Shown here one piece after another: positions 1 to 64,000 of a stretch of DNA of 64,000 nt. A program made the translations under genes and the position numbers. The notes beneath the pieces are model-generated. The model did not search any database. It was not told the DNA's origin and saw only the letters and a list, made by a program, of their open reading frames with translations. The stretch is from Alitta virens (Eukaryota > Annelida > Polychaeta > Phyllodocida > Nereididae): the NCBI GenBank assembly GCA_932294295.1, contig OW028574.1, forward strand, positions 29,582,145 through 29,646,144. Reading direction: 5' to 3'. Positions within the stretch are counted from its first letter, which is position 1. Each line of letters starts with the position of its first letter.

Positions 1-205
1 TATTTCTAGATATGTCCAAAGCCTTTGATAGTATAAAACATGACACTCTACTAACTTAACTGCAAATATATGGTATCCGAGGAACCACCCTAAACTGGCT
101 TTAATTCAAAAAAACATTATCCCACAGATTTTCTATGAGTTTTGGTGCCCCCCAAGGGTCAGTTTTGGGACCGTTATTGTACATATTGCTTGCAAATGAC
201 TCCTA
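1..205 (+). pseudogene. Non-LTR retrotransposon reverse transcriptase fragment, dead
   Basis: Frame 3 reads FLDMSKAFDSIKHDTLLT, a stop, LQIYGIRGTTLNWL, a stop, and then a stretch containing GAPQGSVLGPLLYILLAND. The first motif is the conserved D-x-SKAFD block and the last the GxPQGSVLGPLL block of LINE-type (Jockey/CR1-like) reverse transcriptases. The two in-frame stops and the loss of everything after the second block show a decayed copy. Its 5' part lies outside the window. An (AT)n and T-rich stretch follows directly. Confidence 0.85.
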
Positions 206-238
206 ACTGTTCAAAATCCCGTTTTTATCATTATTATC

Positions 239-241
<3 letters not shown>

Positions 242-269
<28 letters not shown>
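242..269. repeat. (AT)n microsatellite
   Basis: About 14 AT dinucleotides in a row, followed by a run of T. Simple repeat with no gene in it. Confidence 0.95.
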
Positions 270-277
<8 letters not shown>

Positions 278-1530
278 TTATAATACAAAAATTAAGTCCA
301 TTGTTTATTTTTCATTTTTCTCATTTTTTTGTTGACTTGTTTCAAATATCCTGTATTTTTGATTCAGTAAAACAATTTTTTTTTTGTACTGGGGGGCATC
401 CACCCTTTGAGTTACTGTATATTGTTATAATCAGGTGTACCCCCATTACCAGTCAGTTTTGTGATATTCATGTTTATGTAACATAAAGTTGTGAAATTGT
501 ATTTGCAGAGATTGGAAAAAATAATTAAAATCTCTAAACTTATGTATTAGCCGGTATATATAAAGGAAAAGGTGCAGTATAGCGGGCCCAAATTTATTAC
601 CATATTCAGTGAGCTTCGGTGCTATGCTATTCAAATGCTTTTATTAAATGTATGACTTCATAAACAAGTGATGCGGGGTTACATTTTCAAAACATGGTTT
701 ATTATTTCATTTTCTCGGGGAGCTACTGCCCCCAAACGCCTGCTATGCAAAAATAGACCAGCCTATTGTAACTGATATACAGTGCAGGGGCGGATCCTGA
801 AAAAATGTGCACGTTGGTTGGATGCAGCCATGGACAGAATTAGTAATTATTGGTTATAATTGGTGCACAGATAGTGCTGTGTGTTCTGCCTTGAATGCTC
901 CAAAATGCTAGCACCATATTTTTAAAAAAATCGTAAATATATTTTTTTAATTTTTAAGTTGTTTCACGGGTGTGGTACACTAGCACAGTAATATGGTAAT
1001 AATATTACATTAACCCTATGTTAACTGGCATATTACGTTTTGGTGACATTTCATATTTTTGGGGTTTTTTTTTTTGTTACTGTTACCTGTCAGCTAAAAG
1101 CTTCATAGCTTATGTTGTTGGGTTTACTGTATCACCTCCAATGTTAAAATAAAATGTTAACTAACTTCATAGTATTTTTAGGGCACAGCAATTATGATTT
1201 CAATATTGCGAATATGCAATCAAATTTGTTTACGTTTATTTCAATGAATTAAAGTAAGCATAGTATTAGTAGTACCGTAAAGGATGGTGTTATCGACAGG
1301 GCAAAGGTATTATCCACACCCACCTTAGAATCTTAACAATTTGGTTAACAAACTAATTTAAGTGTCGATAATACCCACCCATAACATCAATAATGCAAGT
1401 CCATACAAAATTTATCAATTGTATTCATGAAATCATAGATGTCTGAAAGGTGCTGTGACTATATTACTTTGTTAGATTGTAACTTGGGGGAGACACAGTC
1501 GACTATATAACATCAGAGGTTCTTGTAGCC
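270..1530. other. Non-coding, AT-rich stretch
   Basis: No supported gene. Near 785-797 lies a GGGGCGGATCC string of a kind also seen at about 26605; it is probably a small transposon scrap, but too short to classify. Just after this stretch, an ATG at 1533 opens 45 codons (METSTVTDV...) with a possible donor after CCTGGAG near 1620. This could be an upstream exon of the gene at 1766 but is unproven. Confidence 0.5.
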
Positions 1531-1673
1531 CAATGGAGACCTCTACTGTGACCGATGTGAACTTGACACATGAGGTGCATCTGTCTGCCCTCTGGCACAC
1601 AATGAGCAAACTACCTGGAGGTTGGCAGCCAATGCTCCCAGAGGCCGCCTCTGGTGTTAGTGGCATCTGATTC

Positions 1674-1680
1674 TATAAAT
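1674..1680 (+). promoter_or_regulatory. TATA-like box upstream of the 1766 gene
   Basis: The sequence TATAAAT lies about 90 bases before the open frame that begins at 1766. If it is used, transcription would start near 1705 and the first exon would have no in-frame ATG, so it competes with the idea of an upstream coding exon. Seen only as a motif. Confidence 0.25.
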
Positions 1681-1765
1681 AGTATTTCAGGCATGCACTG
1701 AGACCCGGCCAGCCTGGAGAGCAGGGGGCGTGGCCTACATAGTATCCCAGAATCCCCTGCTATAG

Positions 1766-4700
1766 TTGACCACAGTGTTACAGTCTTTTGACCATATTCT
1801 GTACCTCTCAAGAGGTCAACATACGTCTCTTGACCCTTTACCAGCTGCAGTCAAATTCTTGTTAAAAGTCTATAGCTATAGTAAATTTGACGTGTATGAG
1901 GTGTTCCATGATCAGTTTGACACCGACACTTTCACTGGCGACGAAGCATGCGAAAATGACAGTGATCCAACAGAGTTTCCCCAGCTTGATACTGATGTCA
2001 GTGATGAGCCTCAGAACCTTTATTTCAATGATGTGAGCCAAATTGAAGCACCAGGTTAGTATGTCTTCCTATAAGTTCACTTAGAAGCAGGGGATTATAA
2101 CTTTTGTCAGAGATGTTGATTTATCTATTAATCTAAGCAGCTCCCCCCTCCAACATTGAATGGACTGATCTGTGTTAGTCCGATTTCCGGGAAATTGGCT
2201 TAGTTCATTTTGTTTTTAGGGGTGGAAGCTATCAATGATAGTCAGTGGGACGAAGCCTAGCCTATACCATGTTCATCTCAGGGATCTGTCAAATCAATAA
2301 GATAGTTAATGCTTATATACATACCATTCCAAAAAATTCATAAGATTGTACTTCTGACATTCAATGATTCATTGATCAGTAAGTGACTGGATCCAGGCTT
2401 GAGGTGTTTTGATAGCATGTGCTGCCACCTATATTCATTTTATTTAAAACTTCTGTTTCATTTGCAATAACACACTTTTTAACAAAAATCTATTAGCGCA
2501 AATTGCATTTAGTACGATGAATTAAAAAAAATTGTGATAGTAATTTTTCTTTGCTATGGTTTATATAATTCTTTGAAGATTGACCTGGGTGCAGTTTAAG
2601 ATCTATGTTATTCTATTTGGTCTGTTGCAAATATAGTGTTTTCTTTATTAGAAGCCAGGGTAGGGCCACTGTTAATTTAGTGACAGCCTATGACCTTGCC
2701 CTAAAAGTAGCACGACGAGATTGAATTTCTTTGGAATGCAGGTAATGTTAAATTTTCAAGGTCACTCCGATTCAGATCACATTTATTTGCTCTATGTTTC
2801 TTTTCTACATTGCAATTTTAACATTAAAACAGTGTAGAGCTGAGGGACTCCTCCAAGATGATCTCATCATCGCTGCTGAGGAGCCCCCTTCCCCCCTTTA
2901 CATTATAATTATGCAATTTGCTCAGATTTAATAAACTCAAATTCAATGACCAAAAGTCCCTTATTTGAGGAATTAAGAAAAAATAAAAAATAAAATAAAC
3001 TAAAGCAAGTATTAAATATGTAGCAGTCTGGTCTAGTGCATATTGATGTATAACTGTTTACAAATTTAATTTTAATAAAAGTTTTAATAGGAATTGAGAG
3101 AATGTGTGTAAATTTTGACTTTGATATTGTCAGGCATCCCATTGAAGGAATGAGGAAATTTAGATTTAATAGCCTGCCTGGCAAACTCATGACTCACAGC
3201 AGGTAGATGACGATTCCCTCTTGCTCTGGTAAAATACTCATGTTGATAGTCATCTGATAAATAAGTCAAAAAGTAATCAGGCAGTAAATAATTAAAAAAT
3301 TTTAAAACTCTTAACTACTCTTGTTTGAGCTAAATGAAACCGGTTTTAATTTGAGACCTCACTTTTAAGATGAGTACTAAAACCGAATCCAGCTATATTC
3401 ATCTGAGCAATGTCTCTATGACTTTATAATTTCTTTTTTTGCAGCTTTACTTAATGCTGGAAGTGATGAGGATTTCACAGTTGGGGGTGGTGGAGATCAG
3501 GCAAATCCAGTGTTGCCAGAGCCAAGTGCAGAAGATGATAGATTCTGGTCTGAGACAGTGAAGTTCCGTGCTGATGGCTGTGGATGTTCCTATCTCTATG
3601 GTAATAATGTAAACAACACATATTGTAAAGCTAGCATTGCATACTTGAAATTGCTAATTAAATCTTTTTCTTGAAAATAAAAAGTGAATTATTATTGTCT
3701 TGTAAATTAAATATATAAAAAGCAAGAAATCAAATAATACATTGTCTAAATCATGATTTCATGATTTCTTCATGAATTTTACTTAACTGGTTGCAGATAA
3801 GCCATGTTGTGAAGTATTGGGACATGACATTATTCAAGTAGCCAAGATCAACATAGCTGAGCTGTGTGATGAGGACTTGGACCTCCTGATACTAGGACAT
3901 CTCCACCAGCACAGATATGATACCACCTACACCCAGTGCACAACTTCCCACACTAAAGCTAAAGAGAGGAAAAGAGCTGAGGTAAGGGATATTTGCAGCA
4001 TGTTTTGTGCTGTTTATCCTTGAGTGAAACTGAAAGACACAGTGAAAACTTTGTGTTAAACTTTTATAATTATAATTCGGAAATTCTTCTTTACAGATGA
4101 AGTACTACTTTAAGGGACATCAGATCTGCAGAACAACATTCCTGTACATCCATGGTCTGGGGAGGAAAAGGTACAGCAATCTCATAAAACACTATGACCA
4201 ACATGGGCTTGAACCACGCAGACATGGTAATAGTGGAAAGCGTCCAAAACATGCATCATCACCAGCTGAAGAACAACATGCTATCAACTTCATCAGCAAT
4301 TATTCAACAGCCAACTCACAACCACTGCCGGGGAGAATGCCAAATCAGCGTGACTTTTCAGTTCAAATGCTTCCAAGTGACACCACAAAAGTATGCATAT
4401 GGAAGCTGTATGTCCAGAGTTGCATTGAAGACGGTGAAAACCCACTGGGGCTTTCAAAGTTTAAAGCCCTTTGGCAGATGTACTTGCCGCATGTCACAGT
4501 CATGAAAGTGCAGACTGATCTTTGTGAAACTTGTCAACAAAACAACAATCTAATAATCAGATCTGTCAACTGCACAGAGGAGGAGAAGAGTGCAAGACTT
4601 AGACAACAAGAGGAACACCTAAAGAAGGCAAAAGACTGCCGTTTAGAATACAAACAACAATGTGCTGCATCCACAGCAGAGGACAACAATGGCGCTATCC

Positions 4701-5575
4701 ACTTATCTTTTGACTATGCACAAAATTTGTTCATACCGCACAATGCTCAACAGGTGGGACCCTTGTACTTCAAAACACCTAGGAAAGTACTGTTATTTGG
4801 AATTTGTTGTGAGATGCTCCCAAAGCAAGTCAACTATTTGATCGACGAGAGCCAGAACACTGGGAAAGGTGCGAATGAGACAGTGAGCTACCTCCACCAT
4901 TATCTTCAAACGCATGCCATCGCCAATAAGAACATCAACTTTCACTGTGACAACTGTGTGGGCCAAAACAAAAACAACACTGTAGTCCATTATTTATTAT
5001 GGCGAGTAGCAACTGGACTGAGCAACAGGTGTCAACTATCTTTCATGATTGTGGGACACACCAGATTTTCTCCAGATTGGTGTTTTGGCCTCATCAAGAT
5101 GCGGTACAGAAAGTCTACAGTCTCAAGCATGGAACAGATTGGCAGTGTTATTACAAGATCCACAAATAAAGCAATTAATCAAGTTCAGTACATCTGCAGT
5201 CCTGAGAGCAATGAGTTACATGTACCCATCTACAATTGGTCTGCATTTCTAAGCAGGTACTTCAAACCTCTGCCTGGGATAACCAAATACCATCATTTGT
5301 GCGCCTCTGGATCTACAGGAACACTGCATGTGAAGCTGCTACCAGGATCAACTGAGGAATCGTTTTGCCTGTTCAAGGATGGAGTCCCAGTGCCAAGAAA
5401 GGAGGATTTGCCATCTGCTGTTACTCCTTCAGGCCTGTCCCCAGAGCGACAGTGGTATCTTTACAATAACAACAGACAGCACTGTCAAGATGAATACAAA
5501 GATCATGTTGCACCGAAACCGCTCGTTACCAAACCAGGCAAACCTTCTTCCAACAAGCGCCCACGCCGTTGTTGA
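1766..5575 (+). CDS. DUF7869-like, transposase-derived protein (four exons, 5' end incomplete)
   Basis: Four segments join in one frame: 1766-2054, 3445-3600, 3797-3981 and 4097-5575. All introns are GT-AG and the phases agree (1, 1, 0), giving about 702 codons. The first exon lacks an in-frame ATG and is preceded by a stop, so a start exon is missing or lost. Exon 4 carries a CETC pair (about residue 352), LSFDYAQ with a phase of hydrophobic residues (about 414) and HCDNCVGQNKNN (about 492). It ends in a basic SSNKRPRRC tail that could be a nuclear signal. From memory of the family, these blocks mark DUF7869 proteins, which are multicopy in corals, fish and other animals and probably mobile-element derived. 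Acidic residues in the two blocks may belong to an RNase H-like core; that is inference. The exons are free of stops, so the copy may be intact or domesticated. Confidence 0.75.
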
Positions 5576-5718
5576 CTTTCCATGACCTTTTTAGGTTGAT
5601 TATATTTGTTGATTATAGAGAGAAAATGTTCCTTCATCCATAGCATGTGAGTTTCATCTGTGAGATGGGTATACTTAGTCCAGAAAATGCTCCTCCATCA
5701 TAGCATGTGAGTGTCATC

Positions 5719-5724
5719 AATAAA
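5719..5724 (+). terminator. Poly(A) signal AATAAA
   Basis: AATAAA lies 144 bases after the stop codon of the DUF7869-like gene, on the same strand. The 3' flank between them holds a short imperfect duplication around CATAGCATGTGAGT (about 5639 and 5699). Confidence 0.5.
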
Positions 5725-5736
5725 ATATTACGACTT

Positions 5737-7340
5737 TAAGGTGGCTCCATACCCGTGAACTTTTGACATAGGAATCCATTTGAATTAGGTTAATTTTTTA
5801 TGTGTTTTGTCATATAAAGCAAAAATATGGGGAAAATGGGGTGTAACCGTTCTAATTTTCACCAGGTGGCTTTGAAAGAATACTGCAATTATATTGGCTG
5901 AAAAAGTTCCCGCCCTTGGCTGTGATTGGCTGAAGCGAAGTGCATCCTAGCAGCAGTATTTTCAGTGCATTTTAATCTTTATTTGACATCTTATCATTAA
6001 ACTGATTTCCACTTTTTCCCTGAGAACATTATATTCATGGAATCAGTTAGTTATGATCTAGTATGTCTGAAAAGCAAAACTAGTAATGAGAAAAGATGAA
6101 AGACTTATGTCCTGCTGAATTCAGGGCTGCTCAGTGAAAAGACTGTTATTGGAGGTTTTCTATTCTGGTGCCCAGAACCAATAGGGCCTAAAAAAGTCAA
6201 CTTTTCCCCACTCATTCCGTCTCATATGCTATAACTATAAAAGGTGATGTTATTGCATGCAGTGGACCTTCAGGAATATTTTGAGACTGTTTTTCATTAA
6301 AAACTCGTAAGAGAACAATAATTTCAGGGGATCTGAAGAAAAAGTAAGCCAATTAAAAAAGTCTAATTTCATTTTTCAGGAACTTTTTCACAAATCTTTA
6401 AAAAAAAAAGCTTTCAAGCCATATGAATTTCATATAACTATGTATCCGACTATAACTTATTATAATAATCCATATGAGACAATAAAAAAGGGGGGTCACC
6501 GCACTTGTTTTCTAGAAAAACTGACCTTTTTATGATGTCCCCCAATTCATCCGAATTACTACTCGGAGCATCATTTGCTAATACAATGTTCAGTTTTTCA
6601 CAAATGTAAAAGATATTGACCAGCAAAGCCACAGACTTAAAGTAGTGCCTTTAAGTTATCATTTGGTATATTTGGCATAATTTTAGCATTAGATCCGAAT
6701 TAGTGCCATCCATTTTTAGTTCTATGTTCTTACTGTCATATGCTCCTGTTCTCCATGCAGTGAAATCAAGAATATTTACTTCAGCTGGTAGCCCATGTTT
6801 GAGGCTCAATTGTGTTAAAAATATTGCACATAAAATTATGAAATTTCAGAAATTTTTTGAAAATATCATGAAAAACACAATGCAAGATTTTGGTAATTGT
6901 TGGTGAATGAACAAACAAGATAAAAAACCAAATACGGAGGGTGTTTTTACGTCGGAAACCGGCTTTTTAACACACCAATTGTAATGTTGATTTTTACAAA
7001 AAGTAATTATTGTGGCAGCTCACAATTTCTGTTGAATATAGAACAGTTACCTAATAATCACATAGCCAAATCTCATAAGTTTTGAACGATGGATGGCGAA
7101 GATATGCCATAAAACGTAATGCATAGTTTTGCAAGTGCTTGGTCGCTGCTCATTACGTCTCAGTGGTTATGTGTGCGAAAACATCAAATTTTCAAATACC
7201 CCATATGACCACTAAATATTGAGATATCTGGAAATTTTTTACATTTCCATGAACTACACATGTTATACAATTACCTTCCATCAAAAACTAATTTTTGAAA
7301 AATCCACCCATTAGCCCCCTTTTTACACGGTGCGTCACAA
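5737..7340. other. No gene seen
   Basis: A 1.6 kb AT-rich stretch between two convergent genes. Open frames here are short, with no recognisable domain and no coherent splice sites. I searched by eye for matching inverted ends around 5740 and 7320 and found none. It may be an old transposon copy, but nothing supports a class. Confidence 0.5.
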
Positions 7341-7350
7341 TTATATACAT

Positions 7351-7356
7351 TTTATT
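7351..7356 (-). terminator. Poly(A) signal AATAAA on the minus strand
   Basis: TTTATT on the + strand reads AATAAA on the minus strand, about 120 bases after the stop at 7478-7480. It supports a transcript ending here. Confidence 0.4.
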
Positions 7357-7477
7357 TTAATGTCAGGAATATTGGGGGCTTTGGAAAAAATTTGCATATG
7401 GGAAAAGAGTATTTGTGTTGTACAACATAAATACAAAGTCTTGCAAAATGGGTATTAATTTAACATCATCAGGTAAA

Positions 7478-8226
7478 TTACCTGTATCCCTGAACTAACT
7501 TACTAGATATCGATTGCAGGGCAACATTTAAGCTTGTCAGCGCAACAATAGGATCCTTCATCATCCTCTCCATGGCATCTGCAACCATTCCTTCTGACAG
7601 TCTAACCTGTACACATAGAAAACCTCCATAAATCAAACTGACACACATGATGCATATGTCATTAATTACTAATTCACACGACAGTCCTATATATGTAACG
7701 AAATGAAAATGTTTAGAAGCACCCACCTGTTCATGAACTGAAGCTGGAACAACTGGACCTGTTGTTGCCTCAACACATTCCCATGGAATAATAACCTCCT
7801 GCATAATTAACAGAATTACCATTTATAATAATGTCTTAATACTTTATTGTCTTGTTATATAAATTTATGTAAATTATAATAGACTCTACAGCCTTAATTA
7901 GTCCGTTGTCATTGACTAACGTTAGTTGTTAGACATGAGAATTACTTATAGACAGTATATGCATAAATTGTACAAACACTGATTTGAAAAAATAGCCCAG
8001 TGAATTTAAATGTCAATGTCATTGTCATGTCATGTATACTAGTAGTAGTACGACATGCATCTTATCTGCCGGCAGCTTCAATAACTCTCATTACAGACGT
8101 ACATGAACACTTCTAGCAACCCATATATATGTTAATAACACAACATTATTACATAGTACTTACAGATAAGGCCACTCCCAAGTCAAAAACGACTTCGTCA
8201 TTACCACCCACTGCAGCAGTGGCCAT
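7478..8226 (-). CDS. Small three-exon protein of unknown function
   Basis: Exons 8164-8226, 7727-7798 and 7478-7606 (minus strand) join in phase 0 across GT-AG introns and give an 87-residue product with an ATG start, MATAAVGGNDEVVFDLGVAL..., and a TAA stop. The third exon contains LSEGMVADAMERMMKDP and is likely helical. No domain is recognised, and there is no signal peptide or membrane segment. A second strong donor (GTAAGT inside the codons for ISSK) would give a different C-terminus. Agreement of three exons, ATG context and a poly(A) signal makes a real gene likely, though chance cannot be excluded. Upstream, TGACGTCA at 8563 sits in a segment that is duplicated in inverted orientation near 13.7 kb. 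Confidence 0.5.
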
Positions 8227-8650
8227 GTTGACATGTGAAAGTGACGTTTTTTGTCACCTCCGGTGAGGGCGCCACTGTGCGAATCAACATTTTGCTAGTC
8301 CAATAACACAGTCCAATTTCCTTCCTATCTTTTCTTGGTAGAAGAAATCATTCAGCCGTTCAGCACAATCTGACGACTTTATACCAACGATCAGCAACAT
8401 TCAGCATACCTCATTGAATCCGCAATTGTTTCATCTATCTTTTAAGCCATTAAAAGGTCAAATCAGCTCCGTGACATAGGTGTAAAATGCAGAGGAAACT
8501 TCGAAGCGGTGAGAGGAGAAGTTATGGCCGCCGTTGTTTTGATGCGCACGCATGATATTGAGTGACGTCATAAGGGCTCATGAGGTCCTGATGGGGGCAA
8601 GCAATGACGTAATTCCCGCCAGAATTGTGTGAACTAAGCCTTAGCCCCAA
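8227..8650 (-). promoter_or_regulatory. Probable promoter region, inverted paralogue of 13640-13990
   Basis: Read on the minus strand, this stretch shares ordered blocks with the + strand at 13640-13990: a CCCCCAT...CCTCA block before TGACGTCA, CTTAAAAGA, TTTCTACCAA followed by AAGG, CTGTGTT and a GGC(G/A)CC end. TGACGTCA (8563-8570) is the ATF/CREB core. The segment ends at the ATG of the small minus-strand gene, which suggests promoter plus 5' UTR. Confidence 0.45.
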
Positions 8651-8778
8651 ACATGACTCGCGATGGCACATTGGAGTCACACTCCGTCATATAGTAATAA
8701 TTTTTGAATGGTATTAGCATGTGCCAGCTTGATCAAGCAATCAAAATAACCATATGGCACGAAAAGTGCTATTTATTT

Positions 8779-8793
8779 GGGGGGGGGGGGGGG
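8779..8793. repeat. G15 homopolymer
   Basis: Fifteen G in a row. Similar G or C runs occur at 12425-12437, 12507-12516, 13163-13174 and 14541-14553, so they are a habit of this intergenic block. Confidence 0.9.
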
Positions 8794-9685
8794 TTCGCAA
8801 AAAACGAAAGCGTGTTTGGTCAGGTAGGAAATTTTTTAATTTTATTTCAAATGTGAGGATTCAACAGATTCGTTTAGACGACTTTATGATTCATAATATA
8901 AACATTTCAGACTAGCCATGCTTTATAATGCATATTATGCATGTATTATATTTAATTATCATTTCATAGAGCCAAAAATTATCATTGTAAAAACAGGAAA
9001 CTTAAATGTAATATATAGAAAGTTGGGTTTATTAGCAACATTTCTGTCCATTTTGTGCTAATGTTTATATGGTCTAAAATACAAGTAATAGAATTGAGAA
9101 ATTTTGGAGTGCCCCCTTCCCTCACCTGAGCCTAGGCCTTGCGATCAGCCAAGCATGGCCAGTTACAACTGGGCAACATATGGATCCATTTAAATGTTGT
9201 TTAAACACTGTAGTTCAAGTATTAAACTTCATGGAACATGTAGATAGTAATTATTAAACATCACCTTACCATTTGTCATAAAAATACATGCAAAATGATA
9301 CCAAACATGGTATACTTATTTATATTTTTTACGCAATGCTGCGCAGTGAAAAATTGGATGACTGCATTTATCATACAAAAATTTAAAGTAATACTCTGGA
9401 AAGACATGGACCAAGTGTAGCAAAAGATAATTAAAAAGAAAAGGTGGATCTTTATTTTGAATGGTACTGTAGTGTAAACAATTAAATTAAATCATAAAGG
9501 TGTAAGTATGTGAATTACAAATTTGCAATTATCAGCTGATTGGACTTAAGATGTGACACTTAATTTTAAAATTTGTAGCTTTCCAGAATCCGTCGAGATA
9601 TGATGATAAATATGCTGACAGATTATGATAGGTCACAATTAATGTTATTTATTATCAAATTTTTTAAATTTTTTTTTAGTCATAC
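8794..9685. other. No gene seen
   Basis: AT-rich non-coding sequence without a convincing exon or repeat. Confidence 0.5.
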
Positions 9686-9689
9686 ATTT

Positions 9690-9757
9690 TTGTAAATCCA
9701 AAACCTGCACCTCAGAGTCAGACTCTCAAACCACTGAGCCAAGCACAAATGAGCAGT
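9690..9757 (-). repeat. tRNA-derived SINE-like fragment
   Basis: On the minus strand, GGCTCAGTGGTTTGAGAG resembles a tRNA box A and GGTTTTGGATT a decayed box B. Between them CTGACTCTGAGG looks like an anticodon arm with a glutamine-like CTG. An A-rich stretch follows on the same strand, as in a SINE tail. The stems no longer pair well, so it is not a working tRNA gene. Confidence 0.45.
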
Positions 9758-10176
9758 GAAAATAAACCACAGAAATATTCCTGTAATGCAGTACACTGAA
9801 CTGCAATAACCACAATAAAACATAAACATGATGATGTCTATGAGGTATATATGAGCACAAAATAGCACCATAAATCAAATCTCAGAAATAAACATGTGGC
9901 ATAAAATTTAATTTTGAGAACAGGTCTTGAAAACTGATTTTGTAGCTGTTAATTTATTGACCAAATATTGCCAGAACTAGTCATGTAAATTAATGTATTT
10001 ATATACTTGAAAACTAGTGATGACAGCTGATCTGCAACCAGTACCAAAAAATCAGAAGCATAGTAGGATGTCAATCAAATATAAGCTCCGCCCCCAACGA
10101 TTACGTAACATTTAGCGGGCTCAGTCAAAACATCAACTAAATGTAGCAACTTCAACTGAATAGACAATCAAGTCTA

Positions 10177-10354
10177 ATTGTTTATCAAGCAGTCTAGTCA
10201 AGACAGCTGACCAATAAATGCAACTGAATAACTTCAGAAGAATGCCACATTATTTCTGCATATTTATTGTTTATCAAGCAGTCTAGTCATGACAGCTGAC
10301 CAATAAATGCAACTGAATAACTTCAGAAGAATGCCACATTATTTCTGCATATTT
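10177..10354. repeat. 89-bp tandem duplication
   Basis: ATTGTTTATCAAGCAGTCTA starts at 10177 and again at 10266. The two 89-base copies differ visibly by one base (TCAAGAC versus TCATGAC), so the duplication is recent. Non-coding. Confidence 0.9.
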
Positions 10355-11320
10355 ACCCATGATAATATATATCTGTCATCCACACCTCACATATTCAAAA
10401 TAAATTCATGCCAGAGATATAATTCACAATGTGGCTCACAAGCCATTTCTCCATGTTTTCACAATGCAATTCAATGCAATGCAATTCAATGTAATAAACT
10501 AATCCTCAGATATGTATTATAATAGACTTAAATCTCAAAGCTAAACCAAGTTTGTCACATCAGCATGATGACATTTTGCTAGCCACCCTTGTCAAAACTG
10601 GAAGATATCATTTACTCATATTTCCCTAATGCCAGGAAAATTCCTGTACTGAAATATGACCAACAGTGAACAATTTATTTTGTTAAAAAAAAAAGAAAAA
10701 TAGCCACATGAATAATCAGACCACAATGACAGTTAAAGACAGGGAAATTATAAATATAAAACAATACTTAAAGAAGGTGCTCAGGAATATGCTGTATTTT
10801 TAATTAACACTATTTAACAATGATTTAATTTCTTCCTTCTAGACACCTGGAATTCATCATTATTTTACTGTTTAGCTAATAACATGACACAAGCACACAA
10901 GTGACTCCTTATATTTAGTTTACACTTCAGTGAGAAACACTTTTTGCCTTGGCCTAGATCTTTGGCCTTGGCCTATATTCAGAAACTGCTCATTTTTTCC
11001 CTTGGCCTTCTCACCTGACTTTCTTTAACTAAAGACATTCATCTTTAACTCACCTGAAGATGTTGGAGGAATGCAAAACTTCAACTTGCAATTACTTGGC
11101 TTCTATACATGATAGAACAATGCGGTTTTTTCCTAAATAATTCATTTGCAACTGTCTTATCATCCATGTCCATTTAAAGCAACACAATGAAAAAAATACA
11201 CTGATACCTAATTTATTGAGAAAGAAATACTGATGACAACCCTGAGGTTTACGTCACTGAATCAATCTACAATTTGCAAGTGATATTTAAGGTACAAGAA
11301 TAAAACCACTGTCTGGCTGC
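10355..11320. other. No gene seen
   Basis: Non-coding AT-rich sequence. A short run of AATGCAATTC repeats lies at about 10462-10494. Confidence 0.5.
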
Positions 11321-11325
11321 CTAAA

Positions 11326-11536
11326 TGACTGACTAGTTGTCAGCTGGCATGTTCTGTTGTGCTGACTGACTGACAGACAGACTTGACTGAACTGACTGAC
11401 TGAACGGATGAGCTTAACTGACTGATTAAACTGACTGAACTGACTGAATATATGACTGAATTAACTTGACTGAACCTAACTTGGCTGTAATGACTGATTG
11501 GGCTGAACTGACTGACTTGGCTGAACTGACAGACTA
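11326..11536. repeat. TGAACTGACTGA-type tandem repeat
   Basis: Degenerate tandem of TGACTGA and TGAACTGAC units over about 210 bases with interruptions. Low-complexity satellite with no open frame. Confidence 0.85.
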
Positions 11537-12599
11537 CTGTAGATTCTGAAGTAGTTATATGTAAGAAAGAAAAAAAGAAGGAAATAAAAGAGAAAACAAA
11601 ACAAAGGGGTCACACAGATCATTGACATTATGGACATTGACTTAGCAAGAATTCACCCTGCATGGTTTTGATTTTACCTGCAGCTGATGCAAGGGCATCC
11701 TCCTACAAACCATTATCTTGATAATTCAAATTTGAGCAATTCTGACAAACTAAGAAAACCCGCAAGGCAAAATCCATTGGCTTTTTTTAACAACCAAACT
11801 TTTAGTAGTATACCATTAATTAATCAGCTGTTAATTGAATTGATTTCATTTTGTGGATATGTCAACAAAAAATTGAATTGGGTGGGATAGTTCACAGGGA
11901 CTGGCTGAATAGCGGCCAAGATAGGTTTAATTTGCGATTAGCAGTTTGTCATAAACTGCCTAATATTATAATACAATAAGAATTATAAATAGTATTTAAT
12001 AATAATATGGCCAATTTTTTTATATGCTAACACTATTTTTTTAAAGCTCAATGCAGTTGGATTCCATATTGATTGAAAAATCATTGAAGTGGTTCACATA
12101 TCAATATGTATAATTTCTTTATTAAGTTATACTGTATTATGCCGAGGTAGGTAAGGACCATGAAACTGACCATAAAAGAAAGTTCACACCCAGTTAACAA
12201 GAAAATATTTTAACAAAAAAAAAAAAGAATAGATATCTAAAATGTATGCAAGTTCCCACTTTTTGACTAAACTGTATTATTAATAAAACAAATTGCAATT
12301 AAGATTGGTCAAACTGACATCTTTGAAGCTAATCTATCTTGAAATCACTCACCCTCAATTGCTGTAAATTGCAGCTAAAATGCTCACCGCAGTGCTCTTA
12401 ATGTAATCATTATGGAGAAAAGTTGGGGGGGGGGGGGATAAAGAAAATAGGGGTTGGTCTGTCAAAAAACAAATAGTGGGGATGGGTCTGAAAATTTCCA
12501 GGTACACCCCCCCCCCTTTTTTAAATGGAACAACCCTTAGTAAACATAGACTGCTGCAGTAGCATACCCTTGGCAAATTTAAGAAAAACAAACCATGAA

Positions 12600-12905
12600 T
12601 TTGGCCTTAGTGTAAAATCTTAATTTGGCCAACATTTGGCTTGTCTGACAATAGTCCAACCTACATTTGGCCAAATGTGGACCAAAGCCAACATTAGGAC
12701 AACATTTAGCCAACTTTAGCTTGAACTGACATTGGGCCAACATTAGCAGACTTTGGGTTGACATGTCATTTTGACAAGGGTGAGCCAGTCTGACAGTGGG
12801 CCAAAAAAAAAGGCCCATTTGATATTGGCCTATGTTAGAATGAAATTAGGCTGACATGTCATTTTGCCAATTCTGACAGAGGGCTGATCAGCCATTGGCC
12901 AAATG
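12600..12905. repeat. Degenerate GGCCAACATT repeat
   Basis: The string TTGGCCAACATT and variants (GGCCAAATGT, GACAACATTTAG, GGGCCAACATTAG) recur many times, with some in inverted orientation. Open frames here come from the repeat and are not genes. Confidence 0.7.
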
Positions 12906-13639
12906 TTATTAACTTGATAAAGTTTTATTTAGATGTGCTTTAATTCCAGGGTCTAAATTTCAGAAAGGGAAAAAGCAGTGGCCGACTCAAACTTTATTTT
13001 GACTTGTGATGGGTCTACAGGTAAATGTCAATGTCTCAGCTTATATGACCAGCTGCCAGAGGTAGATGTAATAATGAGATTATATGGCTTGGTATATCCT
13101 TAATTAGTATCTATACTGTGGTCCAATGCAAAATTATATTGCAGTACAATTCTTAGTGTGTGCCCCCCCCCCCCATTAAATAGTTTATAAAGGTCTATAT
13201 TAAAATGTTTGACTTGGGGCAGGATTTTTTTTAAAGATGGGAGATATGAATTATACTAATTAAGATAAACATGACAATAAGTCCAGCTCCAACTCGAGAT
13301 CCTGACCAAATTCAATGACCTACTCATATACCTTTCAGCATTTAGAGAAATTATTCCCAGCTTAACAATGCGGTTTAAACATATCCCCAATGATTTACAT
13401 AAAATATAATTAAATAGAAAATAATATGAAAAAAAAAAATCATGAATAGTTGAAAAACAGTTCAACAAGCATAGAAACGAACTGACTGTGTTCAGCTATC
13501 AGTGGATCGAAGCTCAGTCAGCTTATATTAGGTCAATAGTCAACAATTATCAAAACAATTTTTATTTGCAATGACCAGCCTTCAAAACATTAGGAACAAT
13601 TCCTAGATGCATAATTTTGAAAGCATCGATCTGCTTCTC

Positions 13640-13990
13640 TGATCATTGCATTGCGCATTCCCGCCAGAAATAATTAACACACGACGCCCCCATTTGGGGC
13701 CTCAAGCAAATTGATGACGTCACACAATACTGACGAACGCACTGTTTTGATCGTCGATTCGCCACTTATTTTGCTCATTTAAGTGACTTAAAAGACAATC
13801 AGAGCCGTCAACTTGAAGAAACAAGCAATAGAAACATTTTTAGAATCGATCTGCATACAAGTAAGCGAGGAAAATTCAGTAAAACGTCTTGATCGTATTT
13901 CTACCAAAAAAGAATAGCAAGGCTACAGAACTGTGTTTGCTGATCTAACATTTTGCGCGTCACGGCACCAGTACGTCCTCCTGGTGTTCT
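13640..13990 (+). repeat. Inverted paralogue of the 8227-8650 promoter segment
   Basis: The + strand here matches the minus strand of 8227-8650 in block order, with TGACGTCA at 13715-13722. It is clearly diverged. It leads into a decayed Kunitz exon, so it may be the promoter of a dead gene copy. Confidence 0.45.
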
Positions 13991-14016
13991 CTATGCTATG
14001 ACCAAGAAACCAAATC

Positions 14017-14097
14017 ATGCGAGAATATGGTGGCTGCAAAGGAAATGCCAAAGGATTCGAGTCAGAAGAAGCTCGCTTGAAGAAGTGTGGGTTCTGA
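14017..14097 (+). pseudogene. Decayed C-terminal half of a Kunitz domain
   Basis: The frame starting at ATG 14017 reads MREYGGCKGNAKGFESEE then ARLKKCGF and a stop at 14095-14097. The YGGCxGN...FxSxE...C pattern is the second half of a Kunitz/BPTI domain. The usual fifth cysteine is an arginine here and no first half is visible upstream, so it is not a working inhibitor. It lies 1.5 kb from the three intact Kunitz exons but on the opposite strand, which suggests an inverted duplication. A GTGAGT donor-like site follows at about 14105. Confidence 0.55.
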
Positions 14098-14109
14098 AGT
14101 GAAGGTGAG

Positions 14110-15160
14110 TGTTATATAGCCTACTACAATTTTACTAATTCCAGACTATTTTAATCTTGATCGATCACTCTTGCTCTTTCTTTGCTTTCCTCTTTCTATT
14201 TAGTATTTTCCTTGTGCTATGATATGTAGAGTGTACAGTATCATCTGTTGGTGATGAAAAAATTATGTACTGAAATTAATATGGTCATCAATCTCATGAA
14301 ATTGAAATCAGGTGATGGTTGAATCCATTGCCATGGGCATGGGGTCGTATCCCCTCAAATAGCCTTAACAATTGTTGTTTGGTCTCATATATCTTGATAC
14401 ACGTCTTTGTCCTTGATAAATATTGTCTGAACTGTTTGCAGTCACTTCACAAAGGCCCTAAGACAAAACAGCCAAAATTGACAAGTGTGGGGCAGTCTAT
14501 TTAGAGTACATTCATTCACATAGTCAACCACATTTGGACGCCCCCCCCCCCCCTAAAAATTTATATTTTGTTCATCATAATTATTTTTATATGAACTTTT
14601 TTGATTTTATGGTGCTATTTATAGAAATGGCGTGGAATTTTTAGACCATTTACAGGCTTGAATACCACCACAATAATGTATATGATTAAATATTAAGACA
14701 TGGATAATGGATAAGAAAAACCAGGACAATCGTAAGCTTCACACATTTTACTTCCAGTGCGATGATCATGTGAAAGCTAATCTATCTGATAACTGTTATG
14801 TGCCAACTGCCTCCAGATTTCATATATATCATGTGATTATCTATTTGGAAAAGCCTTGTGTACGTGTATTTCTTACTTTATAACTTTTTCTAATTTAAAT
14901 GCAGTGCTAAATCAAAATGACATTTTATTAAAAGTACCACGAAATTCTAAATTTATTTAAATGGTCATGAATATTCTTAATTTTTTATAAGGTGTTTCAA
15001 CTTTGCCCATTAGACGTTCAATACAAAATTGCGATTGTTTTGTAAATTGGACATAATATTATGAATTATTGTTAAATATGGATAAATTATAATATGGGAC
15101 ATTTGCTGTGGATTGTATTAACACAATACAATTTTCAAATTCACGCAGAAACAACAAAAT
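14110..15160. other. No gene seen
   Basis: About 1 kb of AT-rich sequence between the Kunitz relic and the 3' end of the large minus-strand gene; contains a C13 run at 14541-14553. Confidence 0.5.
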
Positions 15161-15165
15161 ATGTA

Positions 15166-15188
15166 TTTATTTGATATGCTGTTTTATT
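15166..15188 (-). terminator. Candidate poly(A) signals of the large minus-strand gene
   Basis: Two AATAAA hexamers on the minus strand (15166-15171 and 15183-15188) lie about 190-215 bases after the proposed stop at 15379-15381. Confidence 0.4.
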
Positions 15189-15378
15189 TTTTCGTAGGGG
15201 GTTTTTTTTTTTTTTTGTATGCTGGAGGTGATAATTATAATTACAACAAAATAAAAATTTTAGGAATTGCAATTCATAATCGAGTTGTTCATCGTTGCCT
15301 TGGTCATTTTTCCCATTCCTTTATATATCAGTCCTTTGTGTGTAATTTGTGTATTTGTGTTCATTGTGTTCATTGTGT

Positions 15379-15410
15379 TCAGGTCATCTTGTTCTTCGGG
15401 TGATTCTTTC
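15379..15410 (-). CDS. Proposed terminal coding exon (basic tail)
   Basis: A strong acceptor (TTTATTTTTCTCCAG) precedes sequence that, joined in phase 1 to the third Kunitz exon, reads RKNHPKNKMT and then TGA. The alternative is that the Kunitz exon is terminal: without splicing it reads on as KSKKDL and TAA. The strong donor AAAAGTAAGA in the same phase as its neighbours favours splicing. Confidence 0.5.
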
Positions 15411-18400
15411 CTGGAGAAAAATAAACATGTAGAAATTAGATTATTTTAAATTAACATGGATAATTTAGTGGTTGCTCATAATTGATGGCTAACATAACTG
15501 GAAACAATGATTACCTCAAATTACCTGCTTAAGTAATATGATCTCATCTTAAAAAATAAAAATAAAAATTTTTATAAATCCTTCTTACTTTTAGCTGCTT
15601 TTAGACATGTCTTCTCACAATTCCTCTTAGATTCATATCTGTTAGCATTGCCTTCACAGCCACCATAAGTGAATGTCTCACAACGATCTGTATCACAGTT
15701 GAAATACCACATAGGAATTGCAGCTTCACATGGTCCAGGATCAGCATCCGATTCGCAATCTTAAAAGCCAGATGTATACGAATGTGAGCTAGTACTCGTA
15801 AAAAACAACCACCATGAAATATTAGACTTTGGTAGCCCTTGCTTTGCTGCTACTAATGCAGCAGAATTAGAGAATTTAGACGTTTTGTATTGGACATCCA
15901 CAAATCAATCACCTCATGATACGTTCATCAAAATAAAACTAGTGAACTGGTTTCTTGGTACTGAAGGCTTTTAATGTTATTTTTTGCCAAAATTCAACAG
16001 GGTACAGATATTCTTATCATACTGAGGAATGTTAGTTACTATGTATTTATATAAAAATTCCACAAAAATTAGCACTTTTTCTGGATGATACGTCATAATC
16101 ATTCAGAAATTCAGACAATTTCCTATACTATTACACTGATGGCTACATTACCTGGTTCTGGTGCTCCACATACAGCTTCACATGCTGCCTCTGACTTATA
16201 GTTGTTGCGATTGCCGTTGCAGCCTCCATAGATGAACTGCTTGCATTTGCCGGTAGAAATGTCGAAGTACCATCGTGGCAAAGCAGCTTTGCATGGACCT
16301 CTATCTTTTGGTAAAGTGCAGTCTGAAATAGTAAATGTGATAGCATTGAGGTCAATCACTATGTACCTATTGCTTCCACTTATTCTAATTAATTATGTTT
16401 GCATGACAATGTACATATATGTTGTCCATAAGGAAAAACATGTGAGATTCTCACCTGGAGCTCCACATGTTGCCTTACAATCCTCTTTAGATGGGTAATT
16501 ATTGCCGTTTCCGCTGCATCCACCGTAGACAAACTTTTTACATTCCTGTGTTACTGTGTCGAAGTACCAACGTTGGAAGTAAGCTCTGCATGGACCTGTC
16601 TCCTTAGGTGAAGTGCAATCTGGAATGGCCAGATAATGTACGTGCTATTAGTTCCTTTTAATTTAAATGGTGCATAATGTAAATTGTAGTATGACGTTAA
16701 TTGGAAGTGATATTCATGATGTTGGTTAAAGCTCTGCTTTACCTGGTGGCGGCGGTGGTGGTGGCATCTTTGTGGAACTGGTTGATGAAGGTTCGCCTGT
16801 CAACCAAGCATGTTATTTTAGTTTTAGCTATTGCCATTATCAACCATTCTTGATCAAAATTTCCAAACTTTAGTTTACGTGACATGCCAATATGCTACGT
16901 AATAAGTTTGGTATATTGAATATTTGATTTACAACTACGTGCACTGATATTAGTGATATAGCATATATTATGCATGGCAGCTTGATTTATGAGGACATTT
17001 ATTCAACTGATTCCCACTCAAACTTGAATTGATAACTAAAGAGATGCATATCTCAACGTGAAGAAATTTATAATAGTTTTCCAAACTTACTCTCACATGT
17101 TTGGGCTGTGCAGGTGCATTGCTTGTGGTTTCTGATTTGAGCAGTCATTTTTCTACCATTGCAACCAAATGCCACATCTGTCAGTTCGACTTCACCCGTG
17201 GCACGACAGCATGCACATGAATCCCTCCTCTCGTAGACCACATTGCCGACTACGATGTCACCATACTAAACGGTTAAAATAGGGGTGATAAGCATAGATT
17301 CAAAGTTCATGCAAATACGGAAAAATGGAGCCTCCATTATCTTGGGAGACTTTAAGTCAAGTTGGCAAATTAAAGTAATACGGCCAGCAGAGTGCTTAGT
17401 TCATGTCTGAAATTTGAAATAATCGTTATATCAAAACATTGTGGTAATTAAGCATCTAAAATTCACCTCAAAAGTGTGACAGTCTCCTCTACAATAGTTG
17501 ACATCCACAGGCTTGGCACTCTGCCACATATCACCATTGCTGTCAGTGAAGTTGAGGTATTCAGTGACTCTGTGTAATGTACAGGCTCCTTTAGGTGGTC
17601 CATCTGCAAGTTAAATCTCGAACTATATCATGCGCATACTTCACAATTTGACAGATTGCTGATGAGCTAGATGAGCAGCATCAGTCAATCCTAAAATAAT
17701 TATTAAACATACTTCTATCAACAAAATTTATCTTTAGACTTAGATTGTAATAAGCAAATAATTAGTAGCCATGTTCTACCTGTCTCGCACACACAGCACT
17801 CAGAACCTTTCTTGACTTGGTGAGTTCCTGCAGGGCATTTGCATTCGTCATAATAATTTGTTGTGTTGATTTTGCCGAAGATACACTCGTGGTAGATACA
17901 GTGGTTGTCTTCATCATACCAGCTTGCTGGAGTTTCCTGTATTATGGAAGAAAATGAAGCCCCATTTTATTATAGAAATCAACATTTTTGTTCAAGCAAA
18001 TTTGCAAATTTGCACAGATGTCAATATCTTTGCAATGAGCAAGGACTTACCGTGCCATTGGGGAAATAACATTTGAAACATTCTGGCAGATCTACGCATG
18101 CATCAGCCTTTCTATGATAGCCTGGAGCACAGCCACAGCCATTTTTAATAAACTTGGTCTTACAATCCTTGATGCTGGGTGAAAGATTTGAGCAAGTAGA
18201 TTCACAGTGTTCTTCATAATATTGTTCATTTTTACCACAGCCTGAAATATAAAAAAAAAAAACATGCTAAGTTAAAACGATCTGTACAAAATTCAAAGGC
18301 CTACTTTAGGATTTTTTAATCTATTAAAGATATTTGATAAATCCTTTTATCATTGAATTACATGATAATAACTCCTGATCTATGTTCCCTGAGATCTAGG

Positions 18401-21400
18401 TTGGCCAAAATTGGCCAAACCTCAAGCAAAAATTACACATTAACGGCATTCACGGTGTCGGATGAAGAACTGATCCACTTTAACATTGTTCGGTTTGGGT
18501 CTCATTATTGTGAGCACCAAGAATTTTAGGTGAATAAGTACTCCAGTCCATGCATCTTATTGAAAAGTTTACCTGGGCATGCTTGCCAGTTGCATTTTTC
18601 AACTTCAAAGGTACTACCATCGCACACCTTGCCACCGCATGATGGTGCAGGGTTGGTGCATTTCCTTGTTCTGCTGCGGTAACCTCCTCCGCAAGTCTTG
18701 TCACAAGCTCCCCAGTTGCTCCATGCGCTGTAGCCACCATCCCCTGCAAATTTTAATGTTATATATCAAAGATCAATAGCAAAATATTTCATTTGCTGAA
18801 TTCTTGTCTTCAAGAGTGTATCAAAATTTCTCGTTTCTTTTCTATCACAAGTTGGATTGAAAATGTAATGTTTATTTTAATGATCAGATGTACATCTTTG
18901 CTTTGCATGCACATCTTTCCATAGGACTTTGATTACACAAAAATCATGAGAAATAGCTGGACTGATTACAGTGTCTGTCCACACCATCTTACAATTCTTT
19001 CACAACATTACAAACAAAAACAACATCACTGTTACTATTGACTTTAAGAATAGAACCGCCTTCAAGTTCAAGTATGAACTACTTTCCTATAAATTTTTCA
19101 CCATCATTCAACACGAAGTTTTGACATTTTATACTTACGGACATTTTCTTTGATTGATTGACAGAGGACTTTGCCATCAGTCCAACAAACACTGAAAATG
19201 TTGGTGTAGATTTAAAAAATATGAACAAAAACTTCATCTACAGTTAAGAACATAATTTTTACCATGAAAATCATAAGCAAATATTCCAATACAATAGAAC
19301 ACATACCAAATAGAACAATCGGTTTCATTTATGGTCTGATACTCTGGATAGTAATACAATCCAGTGCCATCTTCCTGGACAACAGCACATTCTGGGCATG
19401 ATTGCTTATTGCATTCTCTCGTTTCCACGACTGGTTCAGTGCAAGCAGCTCCATTCCCACTTTTAGGTGGACTGTTGTTAGACCTGTCATAAGATATTTT
19501 CAAAGCAACAGTAGAAATATGGATAACTTGTATTCATATCTAACAACGTAATAATCAAATCATATAGTCCATGAGCCAGGTGGGTTGGGTGTTACCAGTC
19601 AAAGGGACAAAGGCTAACATACCCTTTCGGAAAGCTTAGAATCTCAACTTTCCAATGAGGGGTGATAGACATCTGAAAATGGTAGCTGTTACGAGTTATT
19701 ACGTAACCAAGGTAATAAAGTTATCATAATTTCTTATCATCTATTAAACTAGTGACTCACATATCTCAGCCCCTTAACTTCACAGAGCAATAAACAATAC
19801 ATGGTTTCCTATGTTTTAGGATATGGAGAAACTTTTTTTTTTGGCATCAATTTTGATCTCTGATGCACCTAATATTGGGTAATAGCTTAATATTTTTCAA
19901 ATGTTTAATTTGTTCTTGGCTTTAGGTCGATATATAACACTTGATAGTTTGGAGTCCATGTGTGGCTAAACAGGCAAAAATTTTAGAAATATTATAAAAA
20001 TTAAGGCCTCCGCTGAAAATAAGCAAAGATATATCATAAGATATACATAAGGTAGAACGATAAACAATACATGGTTTCCTATGTTTTAGGATATGGGGAG
20101 TTCATTTATTGCATCAGTTATGATCTTTGATGCCCCTAATATTATTTAATAGCCTAATAATTCTAGAAATTTGAATTATTTCGAATTATGTTCAGTTTCT
20201 ATTCTATTTGTGCTGACATGACAAATAATGGCATCATGTGATATACATATTTGAATAGCCTATGTTACGGGCCTTCAAATGATGTATAACACTTAATATT
20301 TTGTGTATATATGTGGCTCTACAGGCAAAATGTTAGAAAATGTATGAAAAGTGACAGAGATATTATGAGATATACAAAAGGTACAACACCACAAAAGACA
20401 TTTTTTTATATGTTTATCACATCAGTTTTGATGTCAGGTGTACTGGTTTTGTTGCAATACCAAGAAATATGAGAAAAATATACTAATTTTAATTGCTGCT
20501 CGGTTTCTGCTGCCATTTATACCAACATATTTCACCTTTTTTGACAGTTTTTATATTGCTGGCTTTATTTTGAGGCACAACATGTAATGATAGCCTTTGT
20601 CCCCTTGACCGGTAACGGTTTATATAATTTGGGGCTCTGGCCCATGGACTAATACTGTTACATCAAAATATCAAATGATTAAAAGATTTTATGCATAAAT
20701 TACTGGAATATGAGAAGTTATATATTGACTGATTGAAAGTATACATTGGCCCGATGTTAGCCTGATGATGGTCCGACGTCGCCCACATAGGGCCGACGTC
20801 AAAACGATGTCAGATGCTATCTGGGATATATATACTTACCCGCATAAGGTAGGTGATAATGCAAAGATGCATGCATAGATATTTATATGGCAAATGGCGG
20901 TTGGTACCTACTACTTACCTAGATCTTGACTGTGCCCCACCTCCGCATGATGCCGAACATTTTTGCCAGGGACTCCAATCACTGTAGCCACAGTCCTGAT
21001 CACAGTCCTTTGTTCCACATTGAAGTTGTCCATCTTTACATTTGCTAAAATTTAAATGAATAAAAGAAAGGAATTATGTGTCTTATCTGAGATATTATCC
21101 TCAACTGTTGTTCAAAACTATATATGACACACTGAGCTTATCATAACTCGTGTGAGATTAATTAATGCTCACCAGTAATCACAGTCATTATCAAAAATGT
21201 TAAAATTTGCTGGATATTCAACTCCTTGATAGTAGCAAGGACAGTTTTCAGGCGCCACACAGTTGCCACTGTCGTCCATAACAGTTCCTCGGGGGCATCT
21301 GGAACATGTATATGATGTATGTGTGTGCATTTTAAAAGGGGGGGGGGATACAGTGTTCAGTAAAACTTCAATGAATTATTGACACTTTCATATAATGCGA

Positions 21401-24400
21401 TGCAATCTTTACCCATAATATATGTAAGGTATTGTGTAAACTTTCCCCACCTGCATATGGGATAGCAGCTTTCTTCTTCAATACAGTGTGTCTGATTCCT
21501 TATGTCTCTGCATGTCCTTGGGCAACCGACCTCACAACAGTCAACCTGGACTAGAGGTGCAGTGCATTCACACAGCTTAGGATTACATATCTCAGATTCT
21601 GTGTCAGCTCCAGGACATTTTGCTCCACTGTTTGATGGTTCAGGATTAGAGCAGTTTCTGGAGCGATAGGTGATTCCTCCACCACAGGTTGATGAACAAG
21701 ATGACCATGTAGACCAGGAAGTCCAAACTCCATCGACTGAAATGATAGATCTGTATGTTTAGCATTGTCAGGTACATTTAGTAATGATAGATCGATATGA
21801 ATAGAAAGATAGGCTTCCACACGTGCAGACCTCTAGCTCTCAAGAAGTTGCATTTCATTTTTAAAGCTAATGTGAAACTTTTTGACTACTCTCTGTCTGT
21901 TTCCATGTACGTATGTTTGTCCTATGTGGTATCCCTGTGTATGTGTATGTGTATGTGTGTGTCTTTTAGGACAAGCACAAAATTAGTTCAATTGTCTAAC
22001 ATGACAACAAAGTATTTATTATTATTATTATTACTACATTTTGTGAGATGTTTTAAGCAGTTGCACTGCAGTGTACTGGTGAGAGTTAATTTCAAGTGAG
22101 TCAAGTAATATATACTATACAGAATAAAGTTGAACAATGACTTAAGAGGATAATTCTGACCAATACCAAAATTGTTGGTGAAATGACATGTTTTAAGCCG
22201 CCTAATTGCTCGGCAGTTGGCATTTACTAAAATAGCTTCAATAAGACCCGTAAAGTTGTACGTGCAGCTGGTCTTTATATCTTAATATTGTTTTTGCAGT
22301 CTTTATTCCTCTTACCTTTGCAGTTTTGCTGATTGCAAATTTCAGTCTCAGTTGCTGTTCCAGGACAGTACACGCCAGGACTACCAGGATTATACTCGAC
22401 TCTAATTCTGGTTCTGGATCCTTGACCACACGATTTTGAACAGGAAGTCCACGGTCCCCATGAACCCCATTGGCATGCTATTATAATTAAAATGCATATT
22501 TAAATATGCAAACTGGACAGAGATAAATATTTATTTAGATAATTTAAAAAAAATGCACTCACCATCACATGATGCTTTGGGTACACAGACTACTTCACCA
22601 AGATTACACTCACTGTAAATATTGAATATTGCGTTTCATGAGATATTGAGTTTCATGAGATGTTCAATTGCTAAATTAAAAGGTTGCACATGACACTCAT
22701 CATAACTAAGGTGACTAAGATGATGATACAGTTTACAGTAAAATTAAATCTGGCTTTCTATGCAAAAATGTCGTTTTATGTAAGCTACCGTGTCGCAGAG
22801 TCGCATGTCATCAAAAGATTTTAAGCTGATGAACACATTGCTTCATGAATGTTAATATGTATTAGTTTTTATGATATTTGGTATATTACCAGATTGTACA
22901 GTTACTGTAAGTCTTCACTCCTTGACCAATCATGTCTCTAACATTGATTGGTACATCATTGCCACTGAATCCAGGAATGCCATCAGTTTCAATCCATGGC
23001 AAAGTGCATCCATCACCGCAATAATTCTTGCCAAACTGCATCAAATAATTGGATGCACTGTATATGCAACCTGAAATATAACGTTTTGATTCTGTAACAT
23101 GATAAAAGTGATGAACTTGGAACCTGTTACATAGAGCAATGCATGTACAATATAAACCTCAGTGGAGAAGATATCATGTTTAACAGTAACCAGGAACAGT
23201 CCTGTAAACTAGGTTTGATATATATACTCCAATTTCAGTGTCCGAATAAATTCAATCAGAGATATAAATCTATCAATCAGTTTTACCTGCTTTGATGAAT
23301 ACACAGTTTCACACATTAAACTCACCTGGTGCTGATGTAACTGGGAATGTACCAGTGGTACAAATTGTAATTGTTGTTCCAGTGGTTGTGCCTGCTGCAG
23401 TAAGATATGTCATTAGTCATTAGTCATTAGGCATACCATAAATATTATTCGGATTATACATTTAACATGCCCTCATTCTTAATCATAATGCTGGGTATTT
23501 GTAAATATTTATAGACTCTTTGGTTTAATTTTTTTTTTTAATGGCACTAAACCATATTTTTTGTAGTTGTAGACTCTCCCTCCGGACTAAAATTTGAAAG
23601 ACTTTTTGAAGGAAAATAAAAAAAAACCTGTAGTGGTCGGTGATGGAGTGCTCATGGTGGTTGTGGAAGAGCTTGTAGTTCTAACTTCTGTTGAGAGAAA
23701 AAAAGTAAATGAAAAATAGGGATTGTCTCAAATCATTATTGATTTGACAATTGCACTTCAACAGTAATACAATAATTATTTTATTACCCTGCACACATCC
23801 TCTAATGATTGCATCCACATCATCACACAATTTTCCATCATTGCATTTAAATTTGATCCTGATTTTGAAGACTTTTCCGATTCCAGCCGGTGTTCGTATG
23901 TCTTCTACCCCAGGAGCGGTGAACTCGATTTTATCCTGTAATACATTTATTCAGTTTAATTCATATAGTACAGCACTCTGAGTGCTGTTTTTGTGCAGTA
24001 GTTATAATTTTGAGCAAACCAAATATTGAATACAGTGTGAGTAAACCTCATGCTTGCACAAGGCCTAGCGTAAAAATAATGAAGCCTTTACTATAATATT
24101 TAATCTCACATTAAATGCAGCTACACTACTAATTCTACAGTTTTTACTGTATTTTACCATACTCATCTGACAATTTGAGGTAAATCAATCGAGCTGTTTG
24201 ATTTTATATCCAAATGAACAGCAGAAAAATTACATTTTTTATCATTTTTAGTGTGACATTTTGAAGTTGGTCCCAATTGTAATTCAAATTTCTACAAATT
24301 AAGTGATCTTTTAGAAAAAAAGATAATAGCATATCATTTCACACTATTGTCAAAGTTCCTTATGATCCCAGTGTAGTGAGAGCACAAGCACAGAAAATGG

Positions 24401-27400
24401 GTGTCCCGAGCGTTATGCCCAAATGTCAATGTGTAGAAATTCTCTGCCTCAGCTGATAAATTAAACAATAATTTCAAAGAATGATGAAATTACATGAACG
24501 TGCCACCCATGTACTTACATTATAGGCTAATAAGACCAATAATGTTAGTAATTGGGTGGTTTTTCATGTGAAACATTAAATGACTGTTGAATTGTGCCAA
24601 TTTTTACGAAATATAACAGATCCAAGAACTTCATCCTTTAGTAAACTACGGAAACGATGAAATACTGATAATTACTATATTACCAATACTAAAATTTTAG
24701 TAAGTAAGGAGGTTGAAGAATTTAAGAAAATGGAAAAATGTAACTTCTATGGACCATTTGATCATTTCAGAATAAAGATTGTCGCTGGATTAGATTCTAC
24801 AGACACATTGACACTGACTAACTTTGCTTGACAATGACTATAATCATGTTTTTTCTATTGCTTTTGTCGCATTATAAGAGCAGTTAAACAAACCAAACAA
24901 ATTAGTAAATGTGCCTTATGAAGTTCAGGTAAGTTATTTCACTCACGGTTGGGAAATAACTTTATTCATGTTAAGTTGCAGACTGAGAAAACAAATTCGA
25001 ATTTGTATCAAATTGATTGCTGTATTTCGCACTTACAGTTTCGTCCTTGCCCGTTTCCCCAAAGTAGATCACTCTTACGACCAACGTTCCATCATTTGAA
25101 CAGATTTCATTGACTCTAAGAGTGAACCGAGTCAATTCTGCTGGTGTGCTGCTTTTGAGAATGACGACTCCATCATCAGGGATTTTTATTTGACTGAAGC
25201 CATCATCATTTGACGAACTGATACTTCCGTCTTCCTTGGGTAAGAATATGCTGTTTACCCCATTCAGCATGGGATCATAGCAAACTAGAACAAAAATGTT
25301 AATATATATATTTTTTTCATGGTGTTAATCAAAATGTATTGGGACAACGGAGTATGCACCTCAATTTTTATGGTCTCGCAGTATTCAAAGCCTCATTAAA
25401 GAGAGCATATATGTAACTCTCATGACACTTCATCTCTCCATAGCAAGCCTAAAATAATGAGATTATCATGTCTTACGTGGTGTTGTAGTAAGTGTCACAG
25501 ATGTGGTTGTTGTAGTCGGTGAAACTGTTGTTGTAGTTGTGTTTGTTGTATTAGGTGATGGGGTTGATGTGGATGTGGTTGTTGTGTAGAGTAATGTGGT
25601 TGTTGAAGATGTAGTGGATGTTGTTGTACTTGGAGATGTTGAAGCTAAAAAGGCAAAACAAAAAATGCAAAATAAAAGAAATAGAAAAGAGAAATAAAAC
25701 ATTAAATCTATATCAAAGGCTCATTGCATCAATTTCATGAACCTTACACAGTGCACCAGGTATCTTAATCATTTTGCAAATGTAGATGCAAATTAGGGTT
25801 ATGGCATTATTGCTCAACCAAGTATCAACCTACTTTTACACCGGCAGGCCTGTTGAACCATGGAGTCACACATGTATAGTGACTCCATGGTTCAACATGA
25901 GCCTTTCCCAACTCCCTGGGGAGTATACAGCCTGTTACACAGAATTATTTGAGGAAGAGAGTGGGCTGAGTAGTGTAGCGCTAAGTGAAGAGCGATAGCC
26001 CTGAGAGTCTCCCAGCTTTCGGCAGAGAAATGATCCTGGTGGAGGAGCAAGGAATTTAACAGTGCCTATCAGTTTCTATCAACAATTAGAGTCCAAAACG
26101 GCAACAATCTATGCTTAAGACTCGCATTAATGCCAGATTCGGCGAAATTTCATGAACTACTTTGTTCACTGCTACATTGTTGAGGCAGCTAGAGGGAAGC
26201 CATCGTTTAAGGAGAATCCATCTGCTCAAATCCTCCATGTCATGATTGGGATCAAATCCATGACCATGCTCATATTAGCCCAACACCTTATCGACTTAAC
26301 CATGACACCATGTGAGTGCAAATTATATACATACCGGAACCATTGTCATGATGAATATTTATTAATATGATAATGCAATGTGCATGAGAGGCCGTAGGGA
26401 AGTAGATTGGGTAGTGTTCATCGTCACCGTTTGTGCTATTTAGCCAAGTTGCAATTCGTTTTAAAACGTATGTATAATTTCCCAACATACAGAGGTAGCA
26501 AGAGGCCTGCATTTATATAGAAGTTTGATATAGAAGAAAATTCTAGCAGCATTTAAAATATTAACACCAATCATATTTAATTTTTTGGTTTTTTAGAGCT
26601 GTAGCGGATCCAAGAATGTACCCCAGGGTGGGGTTGCATGGGGGTTCTCACCCCCACCCCCTTTTGAAATAAAAGAAATTAGTGGTCCCTGCAAATTATT
26701 TTGGGTCCGGCCCTGAAGGGTTCTATATAGGAACAAAATTATATGAAATTGCACTGTTGATGCAATGAATTGTGTACACTACAATGTTAATGCAAAGTGG
26801 TTACAGCACTGACAGGATTATAAATAGTATAATTTTAATATACATAACTTTTGTGTCACAGGTTTCCACAATGACACTGAAAGTAAGCGTGTACGATGGC
26901 TTTGAGAAAAATAACGTATATGTAAATCTTGGCAAATAGAAGGCTATGCCAGAGATGAATGTACTTTATGGCTATACAAAGACACATCATTTCATTCTGC
27001 TTCTTCAAATCGTTTTTTTTTTAATATTGGAACCTGTTGTATTATGCAACAATTTAAACAAAAGACTTTGGATCACATTACAAAATGATATTCATTTATA
27101 TTTTGCTTGTGTCATTTGAACATTATTCATTTACTAATCTATAGGTATAGATAGATATTGAATATGCCTAAAATATATATGATAAACATGAATATATTAT
27201 CTTTGAGTAAATATGTTACTGTTATAGAGTCCACATAAATAAATACTGTTTGCAAGGTTGATTAATTAATTTGTGGTACTAGTTTGCGACTGTCATGTCA
27301 CACCAGAAATTTAATAGAATGAAATTCAGTGGTGTTTAATTTTTTTTATTGTGCCAGTTTTCAGGAAATGCCTAAGTAGTTGCTTCTGTTGGTGACATTT

Positions 27401-30400
27401 TCTGAGTAAACAAGCTGTCATAGCGTGGCTTATTATCAAGAGAAGTGGATTTTTTCAAAATGTCATTAATTTACCATATACCTGACTTAATAGCTGATGA
27501 GGACATACATCAAGGATATAGAATTAAACACTCTTTCATCAAAGACAGCGCTCAGAAACACAGTACACTGCCCAACTTCTTTGCTGGTGCTTTGTATTTA
27601 ACATCGTGTTAATACTGCAGGTGGCAGCACAGTCATTTCAGCAACTTGGGCGCCACCTGCCGGAAAACATCAGCGGGACTTCATTGTCGGCAGCTGATGG
27701 GAGCTGGCTGAGCAGTGAGACAAACGGCTGGCTTGTATAAAACCATAGAGGCTGTCAATGATAAAGTTTAGAGGCTGATTAACAGCTGCGGCGTACAGGT
27801 CTACTTCTGCCTGCGTACTCTTACTGATGTATGGTGAGGCCACAGGCATTGATTTCTAACACCTAAGCGCCACGGACAATCACAGAGTTAGTTAGAGCTC
27901 ATTGCCTAGCAAATTGCCTAGCAATGAAATAAGCTCTGCTCTGATTGGTCGAACCTTCATTTAGTTCTAGCTTCGTGGAAAATCACGGCAATGGACATAG
28001 CTCCCATGGAACATTCAAAACTATGTTTCTACTGCTTGTCCAGTCTTGGAATCACCTAGAAATGGTCATTAACGGAGTTCTAACGTGAGTTTCTTCAAGT
28101 TTGTCAGGAAAATCCTAAGTAAAGAACGATTTTTGTGTAAGTAGGTCATTATTATTTTGTGCGCATCATGGCCGCACAGAATATCTAGGACAACATAGTG
28201 CCAATCTGGTCATTTCAGAAAGGGTCGTCAGTAGGCTTCATTTTTGCCAATCTCTAGACATAAAAGCCCTATGGGCGGCCTATTATTATTCGGTACCATT
28301 CCCTGAGCAGGTTGCTTTAAACGTATTCAAGCTGACTTGTGTTTGTTACAGCGTGGCCTGGTAATTGCTGGCGAGCTGGCATCTGTCCATAAGCACCTCC
28401 GTTGCGCCCAGGTGTAACAGGGCCATGCAACGCATCACTTCGATTAAACATAATGTTATGCTCGAGCGCACCAGGTCCGTTAGCTCGGGCGTAGCCAACC
28501 TCACGACGAGGAGGAGTGTTCATTCTTGAGGGCTCTGTAAGAAGACGAGGGGGGCCGTTCGCTCGTGGGGGGGTTGGGTTCACTTGGGCGAATTCCATCG
28601 CTTGACGTGGGGGGTCGTTCGCTCGTGCGTATGCAGTCTCTTGACGCTGTGGTATGTCGCCTCGGGCGTATTCTCTTTCGAGACGAGGGGGGCCGTTTCC
28701 TCGGTTGTACGGCTCATGATGAAGAGGGGCGTTTTCTCGGGCGTATCCCATTTCGTGACGATTGTACTCTGCTGGAACATACACATCATACATCGGCAAT
28801 AAACCTCCTACTGCCCCGAACTGGCTTTCGTCCGCCATTTTGGAATGTGTATCAATAAAACGCTGACTTGTCGGAACATGATTTTCTGGTACTACTGGTG
28901 CCGACGACCTGTTGGGTGGGACTCTGTCCCGCCCGTCGTCAATTGGAGGAGGCAGGCTAAACTGACCGGTAATTTGCTGCTGAAGAACATTGCTGTATGA
29001 TTTTGTGGCACTTAGCAAATTTACCGGCTGCTCTGTCCCCCCCTGTAAATCGTCTCTTACTCCTTCTCTCTCGTTCTGCACATCACCCAAATTTACATCC
29101 TCTAAATCATCTGACAAGCAATCAAAATGACCGGATGGCATGGCAATTTCGCAATAGCGACCCATTCTGCCACGATGACCACGGGCGGACCGCCCACAGG
29201 CCATACATGTACGAGCGTTTCTACCGGTCATGATTAACTTATCAAGATGTACAATGTCAGAAAGGTATGCTTACTTCGTATACTAACGAAATTCGTTAGC
29301 TTGATGAATTTGGCTTCGTAGAACGCAAAATTTCGTTAATTGCGTATGTGGGTGTTGGTCGCACCTAGGCGTGAACAATCAGCATTCACAGAAGTCCACA
29401 GAAGATATCCGGCTTAGTTGAGGTGTGCTGGATCAGCTGGCTCAATTCAAACTGTCAGAATTAGCTCTCCGTGAAGTGAAGTGAAGTGCAGACGAACGAG
29501 ATGAGGAGATGATTCAGAACTGAATCTGATGAGACGATTGAATTTGAGCGGGAGAGTCCGCTTATATAAGCTCCCAGGATTAGGGGCAAGGAAATGCCCC
29601 CTGATTGGCTAGCTGATGGTCAAGAGACCAGAACACTTCCTGGCCATACAGGAAATGGCTAGCAAGAAGAAACCAATATGGCTGCCCAGTGACTTTAACC
29701 AAATTTACATGGTACGTAAATCTCATTTATTCGGTACCATTCCCTGAGCAGGTTGCTATATGCGTTACTGTACATGCTTGATTACAAATAATAAAATCAT
29801 CTTACCTGTTGTGGAAGTTGTTGCGCTTGTGGGTGGAGTAGGTGTTGTTGCTGTACTGGTTGTTGTGGGGCTTGGAGTAGGTGTTATTGCTGTACTGGTT
29901 GTTGTGGGGCTTGGAGTAGGTGTTATTGCTGTATTGGTTGTTGTGGGACTTGGAGTAGGTGTTGTTGCTGTACTGGTTGTTGTGGGGCTTGGAGTAGGTG
30001 TTGTTGCTGTACTGGTTGTTGTGGGACTTGGAGTAGGTGTTGTTGCTGTACTGGTTGTTGTGGGACTTGCAGTTATTGTTGTTGTAGTTGCTGATAAAAA
30101 TTTGAATGGTTAGAATTTAGTTCTGAAACTTAATCTTAGAATTAACCTGAAGAAATTCTCATTAACCTAAATTAATAAGTAACATTTAGGAATTCTTGGA
30201 CAATTTCTCTGTAACTTTACACCCGACAACAAGTCTATTAATCGCAAACCATAACAGGGTGTAAATCATGTTTGAAAATAAATTTAAATATTAGGTCATG
30301 TCGCCCGATGATGAAGAAGGAGTAAACTAAAATGAATATGAAATCCAACGTACCTTCAGCACATTCAATGATATATAGGTCTTTAATTAACATTCCTCTT

Positions 30401-33400
30401 TGTGATTCTACATGAACAGCAATATTATCTACATTCCATCCATTGGTACGGCCAGGCACAACATAAGTGAAGTCGCAAAATCTCCCAAACCTACATATAG
30501 AAGGAACCTGCAAAGAGTGAATATATTGTGAACAGCATGTTATTTGTAAAAAAATAAAAATGACAGCATATCTCATAGCTTAGCACACTCACTGTTGATG
30601 CTTCTGCTCCAGTGGTGAAGAATGTTACCGATCTGGCACCTAAAACTTTGAAGTGAACCTCAAGATTAGCTGACCTTGGGCTTGGTACCAGACTAATCAC
30701 CATATCAAGAGAATGACGTCGTGGAGAATAAGGCTGATTTGATGGACGAAGTATGATGTCAGTGACATCAACTGGCGTTTCGTCTTTTAACACACTAACA
30801 GAATAACGTGGGTTGTTTGCATCAAAGTCGTCCTGGTCATATTCCAGTGGAAATGAGCCTGAGGGACATTCAAATGGTGTAGTGGTGGGCACAGTAGTTG
30901 TGCTTGGTGTTGTAGATGCAGTACTTGCGCTAGGTGTCGTTTTTGCCTCTGCAATGACATATAAAGCAGTATAGTATAGTATTAATAAAACTATTAACAT
31001 GACTACTACATGACCAGGCAATGATATACAGGCCATCTTTTTTTCATGATATACATTTTGAGGAAATTAGTCAAATACAACCAACCATATAAAGATAATA
31101 TATGCACATTTCACTTGGTTTGTCATCATAAAGCAACAGCTCAGATTATTTTGCCCAGTGCAAATTCGTTGACAAACCAACTCGTATCAATTGGGATGAT
31201 ACAAAGTCGTTGACAAAATTATGAACACTATAACCAACTTGTTGACATCTCGTTGATATCTTTGTGCCAACTCATTCACACCTGCCTATGATCTGATCTG
31301 TGCGGTTACCATTTCGTTGACAAAACTCCATATCCTCTGACAAAAGAGGGTCCGTAGGTAGGGATATTTTTGAAGAATGAAATATATTTTGTATATTTTA
31401 TTGGCATGTAATTCTGAGCTTCACAATATACTATAATTATTGAAGTATACAAATAAATCAAAATTTTCTGTCTGTCACAATGGGGTTGGTCACTAGTGTC
31501 AACAAATTGGCAGAACCAACTCATCGATATTTCAATGAGTTGGTATAGCCGCAAACGTTTTTCAAACAAAATGCCTTGAAATGGTTAAGGTCGAGTGCTT
31601 TCTTTGTGTTGACGAGTTGTTTGTCAATGATGTTTGTCAACGAATTGGTTGTCGATGATTTCACATGTCGACGAATTGACTGGATACCATCTATAGTACA
31701 CAGATTTATGTTTGACCTTCATTTTATCATATAGATTGCTGATACCTTCACTATTGTTTGATTGAATTTGAAGTGGAGCTCGATCTATGCATGCTTTTCA
31801 TAGTAGCAGAGTAATTGCAATTTAGGTGCATGATTCCACTTCTATTGACCTTGGATGGGCCCAATTGTCAAGAAAATGTGAATTTGTTTAATGCACACAG
31901 ATGACCATGTATCACGATACAAACTTACTTTAATGCTGGAAATTGGGAAATTAAGAAATGAAAAAAAAAATTATGTAAACATGTTAGGAGTGTTCAAAAC
32001 CAATGAATTATGTATTTGTAAATGATACGTAATTGTTAGCCTGAGGCTTTTGTTTGTATATATACTGTTTTATATCTTTATGTGTTGTGGGTCTAATTGG
32101 AGCACTCAAAATAAACTGATGTTAATTTAGTTTGAGTTACATACAGCAGAGCAGTACGAAATGAACCTAGCAAAATTTCAAAACCACAAACTTGCTAGCT
32201 GATAAAAATATTTCTTTACAGGTGCCTAAGAAAGCAAAGGCATGTTGCTGGAACTCCATTGTATTTTCTAAACAACGGTGAAAAATTACAAGAAGGGGAG
32301 GGAGTGGAGAATATAGAAAATAGGTTAAATTGGTAGTGAGGAGTTTAAAGCGTTAACAAGTCAGGGTTTAACTTATCGTATACATAAGTTTTCATGAAAT
32401 GCATGAAACAAATTTATAGGCCTAAATAATATGAATTAAGTAGACATTCATTGTATGTTATTTTTTTTGGCTGGTCTTGCATGCTATAATAACTCATATT
32501 TTTAAAACCCAATTCATTTGATATAATGACGAACATATTAATATCTCACAGTTAAACCATCACGCTTCTTTTGACTCACAAAACTGTTACACAATGTTTT
32601 CACATCAGGGTAATAATCAATTTATGACCCTGTGCTAGTGCACTCTCCTTTACACTCCATTAGAGCGTCAATTGGATGGTGGCTGAGAAACAAATCCTGG
32701 ATGATTGAACTGCTCTTTTTGTTGTTGAGTTATTGCAATTTGAAATTTGATTGTGTTAGCCCCAGGCATAAACTGAACAAGCTTGGTCAAGCACCTAATA
32801 AAGTAAATAAGAGTACTGGAAGAAAGAAAAAAGTGTCTTCACCCAGTAATGGTTGAGACCCAATTATGAAAAAGGCAGTATCATCCCATACAATTCATTC
32901 AAGAGCTGGAACATACCTTGCCCGAGACACTGAGCACAGTTGTTTATTATCGGTCATTTTTTATGAGCGCCAGTGCACAGTCAGAGGATATTGCATAGGT
33001 TGGGCGCGAATTATACCAATAAAACTTGGTACACTATGGTTATTCATCACGCGATGCGTTTTGGTAGGTAAGAAGCCTGAAAACAGCCCCAAAACCCACA
33101 CAATACCTCACACATACAAGTGTCCCCTGACTGTTCACTAGTTAGAGTTTGCAACAAATAACTTAACAAGCAAGAGCAAGGACAAACCGTGATGTGTTTT
33201 TTGTCTACCTTTCTAAACTTAGTCCCAAAGTGCACAACAAGCAGGATGCTGACCATTCAACAGTAATAGAACCACTATTTTTGACAACAACATCAAAAGT
33301 TATTCTTCCAATAATTTTCGTAGTACACTGGCTTCCAAGTGACAAAAGATATTTCCTGCACTGATGACCTTATAACCTCTGCTTTGGGCAACTCTTATAT

Positions 33401-36400
33401 CAGTCATTTGGCCATGAGAGTTCACCCACACCAGGGTGTAATGACATTTAATACTAATATGTTTATTTTTTGCTTGTTCGATGAAGCCCTACGATTACAT
33501 TTTCCGAAAAATATGACATAGACTGATATGAGCAAGACAACCTTTATGAGACTGTTCCAGCTCCCATTCAACCCAATCCAGCTAGCTATAGCTTTCTAAT
33601 GGACTCCTCATCTAGATGACTTACAGGGACATGTGGCGAAACGATATTTTATAATGCAAACTTAAGGATTTAAAACGTAATGTGCCTTTCCTGTTGCATT
33701 TCTTTTGCTGCTGAATACCATCAAATGAAATGCCTTTGACTTCCAGAAATACTTTTAAAATGAAAGACTGTGATATGATTTTGTAAAATATACCATGTAA
33801 GCATCCTTTAATGACTGCTTCAGCTTCATCACAAAGATGTCCATCTTCACATTCAAACTTCATTTCAATCCTGTGAACATATCCGAGACCTGTTGGAAGT
33901 GGAGCTGATGAAACACTTGGCCCAGTGAAGTACAATTTGTCATTTTCCTGCAAGCAGAGCATCACATAATTTAGGAATGACATTCAAGATGTTACTTACT
34001 CAAAAATGACTTTAAAATATTTCCTCACAACACCTACCATGACCATTACCATATCCTCAATGAAGTAAGTAATGGTAACAATGAGAGTCCCATGATCTGA
34101 ACAAATTTCGGTGACCCTAATATCAAATCGAGTTAGTTCAGCAGATGTGCTGCTAACAAGAACAACACTTCCAGTACTGGGAATTTCTAAACGACTAAAT
34201 CCTTCATCATCTGGATAACCAACAGATTCATCACCAGGGGGAGAGAATACGCTCTCTTCACCATCCAGCATGGGGTCATAACACTCTGAAAATAGGCATT
34301 TCAAATTAGTTGCAAAGGCCATATTCCCTTCGACATTGTCAAAACACTTTTGTTTAATCAATGATTGAAACCTAGACCAGCTGTTGTGACCTACCTGGGG
34401 TTGTTGTAGTTGGCGTAGTTGTAGTTGTGCTTGAAGTTGTTGAGGCTGAAAATATGAGTAAATTCTTCATGTCCATCACCCTTACTTAATCACAATTTAC
34501 AAATAAATGAGGCATTTTGACAAGAATACATTTTGTGCCCTTTCTAAAAGTACATTTTAAACTGAATTTTCGTTTTGCTGTTTGTGTTGTTGAAGATATA
34601 TAATGACTCCAAGAGGTTTTTGATTTACCTAGCCTGTCAATGTATACATCTGCAAAAACATTTTCTGACACAACTCCACAATCCATATACAGGGTTATTT
34701 AATTCAAAGCTGTATTTTGCAATATGCTAAAACTGTGTATGAATATGATTGAAAATATTATTTTTTGGGCTATTGGTTGGTGTAGGGATTGTGTTGGGTG
34801 CCAAGGGAGTTGTAGTTGGGCTTGTAGTGGAAGTTGTAGATGTAGTGTTAGTTGGAGTTGTAGTTGAGCTTCTAGAGGGAGTTGTCGTAGTCTATGCTAT
34901 AGTAATAAGGTATGAATAATGGCTTTATATACCACCAAGAATAATTTCATGCACTGAAGCTTCATTTAAGCACTAACTGACCCAACCTCTCTTTTACTCT
35001 CCAGAACTACACATTCCTTTTCATTTTATGTAAAATAATAGCCAAGGGAGTTTGCATTCCACCTATCACGTATATATCTAGGAGTGAAATGCCTGCCCAC
35101 AATCCATACACAGACTTATTTCATGCAAAGATTTGCTCTGCAAAATTGCAACTATATTTTTAGAATATGAGCACAAGTCTTACTTGTGCTGATGGTTGAT
35201 GTTGGGCTTGTAGTAGTTGTGGGAGTCTTATTTGTGTTTGTTGGTGAAGTGGGAGTTGGGCTTGTAGTGGACGTTGGAGCTGTAGTAGTGCTTGTAGTAG
35301 TTGAAGCTGGAGTGGTAGTTGTCAGCTCTGAAGTAGTGAAAAAATAACAAAAATAGATCTACATGCTTCCAATGAGGATTTCATTCACTGCAGCTTCTTT
35401 AGGGAACTCACTAACCAGGCGCAGGTCACCCATCATATTCAAGGTTAGTGTGAAGCGCTAAACTCACTGCACAGATTACAAAAGATTGATGACAGGGCTA
35501 TAAAATATGATTCCTACTGGTATTGTCAAAACACTTTTGTTTAATCAATGATTGAAACCCAGACTAGCTGCTGTGGCCTACCTGGGGTTGTTGTAGTTTG
35601 CGTAGTTGTAGTTGTGCTTGAAGTTGTTGAGGCTAAAAATATGAGTAAATTCTTCATGTCCATCACTCTACTTAATCACAATTTACAAATAAATGAGGCA
35701 TTTTGACAAGAATACATTTTGTGCCCTTTCTAAAAATACATTTTAAACTGAATGTTTGTTTTCCTGTTTGTGTTGTTGAAGATATAAAAATGACTCCAGG
35801 AGGTTTTTGATTTACCTAGCCTGTCAATGTATACATCTGCAAAAACATTTTCTGACACAACTCCACAATCCATATACAGGGTTATTTAATTCAAAGCTGT
35901 ATTTTGCAATATTCTAAAACTGTATATGAATATGATTGAAAATATTATTTTTTGGGCTATTGGTTGGTGTAGGGATTGTGTTAGGTGCCAAGGGAGTTGT
36001 AGTTGGGCTTGTAGTGGAAGTTGTAGATGTAGTGTTAGTTGGAGTTGTAGTTGGGCTTCTAGAGGGAGTTGTCGTAGTCTCTGCTATAGTAATAAGGTAT
36101 GAATAATGGCTTTATATACCACCAAGAATAATTTCATGCACTGAAGCTTCATTTAAGCACTAACTGACCCAACCACTTTTTTACTCTCCAGAACTACACA
36201 TTCCTTTTCATTTTATGTAAAACAATAGCTAAGGGAGTTTGCATTCCAACTATCACGTATATATCTAGGAGTGAAATGCCTGCCCACAATCCATACACAG
36301 ACTTATTTCAGGCAAAGATTTGCTCTGCAAAATTGCAACTATATTTATAGAATATGAGCACAAGTCTTACTTGTGCTGGTGGTTGATGTTGGGCTTGTAG

Positions 36401-39400
36401 AAGTTTTGGGAGTCGTAGTTGTGTCTGTGGGTGAAGTGGGAGTTGGGCTTGTAGTGGACGTTGGAGTTGTAGTAGTGCTTGTAGTAGTTGAAGCAGGAGT
36501 GGTAGTTGTCAGCTCTGAAGTAGTGAAAAAATAACAATAATAGATCTACATGCTTCCAATGAGGATTTCATTCACTGCAGCTTCTTTAGGGAACACACTA
36601 ACCAGGCGCAGGTCACCCATCATATTCAAGGTTAGTGTAAAGCGCTAACTCACTGCACAGATTACAAAAGATTGATGACAGGGCTATAAAATATGCACAG
36701 TTATAAACAACGATCAATACCCTCTGTGCATCCTCTGATAATTGCATCCACGTCATCACAAAGTTCGCCGGAATCACATTCAAAAACCAGCTTAATTCTG
36801 TTAATTTTCCCTATTCCTACTGGTATTGCAATGTCTCGCACTTCAGGTTTGTTGAACTGCATTTGACCCTGCAATGGTAATTGTATAATGTATGAGTCAA
36901 TTCACTAGGAGAGTAATGTTTCCATGCACCAATTGTTGTAGTTAAGACACTTACTGTACTGTATTGTCCCGCATCACCAAAGTAAACTACTTTGACCAGA
37001 AGTGTTCCATCTTTTGAGCAGATTTCATTGACTTTCAGTGTGAATTTAGTTATTTCAGCAGGTCTTGTGCTTATGAGCACAACAGTACCATCATTCGGGA
37101 TACGTATACGTGAGAAACCCTCGGGATCTGGTGAGTCCATACTTCCACCTTTGGGAGAGAATACACTCTCCTCACCATTTAGCATGGGGTCATAACACTC
37201 TGAAAATAGGCATTTCAAATTAGTTTCAAAGGCCATATTCCCTTTGACATTGTCAAAACACTTTTGTTTAATCAATGATTGAAACCTAGACCAGCTGTTG
37301 TGACCTACCTGGGGTTGTTGTAGTTGGCGTAGTTGTAGTTGTGCTTGAAGTTGTTGAGGCTGAAAATATGAGTACATTTTTCATGTCCATCACCCTTACT
37401 TAATCACAATTTACAAATAAATGAGGCATTTTGACAAGAATACATTTTGTGCCCTTTCTAAAAGTACATTTTAAACTGAATTTTCGTTTTCCTGTTTGTG
37501 TTGTTGAAAATATATAATGACTCCAAGAGGTTTTTGATTTACCTAGCCTGTCAATGTATACATCTGCAAAAACATTTGCTGACACAACTCCACAATCCAT
37601 ATACAGGGTTATTTAATTCAAAGCTGTATTTTGCAATATTCTAAAACTGTGTATGAATATGATTGAAAATATTATTTTTTGGGCTATTGGTTGGTGTAGG
37701 GATTGTGTTGGGTACCAAGGGAGTTGTAGTTGGGCTTGTAGTGGAAGTTGTAGATGTAATGTTAGTTGGAGTTGTAGTTGGGCTTCTAGAGGGTGTTGTC
37801 GTAGTCTATGCTATAGTAATAAGGTATGAATAATGGCTTTATATACCACCAAGAATAATTTCATGCACTGAAGCTTCATTTAAGCACTAACTGACCCAAC
37901 CTCTCTTTTACTCTCCAGAACTACACATTCCTTTTCATTTTATGTAAAATAATAGCCAAGGGAGTTTGCATTCCACCTATCACGTATATATCTAGGAGTG
38001 AAATGCCTGCCCACAATCCATACACAGACTTATTTCATGCAAAGATTTGCTCTGCAAAATTGCAACTATATTTATAGAATATGAGCACAAGTCTTACTTG
38101 TGCTGGTGGTTGATGTTGGGCTTGTAGTAGTTGTGGGAGTTGTATTTGTGTTTGTTGGTGAAGTGGGAGTTGGGCTTGTAGCGGACGTTGGAGTTGTAGT
38201 AGTGCTTGTAGTAGTTGAAGCCGGAGTGGTAGTTGTCAGCTCTGAAGTAGTGAAAAAATAACAAAAATACATCTACTTGCTACCAATGAGGATTTCATTC
38301 ACTGCAGCTTCTTTAGGAACTCACTAACCAGGTGCAGGTCACCCATCATATTCAAGGTTAGTGTGAAGCGCTAAACTCACTGCACAGATTACAAAAGATT
38401 GATGACAGGGCTATAAAATATGCACAGTTATAAACAACGATCAATACCCTCTGTGCATCCTCTGATAATTGCATCCACGTCATCACAAAGTTCGCCGGAA
38501 TCACATTCAAATACCAGCTTAATTCTGTTAATTTTCCCTATTCCTACTGGTATTGCAATGTCTCGCACTTCAGGTTTGTTGAACTGCATTTGACCCTGAA
38601 ATGGTAATTGTATAATGTATGAGTCAATTCACTATGAGAGTAATGTTTCCATGCACCAATTGTTGTAGTTAAGACACTTACTGTACTGTATCTTCCCGCA
38701 TCACCAAAGTAAACTACTTTGACCAGAAGTGTTCCATCTTTTGAGCAGATTTCATTGACTTTCAGTGTGAATTTAGTTATTTCAGCAGGTCTTGTGCTTC
38801 TGAACACAACAGTACCATCATTCGGGATACGTATACGTGAGAAACCCTCGGGATCTGGTGAGTCCATACTTCCACCTTTGGGAGAGAATACACTCTCCTC
38901 ACCATTTAGCATGGGGTCATAACACTCTGAAAATAGGCATTTCAAATTAGTTTCAAAGGCCATATTCCCTTTGACATTGTCAAAACACTTTTGTTTAATC
39001 AATGATTGAAACCTAGACTAGCTGTTGTGACCTACCTGGGGTTGTTGTAGTTGGCGTAGTTGTAGTTGTGCTTGAAGTTGTTGAGACTGAAAATATGAGT
39101 AAATTCTTCATGTCCATCACCCTTACTTAATCACAATTTACAAATAAATGAGGCATTGTGAGAAGAATACATTTTGTGCCCTTTCTAAAAGTACATTTTA
39201 AACTGAATTTTCGTTTTCCTGTTTGTGTTGTTGAAGATATATAATGACTCCAAGAGGTTTTTGATTTACCTAGCCTGTCAATGTATACATCTGCAAAAAC
39301 ATTTGCTGACACAACTGCACAATCCATATACAGGGTTATTTAATTCAAAGCTGTATTTTGCAATATTCTAAAACTGTGTATGAATATGATTGAAAATATT

Positions 39401-42400
39401 ATTTTTTGGGCTATTGGTTGGTGTAGGGATTGTGTTGGGTGCCAAGGGAGTTGTAGTTGGGCTTGTAGTGGAAGTAATGTTAGTTGGAGTTGTAGTTGGG
39501 CTTCTAGAGGGAGTTGTTGTAGTCTCTGCTATAGTAATAAGGTATGAATAATGGCTTTATGTACCACTAAGAATAATTTCATGCACTGAAGCTTCATTTA
39601 AGCACTAACTGACCCCTCCAGCTTTTTACTCTCCAGAACTACACATTTTATGTAAAATAATAGCCAAGGGAGTTTGCATTACACCTCTCGTGTATGTATC
39701 TAGGAGTGAAAAGCCACAGCCACAATCCACACACAGACTTAATTCATGCAAAGATTTGCTCTGCAAAATTGCAACTATATTTTTAGAATATGAGCACAAG
39801 TCTTACTTGTGCTGGTAGTTAATTTTGGGCTTCTAGTAATTGTTGGTGTCGTACTTGTGTCTGTGGGTGAAGTGGGAGTTGGGCTTGTATTGGACATTGG
39901 AGTTGTAGTAGTGCTTGTAGTAGTTGAAGCCGGAGGGGTAGTTGTCAGCTCTGAAGTAGTGAAAAAATAACAAAAATAGATCTACATGCTTCTAATGAGG
40001 ATTTCATTCACTGCAGCTTCTTTAGGGAACTCACTAACCAGGCGCAGGTCACCCATCATATTCAAGGTTAGTGTGAAGCGCTAAACTCACTGCACAGATT
40101 ACAAAAGATTGATGACAGGGCTATAAAATATGCACAGTTATAAACAACGATCAAGCATTCTCTGATAATTGCATCCACGTCATCACAAAGTTAGGCAATA
40201 TAGGCATTTCAAATTAGTTTCATAGGCCGTATTCCTACTGGTATTGTCAAAACACTTTTGTTTAATCAATGATTGAAACCCAGACTAGCTGCTGTGGCCT
40301 ACCTGGGGTTGTTGTAGTTGGCGTAGTTGTAGTTGTGCTTGAAGTTGTTGAGGCTGCAAATATGAGTAAATTCTTCATGTCCATCACTCTACTTAATCAC
40401 AATTTACAAATAAATGAGGCATTTTGACAAGAATACATTTTGTGCCCTTTCTAAAAATACATTTTAAACTGAATGTTTGTTTTCCTGTTTGTGTTGTTGA
40501 AGATATAAAAATGACTCCAGGAGGTTTTTGATTTACCTAGCCTGTCAATGTATACATCTGCAAAAACATTTGCTGACACAACTCCACAATCCATATACAG
40601 GGTTATTTAATTCAAAGCTGTATTTTGCAATATTCTAAAACTGTATATGAATATGATTGAAAATATTATAATTTTTTGGGTTATTGGTTGGTGTAGGGAT
40701 TGTGTTAGGTGCCAAGGGAGTTGTAGTTGGGCTTGTAGTGGAAGTTGTAGATGTAGTGTTAGTTGGAGTTGTAGTTGGGCTTCTAGAGGGAGTTGTCGTA
40801 GTCTCTGCTATAGTAATAAGGTATGAATAATGGCTTTATATACCACCAAGAATAATTTCATGCACTGAAGCTTCATTTAAGCACTAACTGACCCAACCAC
40901 TTTTTTACTCTCCAGAACTACACATTCCTTTTCATTTTATGTAAAACAATAGCCAAGGGAGTTTGCATTCCACCTATCACGTATATATATAGGAGTGAAA
41001 TGCCTGCCCACAATCCATACACGGACTTATTTCATGCAAAGATTTGCTCTGCAAAATTGCAACTATATTTTTTGAATATGAGCACAAGTCTTACTTGTGC
41101 TGGTGGTTGATGTTGGGCTTGTAGAAGTTGTGGGAGTCGTAGTTGTGTTTGTGGGTGAAGTGGGAGTTGGGCTTGTATTGGACGTTGGAGTTGTAGTAGT
41201 GCTTGTAGTAGTTGAAGCTGGAGTGGTAGTTGTCAGCTCTGAAGTAGTGAAAAAATAACAAAAATAGATCTAAATGCTTCCAATGAGGATTTCATTCACT
41301 GCAGCTTCTTTAGGGAACTCACTAACCAGGCGCAGGTCACCCATCATATTCAAGGTTAGTGTGAAGCGCTTAACTCACTGCACAGATTACAAAAGATTGA
41401 TGACAGGGCTATAAAATATGCACAGTTATAAACAACGATCAATACCCTCTGTGCATCCTCTGATAATTGCATCCACGTCATCACAAAGTTTGCCGGAATC
41501 ACATTCAAAAACCAGCTTAATTCTGTTAATTTTCCCTATTCCTACTGGTATTGCAATGTCTCGCACTTCAGGTTTGTTGAACTGCATTTGACCCTGCAAT
41601 GGTAATTGTATAATGTATGAGTCAATTCACTATGAGAGTAATGTTTCCATGCACCAATTGTTGTAGTTAAGACACTTACTGTACTGTATCTTCCCGCATC
41701 ACCAAAGTAAACTACTTTGACCAGAAGTGTTCCATCTTTTGAGCAGATTTCATTGACTTTCAGTGTGAATTTAGTTATTTCAGCAGGTCTTGTGCTTCTG
41801 AACACAACAGTACCATCATTCGGGATATGTATACGTGAGAAACCCTCGGGATCTGGTGAGTCCATACTTCCACCTTTGGGAGAGAATACACTCTCCTCAC
41901 CATTTAGCATGGGGTCATAACACTCTGAAAATAGGCATTTCAAATTAGTTTCAAAGGCCATATTCCCTTTGACATTGTCAAAACACTTTTGTTTAATCAA
42001 TGATTGAAACCTAGACCAGCTGTTGTGACCTACCTGGGGTTGTTGTAGTTGGCGTAGTTGTAGTTGTGCTTGAAGTTGTTGAGGCTGAAAATATGAGTAC
42101 ATTTTTCATGTCCATCACCCTTACTTAATCACAATTTACAAATAAATGAGGCATTTTGACAAGAATACATTTTGTGCCCTTTCTAAAAGTAAATTTTAAA
42201 CTGAATTTTCGTTTTCCTGTTTGTGTTGTTGAAAATATATAATGACTCCAAGAGGTTTTTGATTTACCTAGCCTGTCAATGTATACATCTGCAAAAACAT
42301 TTGCTGACACAACTCCACAATCCATATACAGGGTTATTTAATTCAAAGCTGTATTTTGCAATATTCTAAAACTGTGTATGAATATGATTGAAAATATTAT

Positions 42401-45400
42401 TTTTTGGGCTATTGGTTGGTGTAGGGATTGTGTTGGGTGCCAAGGGAGTTGTAGTTGGGCTTGTAGTGGAAGTTGTAGATGTAATGTTAGTTGGAGTTGT
42501 AGTTGGGCTTCTAGAGGGAGTTGTCGTAGTCTATGCTATAGTAATAAGGTATGAATAATGGCTTTATATACCACCAAGAATAATTTCATGCACTGAAGCT
42601 TCATTTAAGCACTAACTGACCCAACCTCTCTTTTACTCTCCAGAACTACACATTCCTTTTCATTTTATGTAAAATAATAGCCAAGGGAGTTTGCATTCCA
42701 CCTATCACGTATATATCTAGGAGTGAAATGCCTGCCCACAATCCATACACAGACTTATTTCATGCAAAGATTTGCTCTGCAAAATTGCAACTATATTTAT
42801 AGAATATGAGCACAAGTCTTACTTGTGCTGGTGGTTGATGTTGGGCTTGTAGTAGTTGTGGGAGTTGTATTTGTGTTTGTTGGTGAAGTGGGAGTTGGGC
42901 TTGTAGCGGACGTTGGAGTTGTAGTAGTGCTTGTAGTAGTTGAAGCCGGAGTGGTAGTTGTCAGCTCTGAAGTAGTGAAAAAATAACAAAAATACATCTA
43001 CTTGCTACCAATGAGGATTTCATTCACTGCAGCTTCTTTAGGAACTCACTAACCAGGTGCAGGTCACCCATCATATTCAAGGTTAGTGTGAAGCGCTAAA
43101 CTCACTGCACAGATTACAAAAGATTGATGACAGGGCTATAAAATATGCACAGTTATAAACAACGATCAATACCCTCTGTGCATCCTCTGATAATTGCATC
43201 CACGTCATCACAAAGTTCGCCGGAATCACATTCAAATACCAGCTTAATTCTGTTAATTTTCCCTATTCCTACTGGTATTGCAATGTCTCGCACTTCAGGT
43301 TTGTTGAACTGCATTTGACCCTGAAATGGTAATTGTATAATGTATGAGTCAATTCACTATGAGAGTAATGTTTCCATGCACCAATTGTTGTAGTTAAGAC
43401 ACTTACTGTACTGTATCTTCCCGCATCACCAAAGTAAACTACTTTGACCAGAAGTGTTCCATCTTTTGAGCAGATTTCATTGACTTTCAGTGTGAATTTA
43501 GTTATTTCAGCAGGTCTTGTGCTTCTGAACACAACAGTACCATCATTCGGGATACGTATACGTGAGAAACCCTCGGGATCTGGTGAGTCCATACTTCCAC
43601 CTTTGGGAGAGAATACACTCTCCTCACCATTTAGCATGGGGTCATAACACTCTGAAAATAGGCATTTCAAATTAGTTTCAAAGGCCATATTCCCTTTGAC
43701 ATTGTCAAAACACTTTTGTTTAATCAATGATTGAAACCTAGACTAGCTGTTGTGACCTACCTGGGGTTGTTGTAGTTGGCGTAGTTGTAGTTGTGCTTGA
43801 AGTTGTTGAGACTGAAAATATGAGTAAATTCTTCATGTCCATCACCCTTACTTAATCACAATTTACAAATAAATGAGGCATTGTGAGAAGAATACATTTT
43901 GTGCCCTTTCTAAAAGTACATTTTAAACTGAATTTTCGTTTTCCTGTTTGTGTTGTTGAAGATATATAATGACTCCAAGAGGTTTTTGATTTACCTAGCC
44001 TGTCAATGTATACATCTGCAAAAACATTTGCTGACACAACTGCACAATCCATATACAGGGTTATTTAATTCAAAGCTGTATTTTGCAATATTCTAAAACT
44101 GTGTATGAATATGATTGAAAATATTATTTTTTGGGCTATTGGTTGGTGTAGGGATTGTGTTGGGTGCCAAGGGAGTTGTAGTTGGGCTTGTAGTGGAAGT
44201 AATGTTAGTTGGAGTTGTAGTTGGGCTTCTAGAGGGAGTTGTTGTAGTCTCTGCTATAGTAATAAGGTATGAATAATGGCTTTATGTACCACTAAGAATA
44301 ATTTCATGCACTGAAGCTTCATTTAAGCACTAACTGACCCCTCCAGCTTTTTACTCTCCAGAACTACACATTTTATGTAAAATAATAGCCAAGGGAGTTT
44401 GCATTCCACCTCTCGTGTATGTATCTAGGAGTGAAAAGCCACAGCCACAATCCACACACAGACTTAATTCATGCAAAGATTTGCTCTGCAAAATTGCAAC
44501 TATATTTTTAGAATATGAGCACAAGTCTTACTTGTGCTGGTAGTTAATTTTGGGCTTCTAGTAATTGTTGGTGTCGTACTTGTGTCTGTGGGTGAAGTGG
44601 GAGTTGGGCTTGTATTGGACATTGGAGTTGTAGTAGTGCTTGTAGTAGTTGAAGCCGGAGGGGTAGTTGTCAGCTCTGAAGTAGTGAAAAAATAACAAAA
44701 ATAGATCTACATGCTTCTAATGAGGATTTCATTCACTGCAGCTTCTTTAGGGAACTCACTAACCAGGCGCAGGTCACCCATCATATTCAAGGTTAGTGTG
44801 AAGCGCTAAACTCACTGCACAGATTACAAAAGATTGATGACAGGGCTATAAAATATGCACAGTTATAAACAACGATCAAGCATTCTCTGATAATTGCATC
44901 CACGTCATCACAAAGTTAGGCAATATAGGCATTTCAAATTAGTTTCATAGGCCGTATTCCTACTGGTATTGTCAAAACACTTTTGTTTAATCAATGATTG
45001 AAACCCAGACTAGCTGCTGTGGCCTACCTGGGGTTGTTGTAGTTGGCGTAGTTGTAGTTGTGCTTGAAGTTGTTGAGGCTGCAAATATGAGTAAATTCTT
45101 CATGTCCATCACTCTACTTAATCACAATTTACAAATAAATGAGGCATTTTGACAAGAATACATTTTGTGCCCTTTCTAAAAATACATTTTAAACTGAATG
45201 TTTGTTTTCCTGTTTGTGTTGTTGAAGATATAAAAATGACTCCAGGAGGTTTTTGATTTACCTAGCCTGTCAATGTATACATCTGCAAAAACATTTGCTG
45301 ACACAACTCCACAATCCATATACAGGGTTATTTAATTCAAAGCTGTATTTTGCAATATTCTAAAACTGTATATGAATATGATTGAAAATATTATAATTTT

Positions 45401-48400
45401 TTGGGTTATTGGTTGGTGTAGGGATTGTGTTAGGTGCCAAGGGAGTTGTAGTTGGGCTTGTAGTGGAAGTTGTAGATGTAGTGTTAGTTGGAGTTGTAGT
45501 TGGGCTTCTAGAGGGAGTTGTCGTAGTCTCTGCTATAGTAATAAGGTATGAATAATGGCTTTATATACCACCAAGAATAATTTCATGCACTGAAGCTTCA
45601 TTTAAGCACTAACTGACCCAACCACTTTTTTACTCTCCAGAACTACACATTCCTTTTCATTTTATGTAAAACAATAGCCAAGGGAGTTTGCATTCCACCT
45701 ATCACGTATATATATAGGAGTGAAATGCCTGCCCACAATCCATACACGGACTTATTTCATGCAAAGATTTGCTCTGCAAAATTGCAACTATATTTTTTGA
45801 ATATGAGCACAAGTCTTACTTGTGCTGGTGGTTGATGTTGGGCTTGTAGAAGTTGTGGGAGTCGTAGTTGTGTTTGTGGGTGAAGTGGGAGTTGGGCTTG
45901 TATTGGACGTTGGAGTTGTAGTAGTGCTTGTAGTAGTTGAAGCTGGAGTGGTAGTTGTCAGCTCTGAAGTAGTGAAAAAATAACAAAAATAGATCTAAAT
46001 GCTTCCAATGAGGATTTCATTCACTGCAGCTTCTTTAGGGAACTCACTAACCAGGCGCAGGTCACCCATCATATTCAAGGTTAGTGTGAAGCGCTTAACT
46101 CACTGCACAGATTACAAAAGATTGATGACAGGGCTATAAAATATGCACAGTTATAAACAACGATCAATACCCTCTGTGCATCCTCTGATAATTGCATCCA
46201 CGTCATCACAAAGTTTGCCGGAATCACATTCAAAAACCAGCTTAATTCTGTTAATTTTCCCTATTCCTACTGGTATTGCAATGTCTCGCACTTCAGGTTT
46301 GTTGAACTGCATTTGACCCTGCAATGGTAATTGTATAATGTATGAGTCAATTCACTATGAGAGTAATGTTTCCATGCACCAATTGTTGTAGTTAAGACAC
46401 TTACTGTACTGTATCTTCCCGCATCACCAAAGTAAACTACTTTGACCAGAAGTGTTCCATCTTTTGAGCAGATTTCATTGACTTTCAGTGTGAATTTAGT
46501 TATTTCAGCAGGTCTTGTGCTTCTGAACACAACAGTACCATCATTCGGGATATGTATACGTGAGAAACCCTCGGGATCTGGTGAGTCCATACTTCCACCT
46601 TTGGGAGAGAATACGCTGTCCTCACCATTCAGCATGGGGTCATAACACTCTGAAAATAGGCATTTCAAATTAGTTTCAAAGGCCATATTCCCTTGGACAT
46701 TGTCAAAAAACTTTTGTTTAATCAATGATTGAAACCCAGACTAGCTGCTGTGGCCTACCTGGGGTTGTTGTAGTTGGCGTAGTTGTAGTTGTGCTTGAAG
46801 TTGTTGAGGCTGAAAATATGAGTAAATTCTTCATGTCCATCACCCTTACTTAATCACAATTTACAAATAAATGAGGCATTTTGACAAGAATACATTTTGT
46901 GCCCTTTCTAAAAGTACATTTTAAACTGAATTTTCGTTTTCCTGTTTGTGTTGTTGAAGATATATAATGACTCCAAGAGGTTTTTGATTTACCTAGCCTG
47001 TCAATGTATACATCTGCAAAAACATTTTCTGACACAACTCCACAATCCATATACAGGGTTATTTAATTAAAGCTGTATTTTGCAATATTCTAAAACTGTG
47101 TATGAATATGATTGAAAATATTATTTTTTGGGCTATTGGTTGGTGTAGGGATTGTGTTGGGTGCCAAGGGAGTTGTAGTTGGGCTTGTAGTGGAAGTTGT
47201 AGATGTAATGTTAGTTGGAGTTGTAGTTGGGCTTCTAGAGGGAGTTGTCGTAGTCTATGCTATAGTAATAAGGTATGAATAATGGCTTTATATACCACCA
47301 AGAATAATTTCATGCACTGAAGCTTCATTTAAGCACTAACTGACCCAACCTCTCTTTTACTCTCCAGAACTACACATTCCTTTTCATTTTATGTAAAATA
47401 ATAGCCAAGGGAGTTTGCATTCCACCTATCACGTATATATCTAGGAGTGAAATGCCTGCCCACAATCCATACACAGACTTATTTCATGCAAAGATTTGCT
47501 CTGCAAAATTGCAACTATATTTATAGAATATGAGCACAAGTCTTACTTGTGCTGGTGGTTGATGTTGGGCTTGTAGTAGTTGTGGGAGTTGTATTTGTGT
47601 TTGTTGGTGAAGTGGGAGTTGGGCTTGTAGCGGACGTTGGAGTTGTAGTAGTGCTTGTAGTAGTTGAAGCCGGAGTGGTAGTTGTCAGCTCTGAAGTAGT
47701 GAAAAAATAACAAAAATACATCTACTTGCTACCAATGAGGATTTCATTCACTGCAGCTTCTTTAGGAACTCACTAACCAGGTGCAGGTCACCCATCATAT
47801 TCAAGGTTAGTGTGAAGCGCTAAACTCACTGCACAGATTACAAAAGATTGATGACAGGGCTATAAAATATGCACAGTTATAAACAACGATCAATACCCTC
47901 TGTGCATCCTCTGATAATTGCATCCACGTCATCACAAAGTTCGCCGGAATCACATTCAAATACCAGCTTAATTCTGTTAATTTTCCCTATTCCTACTGGT
48001 ATTGCAATGTCTCGCACTTCAGGTTTGTTGAACTGCATTTGACCCTGAAATGGTAATTGTATAATGTATGAGTCAATTCACTATGAGAGTAATGTTTCCA
48101 TGCACCAATTGTTGTAGTTAAGACACTTACTGTACTGTATCTTCCCGCATCACCAAAGTAAACTACTTTGACCAGAAGTGTTCCATCTTTTGAGCAGATT
48201 TCATTGACTTTCAGTGTGAATTTAGTTATTTCAGCAGGTCTTGTGCTTCTGAACACAACAGTACCATCATTCGGGATACGTATACGTGAGAAACCCTCGG
48301 GATCTGGTGAGTCCATACTTCCACCTTTGGGAGAGAATACACTCTCCTCACCATTTAGCATGGGGTCATAACACTCTGAAAATAGGCATTTCAAATTAGT

Positions 48401-51400
48401 TTCAAAGGCCATATTCCCTTTGACATTGTCAAAACACTTTTGTTTAATCAATGATTGAAACCTAGACTAGCTGTTGTGACCTACCTGGGGTTGTTGTAGT
48501 TGGCGTAGTTGTAGTTGTGCTTGAAGTTGTTGAGACTGAAAATATGAGTAAATTCTTCATGTCCATCACCCTTACTTAATCACAATTTACAAATAAATGA
48601 GGCATTGTGAGAAGAATACATTTTGTGCCCTTTCTAAAAGTACATTTTAAACTGAATTTTCGTTTTCCTGTTTGTGTTGTTGAAGATATATAATGACTCC
48701 AAGAGGTTTTTGATTTACCTAGCCTGTCAATGTATACATCTGCAAAAACATTTGCTGACACAACTGCACAATCCATATACAGGGTTATTTAATTCAAAGC
48801 TGTATTTTGCAATATTCTAAAACTGTGTATGAATATGATTGAAAATATTATTTTTTGGGCTATTGGTTGGTGTAGGGATTGTGTTGGGTGCCAAGGGAGT
48901 TGTAGTTGGGCTTGTAGTGGAAGTAATGTTAGTTGGAGTTGTAGTTGGGCTTCTAGAGGGAGTTGTTGTAGTCTCTGCTATAGTAATAAGGTATGAATAA
49001 TGGCTTTATGTACCACTAAGAATAATTTCATGCACTGAAGCTTCATTTAAGCACTAACTGACCCCTCCAGCTTTTTACTCTCCAGAACTACACATTTTAT
49101 GTAAAATAATAGCCAAGGGAGTTTGCATTCCACCTCTCGTGTATGTATCTAGGAGTGAAAAGCCACAGCCACAATCCACACACAGACTTAATTCATGCAA
49201 AGATTTGCTCTGCAAAATTGCAACTATATTTTTAGAATATGAGCACAAGTCTTACTTGTGCTGGTAGTTAATTTTGGGCTTCTAGTAATTGTTGGTGTCG
49301 TACTTGTGTCTGTGGGTGAAGTGGGAGTTGGGCTTGTATTGGACATTGGAGTTGTAGTAGTGCTTGTAGTAGTTGAAGCCGGAGGGGTAGTTGTCAGCTC
49401 TGAAGTAGTGAAAAAATAACAAAAATAGATCTACATGCTTCTAATGAGGATTTCATTCACTGCAGCTTCTTTAGGGAACTCACTAACCAGGCGCAGGTCA
49501 CCCATCATATTCAAGGTTAGTGTGAAGCGCTAAACTCACTGCACAGATTACAAAAGATTGATGACAGGGCTATAAAATATGCACAGTTATAAACAACGAT
49601 CAAGCATTCTCTGATAATTGCATCCACGTCATCACAAAGTTAGGCAATATAGGCATTTCAAATTAGTTTCATAGGCCGTATTCCTACTGGTATTGTCAAA
49701 ACACTTTTGTTTAATCAATGATTGAAACCCAGACTAGCTGCTGTGGCCTACCTGGGGTTGTTGTAGTTGGCGTAGTTGTAGTTGTGCTTGAAGTTGTTGA
49801 GGCTGCAAATATGAGTAAATTCTTCATGTCCATCACTCTACTTAATCACAATTTACAAATAAATGAGGCATTTTGACAAGAATACATTTTGTGCCCTTTC
49901 TAAAAATACATTTTAAACTGAATGTTTGTTTTCCTGTTTGTGTTGTTGAAGATATAAAAATGACTCCAGGAGGTTTTTGATTTACCTAGCCTGTCAATGT
50001 ATACATCTGCAAAAACATTTGCTGACACAACTCCACAATCCATATACAGGGTTATTTAATTCAAAGCTGTATTTTGCAATATTCTAAAACTGTATATGAA
50101 TATGATTGAAAATATTATAATTTTTTGGGTTATTGGTTGGTGTAGGGATTGTGTTAGGTGCCAAGGGAGTTGTAGTTGGGCTTGTAGTGGAAGTTGTAGA
50201 TGTAGTGTTAGTTGGAGTTGTAGTTGGGCTTCTAGAGGGAGTTGTCGTAGTCTCTGCTATAGTAATAAGGTATGAATAATGGCTTTATATACCACCAAGA
50301 ATAATTTCATGCACTGAAGCTTCATTTAAGCACTAACTGACCCAACCACTTTTTTACTCTCCAGAACTACACATTCCTTTTCATTTTATGTAAAACAATA
50401 GCCAAGGGAGTTTGCATTCCACCTATCACGTATATATATAGGAGTGAAATGCCTGCCCACAATCCATACACGGACTTATTTCATGCAAAGATTTGCTCTG
50501 CAAAATTGCAACTATATTTTTTGAATATCAGCACAAGTCTTACTTGTGCTGGTGGTTGATGTTGGGCTTGTAGAAGTTGTGGGAGTCGTAGTTGTGTTTG
50601 TGGGTGAAGTGGGAGTTGGGCTTGTATTGGACGTTGGAGTTGTAGTAGTGCTTGTAGTAGTTGAAGCTGGAGTGGTAGTTGTCAGCTCTGAAGTAGTGAA
50701 AAAATAACAAAAATAGATCTAAATGCTTCCAATGAGGATTTCATTCACTGCAGCTTCTTTAGGGAACTCACTAACCAGGCGCAGGTCACCCATCATATTC
50801 AAGGTTAGTGTGAAGCGCTTAACTCACTGCACAGATTACAAAAGATTGATGACAGGGCTATAAAATATGCACAGTTATAAACAACGATCAATACCCTCTG
50901 TGCATCCTCTGATAATTGCATCCACGTCATCACAAAGTTTGCCGGAATCACATTCAAAAACCAGCTTAATTCTGTTAATTTTCCCTATTCCTACTGGTAT
51001 TGCAATGTCTCGCACTTCAGGTTTGTTGAACTGCATTTGACCCTGCAATGGTAATTGTATAATGTATGAGTCAATTCACTATGAGAGTAATGTTTCCATG
51101 CACCAATTGTTGTAGTTAAGACACTTACTGTACTGTATCTTCCCGCATCACCAAAGTAAACTACTTTGACCAGAAGTGTTCCATCTTTTGAGCAGATTTC
51201 ATTGACTTTCAGTGTGAATTTAGTTATTTCAGCAGGTCTTGTGCTTCTGAACACAACAGTACCATCATTCGGGATATGTATACGTGAGAAACCCTCGGGA
51301 TCTGGTGAGTCCATACTTCCACCTTTGGGAGAGAATACGCTGTCCTCACCATTCAGCATGGGGTCATAACACTCTGAAAATAGGCATTTCAAATTAGTTT

Positions 51401-54400
51401 CAAAGGCCATATTCCCTTGGACATTGTCAAAAAACTTTTGTTTAATCAATGATTGAAACCCAGACTAGCTGCTGTGGCCTACCTGGGGTTGTTGTAGTTG
51501 GCGTAGTTGTAGTTGTGCTTGAAGTTGTTGAGGCTGAAAATATGAGTAAATTCTTCATGTCCATCACCCTTACTTAATCACAATTTACAAATAAATGAGG
51601 CATTTTGACAAGAATACATTTTGTGCCCTTTCTAAAAGTACATTTTAAACTGAATTTTCGTTTTCCTGTTTGTGTTGTTGAAGATATATAATGACTCCAA
51701 GAGGTTTTTGATTTACCTAGCCTGTCAATGTATACATCTGCAAAAACATTTTCTGACACAACTCCACAATCCATATACAGGGTTATTTAATTAAAGCTGT
51801 ATTTTGCAATATTCTAAAACTCTGTATGAATATGATTGAAAATATTATATTTTAGGCTATTGGTTGGTGTAGGGATTGTGTTAGGTACCAAGGGAGTTGT
51901 AGTTGGGCTTGTAGTGGAAGTTGTAGATGTAGTGTTAGTTGGAGTTGTAGTTGGGCTTCTAGAGGGAGTTGTCGTAGTCTCTGCTATAGTAATAAGGTAT
52001 GAATAATGGCTTTATATACCACCAAGAATAATTTCATGCACTGAAGCTTCATTTAAGCACTAACTGACCCAACCACTTTTTTACTCTCCAGAACTACACA
52101 TTCCTTTTCATTTTATGTAAAATAATAGCCAAGGGAGTTTGCATTCCACCTATCACGTATATATCTAGGAGTGAAATGCCTGCCCACAATCCATACACAG
52201 ACTTATTTCATGCAAAGATTTGCTCTGCAAAATTGCAACTATATTTTTAGAATATGACCACAAGTCTTACTTGTGCTGGTGGTTGATGTTGGGCTTGTAG
52301 TAGTTGTGGGAGTCGTATTTGTGTTTGTTGGTGAAGTGGGAGTTGGGCTTGTAGTGGATGTTGGAGTTGTAGTAGTGCTTGTAGTAGTTGAAGCTGGAGT
52401 GGTAGTTGTCAGCTCTGAAGTAGTGAAAAAATAACAAAAATAGATCTACATGCTTCCAATGAGGATTTCATTCACTGCAGCTTCTTTAGGGAACTCACTA
52501 ACCAGGTGCAGGTCACCCATCATATTCAAGGTTAGTGTGAAGCGCTAAACTCACTGCACAGATTACAAAAGATTGATGACAGGGCTATAGAATATGCACA
52601 GTTATAAACAACGATCAAGCATTCTCTGATTATTGCATCCACGTCATCACAAAGTTAGGCAATATAGGCATTTCAAATTAGTTTCATAGGCCGTATTCCT
52701 ACTGGTATTGTCAAAACACTTTTGTTTAATCAATGATTGAAACCCAGACTAGCTGCTGTGGCCTACCTGGGGTTGTTGTAGTTGGCGTAGTTGTAGCTGT
52801 GCTTGAAGTTGTTGAGGCTAAAAATATGAGTAAATTCTTTATGTCCATCACTCTACTTAATCACAATTTACAAATAAATGAGGCATTTTGACAAGAATAC
52901 ATTTTGTGCCCTTTCTAAAAATACATTTTAAACTGAATGTTTGTTTTCCTGTTTGTGTTGTTGAAGATATAAAAATGACTCCAGGAGGTTTTTGATTTAC
53001 CTAGCCTGTCAATGTATACATCTGCAAAAACATTTTCTGACACAACTCCACAATCCATATACAGGGTTATTTAATTAAAGCTGTATTTTGCAATATTCTA
53101 AAACTGTATATGAATATGATTGAAAATATTATATTTTAGGCTATTGGTTGGTGTAGGGATTGTGTTAGGTACCAAGGGAGTTGTAGTTGGGCTTGTAGTG
53201 GAAGTTGTAGATGTAGTGTTAGTTGGAGTTGTAGTTGGGCTTCTAGAGGGAGTTGTCGTAGTCTCTGCTATAGTAATAAGGTATGAATAATGGCTTTATA
53301 TACCACCAAGAATAATTTCATGCACTGAAGCTTCATTTAAGCACTAACTGACCCAACCACTTTTTTACTCTCCAGAACTACACATTCCTTTTCATTTTAT
53401 GTAAAATAATAGCCAAGGGAGTTTGCATTCCACCTATCACGTATATATCTAGGAGTGAAATGCCTGCCCACAATCCATACACAGACTTATTTCATGCAAA
53501 GATTTGCTCTGCAAAATTGCAACTATATTTTTAGAATATGACCACAAGTCTTACTTGTGCTGGTGGTTGATGTTGGGCTTGTAGTAGTTGTGGGAGTCGT
53601 ATTTGTGTTTGTTGGTGAAGTGGGAGTTGGGCTTGTATTGGATGTTGGAGTTGTAGTAGTGCTTGTAGTAGTTGAAGCTGGAGTGGTAGTTGTCAGCTCT
53701 GAAGTAGTGAAAAAATAACAAAAATAGATCTACATGCTTTCAAGGAGGATTTCATTCACTGCAGCTTCTTTAGGGAACTCACTAACCAGGTGCAGGTCAC
53801 CCATCATATTCAAGGTTAGTGTGAAGCGCTAAACTCACTGCACAGATTACAAAAGATTGATGACAGGGCTATAAAATATGCACAGTTATAAACAACGATC
53901 AAGCATTCTCTGATTATTGCATCCACGTCATCACGAAGTTAGGCAATATAGGTATTTCAAATTAGTTTCATAGGCCGTATTCCTACTGGTATTGTCAAAA
54001 CACTTTTGTTTAATCAATGATTGAAACCCAGACTAGCTGCTGTGGCCTACCTGGGGTTGTTGTAGTTGGCGTAGTTGTAGTTGTGCTTGAAGTTGTTGAG
54101 GCTGAAAATTTGAGTAAATTCTTCATGTCCATCACCCTTACTTAATCACAATTTACAAATAAATGAGGCATTTTGACAAGAATACATTTTGTGCCCTTTC
54201 TAAAAGTACATTTTAAACTGAATTTTCGTTTTCCTGTTTGTGTTGTTGAAGATATATAATGACTCCAAGAGGTTTTTGATTTACCTAGCCTGTCAATGTA
54301 TACATCTGCAAAAACATTTTCTGACACAACTCCACAATCCATATACAGGGTTATTTAATTCAAAGCTGTATTTTGCAATATTCTAAAACTGTGTATGAAT

Positions 54401-57400
54401 ATGATTGAAAATATTATTTTTTGGGCTATTGGTTGGTGTAGGGATTGTGTTGGGTGCTAAAGGAGTTGTAGTTGAGCTTGTAGTGGAAGTTGGAGATGTA
54501 GTGTTAGTTGGAGTTGTAGTTGAGCTTCTAGAGGGAGTTGTCGTAGTCTATGCTATAATAATAAGGTTTGAATAATGGCTTTATATACCACCAAGAATAA
54601 TTTCATGCACTGAAGCTTCATTTAAGCACTAACTGACCCAACCTCTCTTTTACTCTCCAGAACTACACATTCCTTTTCATTTTATGTAAAATACTAGCCA
54701 AGGGAGTTTGCATTCCACCTATCACGTATAAATCTTGGAGTGAAATGCCTGCCCACAATCCATACACAGACTTATTTCATGCAAAGATTTGCTCTGCAAA
54801 ATTGCAACTATATTTTTAGAATATGAGCACAAGTCTTACTTGGCCTGGTGGTTGATGTTGGGCTTTTAGTAGTTGTGGGAGTCGTATTTGTGTTTGTTGG
54901 TGAAGTGGGAGTTGGGCTTGTAGTGGCCGTTGGAGTTGTAGTAGTGCTTGTAGTAGTTGAAGCTGGAGTGGTAGTTGTCAGCTCTGAAGTAGTGAAAAAA
55001 TAACAAAAATAGATCTACATGCTTCCAATGAGGATTTCATTCACTGCAGCTTCTTTAGGGAACTCACTAACCAGGTGCAGGTCACCCATCATATTCAAGG
55101 TTAGTGTGTAGCGCTAAACTCACTGCACAGATTACAAAAGATTGATGACAGGGCTATAGAATATGCACAGTTATAAACAACGATCAAGCATTCTCTGATT
55201 ATTGCATCCACGTCATCACAAAGTTAGGCAATATAGGTATTTCAAATTAGTTTCATAGGCCGTATTCCTACTGGTATTGTCAAAACACTTTTGTTTAATC
55301 AATGATTGAAACCCAGACTAGCTGCTGTGGCCTACCTGGGGTTGTTGTAGTTGGCGTAGTTGTAGTTGTGCTTGAAGTTGTTGAGGCTGAAAATATGAGT
55401 AAATTCTTCATGTCCATCACCCTTACTTAATCACAATTTACAAATAAATGAGGCATTTTGACAAGAATACATTTTGTGCCCTTTCTAAAAGTACATTTTA
55501 AACTGAATTTTCGTTTTCCTGTTTGTGTTGTTGAAGATATATAATGACTCCAAGAGGTTTTTGTATACATCTGCAAAAACATTTTCTGACACAACTCCAC
55601 AATCCATATACAGGGTTATTTAATTCAAAGCTGTATTTTGCAATATTCTAAAACTGTGTATGAATATGATTGAAAATATTATTTTTTGGGCTATTGGTTG
55701 GTGTAGGGATTGTGTTGGGTGCTAAAGGAGTTGTAGTTGAGCCTGTAGTGGAAGTTGGAGATGTAGTGTTAGTTGGAGTTGTAGTTGAGCTTCTAGAGGG
55801 AGTTGTCGTAGTCTATGCTATAGTAATAAGGTATGAATAATGGCTTTATATACCACCAAGAATAATTTCATGCACTGAAGCTTCATTTAAGCACTAACTG
55901 ACCCAACCACTTTTTTACTCTCCAGAACTACACATTCCTTTTCATTTTATGTAAAATAATAGCCAAGGGAGTTTGCATTCCACCTATCACGTATATATCT
56001 AGGAGTGAAATGCCTGCCCACAATCCATACACAGACTTATTTCATGCAAAGATTTGCTCTGCAAAATTGCAACTATATTTTTAGAATATGACCACAAGTC
56101 TTACTTGTGCTGGTGGTTGATGTTGGGCTTGTAGTAGTTGTGGGAGTCGTATTTGTGTTTGTTGGTGAAGTGGGAGTTGGGCTTGTAGTGGATGTTGGAG
56201 TTGTAGTAGTGCTTGTAGTAGTTGAAGCTGGAGTGGTAGTTGTCAGCTCTGAAGTAGTGAAAAAATAACAAAAATAGATCTACATGCTTTCAAGGAGGAT
56301 TTCATTCACTGCAGCTTCTTTAGGGAACTCACTAACCAGGTGCAGGTCACCCATCATATTCAAGGTTAGTGTGAAGCGCTAAACTCACTGCACAGATTAC
56401 AAAAGATTGATGACAGGGCTATAAAATATGCACAGTTATAAACAACGATCAAGCATTCTCTGATTATTGCATCCACGTCATCACAAAGTTAGGCAATATA
56501 GGTATTTCAAATTAGTTTCATAGGCCGTATTCCTACTGGTATTGTCAAAACACTTTTGTTTAATCAATGATTGAAACCCAGACTAGCTGCTGTGGCCTAC
56601 CTGGGGTTGTTGTAGTTGGCGTAGTTGTAGTTGTGCTTGAAGTTGTTGAGGCTGAAAATATGAGTAAATTCTTCATGTCCATCACCCTTACTTAATCACA
56701 ATTTACAAATAAATGAGGCATTTTGACAAGAATACATTTTGTGCCCTTTCTAAAAGTACATTTTAAACTGAATTTTCGTTTTCCTGTTTGTGTTGTTGAA
56801 GATATATAATGACTCCAAGAGGTTTTTGATTTACCTAGCCTGTCAATGTATACATCTGCAAAAACATTTTCTGACACAACTCCACAATCCATATACAGGG
56901 TTATTTAATTCAAAGCTGTATTTTGCAATATTCTAAAACTGTGTATGAATATGATTGAAAATATTATTTTTTGGGCTATTGGTTGGTGTAGGGATTGTGT
57001 TGGGTGCTAAAGGAGTTGTAGTTGAGCCTGTAGTGGAAGTTGGAGATGTAGTGTTAGTTGGAGTTGTAGTTGAGCTTCTAGAGGGAGTTGTCGTAGTCTA
57101 TGCTATAATAATAAGGTTTGAATAATGGCTTTATATACCACCAAGAATAATTTCATGCACTGAAGCTTCATTTAAGCACTAACTGACCCAACCTCTCTTT
57201 TACTCTCCAGAACTACACATTCCTTTTCATTTTATGTAAAATACTAGCCAAGGGAGTTTGCATTCCACCTATCACGTATGAATCTTGGAGTGAAATGCCT
57301 GCCCACAATCCATACACAGACTTATTTCATGCAAAGATTTGCTCTGCAAAATTGCAACTATATTTTTAGAATATGAGCACAAGTCTTACTTGTCCTGGTG

Positions 57401-60400
57401 GTTGATGTTGGGCTTGTAGTAGTTGTGGGAGTCGTATTTGTGTTTGTTGGTGAAGTGGGAGTTGGGCTTGTAGTGGCCGTTGGAGTTGTAGTAGTGCTTG
57501 TAGTAGTTGAAGCTGGAGTGGTAGTTGTCAGCTCTGAAGTAGTGAAAAAATAACAAAAATAGATCTACATGCTTTCAAGGAGGATTTCATTCACTGCAGC
57601 TTCTTTAGGGAACTCACTAACCAGGTGCAGGTCACCCATCATATTCAAGGTTAGTGTGAAGCGCTAAACTCACTGCACAGATTACAAAAGATTGATGACA
57701 GGGCTATAAAATATGCACAGTTATAAACAACGATCAAGCATTCTCTGATTATTGCATCCACGTCATCACAAAGTTAGGCAATATAGGTATTTCAAATTAG
57801 TTTCATAGGCCGTATTCCTACTGGTATTGTCAAAACACTTTTGTTTAATCAATGATTGAAACCCAGACTAGCTGCTGTGGCCTACCTGGGGTTGTTGTAG
57901 TTGGCGTAGTTGTAGTTGTGCTTGAAGTTGTTGAGGCTGAAAATATGAGTAAATTCTTCATGTCCATCACCCTTACTTAATCACAATTTACAAATAAATG
58001 AGGCATTTTGACAAGAATACATTTTGTGCCCTTTCTAAAAGTACATTTTAAACTGAATTTTCGTTTTCCTGTTTGTGTTGTTGAAGATATATAATGACTC
58101 CAAGAGGTTTTTGATTTACCTAGCCTGTCAATGTATACATCTGCAAAAACATTTTCTGACACAACTCCACAATCCATATACAGGGTTATTTAATTCAAAG
58201 CTGTATTTTGCAATATTCTAAAACTGTGTATGAATATGATTGAAAATATTATTTTTTGGGCTATTGGTAGGGATTGTGTTAGGTGCCAAGGGAGTTGTAG
58301 TTGGGCTTGTAGTGGAAGTTGTAGATGTAGTGTTAGTTGGAGTTGTAGTTGGGCTTCTAGAGGGAGTTGGCGTAGTCTCTGCTATAGTAATAAGGTATGA
58401 ATAATGGCTTTATATACCACCAAGAATAATTTCATGCACTAAAGCTTCATTTAAGCACTAACTGACCCAACCACTTTTTTACTCTCCAGAACTACACATT
58501 CCTTTTCATTTTATGTAAAACAATAGCCAAGGGAGTTTGCATTCCACCTATCACGTATATATCTAGGAGTGAAATGCCTGCCCACAATCCATACACAGAC
58601 TTATGTCAGGCAAAGATTTGCTCTGCAAAATTGCAACTATATTTTTAGAATATGAGCACAAGTCTTACTTGTGCTGGTGGTTGATGCTGGGCTTGTAGTA
58701 GTTGTGGGAGTCGTATTTGTGTTTGTTGGTGAAGTGGGAGTTGGGCTTGTAGTGGACGTTGGAGTTGTAGTAGTGCTTGTAGTAGTTGAAACTGGAGTGG
58801 TAGTTGTCAGCTCTGAAGTAGTGAAAAAATAACAAAAATAGATCTACATGCTTCCAATGAGGATTTCATTCACTGCAGCTTCTTTAGGGAACTCACTAAC
58901 CAGGTGCAGGTCACCCATCATATTCAAGATTAGTGTGAAGCGCTAAACTCACTGCACAGATTACAAAAGATTGATGACAGGGCTATAAAATATGCACAGT
59001 TATAAACAACGATCAATACCCTCTGTGCATCCTCTGATAATTGCATCCACGTCATCACAAAGTTCGCCGGAATCACATTCAAAAACCAGCTTAATTCTGT
59101 TAATTTTCCCTATTCCTACTGGTATTGCAATGTCTCGCACTTCAGGTTTGTTGAACTGCATTTGACCCTGCAATGGTAATTGTATAATGTATGAGTCAAT
59201 TCACTATGAGAGTAATGTTTCCATGCACCAATTGTTGTAGTTAAGACACTTACTGTACTGTATCTTCCCGCATCACCAAAGTAAACTACTTTGACCAGAA
59301 GTGTTCCATCTTTTGAGCAGATTTCATTGACTTTCAGTGTGAATTTAGTTATTTCAGCAGGTCTTGTGCTTCTGAACACAACAGTACCATCATTCGGGAT
59401 ACGTATACGTGAGAAACCCTCGGGATCTGGTGAGTCCATACTTCCACCTTTGGGAGAGAATACGCTGTCCTCACCATTCAGCATGGGGTCATAACACTCT
59501 GAAAATAGGCATTTCAAATTAGTTTCAAAGGCCATATTCCCTTGGACATTGTCAAAAAACTTTTGTTTAATCAATGATTGAAACCCAGACTAGCTGCTGT
59601 GGCCTACCTGGGGTTGTTGTAGTTGGCGTAGTTGTAGTTGTGCTTGAAGTTGTTGAGGCTGAAAATATATGTAAATTCTTCATGTCCATCACCCTTACTT
59701 AATCACAATTTACAAATAAATGAGGCATTTTGACAAGAATACATTTTGTGCCCTTTCTAAAAGTACATTTTAAACTGAATTTTCGTTTTCCTGTTTGTGT
59801 TGTTGAAGATATATAATGACTTCAAGAGGTTTTTGATTTACCTAGCCTGTCAATGTATACATCTGCAAAAACATTTTCTGACACAACTCCACAATCCATA
59901 TACAGGGTTATTTAATTCAAAGCTGTATTTTGCAATATTCTAAAACTCTGTATGAATATGATTGAAAATATAATTTTTGGGCTATTGGTAGGGATTGTGT
60001 TAGGTGCCAAGGGAGTTGTAGTTGGGCTTGTAGTGGAAGTTGTAGATGTAGTGTTAGTTGGAGTTGTAGTTGGGCTTCTAGAGGGAGTTGTCGTAGTCTC
60101 TGCTATAGTAATAAGGTATGAATAATGGCTTTATATACCACCAAGAATAATTTCATGCACTAAAGCTTCATTTAAGCACTAACTGACCCAACCACTTTTT
60201 TACTCTCCAGAACTACACATTCCTTTTCATTTTATGTAAAACAATAGCCAAGGGAGTTTGCATTCCACCTATCACGTATATATCTAGGAGTGAAATGCCT
60301 GCCCACAATCCATACACAGACTTATGTCAGGCAAAGATTTGCTCTGCAAAATTGCAACTATATTTTTAGAATATGAGCACAAGTCTTACTTGTGCTGGTG

Positions 60401-63400
60401 GTTGATGCTGGGCTTGTAGTAGTTGTGGGAGTCGTATTTGTGTTTGTTGGTGAAGTGGGAGTTGGGCTTGTAGTGGACGTTGGAGTTGTAGTAGTGCTTG
60501 TAGTAGTTGAAACTGGAGTGGTAGTTGTCAGCTCTGAAGTAGTGAAAAAATAACAAAAATAGATCTACATGCTTCCAATGAGGATTTCATTCACTGCAGC
60601 TTCTTTAGGGAACTCACTAACCAGGTGCAGGTCACCCATCATATTCAAGATTAGTGTGAAGCGCTAAACTCACTGCACAGATTACAAAAGATTGATGACA
60701 GGGCTATAAAATATGCACAGTTATAAACAACGATCAATACCCTCTGTGCATCCTCTGATAATTGCATCCACGTCATCACAAAGTTCGCCGGAATCACATT
60801 CAAAAACCAGCTTAATTCTGTTAATTTTCCCTATTCCTACTGGTATTGCAATGTCTCGCACTTCAGGTTTGTTGAACTGCATTTGACCCTGCAATGGTAA
60901 TTGTATAATGTATGAGTCAATTCACTATGAGAGTAATGTTTCCATGCACCAATTGTTGTAGTTAAGACACTTACTGTACTGTATCTTCCCGCATCACCAA
61001 AGTAAACTACTTTGACCAGAAGTGTTCCATCTTTTGAGCAGATTTCATTGACTTTCAGTGTGAATTTAGTTATTTCAGCAGGTCTTGTGCTTCTGAACAC
61101 AACAGTACCATCATTCGGGATACGTATACGTGAGAAACCCTCGGGATCTGGTGAGTCCATACTTCCACCTTTGGGAGAGAATACGCTGTCCTCACCATTC
61201 AGCATGGGGTCATAACACTCTGAAAATAGGCATTTCAAATTAGTTTCAAAGGCCATATTCCCTTGGACATTGTCAAAAAACTTTTGTTTAATCAATGATT
61301 GAAACCCAGACTAGCTGCTGTGGCCTACCTGGGGTTGTTGTAGTTGGCGTAGTTGTAGTTGTGCTTGAAGTTGTTGAGGCTGAAAATATGAGTAAATTCT
61401 TTATGTCCATCACCCTTACTTAATCACAATTTACAAATAAATGAGGCATTTTGACAAGAATACATTTTGTGCCCTTTCTAAAAGTACATTTTAAACTGAA
61501 TTTTCGTTTTCCTGTTTGTGTTGTTGAAGATATATAATGACTCCAAGAGGTTTTTGATTTACCTAGCCTGTCAATGTATACATCTGCAAAAACATTTTCT
61601 GACACAACTCCACAATCCATATACAGGGTTATTTAATTCAAAGCTGTATTTTGCAATATTCTAAAACTCTGTATGAATATGATTGAAAATATAATTTTTG
61701 GGCTATTGGTAGGGATTGTGTTAGGTGCCAAGGGAGTTGTAGTTGGGCTTGTAGTGGAAGTTGTAGATGTAGTGTTAGTTGGAGTTGTAGTTGGGCTTCT
61801 AGAGGGAGTTGTCGTAGTCTCTGCTATAGTAATAAGGTATGAATAATGGCTTTATATACCACCAAGAATAATTTCATGCGCTAAAGCTTCATTTAAGCAC
61901 TAACTGACCCAACCACTTTTTTACTCTCCAGAACTACACATTCCTTTTCATTTTATGTAAAACAATAGCCAAGGGAGTTTGCATTCCAACTATCACGTAT
62001 ATATCTAGGAGTGAAATGCCTGCCCACAATCCATACACAGACTTATGTCAGGCAAAGATTTGCTCTGCAAAATTGCAACTATATTTTTAGAATATGAGCA
62101 CAAGTCTTACTTGTGCTGGTGGTTGATGCTGGGCTTGTAGTAGTTGTGGGAGTCTTATTTGTGTTTGTTGGTGAAGTGGGAGTTGGGCTTGTAGTGGACA
62201 TTGGAGTTGTAGTAGTGCTTGTAGTAGTTGAAGCTGGAGTGGTAGTTGTCAGCTCTGAAGTAGTGAAAAAATAACAAAAATAGATCTACATGCTTCCAAT
62301 GAGGATTTCATTCACTGCAGCTTCTTTAGGGTACTCACTAACCAGGTGCAGGTCACCCATCATATTCAAGGTTAGTGTGAAGCGCTAAACTCACTGCACA
62401 GATTACAAAAGATTGATGACAGGGCTATAAAATATGCACAGTTATAAACAACGATCAATACCCTCTGTGCATCCTCTGATAATTGCATCCACGTCATCAC
62501 AAAGTTCGCCGGAATCACATTCAAAAACCAGCTTAATTCTGTTAATTTTCCCTATTCCTACTGGTATTGCAATGTCTCGCACTTCAGGTTTGTTGAACTG
62601 CATTTGACCCTGCAATGGTAATTGTATAATGTATGAGTCAATTCACTATGAGAGTAATGTTTCCATGCACCAATTGTTGTAGTTAAGACACTTACTGTAC
62701 TGTATCTTCCCGCATCACCAAAGTAAACTACTTTGACCAGAAGTGTTCCATCTTTTGAGCAGATTTCATTGACTTTCAGTGTGAATTTAGTTATTTCAGC
62801 CGGTCTTGTGCTTCTGAACACAACAGTACCATCATTCGGGATACGTATACGTGAGAAACCCTCGGGATCTGGTGAGTCCATACTTCCACCTTTGGGAGAG
62901 AATACGCTGTCCTCACCATTCAGCATGGGGTCATAACACTCTGAAAATAGGCATTTCAAATTAGTTTCAAAGGCCATATTCCCTTGGACATTGTCAAAAA
63001 ACTTTTGTTTAATCAATGATTGAAACCCAGACTAGCTGCTGTGGCCTACCTGGGGTTGTTGTAGTTAGCGTAGTTGTAGTTGTGCTTGAAGTTGTTGAGG
63101 CTGAAAATATGAGTAAATTCTTTATGTCCATCACCCTTACTTAATCACAATTTACAAATAAATGAGGCATTTTGACAAGAATACATTTTGTGCCCTTTCT
63201 AAAAGTACATTTTAAACTGAATTTTCGTTTTCCTGTTTGTGTTGTTGAAGATATATAATGACTCCAAGAGGTTTTTGATTTACCTAGCCTGTCAATGTAT
63301 ACATCTGCAAAAACATTTTCTGACACAACTCCACAATCCATATACAGGGTTATTTAATTCAAAGCTGTATTTTGCAATATTCTAAAACTCTGTATGAATA

Positions 63401-64000
63401 TGATTGAAAATATAATTTTTGGGCTATTGGTAGGGATTGTGTTAGGTGCCAAGGGAGTTGTAGTTGGGCTTGTAGTGGAAGTTGTAGATGTAGTGTTAGT
63501 TGGAGTTGTAGTTGGGCTTCTAGAGGGAGTTGTCGTAGTCTCTGCTATAGTAATAAGGTATGAATAATGGCTTTATATACCACCAAGAATAATTTCATGC
63601 GCTAAAGCTTCATTTAAGCACTAACTGACCCAACCACTTTTTTACTCTCCAGAACTACACATTCCTTTTCATTTTATGTAAAACAATAGCCAAGGGAGTT
63701 TGCATTCCACCTATCACGTATATATCTAGGAGTGAAATGCCTGCCCACAATCCATACACAGACTTATGTCAGGCAAAGATTTGCTCTGCAAAATTGCAAC
63801 TATATTTTTAGAATATGAGCACAAGTCTTACTTGTGCTGGTGGTTGATGCTGGGCTTATAGTAGTTGTGGGAGTCGTATTTGTGTTTGTTGGTGAAGTGG
63901 GAGTTGGGCTTGTAGTGGACATTGGAGTTGTAGTATTGCTTGTAGTAGTTGAAGCTGGAGTGGTAGTTGTCAGCTCTGAAGTAGTGAAAAAATAACAAAA
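15379..64000 (-). CDS. Giant mucin / SCO-spondin-like secreted glycoprotein gene (3' part, N-terminus outside)
   Basis: One continuous minus-strand gene runs from beyond the right edge to 15379. Single-copy exons from 34445 down to 15379 join without a frame error, and most introns are phase 1. The protein in order: tandem Ser/Thr cassettes with CYDP domains (34.3-64 kb); last CYDP domain of the array (34285-33794); a divergent relative (30948-30354); a 13-residue mucin repeat (30090-29806); Ser/Thr linker and CYDP domain (25644-23788); two Thr-rich linkers; VWC-like, TSP1, TIL and VWC-like modules (23070-17780); a CTCK (17603-17091); a Pro linker; three Kunitz domains; a basic tail. Architecture implies a secreted, heavily O-glycosylated, disulfide-multimerising protein, as in gel-forming mucins, otogelin and SCO-spondin. 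The signal peptide and any VWD domains would lie outside the window. Whether one transcript covers the whole array is inference. Confidence 0.75.
15589..15759 (-). CDS. Exon: Kunitz domain 3 (acidic P1)
   Basis: A 171-base phase 1-1 exon with one Kunitz/BPTI domain: CESDADPGPCEAAIPMWYF, then FTYGGCEGNANRYESK and two closing cysteines. The six framework cysteines are present plus a seventh at WYFNC. The residue after the second cysteine (P1) is glutamate, unlike the basic P1 of trypsin inhibitors, so this copy probably does not inhibit trypsin-like proteases and may bind something else. Last of three Kunitz exons of the gene. Confidence 0.85.
16152..16322 (-). CDS. Exon: Kunitz domain 2 (P1 Lys)
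   Basis: A 171-base phase 1-1 exon: DCTLPKDRGPCKAALPRWYF, then CKQFIYGGCNGNRNNYKSE and CEAVCGAPEPG. All six cysteines and the YGGCxGNxNN signature are intact. P1 is lysine, as expected for inhibition of trypsin-like serine proteases. Acceptor TTTCAG and donor GTAATG flank it. It acts outside the cell as part of the large glycoprotein, if translated. Confidence 0.9.
16455..16619 (-). CDS. Exon: Kunitz domain 1 (P1 Arg)
   Basis: A 165-base phase 1-1 exon: CTSPKETGPCRAYFQRWYF, then CKKFVYGGCSGNGNNYPSK and CKATCGAPG. Six cysteines are intact and P1 is arginine, typical of trypsin-like protease inhibitors. It is the first of three Kunitz exons, each in its own exon, which fits growth by phase-1 exon duplication. 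Confidence 0.9.
16743..16796 (-). CDS. Exon: Ser/Pro linker between cystine knot and Kunitz domains
   Basis: A 54-base phase 1-1 exon reading SEPSSTSSTKMPPPPPPPG once joined to its neighbours. Short, flexible, possibly O-glycosylated spacer. Confidence 0.75.
17091..17265 (-). CDS. Exon: C-terminal cystine knot (CTCK), second half
   Basis: Phase 0 to 1. Reads YGDIVVGNVVYERRDSCACC, then VAFGCNGRKM and CTCTAQTCE. The CxCC, GCNG and CxCxxxxC spacing matches the CTCK domain that ends VWF, gel-forming mucins and SCO-spondin, where it mediates disulfide dimerisation in the endoplasmic reticulum. Unlike in those proteins it is not the end of the chain: a Pro linker and three Kunitz domains follow. 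Confidence 0.85.
17467..17603 (-). CDS. Exon: C-terminal cystine knot (CTCK), first half
   Basis: Phase 1 to 0. Reads DGPPKGACTLHRVTEYLNF and then VDVNYCRGDCHTFE. The YCRGDC pair corresponds to the CxGxC of the cystine-knot ring. One cysteine usual near the start of mucin CTCK domains is absent. It joins directly to the 17091-17265 exon. Confidence 0.85.
17780..17936 (-). CDS. Exon: VWC-like module
   Basis: Phase 0 to 1. Reads ETPASWYDEDNHCIYHECIF, then YYDECKCPAGTHQVKKG and ECCVCETG. The C-x-C and closing CCxC pattern is that of a von Willebrand type C-like module, which usually sits just before the cystine knot, as it does here. Confidence 0.75.
18051..18241 (-). CDS. Exon: TIL (trypsin inhibitor-like Cys-rich) domain
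   Basis: Phase 1 to 0. Reads CGKNEQYYEEHCESTCSNL, then NGCGCAPGYHRKADACV and ECFKCYFPNGT. The cysteine spacing and the CGCxxGY motif are those of a TIL domain as found between modules of SCO-spondin and mucins. The tail leads into the VWC-like exon. Confidence 0.8.
18573..18743 (-). CDS. Exon: thrombospondin type 1 repeat
   Basis: Phase 1-1, 171 bases. Reads DGGYSAWSNWGACDKTCGGG, then YRSRTRKCTNP and CNWQACP. W-x-x-W, CDKTCGGG and RxRxRxC are the classic TSP1 marks for C-mannosylation and cysteine pairing. Confidence 0.9.
19139..19191 (-). CDS. Exon: VWC-like linker
   Basis: Small 53-base exon, phase 2 to 1. With its neighbour it reads DCSICVCWTDGKVLCQSIKE, a CxCxxGxxxC motif like the second half of a VWC module. 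Confidence 0.7.
19307..19483 (-). CDS. Exon: TSP1 second half plus VWC-like start
   Basis: 177 bases, phase 2 to 2. Reads SNNSPPKSGNGAACTEPV, ETRECNKQSCPECAVVQEDG and then the beginning of a VWC-like module (YYYPEYQTINETDCSI). It completes the TSP1 begun at 20919-21044. Confidence 0.8.
19565..20651. mobile_element. MITE-like DNA transposon in an intron, with inverted ends and ATA target duplication
   Basis: The left end TAGTCCATGAGCCAG...GTTACCAGTCAAAGGGACAA is matched by the reverse complement of the right end, TAGTCCATGGGCCAG...GTTACCGGTCAAGGGGACAA. Both ends share blocks TAGTCCATG, GTTACC, GTCAA and GGACAAAGGCTA over about 60 bases. ATA flanks both sides (19562-19564 and 20652-20654). Inside are two long diverged direct repeats that each start AAACAATACATGGTTTCCTA (about 19791 and 20055), and no open frame. 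It sits in the intron between exons 19307-19483 and 20919-21044. The family is not recognised. Confidence 0.75.
20741..20820. repeat. GGCCGACGTC-type short repeat
   Basis: GGCCCGATGTTAGCC, GGTCCGACGTCGCCC and GGGCCGACGTC lie in a row in an intron. It resembles in style the GGCCAACATT cluster at 12600-12905. Confidence 0.45.
20919..21044 (-). CDS. Exon: VWC end plus TSP1 first half
   Basis: 126 bases, phase 2 to 2. Reads CKCKDGQLQCGTKDCDQDCG followed by YSDWSPWQKCSASCGGG. The WSPW and CSASCGGG motifs open a TSP1 repeat that continues in exon 19307-19483. Confidence 0.85.
21173..21298 (-). CDS. Exon: TIL/VWC-like module
   Basis: 126 bases, phase 2 to 2. Reads CPRGTVMDDSGNCV, then ENCPCYYQGVEYPANF and DNDCDYC. 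The CPxGxxxDxxGxC...CPC pattern is the C-terminal half of a TIL domain followed by a VWC-like start, as in VWF-type assemblies. Confidence 0.8.
21451..21736 (-). CDS. Exon: TSP1 plus TIL start
   Basis: 286 bases, phase 1 to 2. A complete TSP1 repeat (DGVWTSWSTWSSCSSTCGGG, then YRSRNC, CPGADTESEIC, CNPKLC as spaced cysteines) runs into a cysteine-rich stretch (VDCCEVGCPRTCRDI ... CYPICR) that begins the TIL completed by exon 21173-21298. Confidence 0.85.
22316..22477 (-). CDS. Exon: thrombospondin type 1 repeat
   Basis: 162 bases, phase 1-1. Reads CQWGSWGPWTSCSKSCGQG, then SRTRIRVEYNP and CPGTATETEICNQQNCK. WGSWGPW and CSKSCGQG are TSP1 marks. First TSP1 of the C-terminal region. Confidence 0.85.
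22563..22612 (-). CDS. Exon: short VWC-like linker
   Basis: 50 bases, phase 2 to 1. Reads ECNLGEVVCVPKASCD; with the preceding exon it forms CTICECNLGEVVC, a CxCxxGxxxC VWC-like motif. Confidence 0.7.
22890..23070 (-). CDS. Exon: Cys-containing module before the TSP1 repeats
   Basis: 181 bases, phase 1 to 2. Reads GCIYSASNYLMQFGKNYCGD, CTLPWIETDGIPGFSGN and VKTYSNCTIC. Function not recognised; its end starts a VWC-like motif. Acceptor TATTTCAG, donor GTAATA. Confidence 0.75.
23326..23394 (-). CDS. Exon: Thr-rich linker with tandem (NAGNAG) acceptor
   Basis: 69 bases, phase 1-1. Reads AGTTTGTTITICTTGTFPV and then TSAPG. The acceptor region CTGCAGCAG offers two sites three bases apart, so the transcript could include or omit one alanine-type codon. 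Confidence 0.65.
23628..23687 (-). CDS. Exon: Ser/Thr-rich linker
   Basis: 60 bases, phase 1-1. Reads EVRTTSSSTTTMSTPSPTTT. Acceptor CTCTCAACAG; the donor GTTTTTTTT is weak. Mucin-type spacer. Confidence 0.6.
23788..25284 (-). CDS. CYDP domain, old single copy (exons 25037-25284 and 23788-23935)
   Basis: Two exons. The first (248 bases, phase 1 to 0) reads LCYDPMLNGVNSIFLPKEDG, GFSQIKIPDDGVVILKSST and FTLRVNEICSNDGTLVVRV. The second (148 bases, phase 0 to 1) reads DKIEFTAPGVEDIRTPAGIG, FKIRIKFKCNDGKLCDDVD and AIIRGCVQG. Five cysteines, in the same places as in the array copies. Alternating hydrophobic residues suggest a beta-sandwich; no family is recognised. It diverges strongly from the array copies, so it predates the amplification. 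Confidence 0.7.
25477..25644 (-). CDS. Exon: Ser/Thr-rich mucin linker
   Basis: 168 bases, phase 1-1. Reads STSPSTTTSTTSSTTTLLYT and on through Thr runs to TTSVTLTTTPR. Dense O-glycosylation is expected. Acceptor TTTTTAG, donor GTAAGA. Confidence 0.75.
25851..25897. repeat. Perfect 19-bp inverted repeat (hairpin)
   Basis: Arms 25851-25869 (TGTTGAACCATGGAGTCAC) and 25879-25897 (GTGACTCCATGGTTCAACA) pair perfectly around a 9-base loop. It lies in an intron of the large gene. Nothing nearby explains it. Confidence 0.95.
26240..26312 (-). repeat. tRNA-derived SINE head
   Basis: On the minus strand TGGTTAAGTCGATAAGG resembles box A and GGATTTGATCCC resembles box B (GGTTCGANTCC), with tRNA-like spacing. 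The body would run toward lower coordinates through about 25900. Substitutions in both boxes show a diverged SINE, not a tRNA gene. Confidence 0.55.
26313..28285. other. Large intron, no exon seen
   Basis: Part of the intron between exons 25477-25644 and 29806-30090. Around 26605-26720 is a GCGGATCC-containing, C/G-rich scrap that looks transposon-derived. At 27617-27660 GCAGGTGGC and GCCACCTGC face each other 26 bases apart and could form a stem. No coding exon was found. Confidence 0.5.
28317..29231 (-). CDS. Intronless 304-residue gag-like protein with YARxNxPPR repeats
   Basis: ATG to TAA, 304 residues. The N-terminus has a possible zinc knuckle, CMACGRSARGHRGRMGRYC (C-x2-C...H...C), and an acidic stretch (CLSDDLEDVNLGD) follows. 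The last 150 residues hold six or so imperfect copies of a 13-16 residue motif of the type YARANGPPR with Glu/Gln between copies (YARENAPL, YARGDIPQR, YARANDPPR, ANGPPRLL, YARANGPG). No polymerase, protease or integrase is present. I do not recognise the family; the CxxC...GH...G..C start resembles gag-like first frames of retroelements. It lies inside an intron of the large gene on the same strand but has its own promoter. Confidence 0.6.
   Translation of the reverse strand: MTGRNARTCMACGRSARGHRGRMGRYCEIAMPSGHFDCLSDDLEDVNLGDVQNEREGVRDDLQGGTEQPVNLLSATKSYSNVLQQQITGQFSLPPPIDDGRDRVPPNRSSAPVVPENHVPTSQRFIDTHSKMADESQFGAVGGLLPMYDVYVPAEYNRHEMGYARENAPLHHEPYNRGNGPPRLEREYARGDIPQRQETAYARANDPPRQAMEFAQVNPTPPRANGPPRLLTEPSRMNTPPRREVGYARANGPGALEHNIMFNRSDALHGPVTPGRNGGAYGQMPARQQLPGHAVTNTSQLEYV
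29561..29568 (-). promoter_or_regulatory. TATA box of the gag-like element
   Basis: TATATAAG on the minus strand, about 330 bases before the ATG of the 304-residue frame, with a GC-rich stretch (GCGGACTCTCCCGC) directly after it. A start of transcription near 29530 would give a roughly 300-base leader. Confidence 0.5.
29806..30090 (-). CDS. Exon: mucin minisatellite, 13-residue repeats
   Basis: 285 bases, phase 1-1. Encodes about six tandem copies of a 39-base unit giving SPTTTSTATTPTP, with small variants (TAITPTP, TNTAI). Acceptor TTTTTATCAG, donor GTAAGA. The opposite strand also stays open (Val/Gly-rich), but that is a shadow of the repeat. O-glycosylated spacer, probably polymorphic in copy number. 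Confidence 0.8.
30354..30948 (-). CDS. Divergent CYDP-like domain with Ser/Thr lead (exons 30593-30948 and 30354-30507)
   Basis: Exon one (356 bases, phase 1 to 0) begins with a Thr-rich linker (TTPSASTASTTPSTTTVPTT), then FECPSGSFPLEYDQDDFD, VDVTDIILRPSNQPYSPRR, LEVHFKVLGARSVTFFTTG and ends AST. Exon two (154 bases, phase 0 to 1) reads VPSICRFGRFCDFTYVVPG, GWNVDNIAVHVESQRGM and DLYIIECAEG. The exon split, phases, AST end and the closing I-x-C-x-E-G match the CYDP domain, although residues hardly align. It has four cysteines. Probably an ancient relative of the same fold. Confidence 0.65.
31155..31683. mobile_element. Candidate inverted-terminus element (529 bp)
   Basis: The left end CCAGTGCAAATTCGTTGAC resembles the reverse complement of the right end, CCAGTCAATTCGTCGAC. 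The motif AATTCGTTGACAAA recurs inside in both orientations (about 31166, 31309 and, reversed, 31634 and 31670). No target duplication is evident. Lies in the intron upstream of the exon at 30593-30948. Could instead be a degenerate satellite. Confidence 0.4.
31684..33793. other. Intron, no exon seen
   Basis: About 2.1 kb of AT-rich intron between the divergent CYDP-like domain and the last array copy. Short open frames here lack splice sites and any recognisable motif. Confidence 0.5.
33794..34285 (-). CDS. CYDP domain, last array copy, diverged (exons 34038-34285 and 33794-33947)
   Basis: Exon one: CYDPMLDGEESVFSPPGDES, GFSRLEIPSTGSVVLVSST, FDIRVTEICSDHGTLIVTI; exon two: ENDKLYFTGPSVSSAPLPTG, HRIEMKFECEDGHLCDEAE and AVIKGCLHG. 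All five cysteines are kept. It differs from the tight array consensus at many residues, so it is the oldest unit, at the 3' edge of the array, where turnover leaves relics. Confidence 0.75.
34395..34445 (-). CDS. 51-base Ser/Thr exon (representative; one per unit)
   Basis: Phase 1-1, reads STTSSTTTTTPTTTTPG between acceptor TTTTCAG and donor GTAGGT. Twenty copies occur, the others near 35580, 37312, 39035, 40303, 42032, 43760, 45030, 46758, 48483, 49751, 51480, 52768, 54050, 55338, 56600, 57886, 59608, 61328 and 63050. Acceptor variants TTTTTAG, TTTGCAG and TTTTCAG occur; all keep the AG. Confidence 0.75.
36371..36514 (-). CDS. Long Ser/Thr exon (representative; one per unit)
   Basis: 144 bases, phase 1-1, acceptor CACTACTTCAG and donor GTAAGA. 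Reads ELTTTTPASTTTSTTTTP and on through TSTTSPTPTSPT and TTTPTTSTSPTSTTSTS-like text. The other copies end at about 35336, 38238, 39949, 41240, 42963, 44674, 45963, 47688, 49398, 50684, 52412, 53697, 54982, 56247, 57532, 58810, 60532, 62252 and 63972. Likely a densely O-glycosylated spacer. Confidence 0.75.
36721..37199 (-). CDS. CYDP domain, array copy (exons 36955-37199 and 36721-36868)
   Basis: Exon one reads ECYDPMLNGEESVFSPKGG, GFSRIRIPNDGTVVLIST, FTLKVNEICSKDGTLLVKV and ends GQYST; exon two reads GQMQFNKPEVRDIAIPVGIG, INRIKLVFECDSGELCDDVD and AIIRGCTEG. Five cysteines. Differs from the other array copies by LIST (others FRST) and GQYST (others GRYST). An intronic upstream stretch stays open to 37377 and makes the frame look longer than the exon. 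Confidence 0.8.
37543..37563 (-). CDS. 21-base microexon (representative; one per unit)
   Basis: Between acceptor TTTTTGCAG and donor GTAAAT lie 21 bases in phase 1-1 that add D/VYIDRL. Intact copies also start at 34629, 35816, 39270, 40537, 42268, 43995, 45262, 46993, 48719, 49986, 51717, 53001, 54285, 56835, 58120, 59842, 61563 and 63284. In the unit near 55561 a deletion removes its donor and half the exon. The surrounding 66-residue open frames (MDCGVV...) are read-through of flanking intron. Confidence 0.55.
   Translation of the reverse strand: MYTLTG
38448..38926 (-). CDS. CYDP domain, array copy (exons 38682-38926 and 38448-38595)
   Basis: FRST/GRYST type with GEESVFSP, RIRIP and SGELC. 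Acceptor of exon two is CATTTCAG where most copies have CATTGCAG. Same sequence type as the copies at 43173 and 47897, as expected from the higher-order repeat. Confidence 0.8.
41446..41924 (-). CDS. CYDP domain, array copy (exons 41680-41924 and 41446-41593)
   Basis: FRST/GRYST type with GEESVFSP but RIHIP (Arg to His) and SGKLC (Glu to Lys) relative to the 38448 copy. Last domain of higher-order copy a. Confidence 0.8.
43173..43651 (-). CDS. CYDP domain, array copy (exons 43407-43651 and 43173-43320)
   Basis: Identical in protein to the 38448 copy (GEES, RIRIP, FRST, SGELC). Confidence 0.8.
46171..46649 (-). CDS. CYDP domain, array copy (exons 46405-46649 and 46171-46318)
   Basis: GEDSVFSP (Glu to Asp), RIHIP and SGKLC: combines the changes of the 41446 copy with the Asp variant found in all copies further upstream in the gene. 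Confidence 0.8.
47897..48375 (-). CDS. CYDP domain, array copy (exons 48131-48375 and 47897-48044)
   Basis: Same protein as the 38448 and 43173 copies. Confidence 0.8.
50895..51373 (-). CDS. CYDP domain, array copy (exons 51129-51373 and 50895-51042)
   Basis: Same GEDS/RIHIP/SGKLC type as the 46171 copy; last domain before the run of short units. Confidence 0.8.
51435..58260 (-). repeat. Run of short cassettes lacking the CYDP domain
   Basis: Five consecutive domain-less remnants lie at about 52.65, 53.95, 55.2, 56.5 and 57.8 kb, spaced 1.26-1.29 kb apart. Each keeps the Ser/Thr exons; one has lost its microexon donor (55.56 kb). Here the predicted protein is almost pure Ser/Thr/Pro. Confidence 0.85.
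59020..59498 (-). CDS. CYDP domain, array copy (exons 59254-59498 and 59020-59167)
   Basis: GEDSVFSP, RIRIP, FRST, SGELC. A recombinant type: Asp as in the 46171 copy, Arg and Glu as in the 38448 copy. Confidence 0.8.
60741..61219 (-). CDS. CYDP domain, array copy (exons 60975-61219 and 60741-60888)
   Basis: Same protein as the 59020 copy. Confidence 0.8.
62462..62940 (-). CDS. CYDP domain, array copy (exons 62696-62940 and 62462-62609)
   Basis: Same protein as the 59020 copy; one silent change in the Pro codon of the RPAEI stretch at about 62801. Most 5' domain visible in the window. Confidence 0.8.

Follow-up and report, generated by a model that had tools for sequence, protein, structure and literature searches.

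The window analysed here, a stretch of 64,000 nucleotides of animal-like DNA (it contains introns and encodes TSP1 and Kunitz domains), carries on its minus strand a tandem array of multi-exon coding cassettes. Very probably the array is the repetitive interior of a single giant mucin-like gene with a probably secreted product, and its phase 1-1 cassettes would be gained and lost by unequal crossing-over. A first-pass annotation had pointed to a nested array of mucin cassettes in this region; the observation is confirmed, and the main points of that description were right. The best reading of the product is a giant matrix or mucus protein, mucin-like and probably secreted. From the sequence we infer its transcription, glycosylation and secretion, its polymorphism and the function of its globular domain D.

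Organization of the array

Cassettes were delimited by exon anchors and by cutting the array into units, which were numbered U1 to U20 in the direction of the gene.

34286..63991, minus strand: the tandem array U1-U20; the gene runs from high to low coordinates and its 5' end, where a signal peptide would be encoded, lies beyond the window
58829..63991, minus strand: U1-U3, three long cassettes of 1721 bp (exons M1 and M3 plus domain D), 99.2-99.5% identical to one another
52431..58828, minus strand: U4-U8, five short cassettes of 1265-1285 bp without D, all five with common deletion-junction strings
47707..52430, minus strand: higher-order block 1 of 4724 bp (U9 long, U10 short, U11 long)
42983..47706, minus strand: higher-order block 2 of 4724 bp (U12, U13, U14), in which U12 is a hybrid of U18-like and U9-like sequence
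38258..42982, minus strand: higher-order block 3 of 4725 bp (U15, U16, U17), in which U15 is another hybrid of U18-like and U9-like sequence and switches within the D1 exon
36531..38257, minus strand: U18, long cassette, the parent type for the 5' part of the hybrids
35344..36530, minus strand: U19, a short cassette reduced to 1187 bp by an additional deletion
34286..35343, minus strand: U20, edge cassette, with array-type mucin exons followed by the diverged domain D'

Read from 5' to 3', the array thus consists of three long cassettes, five short ones, three copies of a long-short-long block, and finally a long, a short and the edge cassette. The start-to-start distances between units obtained by the cutting are 1721, 1721, 1721, 1279, 1285, 1265, 1285, 1284, 1727, 1288, 1709, 1727, 1288, 1709, 1728, 1288, 1709, 1727 and 1187 bp, and of the twenty cassettes ten are long (1709-1728 bp), nine are short (1187-1288 bp) and one, U20, forms the edge. 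Since U1 starts at 63991, at the edge of the window, twenty is a minimum. The initial description had counted twenty cassettes in a long class of about 1.72 kb and a short class of 1.2-1.3 kb; the count and the long class hold, but U19 is shorter than that range and U20 is not a short cassette, since it links mucin sequence of the array type to the old, diverged domain D'. The three long-short-long blocks with periods of 4725 and 4724 bp were recovered at the lengths listed above, and the short run and the 1721-bp long run announced beside them are U4-U8 and U1-U3. In a self-comparison of positions 34290-64000 the top lags were 9449, 4724, 4725, 1727 and 1721, among them both of the diagonals (4725 and 1721 bp) that had been expected.

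Coding capacity of the cassettes

Exon limits in the array were set manually from splice consensus and reading frame, and are exemplified here by unit U9.

52271..52414, minus strand: M1 exon, 144 bp, 48 aa, phase 1-1, found in all 20 cassettes
51483..51533, minus strand: M3 exon, 51 bp, 17 aa, phase 1-1, found in all 20 cassettes
51129..51373, minus strand: D1 exon, 245 bp, found in the 10 long cassettes
50895..51042, minus strand: D2 exon, 148 bp, found in the 10 long cassettes; D1 and D2 together encode the 131-aa domain D

All 20 M1, 20 M3 and 10 D copies have open frames between AG acceptors and GT donors, and not one of them shows a frameshift, a stop or a lost splice site, in the same units that have accumulated many changes in their introns. 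M1 (144 nt), M3 (51 nt) and the D pair (393 nt) are multiples of three and each is of phase 1-1, with a phase 0 intron inside D, which bears out the earlier statement that every cassette is phase 1-1 and compatible with coding. In this way, a long cassette adds 196 aa, that is, a 65-aa Thr/Ser/Pro spacer and the 131-aa cysteine-containing domain, and a short cassette adds the 65-aa spacer alone, because a deletion removed its D. The coding capacity of the array within the window amounts to 2610 aa (20 x 65 + 10 x 131). Thr, Ser and Pro make up 89% of the 1300 M1 and M3 residues (58% Thr, 17% Ser and 14% Pro), the long Pro/Thr/Ser-rich tandem region by which mucins are recognized. Moreover, as in multi-exon coding VNTRs of the LPA and DMBT1 type, each tandem unit comprises whole exons and introns, the gain or loss of a unit keeps the frame through the common phase of M1, M3 and D, and the one-switch hybrids U12 and U15 (see below) provide evidence of unequal exchange.

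The 3' continuation of the gene

Downstream of the array, 28 exons were chosen by splice consensus and frame. Their phases agree throughout, from D' (34285) down to the TGA at 15379, which ends the frame and is its one stop. In order they encode D', mucin sequence, the domain Dx, mucin sequence with a 39-bp repeat, the domain D25, mucin sequence, four TSP1 domains, two TIL domains, a cysteine-rich segment and three Kunitz domains.

33794..34285, minus strand: D', two exons, a diverged copy of D (49% identical) that closes the array
30354..30948, minus strand: mucin linker and Dx, a further two-exon domain (ECPSG...) with a D-like exon layout
29806..30090, minus strand: mucin exon that holds 6.4 copies of a 39-bp in-frame tandem repeat with 94% matches, a second, smaller coding repeat
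25477..25644, minus strand: mucin exon
23788..25284, minus strand: D25, two exons, a copy of D (57% identical)
15379..23687, minus strand: C-terminal exons, with short mucin exons, four TSP1, two TIL, a cysteine-rich region, three Kunitz domains and the stop TGA at 15379

The database protein P0008, an uninterrupted protein of 910 aa from a 3169-base contig, is 54% identical to the gene model over 722 columns, and 35% identical to the Dx part over 203 columns; since it is uninterrupted, it supports the splicing of the aligned exons into one protein. P0008 has no match to D25 and ends in an EGF domain, with no Kunitz domain, so that it must come from another gene or species and may be incomplete. 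SCO-spondin and VWF-type gel-forming proteins carry VWD-C8-TIL assemblies; a search with the 861-aa C-terminal end returned the four TSP1 and two TIL domains, with no VWD or C8 match up to an E-value of 0.01.

Just 5' of Dx, a frame that starts with ATG (30944-31036, minus strand) reads MACISLPGHVVVMLIVLLILYYTALYVIAEA and looks by eye like a signal peptide. Possibly the gene starts at Dx instead, in which case the model would be divided in two.

Relatives of domain D

D is a domain without a match in Pfam: for D, D', D25 and Dx, no family was found up to an E-value of 10, and a PDB profile search for D gave five matches, none of them convincing (best E-value 0.6). With a 784-aa composite query no D homologue was found among 91 candidates, and an alignment of four D versions identified seven proteins among 527 candidates, one of them at 99% identity (P0001) and six at 39-57%. 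P0001, from ENA, is 99% identical to D1, comes from a contig of 1848 bases and carries a residue absent from the ten D copies of the window; it can be read as one more cassette copy or as an allele. The idea that its contig is a collapsed tandem unit of a short-read assembly (1848 = 1721 + 127) was set aside, because it is drawn from one number that other sizes fit as well. Four of the six, the short proteins P0004 to P0007, are D1-like and closely alike one another, which hints that other genes or species also have arrays of D. Scans of prokaryote genomes and viral contigs revealed no relative, as expected for an animal gene, though entries from the window's own genome may be missing from such scans.

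Block identity and hybrid units

Over ungapped columns, identity in the 190 unit pairs ranges from 94.0 to 100%, far beyond chance. Within a block the units share 94.5-96.8% identity, as against 99.9-100% between the corresponding second and third units of different blocks, the pattern that defines a higher-order repeat; U11 is identical in sequence to U14, and U13 to U16. The first units, which include the hybrids, are 98.3-99.2% identical to one another. Outside the hybrid parts, one base in about 4 kb differs between blocks 1 and 2, and one between blocks 2 and 3. Private differences are present in U10, U15 and U17.

A close-up view of the first units reveals how the blocks may have arisen. 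U9 and U18 differ at 41 alignment columns. Of these, U12 agrees with U18 in 14 of the 15 that lie at or before column 612, and with U9 in all 26 from column 642; U15 agrees with U18 in 28 of the 29 at or before column 1097, and with U9 in all 12 from column 1159. The sole exception, column 464, stands against both hybrids and is most simply a later private mutation of U18. A 4.7-kb duplication by unequal crossing-over predicts that the unit at the join takes its 5' part from the downstream parent and its 3' part from the upstream one, and U12 and U15, which open blocks 2 and 3, are single-switch U18/U9 hybrids of precisely this polarity. The gain obtained by allowing one switch was reached in none of 200 column shuffles for U3, U4, U6, U8, U9, U12 and U15 (U8 and U9 each took the other as a parent in this scoring) and in two of 200 for U18; for the other 12 units it was reached in 20-200 of 200, with no significant gain. 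The switch of U15 falls within the D1 exon (columns 1063-1307), and an exchange within coding sequence has therefore kept the frame.

The array has grown recently, as seen from the U12 and U15 hybrids and from the single-base differences between blocks in about 4 kb. The initial proposal that the array is still being homogenised or expanded thus stands for recent expansion, but not for a uniform homogenisation: the difference between unit types reaches 6%, and identities of 99.9-100% are confined to the corresponding units of the duplicated blocks. Divergence between blocks is lower than the heterozygosity commonly seen in many marine invertebrates, so that the number of blocks, judged from the one sequence compared, may well vary within the species.

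These data suggest the following mechanism. Cassettes that misalign and undergo unequal crossing-over would make the array grow and shrink, and an exchange at matching internal positions of two cassettes would keep the frame in introns and exons alike. Two such exchanges, each offset by one 4.7-kb block, would give three blocks with hybrid units at the joins. The resulting protein would probably be a long chain of the heavily O-glycosylated type with many D modules, which the TSP1/TIL/Kunitz end would probably join to a matrix or gel, and each allele would set the length of the protein and its density of D through the number of cassettes.

Origin of the short class

Two deletion-junction strings are identical in eight of the nine short units, the exception being U19 with its further deletion, and the acceptor of D is absent from all nine. 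In each of the nine units a 17-bp string follows 64 bases after a common reference point at the M3 end; it occurs nowhere in the long unit U9 in exact form, and a near-identical string is found in the D2 exon of U9. The common junctions and the D2-like string suggest that the short class stems from one complex deletion that was then copied.

The M2 stretch

Each cassette contains a further exon-like stretch, M2, again exemplified by U9.

51814..51983, minus strand: M2 of U9, delimited by its acceptor and its in-frame stop, with ATTAAA and a GT-rich stretch downstream and no good in-phase donor

In all 20 copies M2 (another example lies at window position 48977, minus strand) has an acceptor and an in-frame stop, with ATTAAA and then a GT-rich stretch, and in seven of the 20 its first full codon is TAG. 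Checked against the nine-position donor consensus, a good in-phase donor is absent from all 20. The sole GT in 17 of the copies agrees with three of the nine positions and is of phase 2 in 14 and phase 1 in U1-U3; U8, U9 and U18 have an extra GT of phase 0 that agrees with 5, 5 and 4 positions, as against 7-8 for the donors of M1 and M3. M2 was thus rejected as a third internal coding exon, since no copy has a good in-phase donor, although a very weak donor is possible in U1-U3. Compared by eye, M2 appears to be a homologue of M1 that lost its donor, and its diversity (0.032) is near that of intron 1 (0.035), so that a dead exon is the most likely reading. The stop and the ATTAAA/GT-rich stretch common to the 20 copies also suggest a possible terminal exon. 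In that case M2 would be a ready-made early end of the message, and intronic polyadenylation could yield a ladder of protein lengths from one allele, besides the allelic variation in cassette number; we consider this scenario very improbable.

Diversity and selection within the array

Variable codons are nonsynonymous and synonymous in numbers of 19 and 5 in M1, 6 and 4 in D, and 3 and 0 in M3, and synonymous sites represent a fraction of 0.30 in M1 and 0.22 in D. By informal comparison with these fractions, the recent changes in M1, D and M3 all look not far from neutral, and diversifying selection on M1 was discarded on the same informal basis, 19 against 5 codons being about neutral when 30% of the sites are synonymous. 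Diversity in M1 (0.054) is higher than in introns 1 and 2 (0.035 and 0.022) and lower than in intron 3 (0.066 over all 20 units); in the long units intron 3 has 0.029. In the domain exons it is 0.013 for D1 and 0.006 for D2 (long units), and the intron between them, with 0.008, is as low as the exons, for which reason the low diversity of D is best explained by recent copying and not by selection. Over longer distances D is constrained, as indicated by dN/dS values of 0.32/1.44 against D25 and 0.47/1.17 against D'.

Alternative explanations

An error of assembly, in which a repeat loop was walked repeatedly or haplotypes were merged, would have inflated the number of 4.7-kb blocks and hidden a shorter true array. 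The assembly is the one source for the blocks, and the single base that sets neighbouring ones apart over some 4 kb, hybrid parts excluded, fits such an error. Against it, the switch points of U12 (columns 612-642) and U15 (columns 1097-1159) differ and U10, U15 and U17 carry private differences, which argues that three distinct blocks are recorded; moreover, most other units are 1-6% diverged, so they do not come from one loop, and the cassette exon recurs at 99% identity in P0001. An artefact is thus unlikely in our opinion. We give about the same low weight to gene conversion, instead of unequal crossing-over, as the source of homogenisation. The hybrid units U4, U6, U8 and U9 could be its products, as could the D2-matching 17-bp string that all nine short units, unlike U9, have in the intron after M3. 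Conversion, however, adds no 4.7-kb blocks and tends to leave patches with two switches, whereas U12 and U15 show one switch each, with the polarity that a duplication predicts.

Less likely still is a decayed coding array, a satellite-like spread inside a gene that splicing would mostly skip. The dead-looking M2 in every copy is in keeping with decay, as is the lack of a clear purifying signal in D and M1 within the array, where D1 is at least as diverse as the D intron. Decay is hard to reconcile with 20 M1, 20 M3 and 10 D exons free of frameshifts, stops and splice-site losses amid changing introns, and with the constraint on D against D25 and D'. The internal repeat region of a functional mucin-like gene, remodelled by unequal crossing-over, remains our preferred reading.

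Relation to known coding repeats

Arrays of this kind are known from DMBT1, LPA, nebulin and SmPoMuc, and the nested form with two classes of cassettes is a variant of it; by analogy, the array works like these systems, with its copy number known here from one sequence. The closest likeness is with the human SRCR-SID array of DMBT1 (salivary agglutinin), a mucin-hybrid glycoprotein of cysteine-rich domains and Ser/Thr-rich glycosylated motifs. According to the available text of the sources, its cysteine-rich domains alternate with glycosylated spacers and its alleles have 7-21 domains through tandem copy-number variation, bacterial binding changes with domain number, and selection on this number has been reported (PMC9038570); the estimated repeat length is 4059 bp, with splice-site variants inside (PMC11201333). 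DMBT1 has SRCR, CUB and ZP domains, whereas the array gene has a Pfam-less D and a TSP1/TIL/Kunitz end, runs of domain-free cassettes, and a three-cassette block as its copying unit. Kringle IV type 2 of LPA is likewise a multi-exon coding cassette with two exons per domain, of about 5.6 kb, with up to 40 repeats per allele and subtypes A, B and C (PMC11201333), but it encodes kringle domains, its introns measure about 4 kb and 1.2 kb, and neither a mucin spacer nor a two-length order is mentioned in the available portion of that source.

Higher-order coding repeats are described, in the portions available, for nebulin: in chicken, a recurrent set of four exons matches a seven-domain block (PMC1553488), and the repeat unit of human NEB exceeds 10 kb (PMC11201333), although this is a muscle filament protein and no mucin. 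Among invertebrate mucins with tandem exon-intron repeats, the available text on SmPoMuc of Schistosoma mansoni describes an exon with flanking introns, about 1 kb in all, in tandem, with Southern blots indicative of repeat-number differences between individuals; its authors hold that unequal exchange cannot account for homogenisation between loci (PMC2576457). SmPoMuc has one 27-bp exon per repeat and forms a multigene family, in contrast to the two or four exons per repeat and the nested block of the array gene. Tandem repeats of human mucins, as far as the source at hand describes them, vary strongly in length at several loci and lie in one large VNTR exon (PMC13345508), whereas the repeat of the array gene takes in introns and a globular domain. 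Titles and the first lines of abstracts, mostly outside subscription journals, gave no account of this gene or of a nested mucin-cassette array, which is weak evidence.

Single exchanges in such an array could retune both the length of the protein and its ratio of globular domain to glycosylated spacer with an intact frame, even when they fall inside an exon. Two recent exchanges can still be read in the array, their breakpoints located within about 30 and 62 alignment columns, which makes it a good system to study the rate at which coding higher-order repeats form and to ask, as for DMBT1, whether the number of D domains in a mucin is under selection.

Other reading frames in the window

A stretch at 28286-29765 (minus strand), inside an intron of the mucin gene, contains an open frame of 317 aa (28317-29270) with no Pfam match up to an E-value of 0.1, which is flanked by two 39-bp direct repeats, 92% identical, and has the look of a mobile element. 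On the plus strand, a frame at 14026-14097 resembles by eye the end of a Kunitz domain followed by a stop, and possibly belongs to a neighbouring Kunitz gene. A 499-aa open frame at 4076-5575, also on the plus strand, matches DUF7869 (E-value 1.3e-16) and is probably part of a transposable element.
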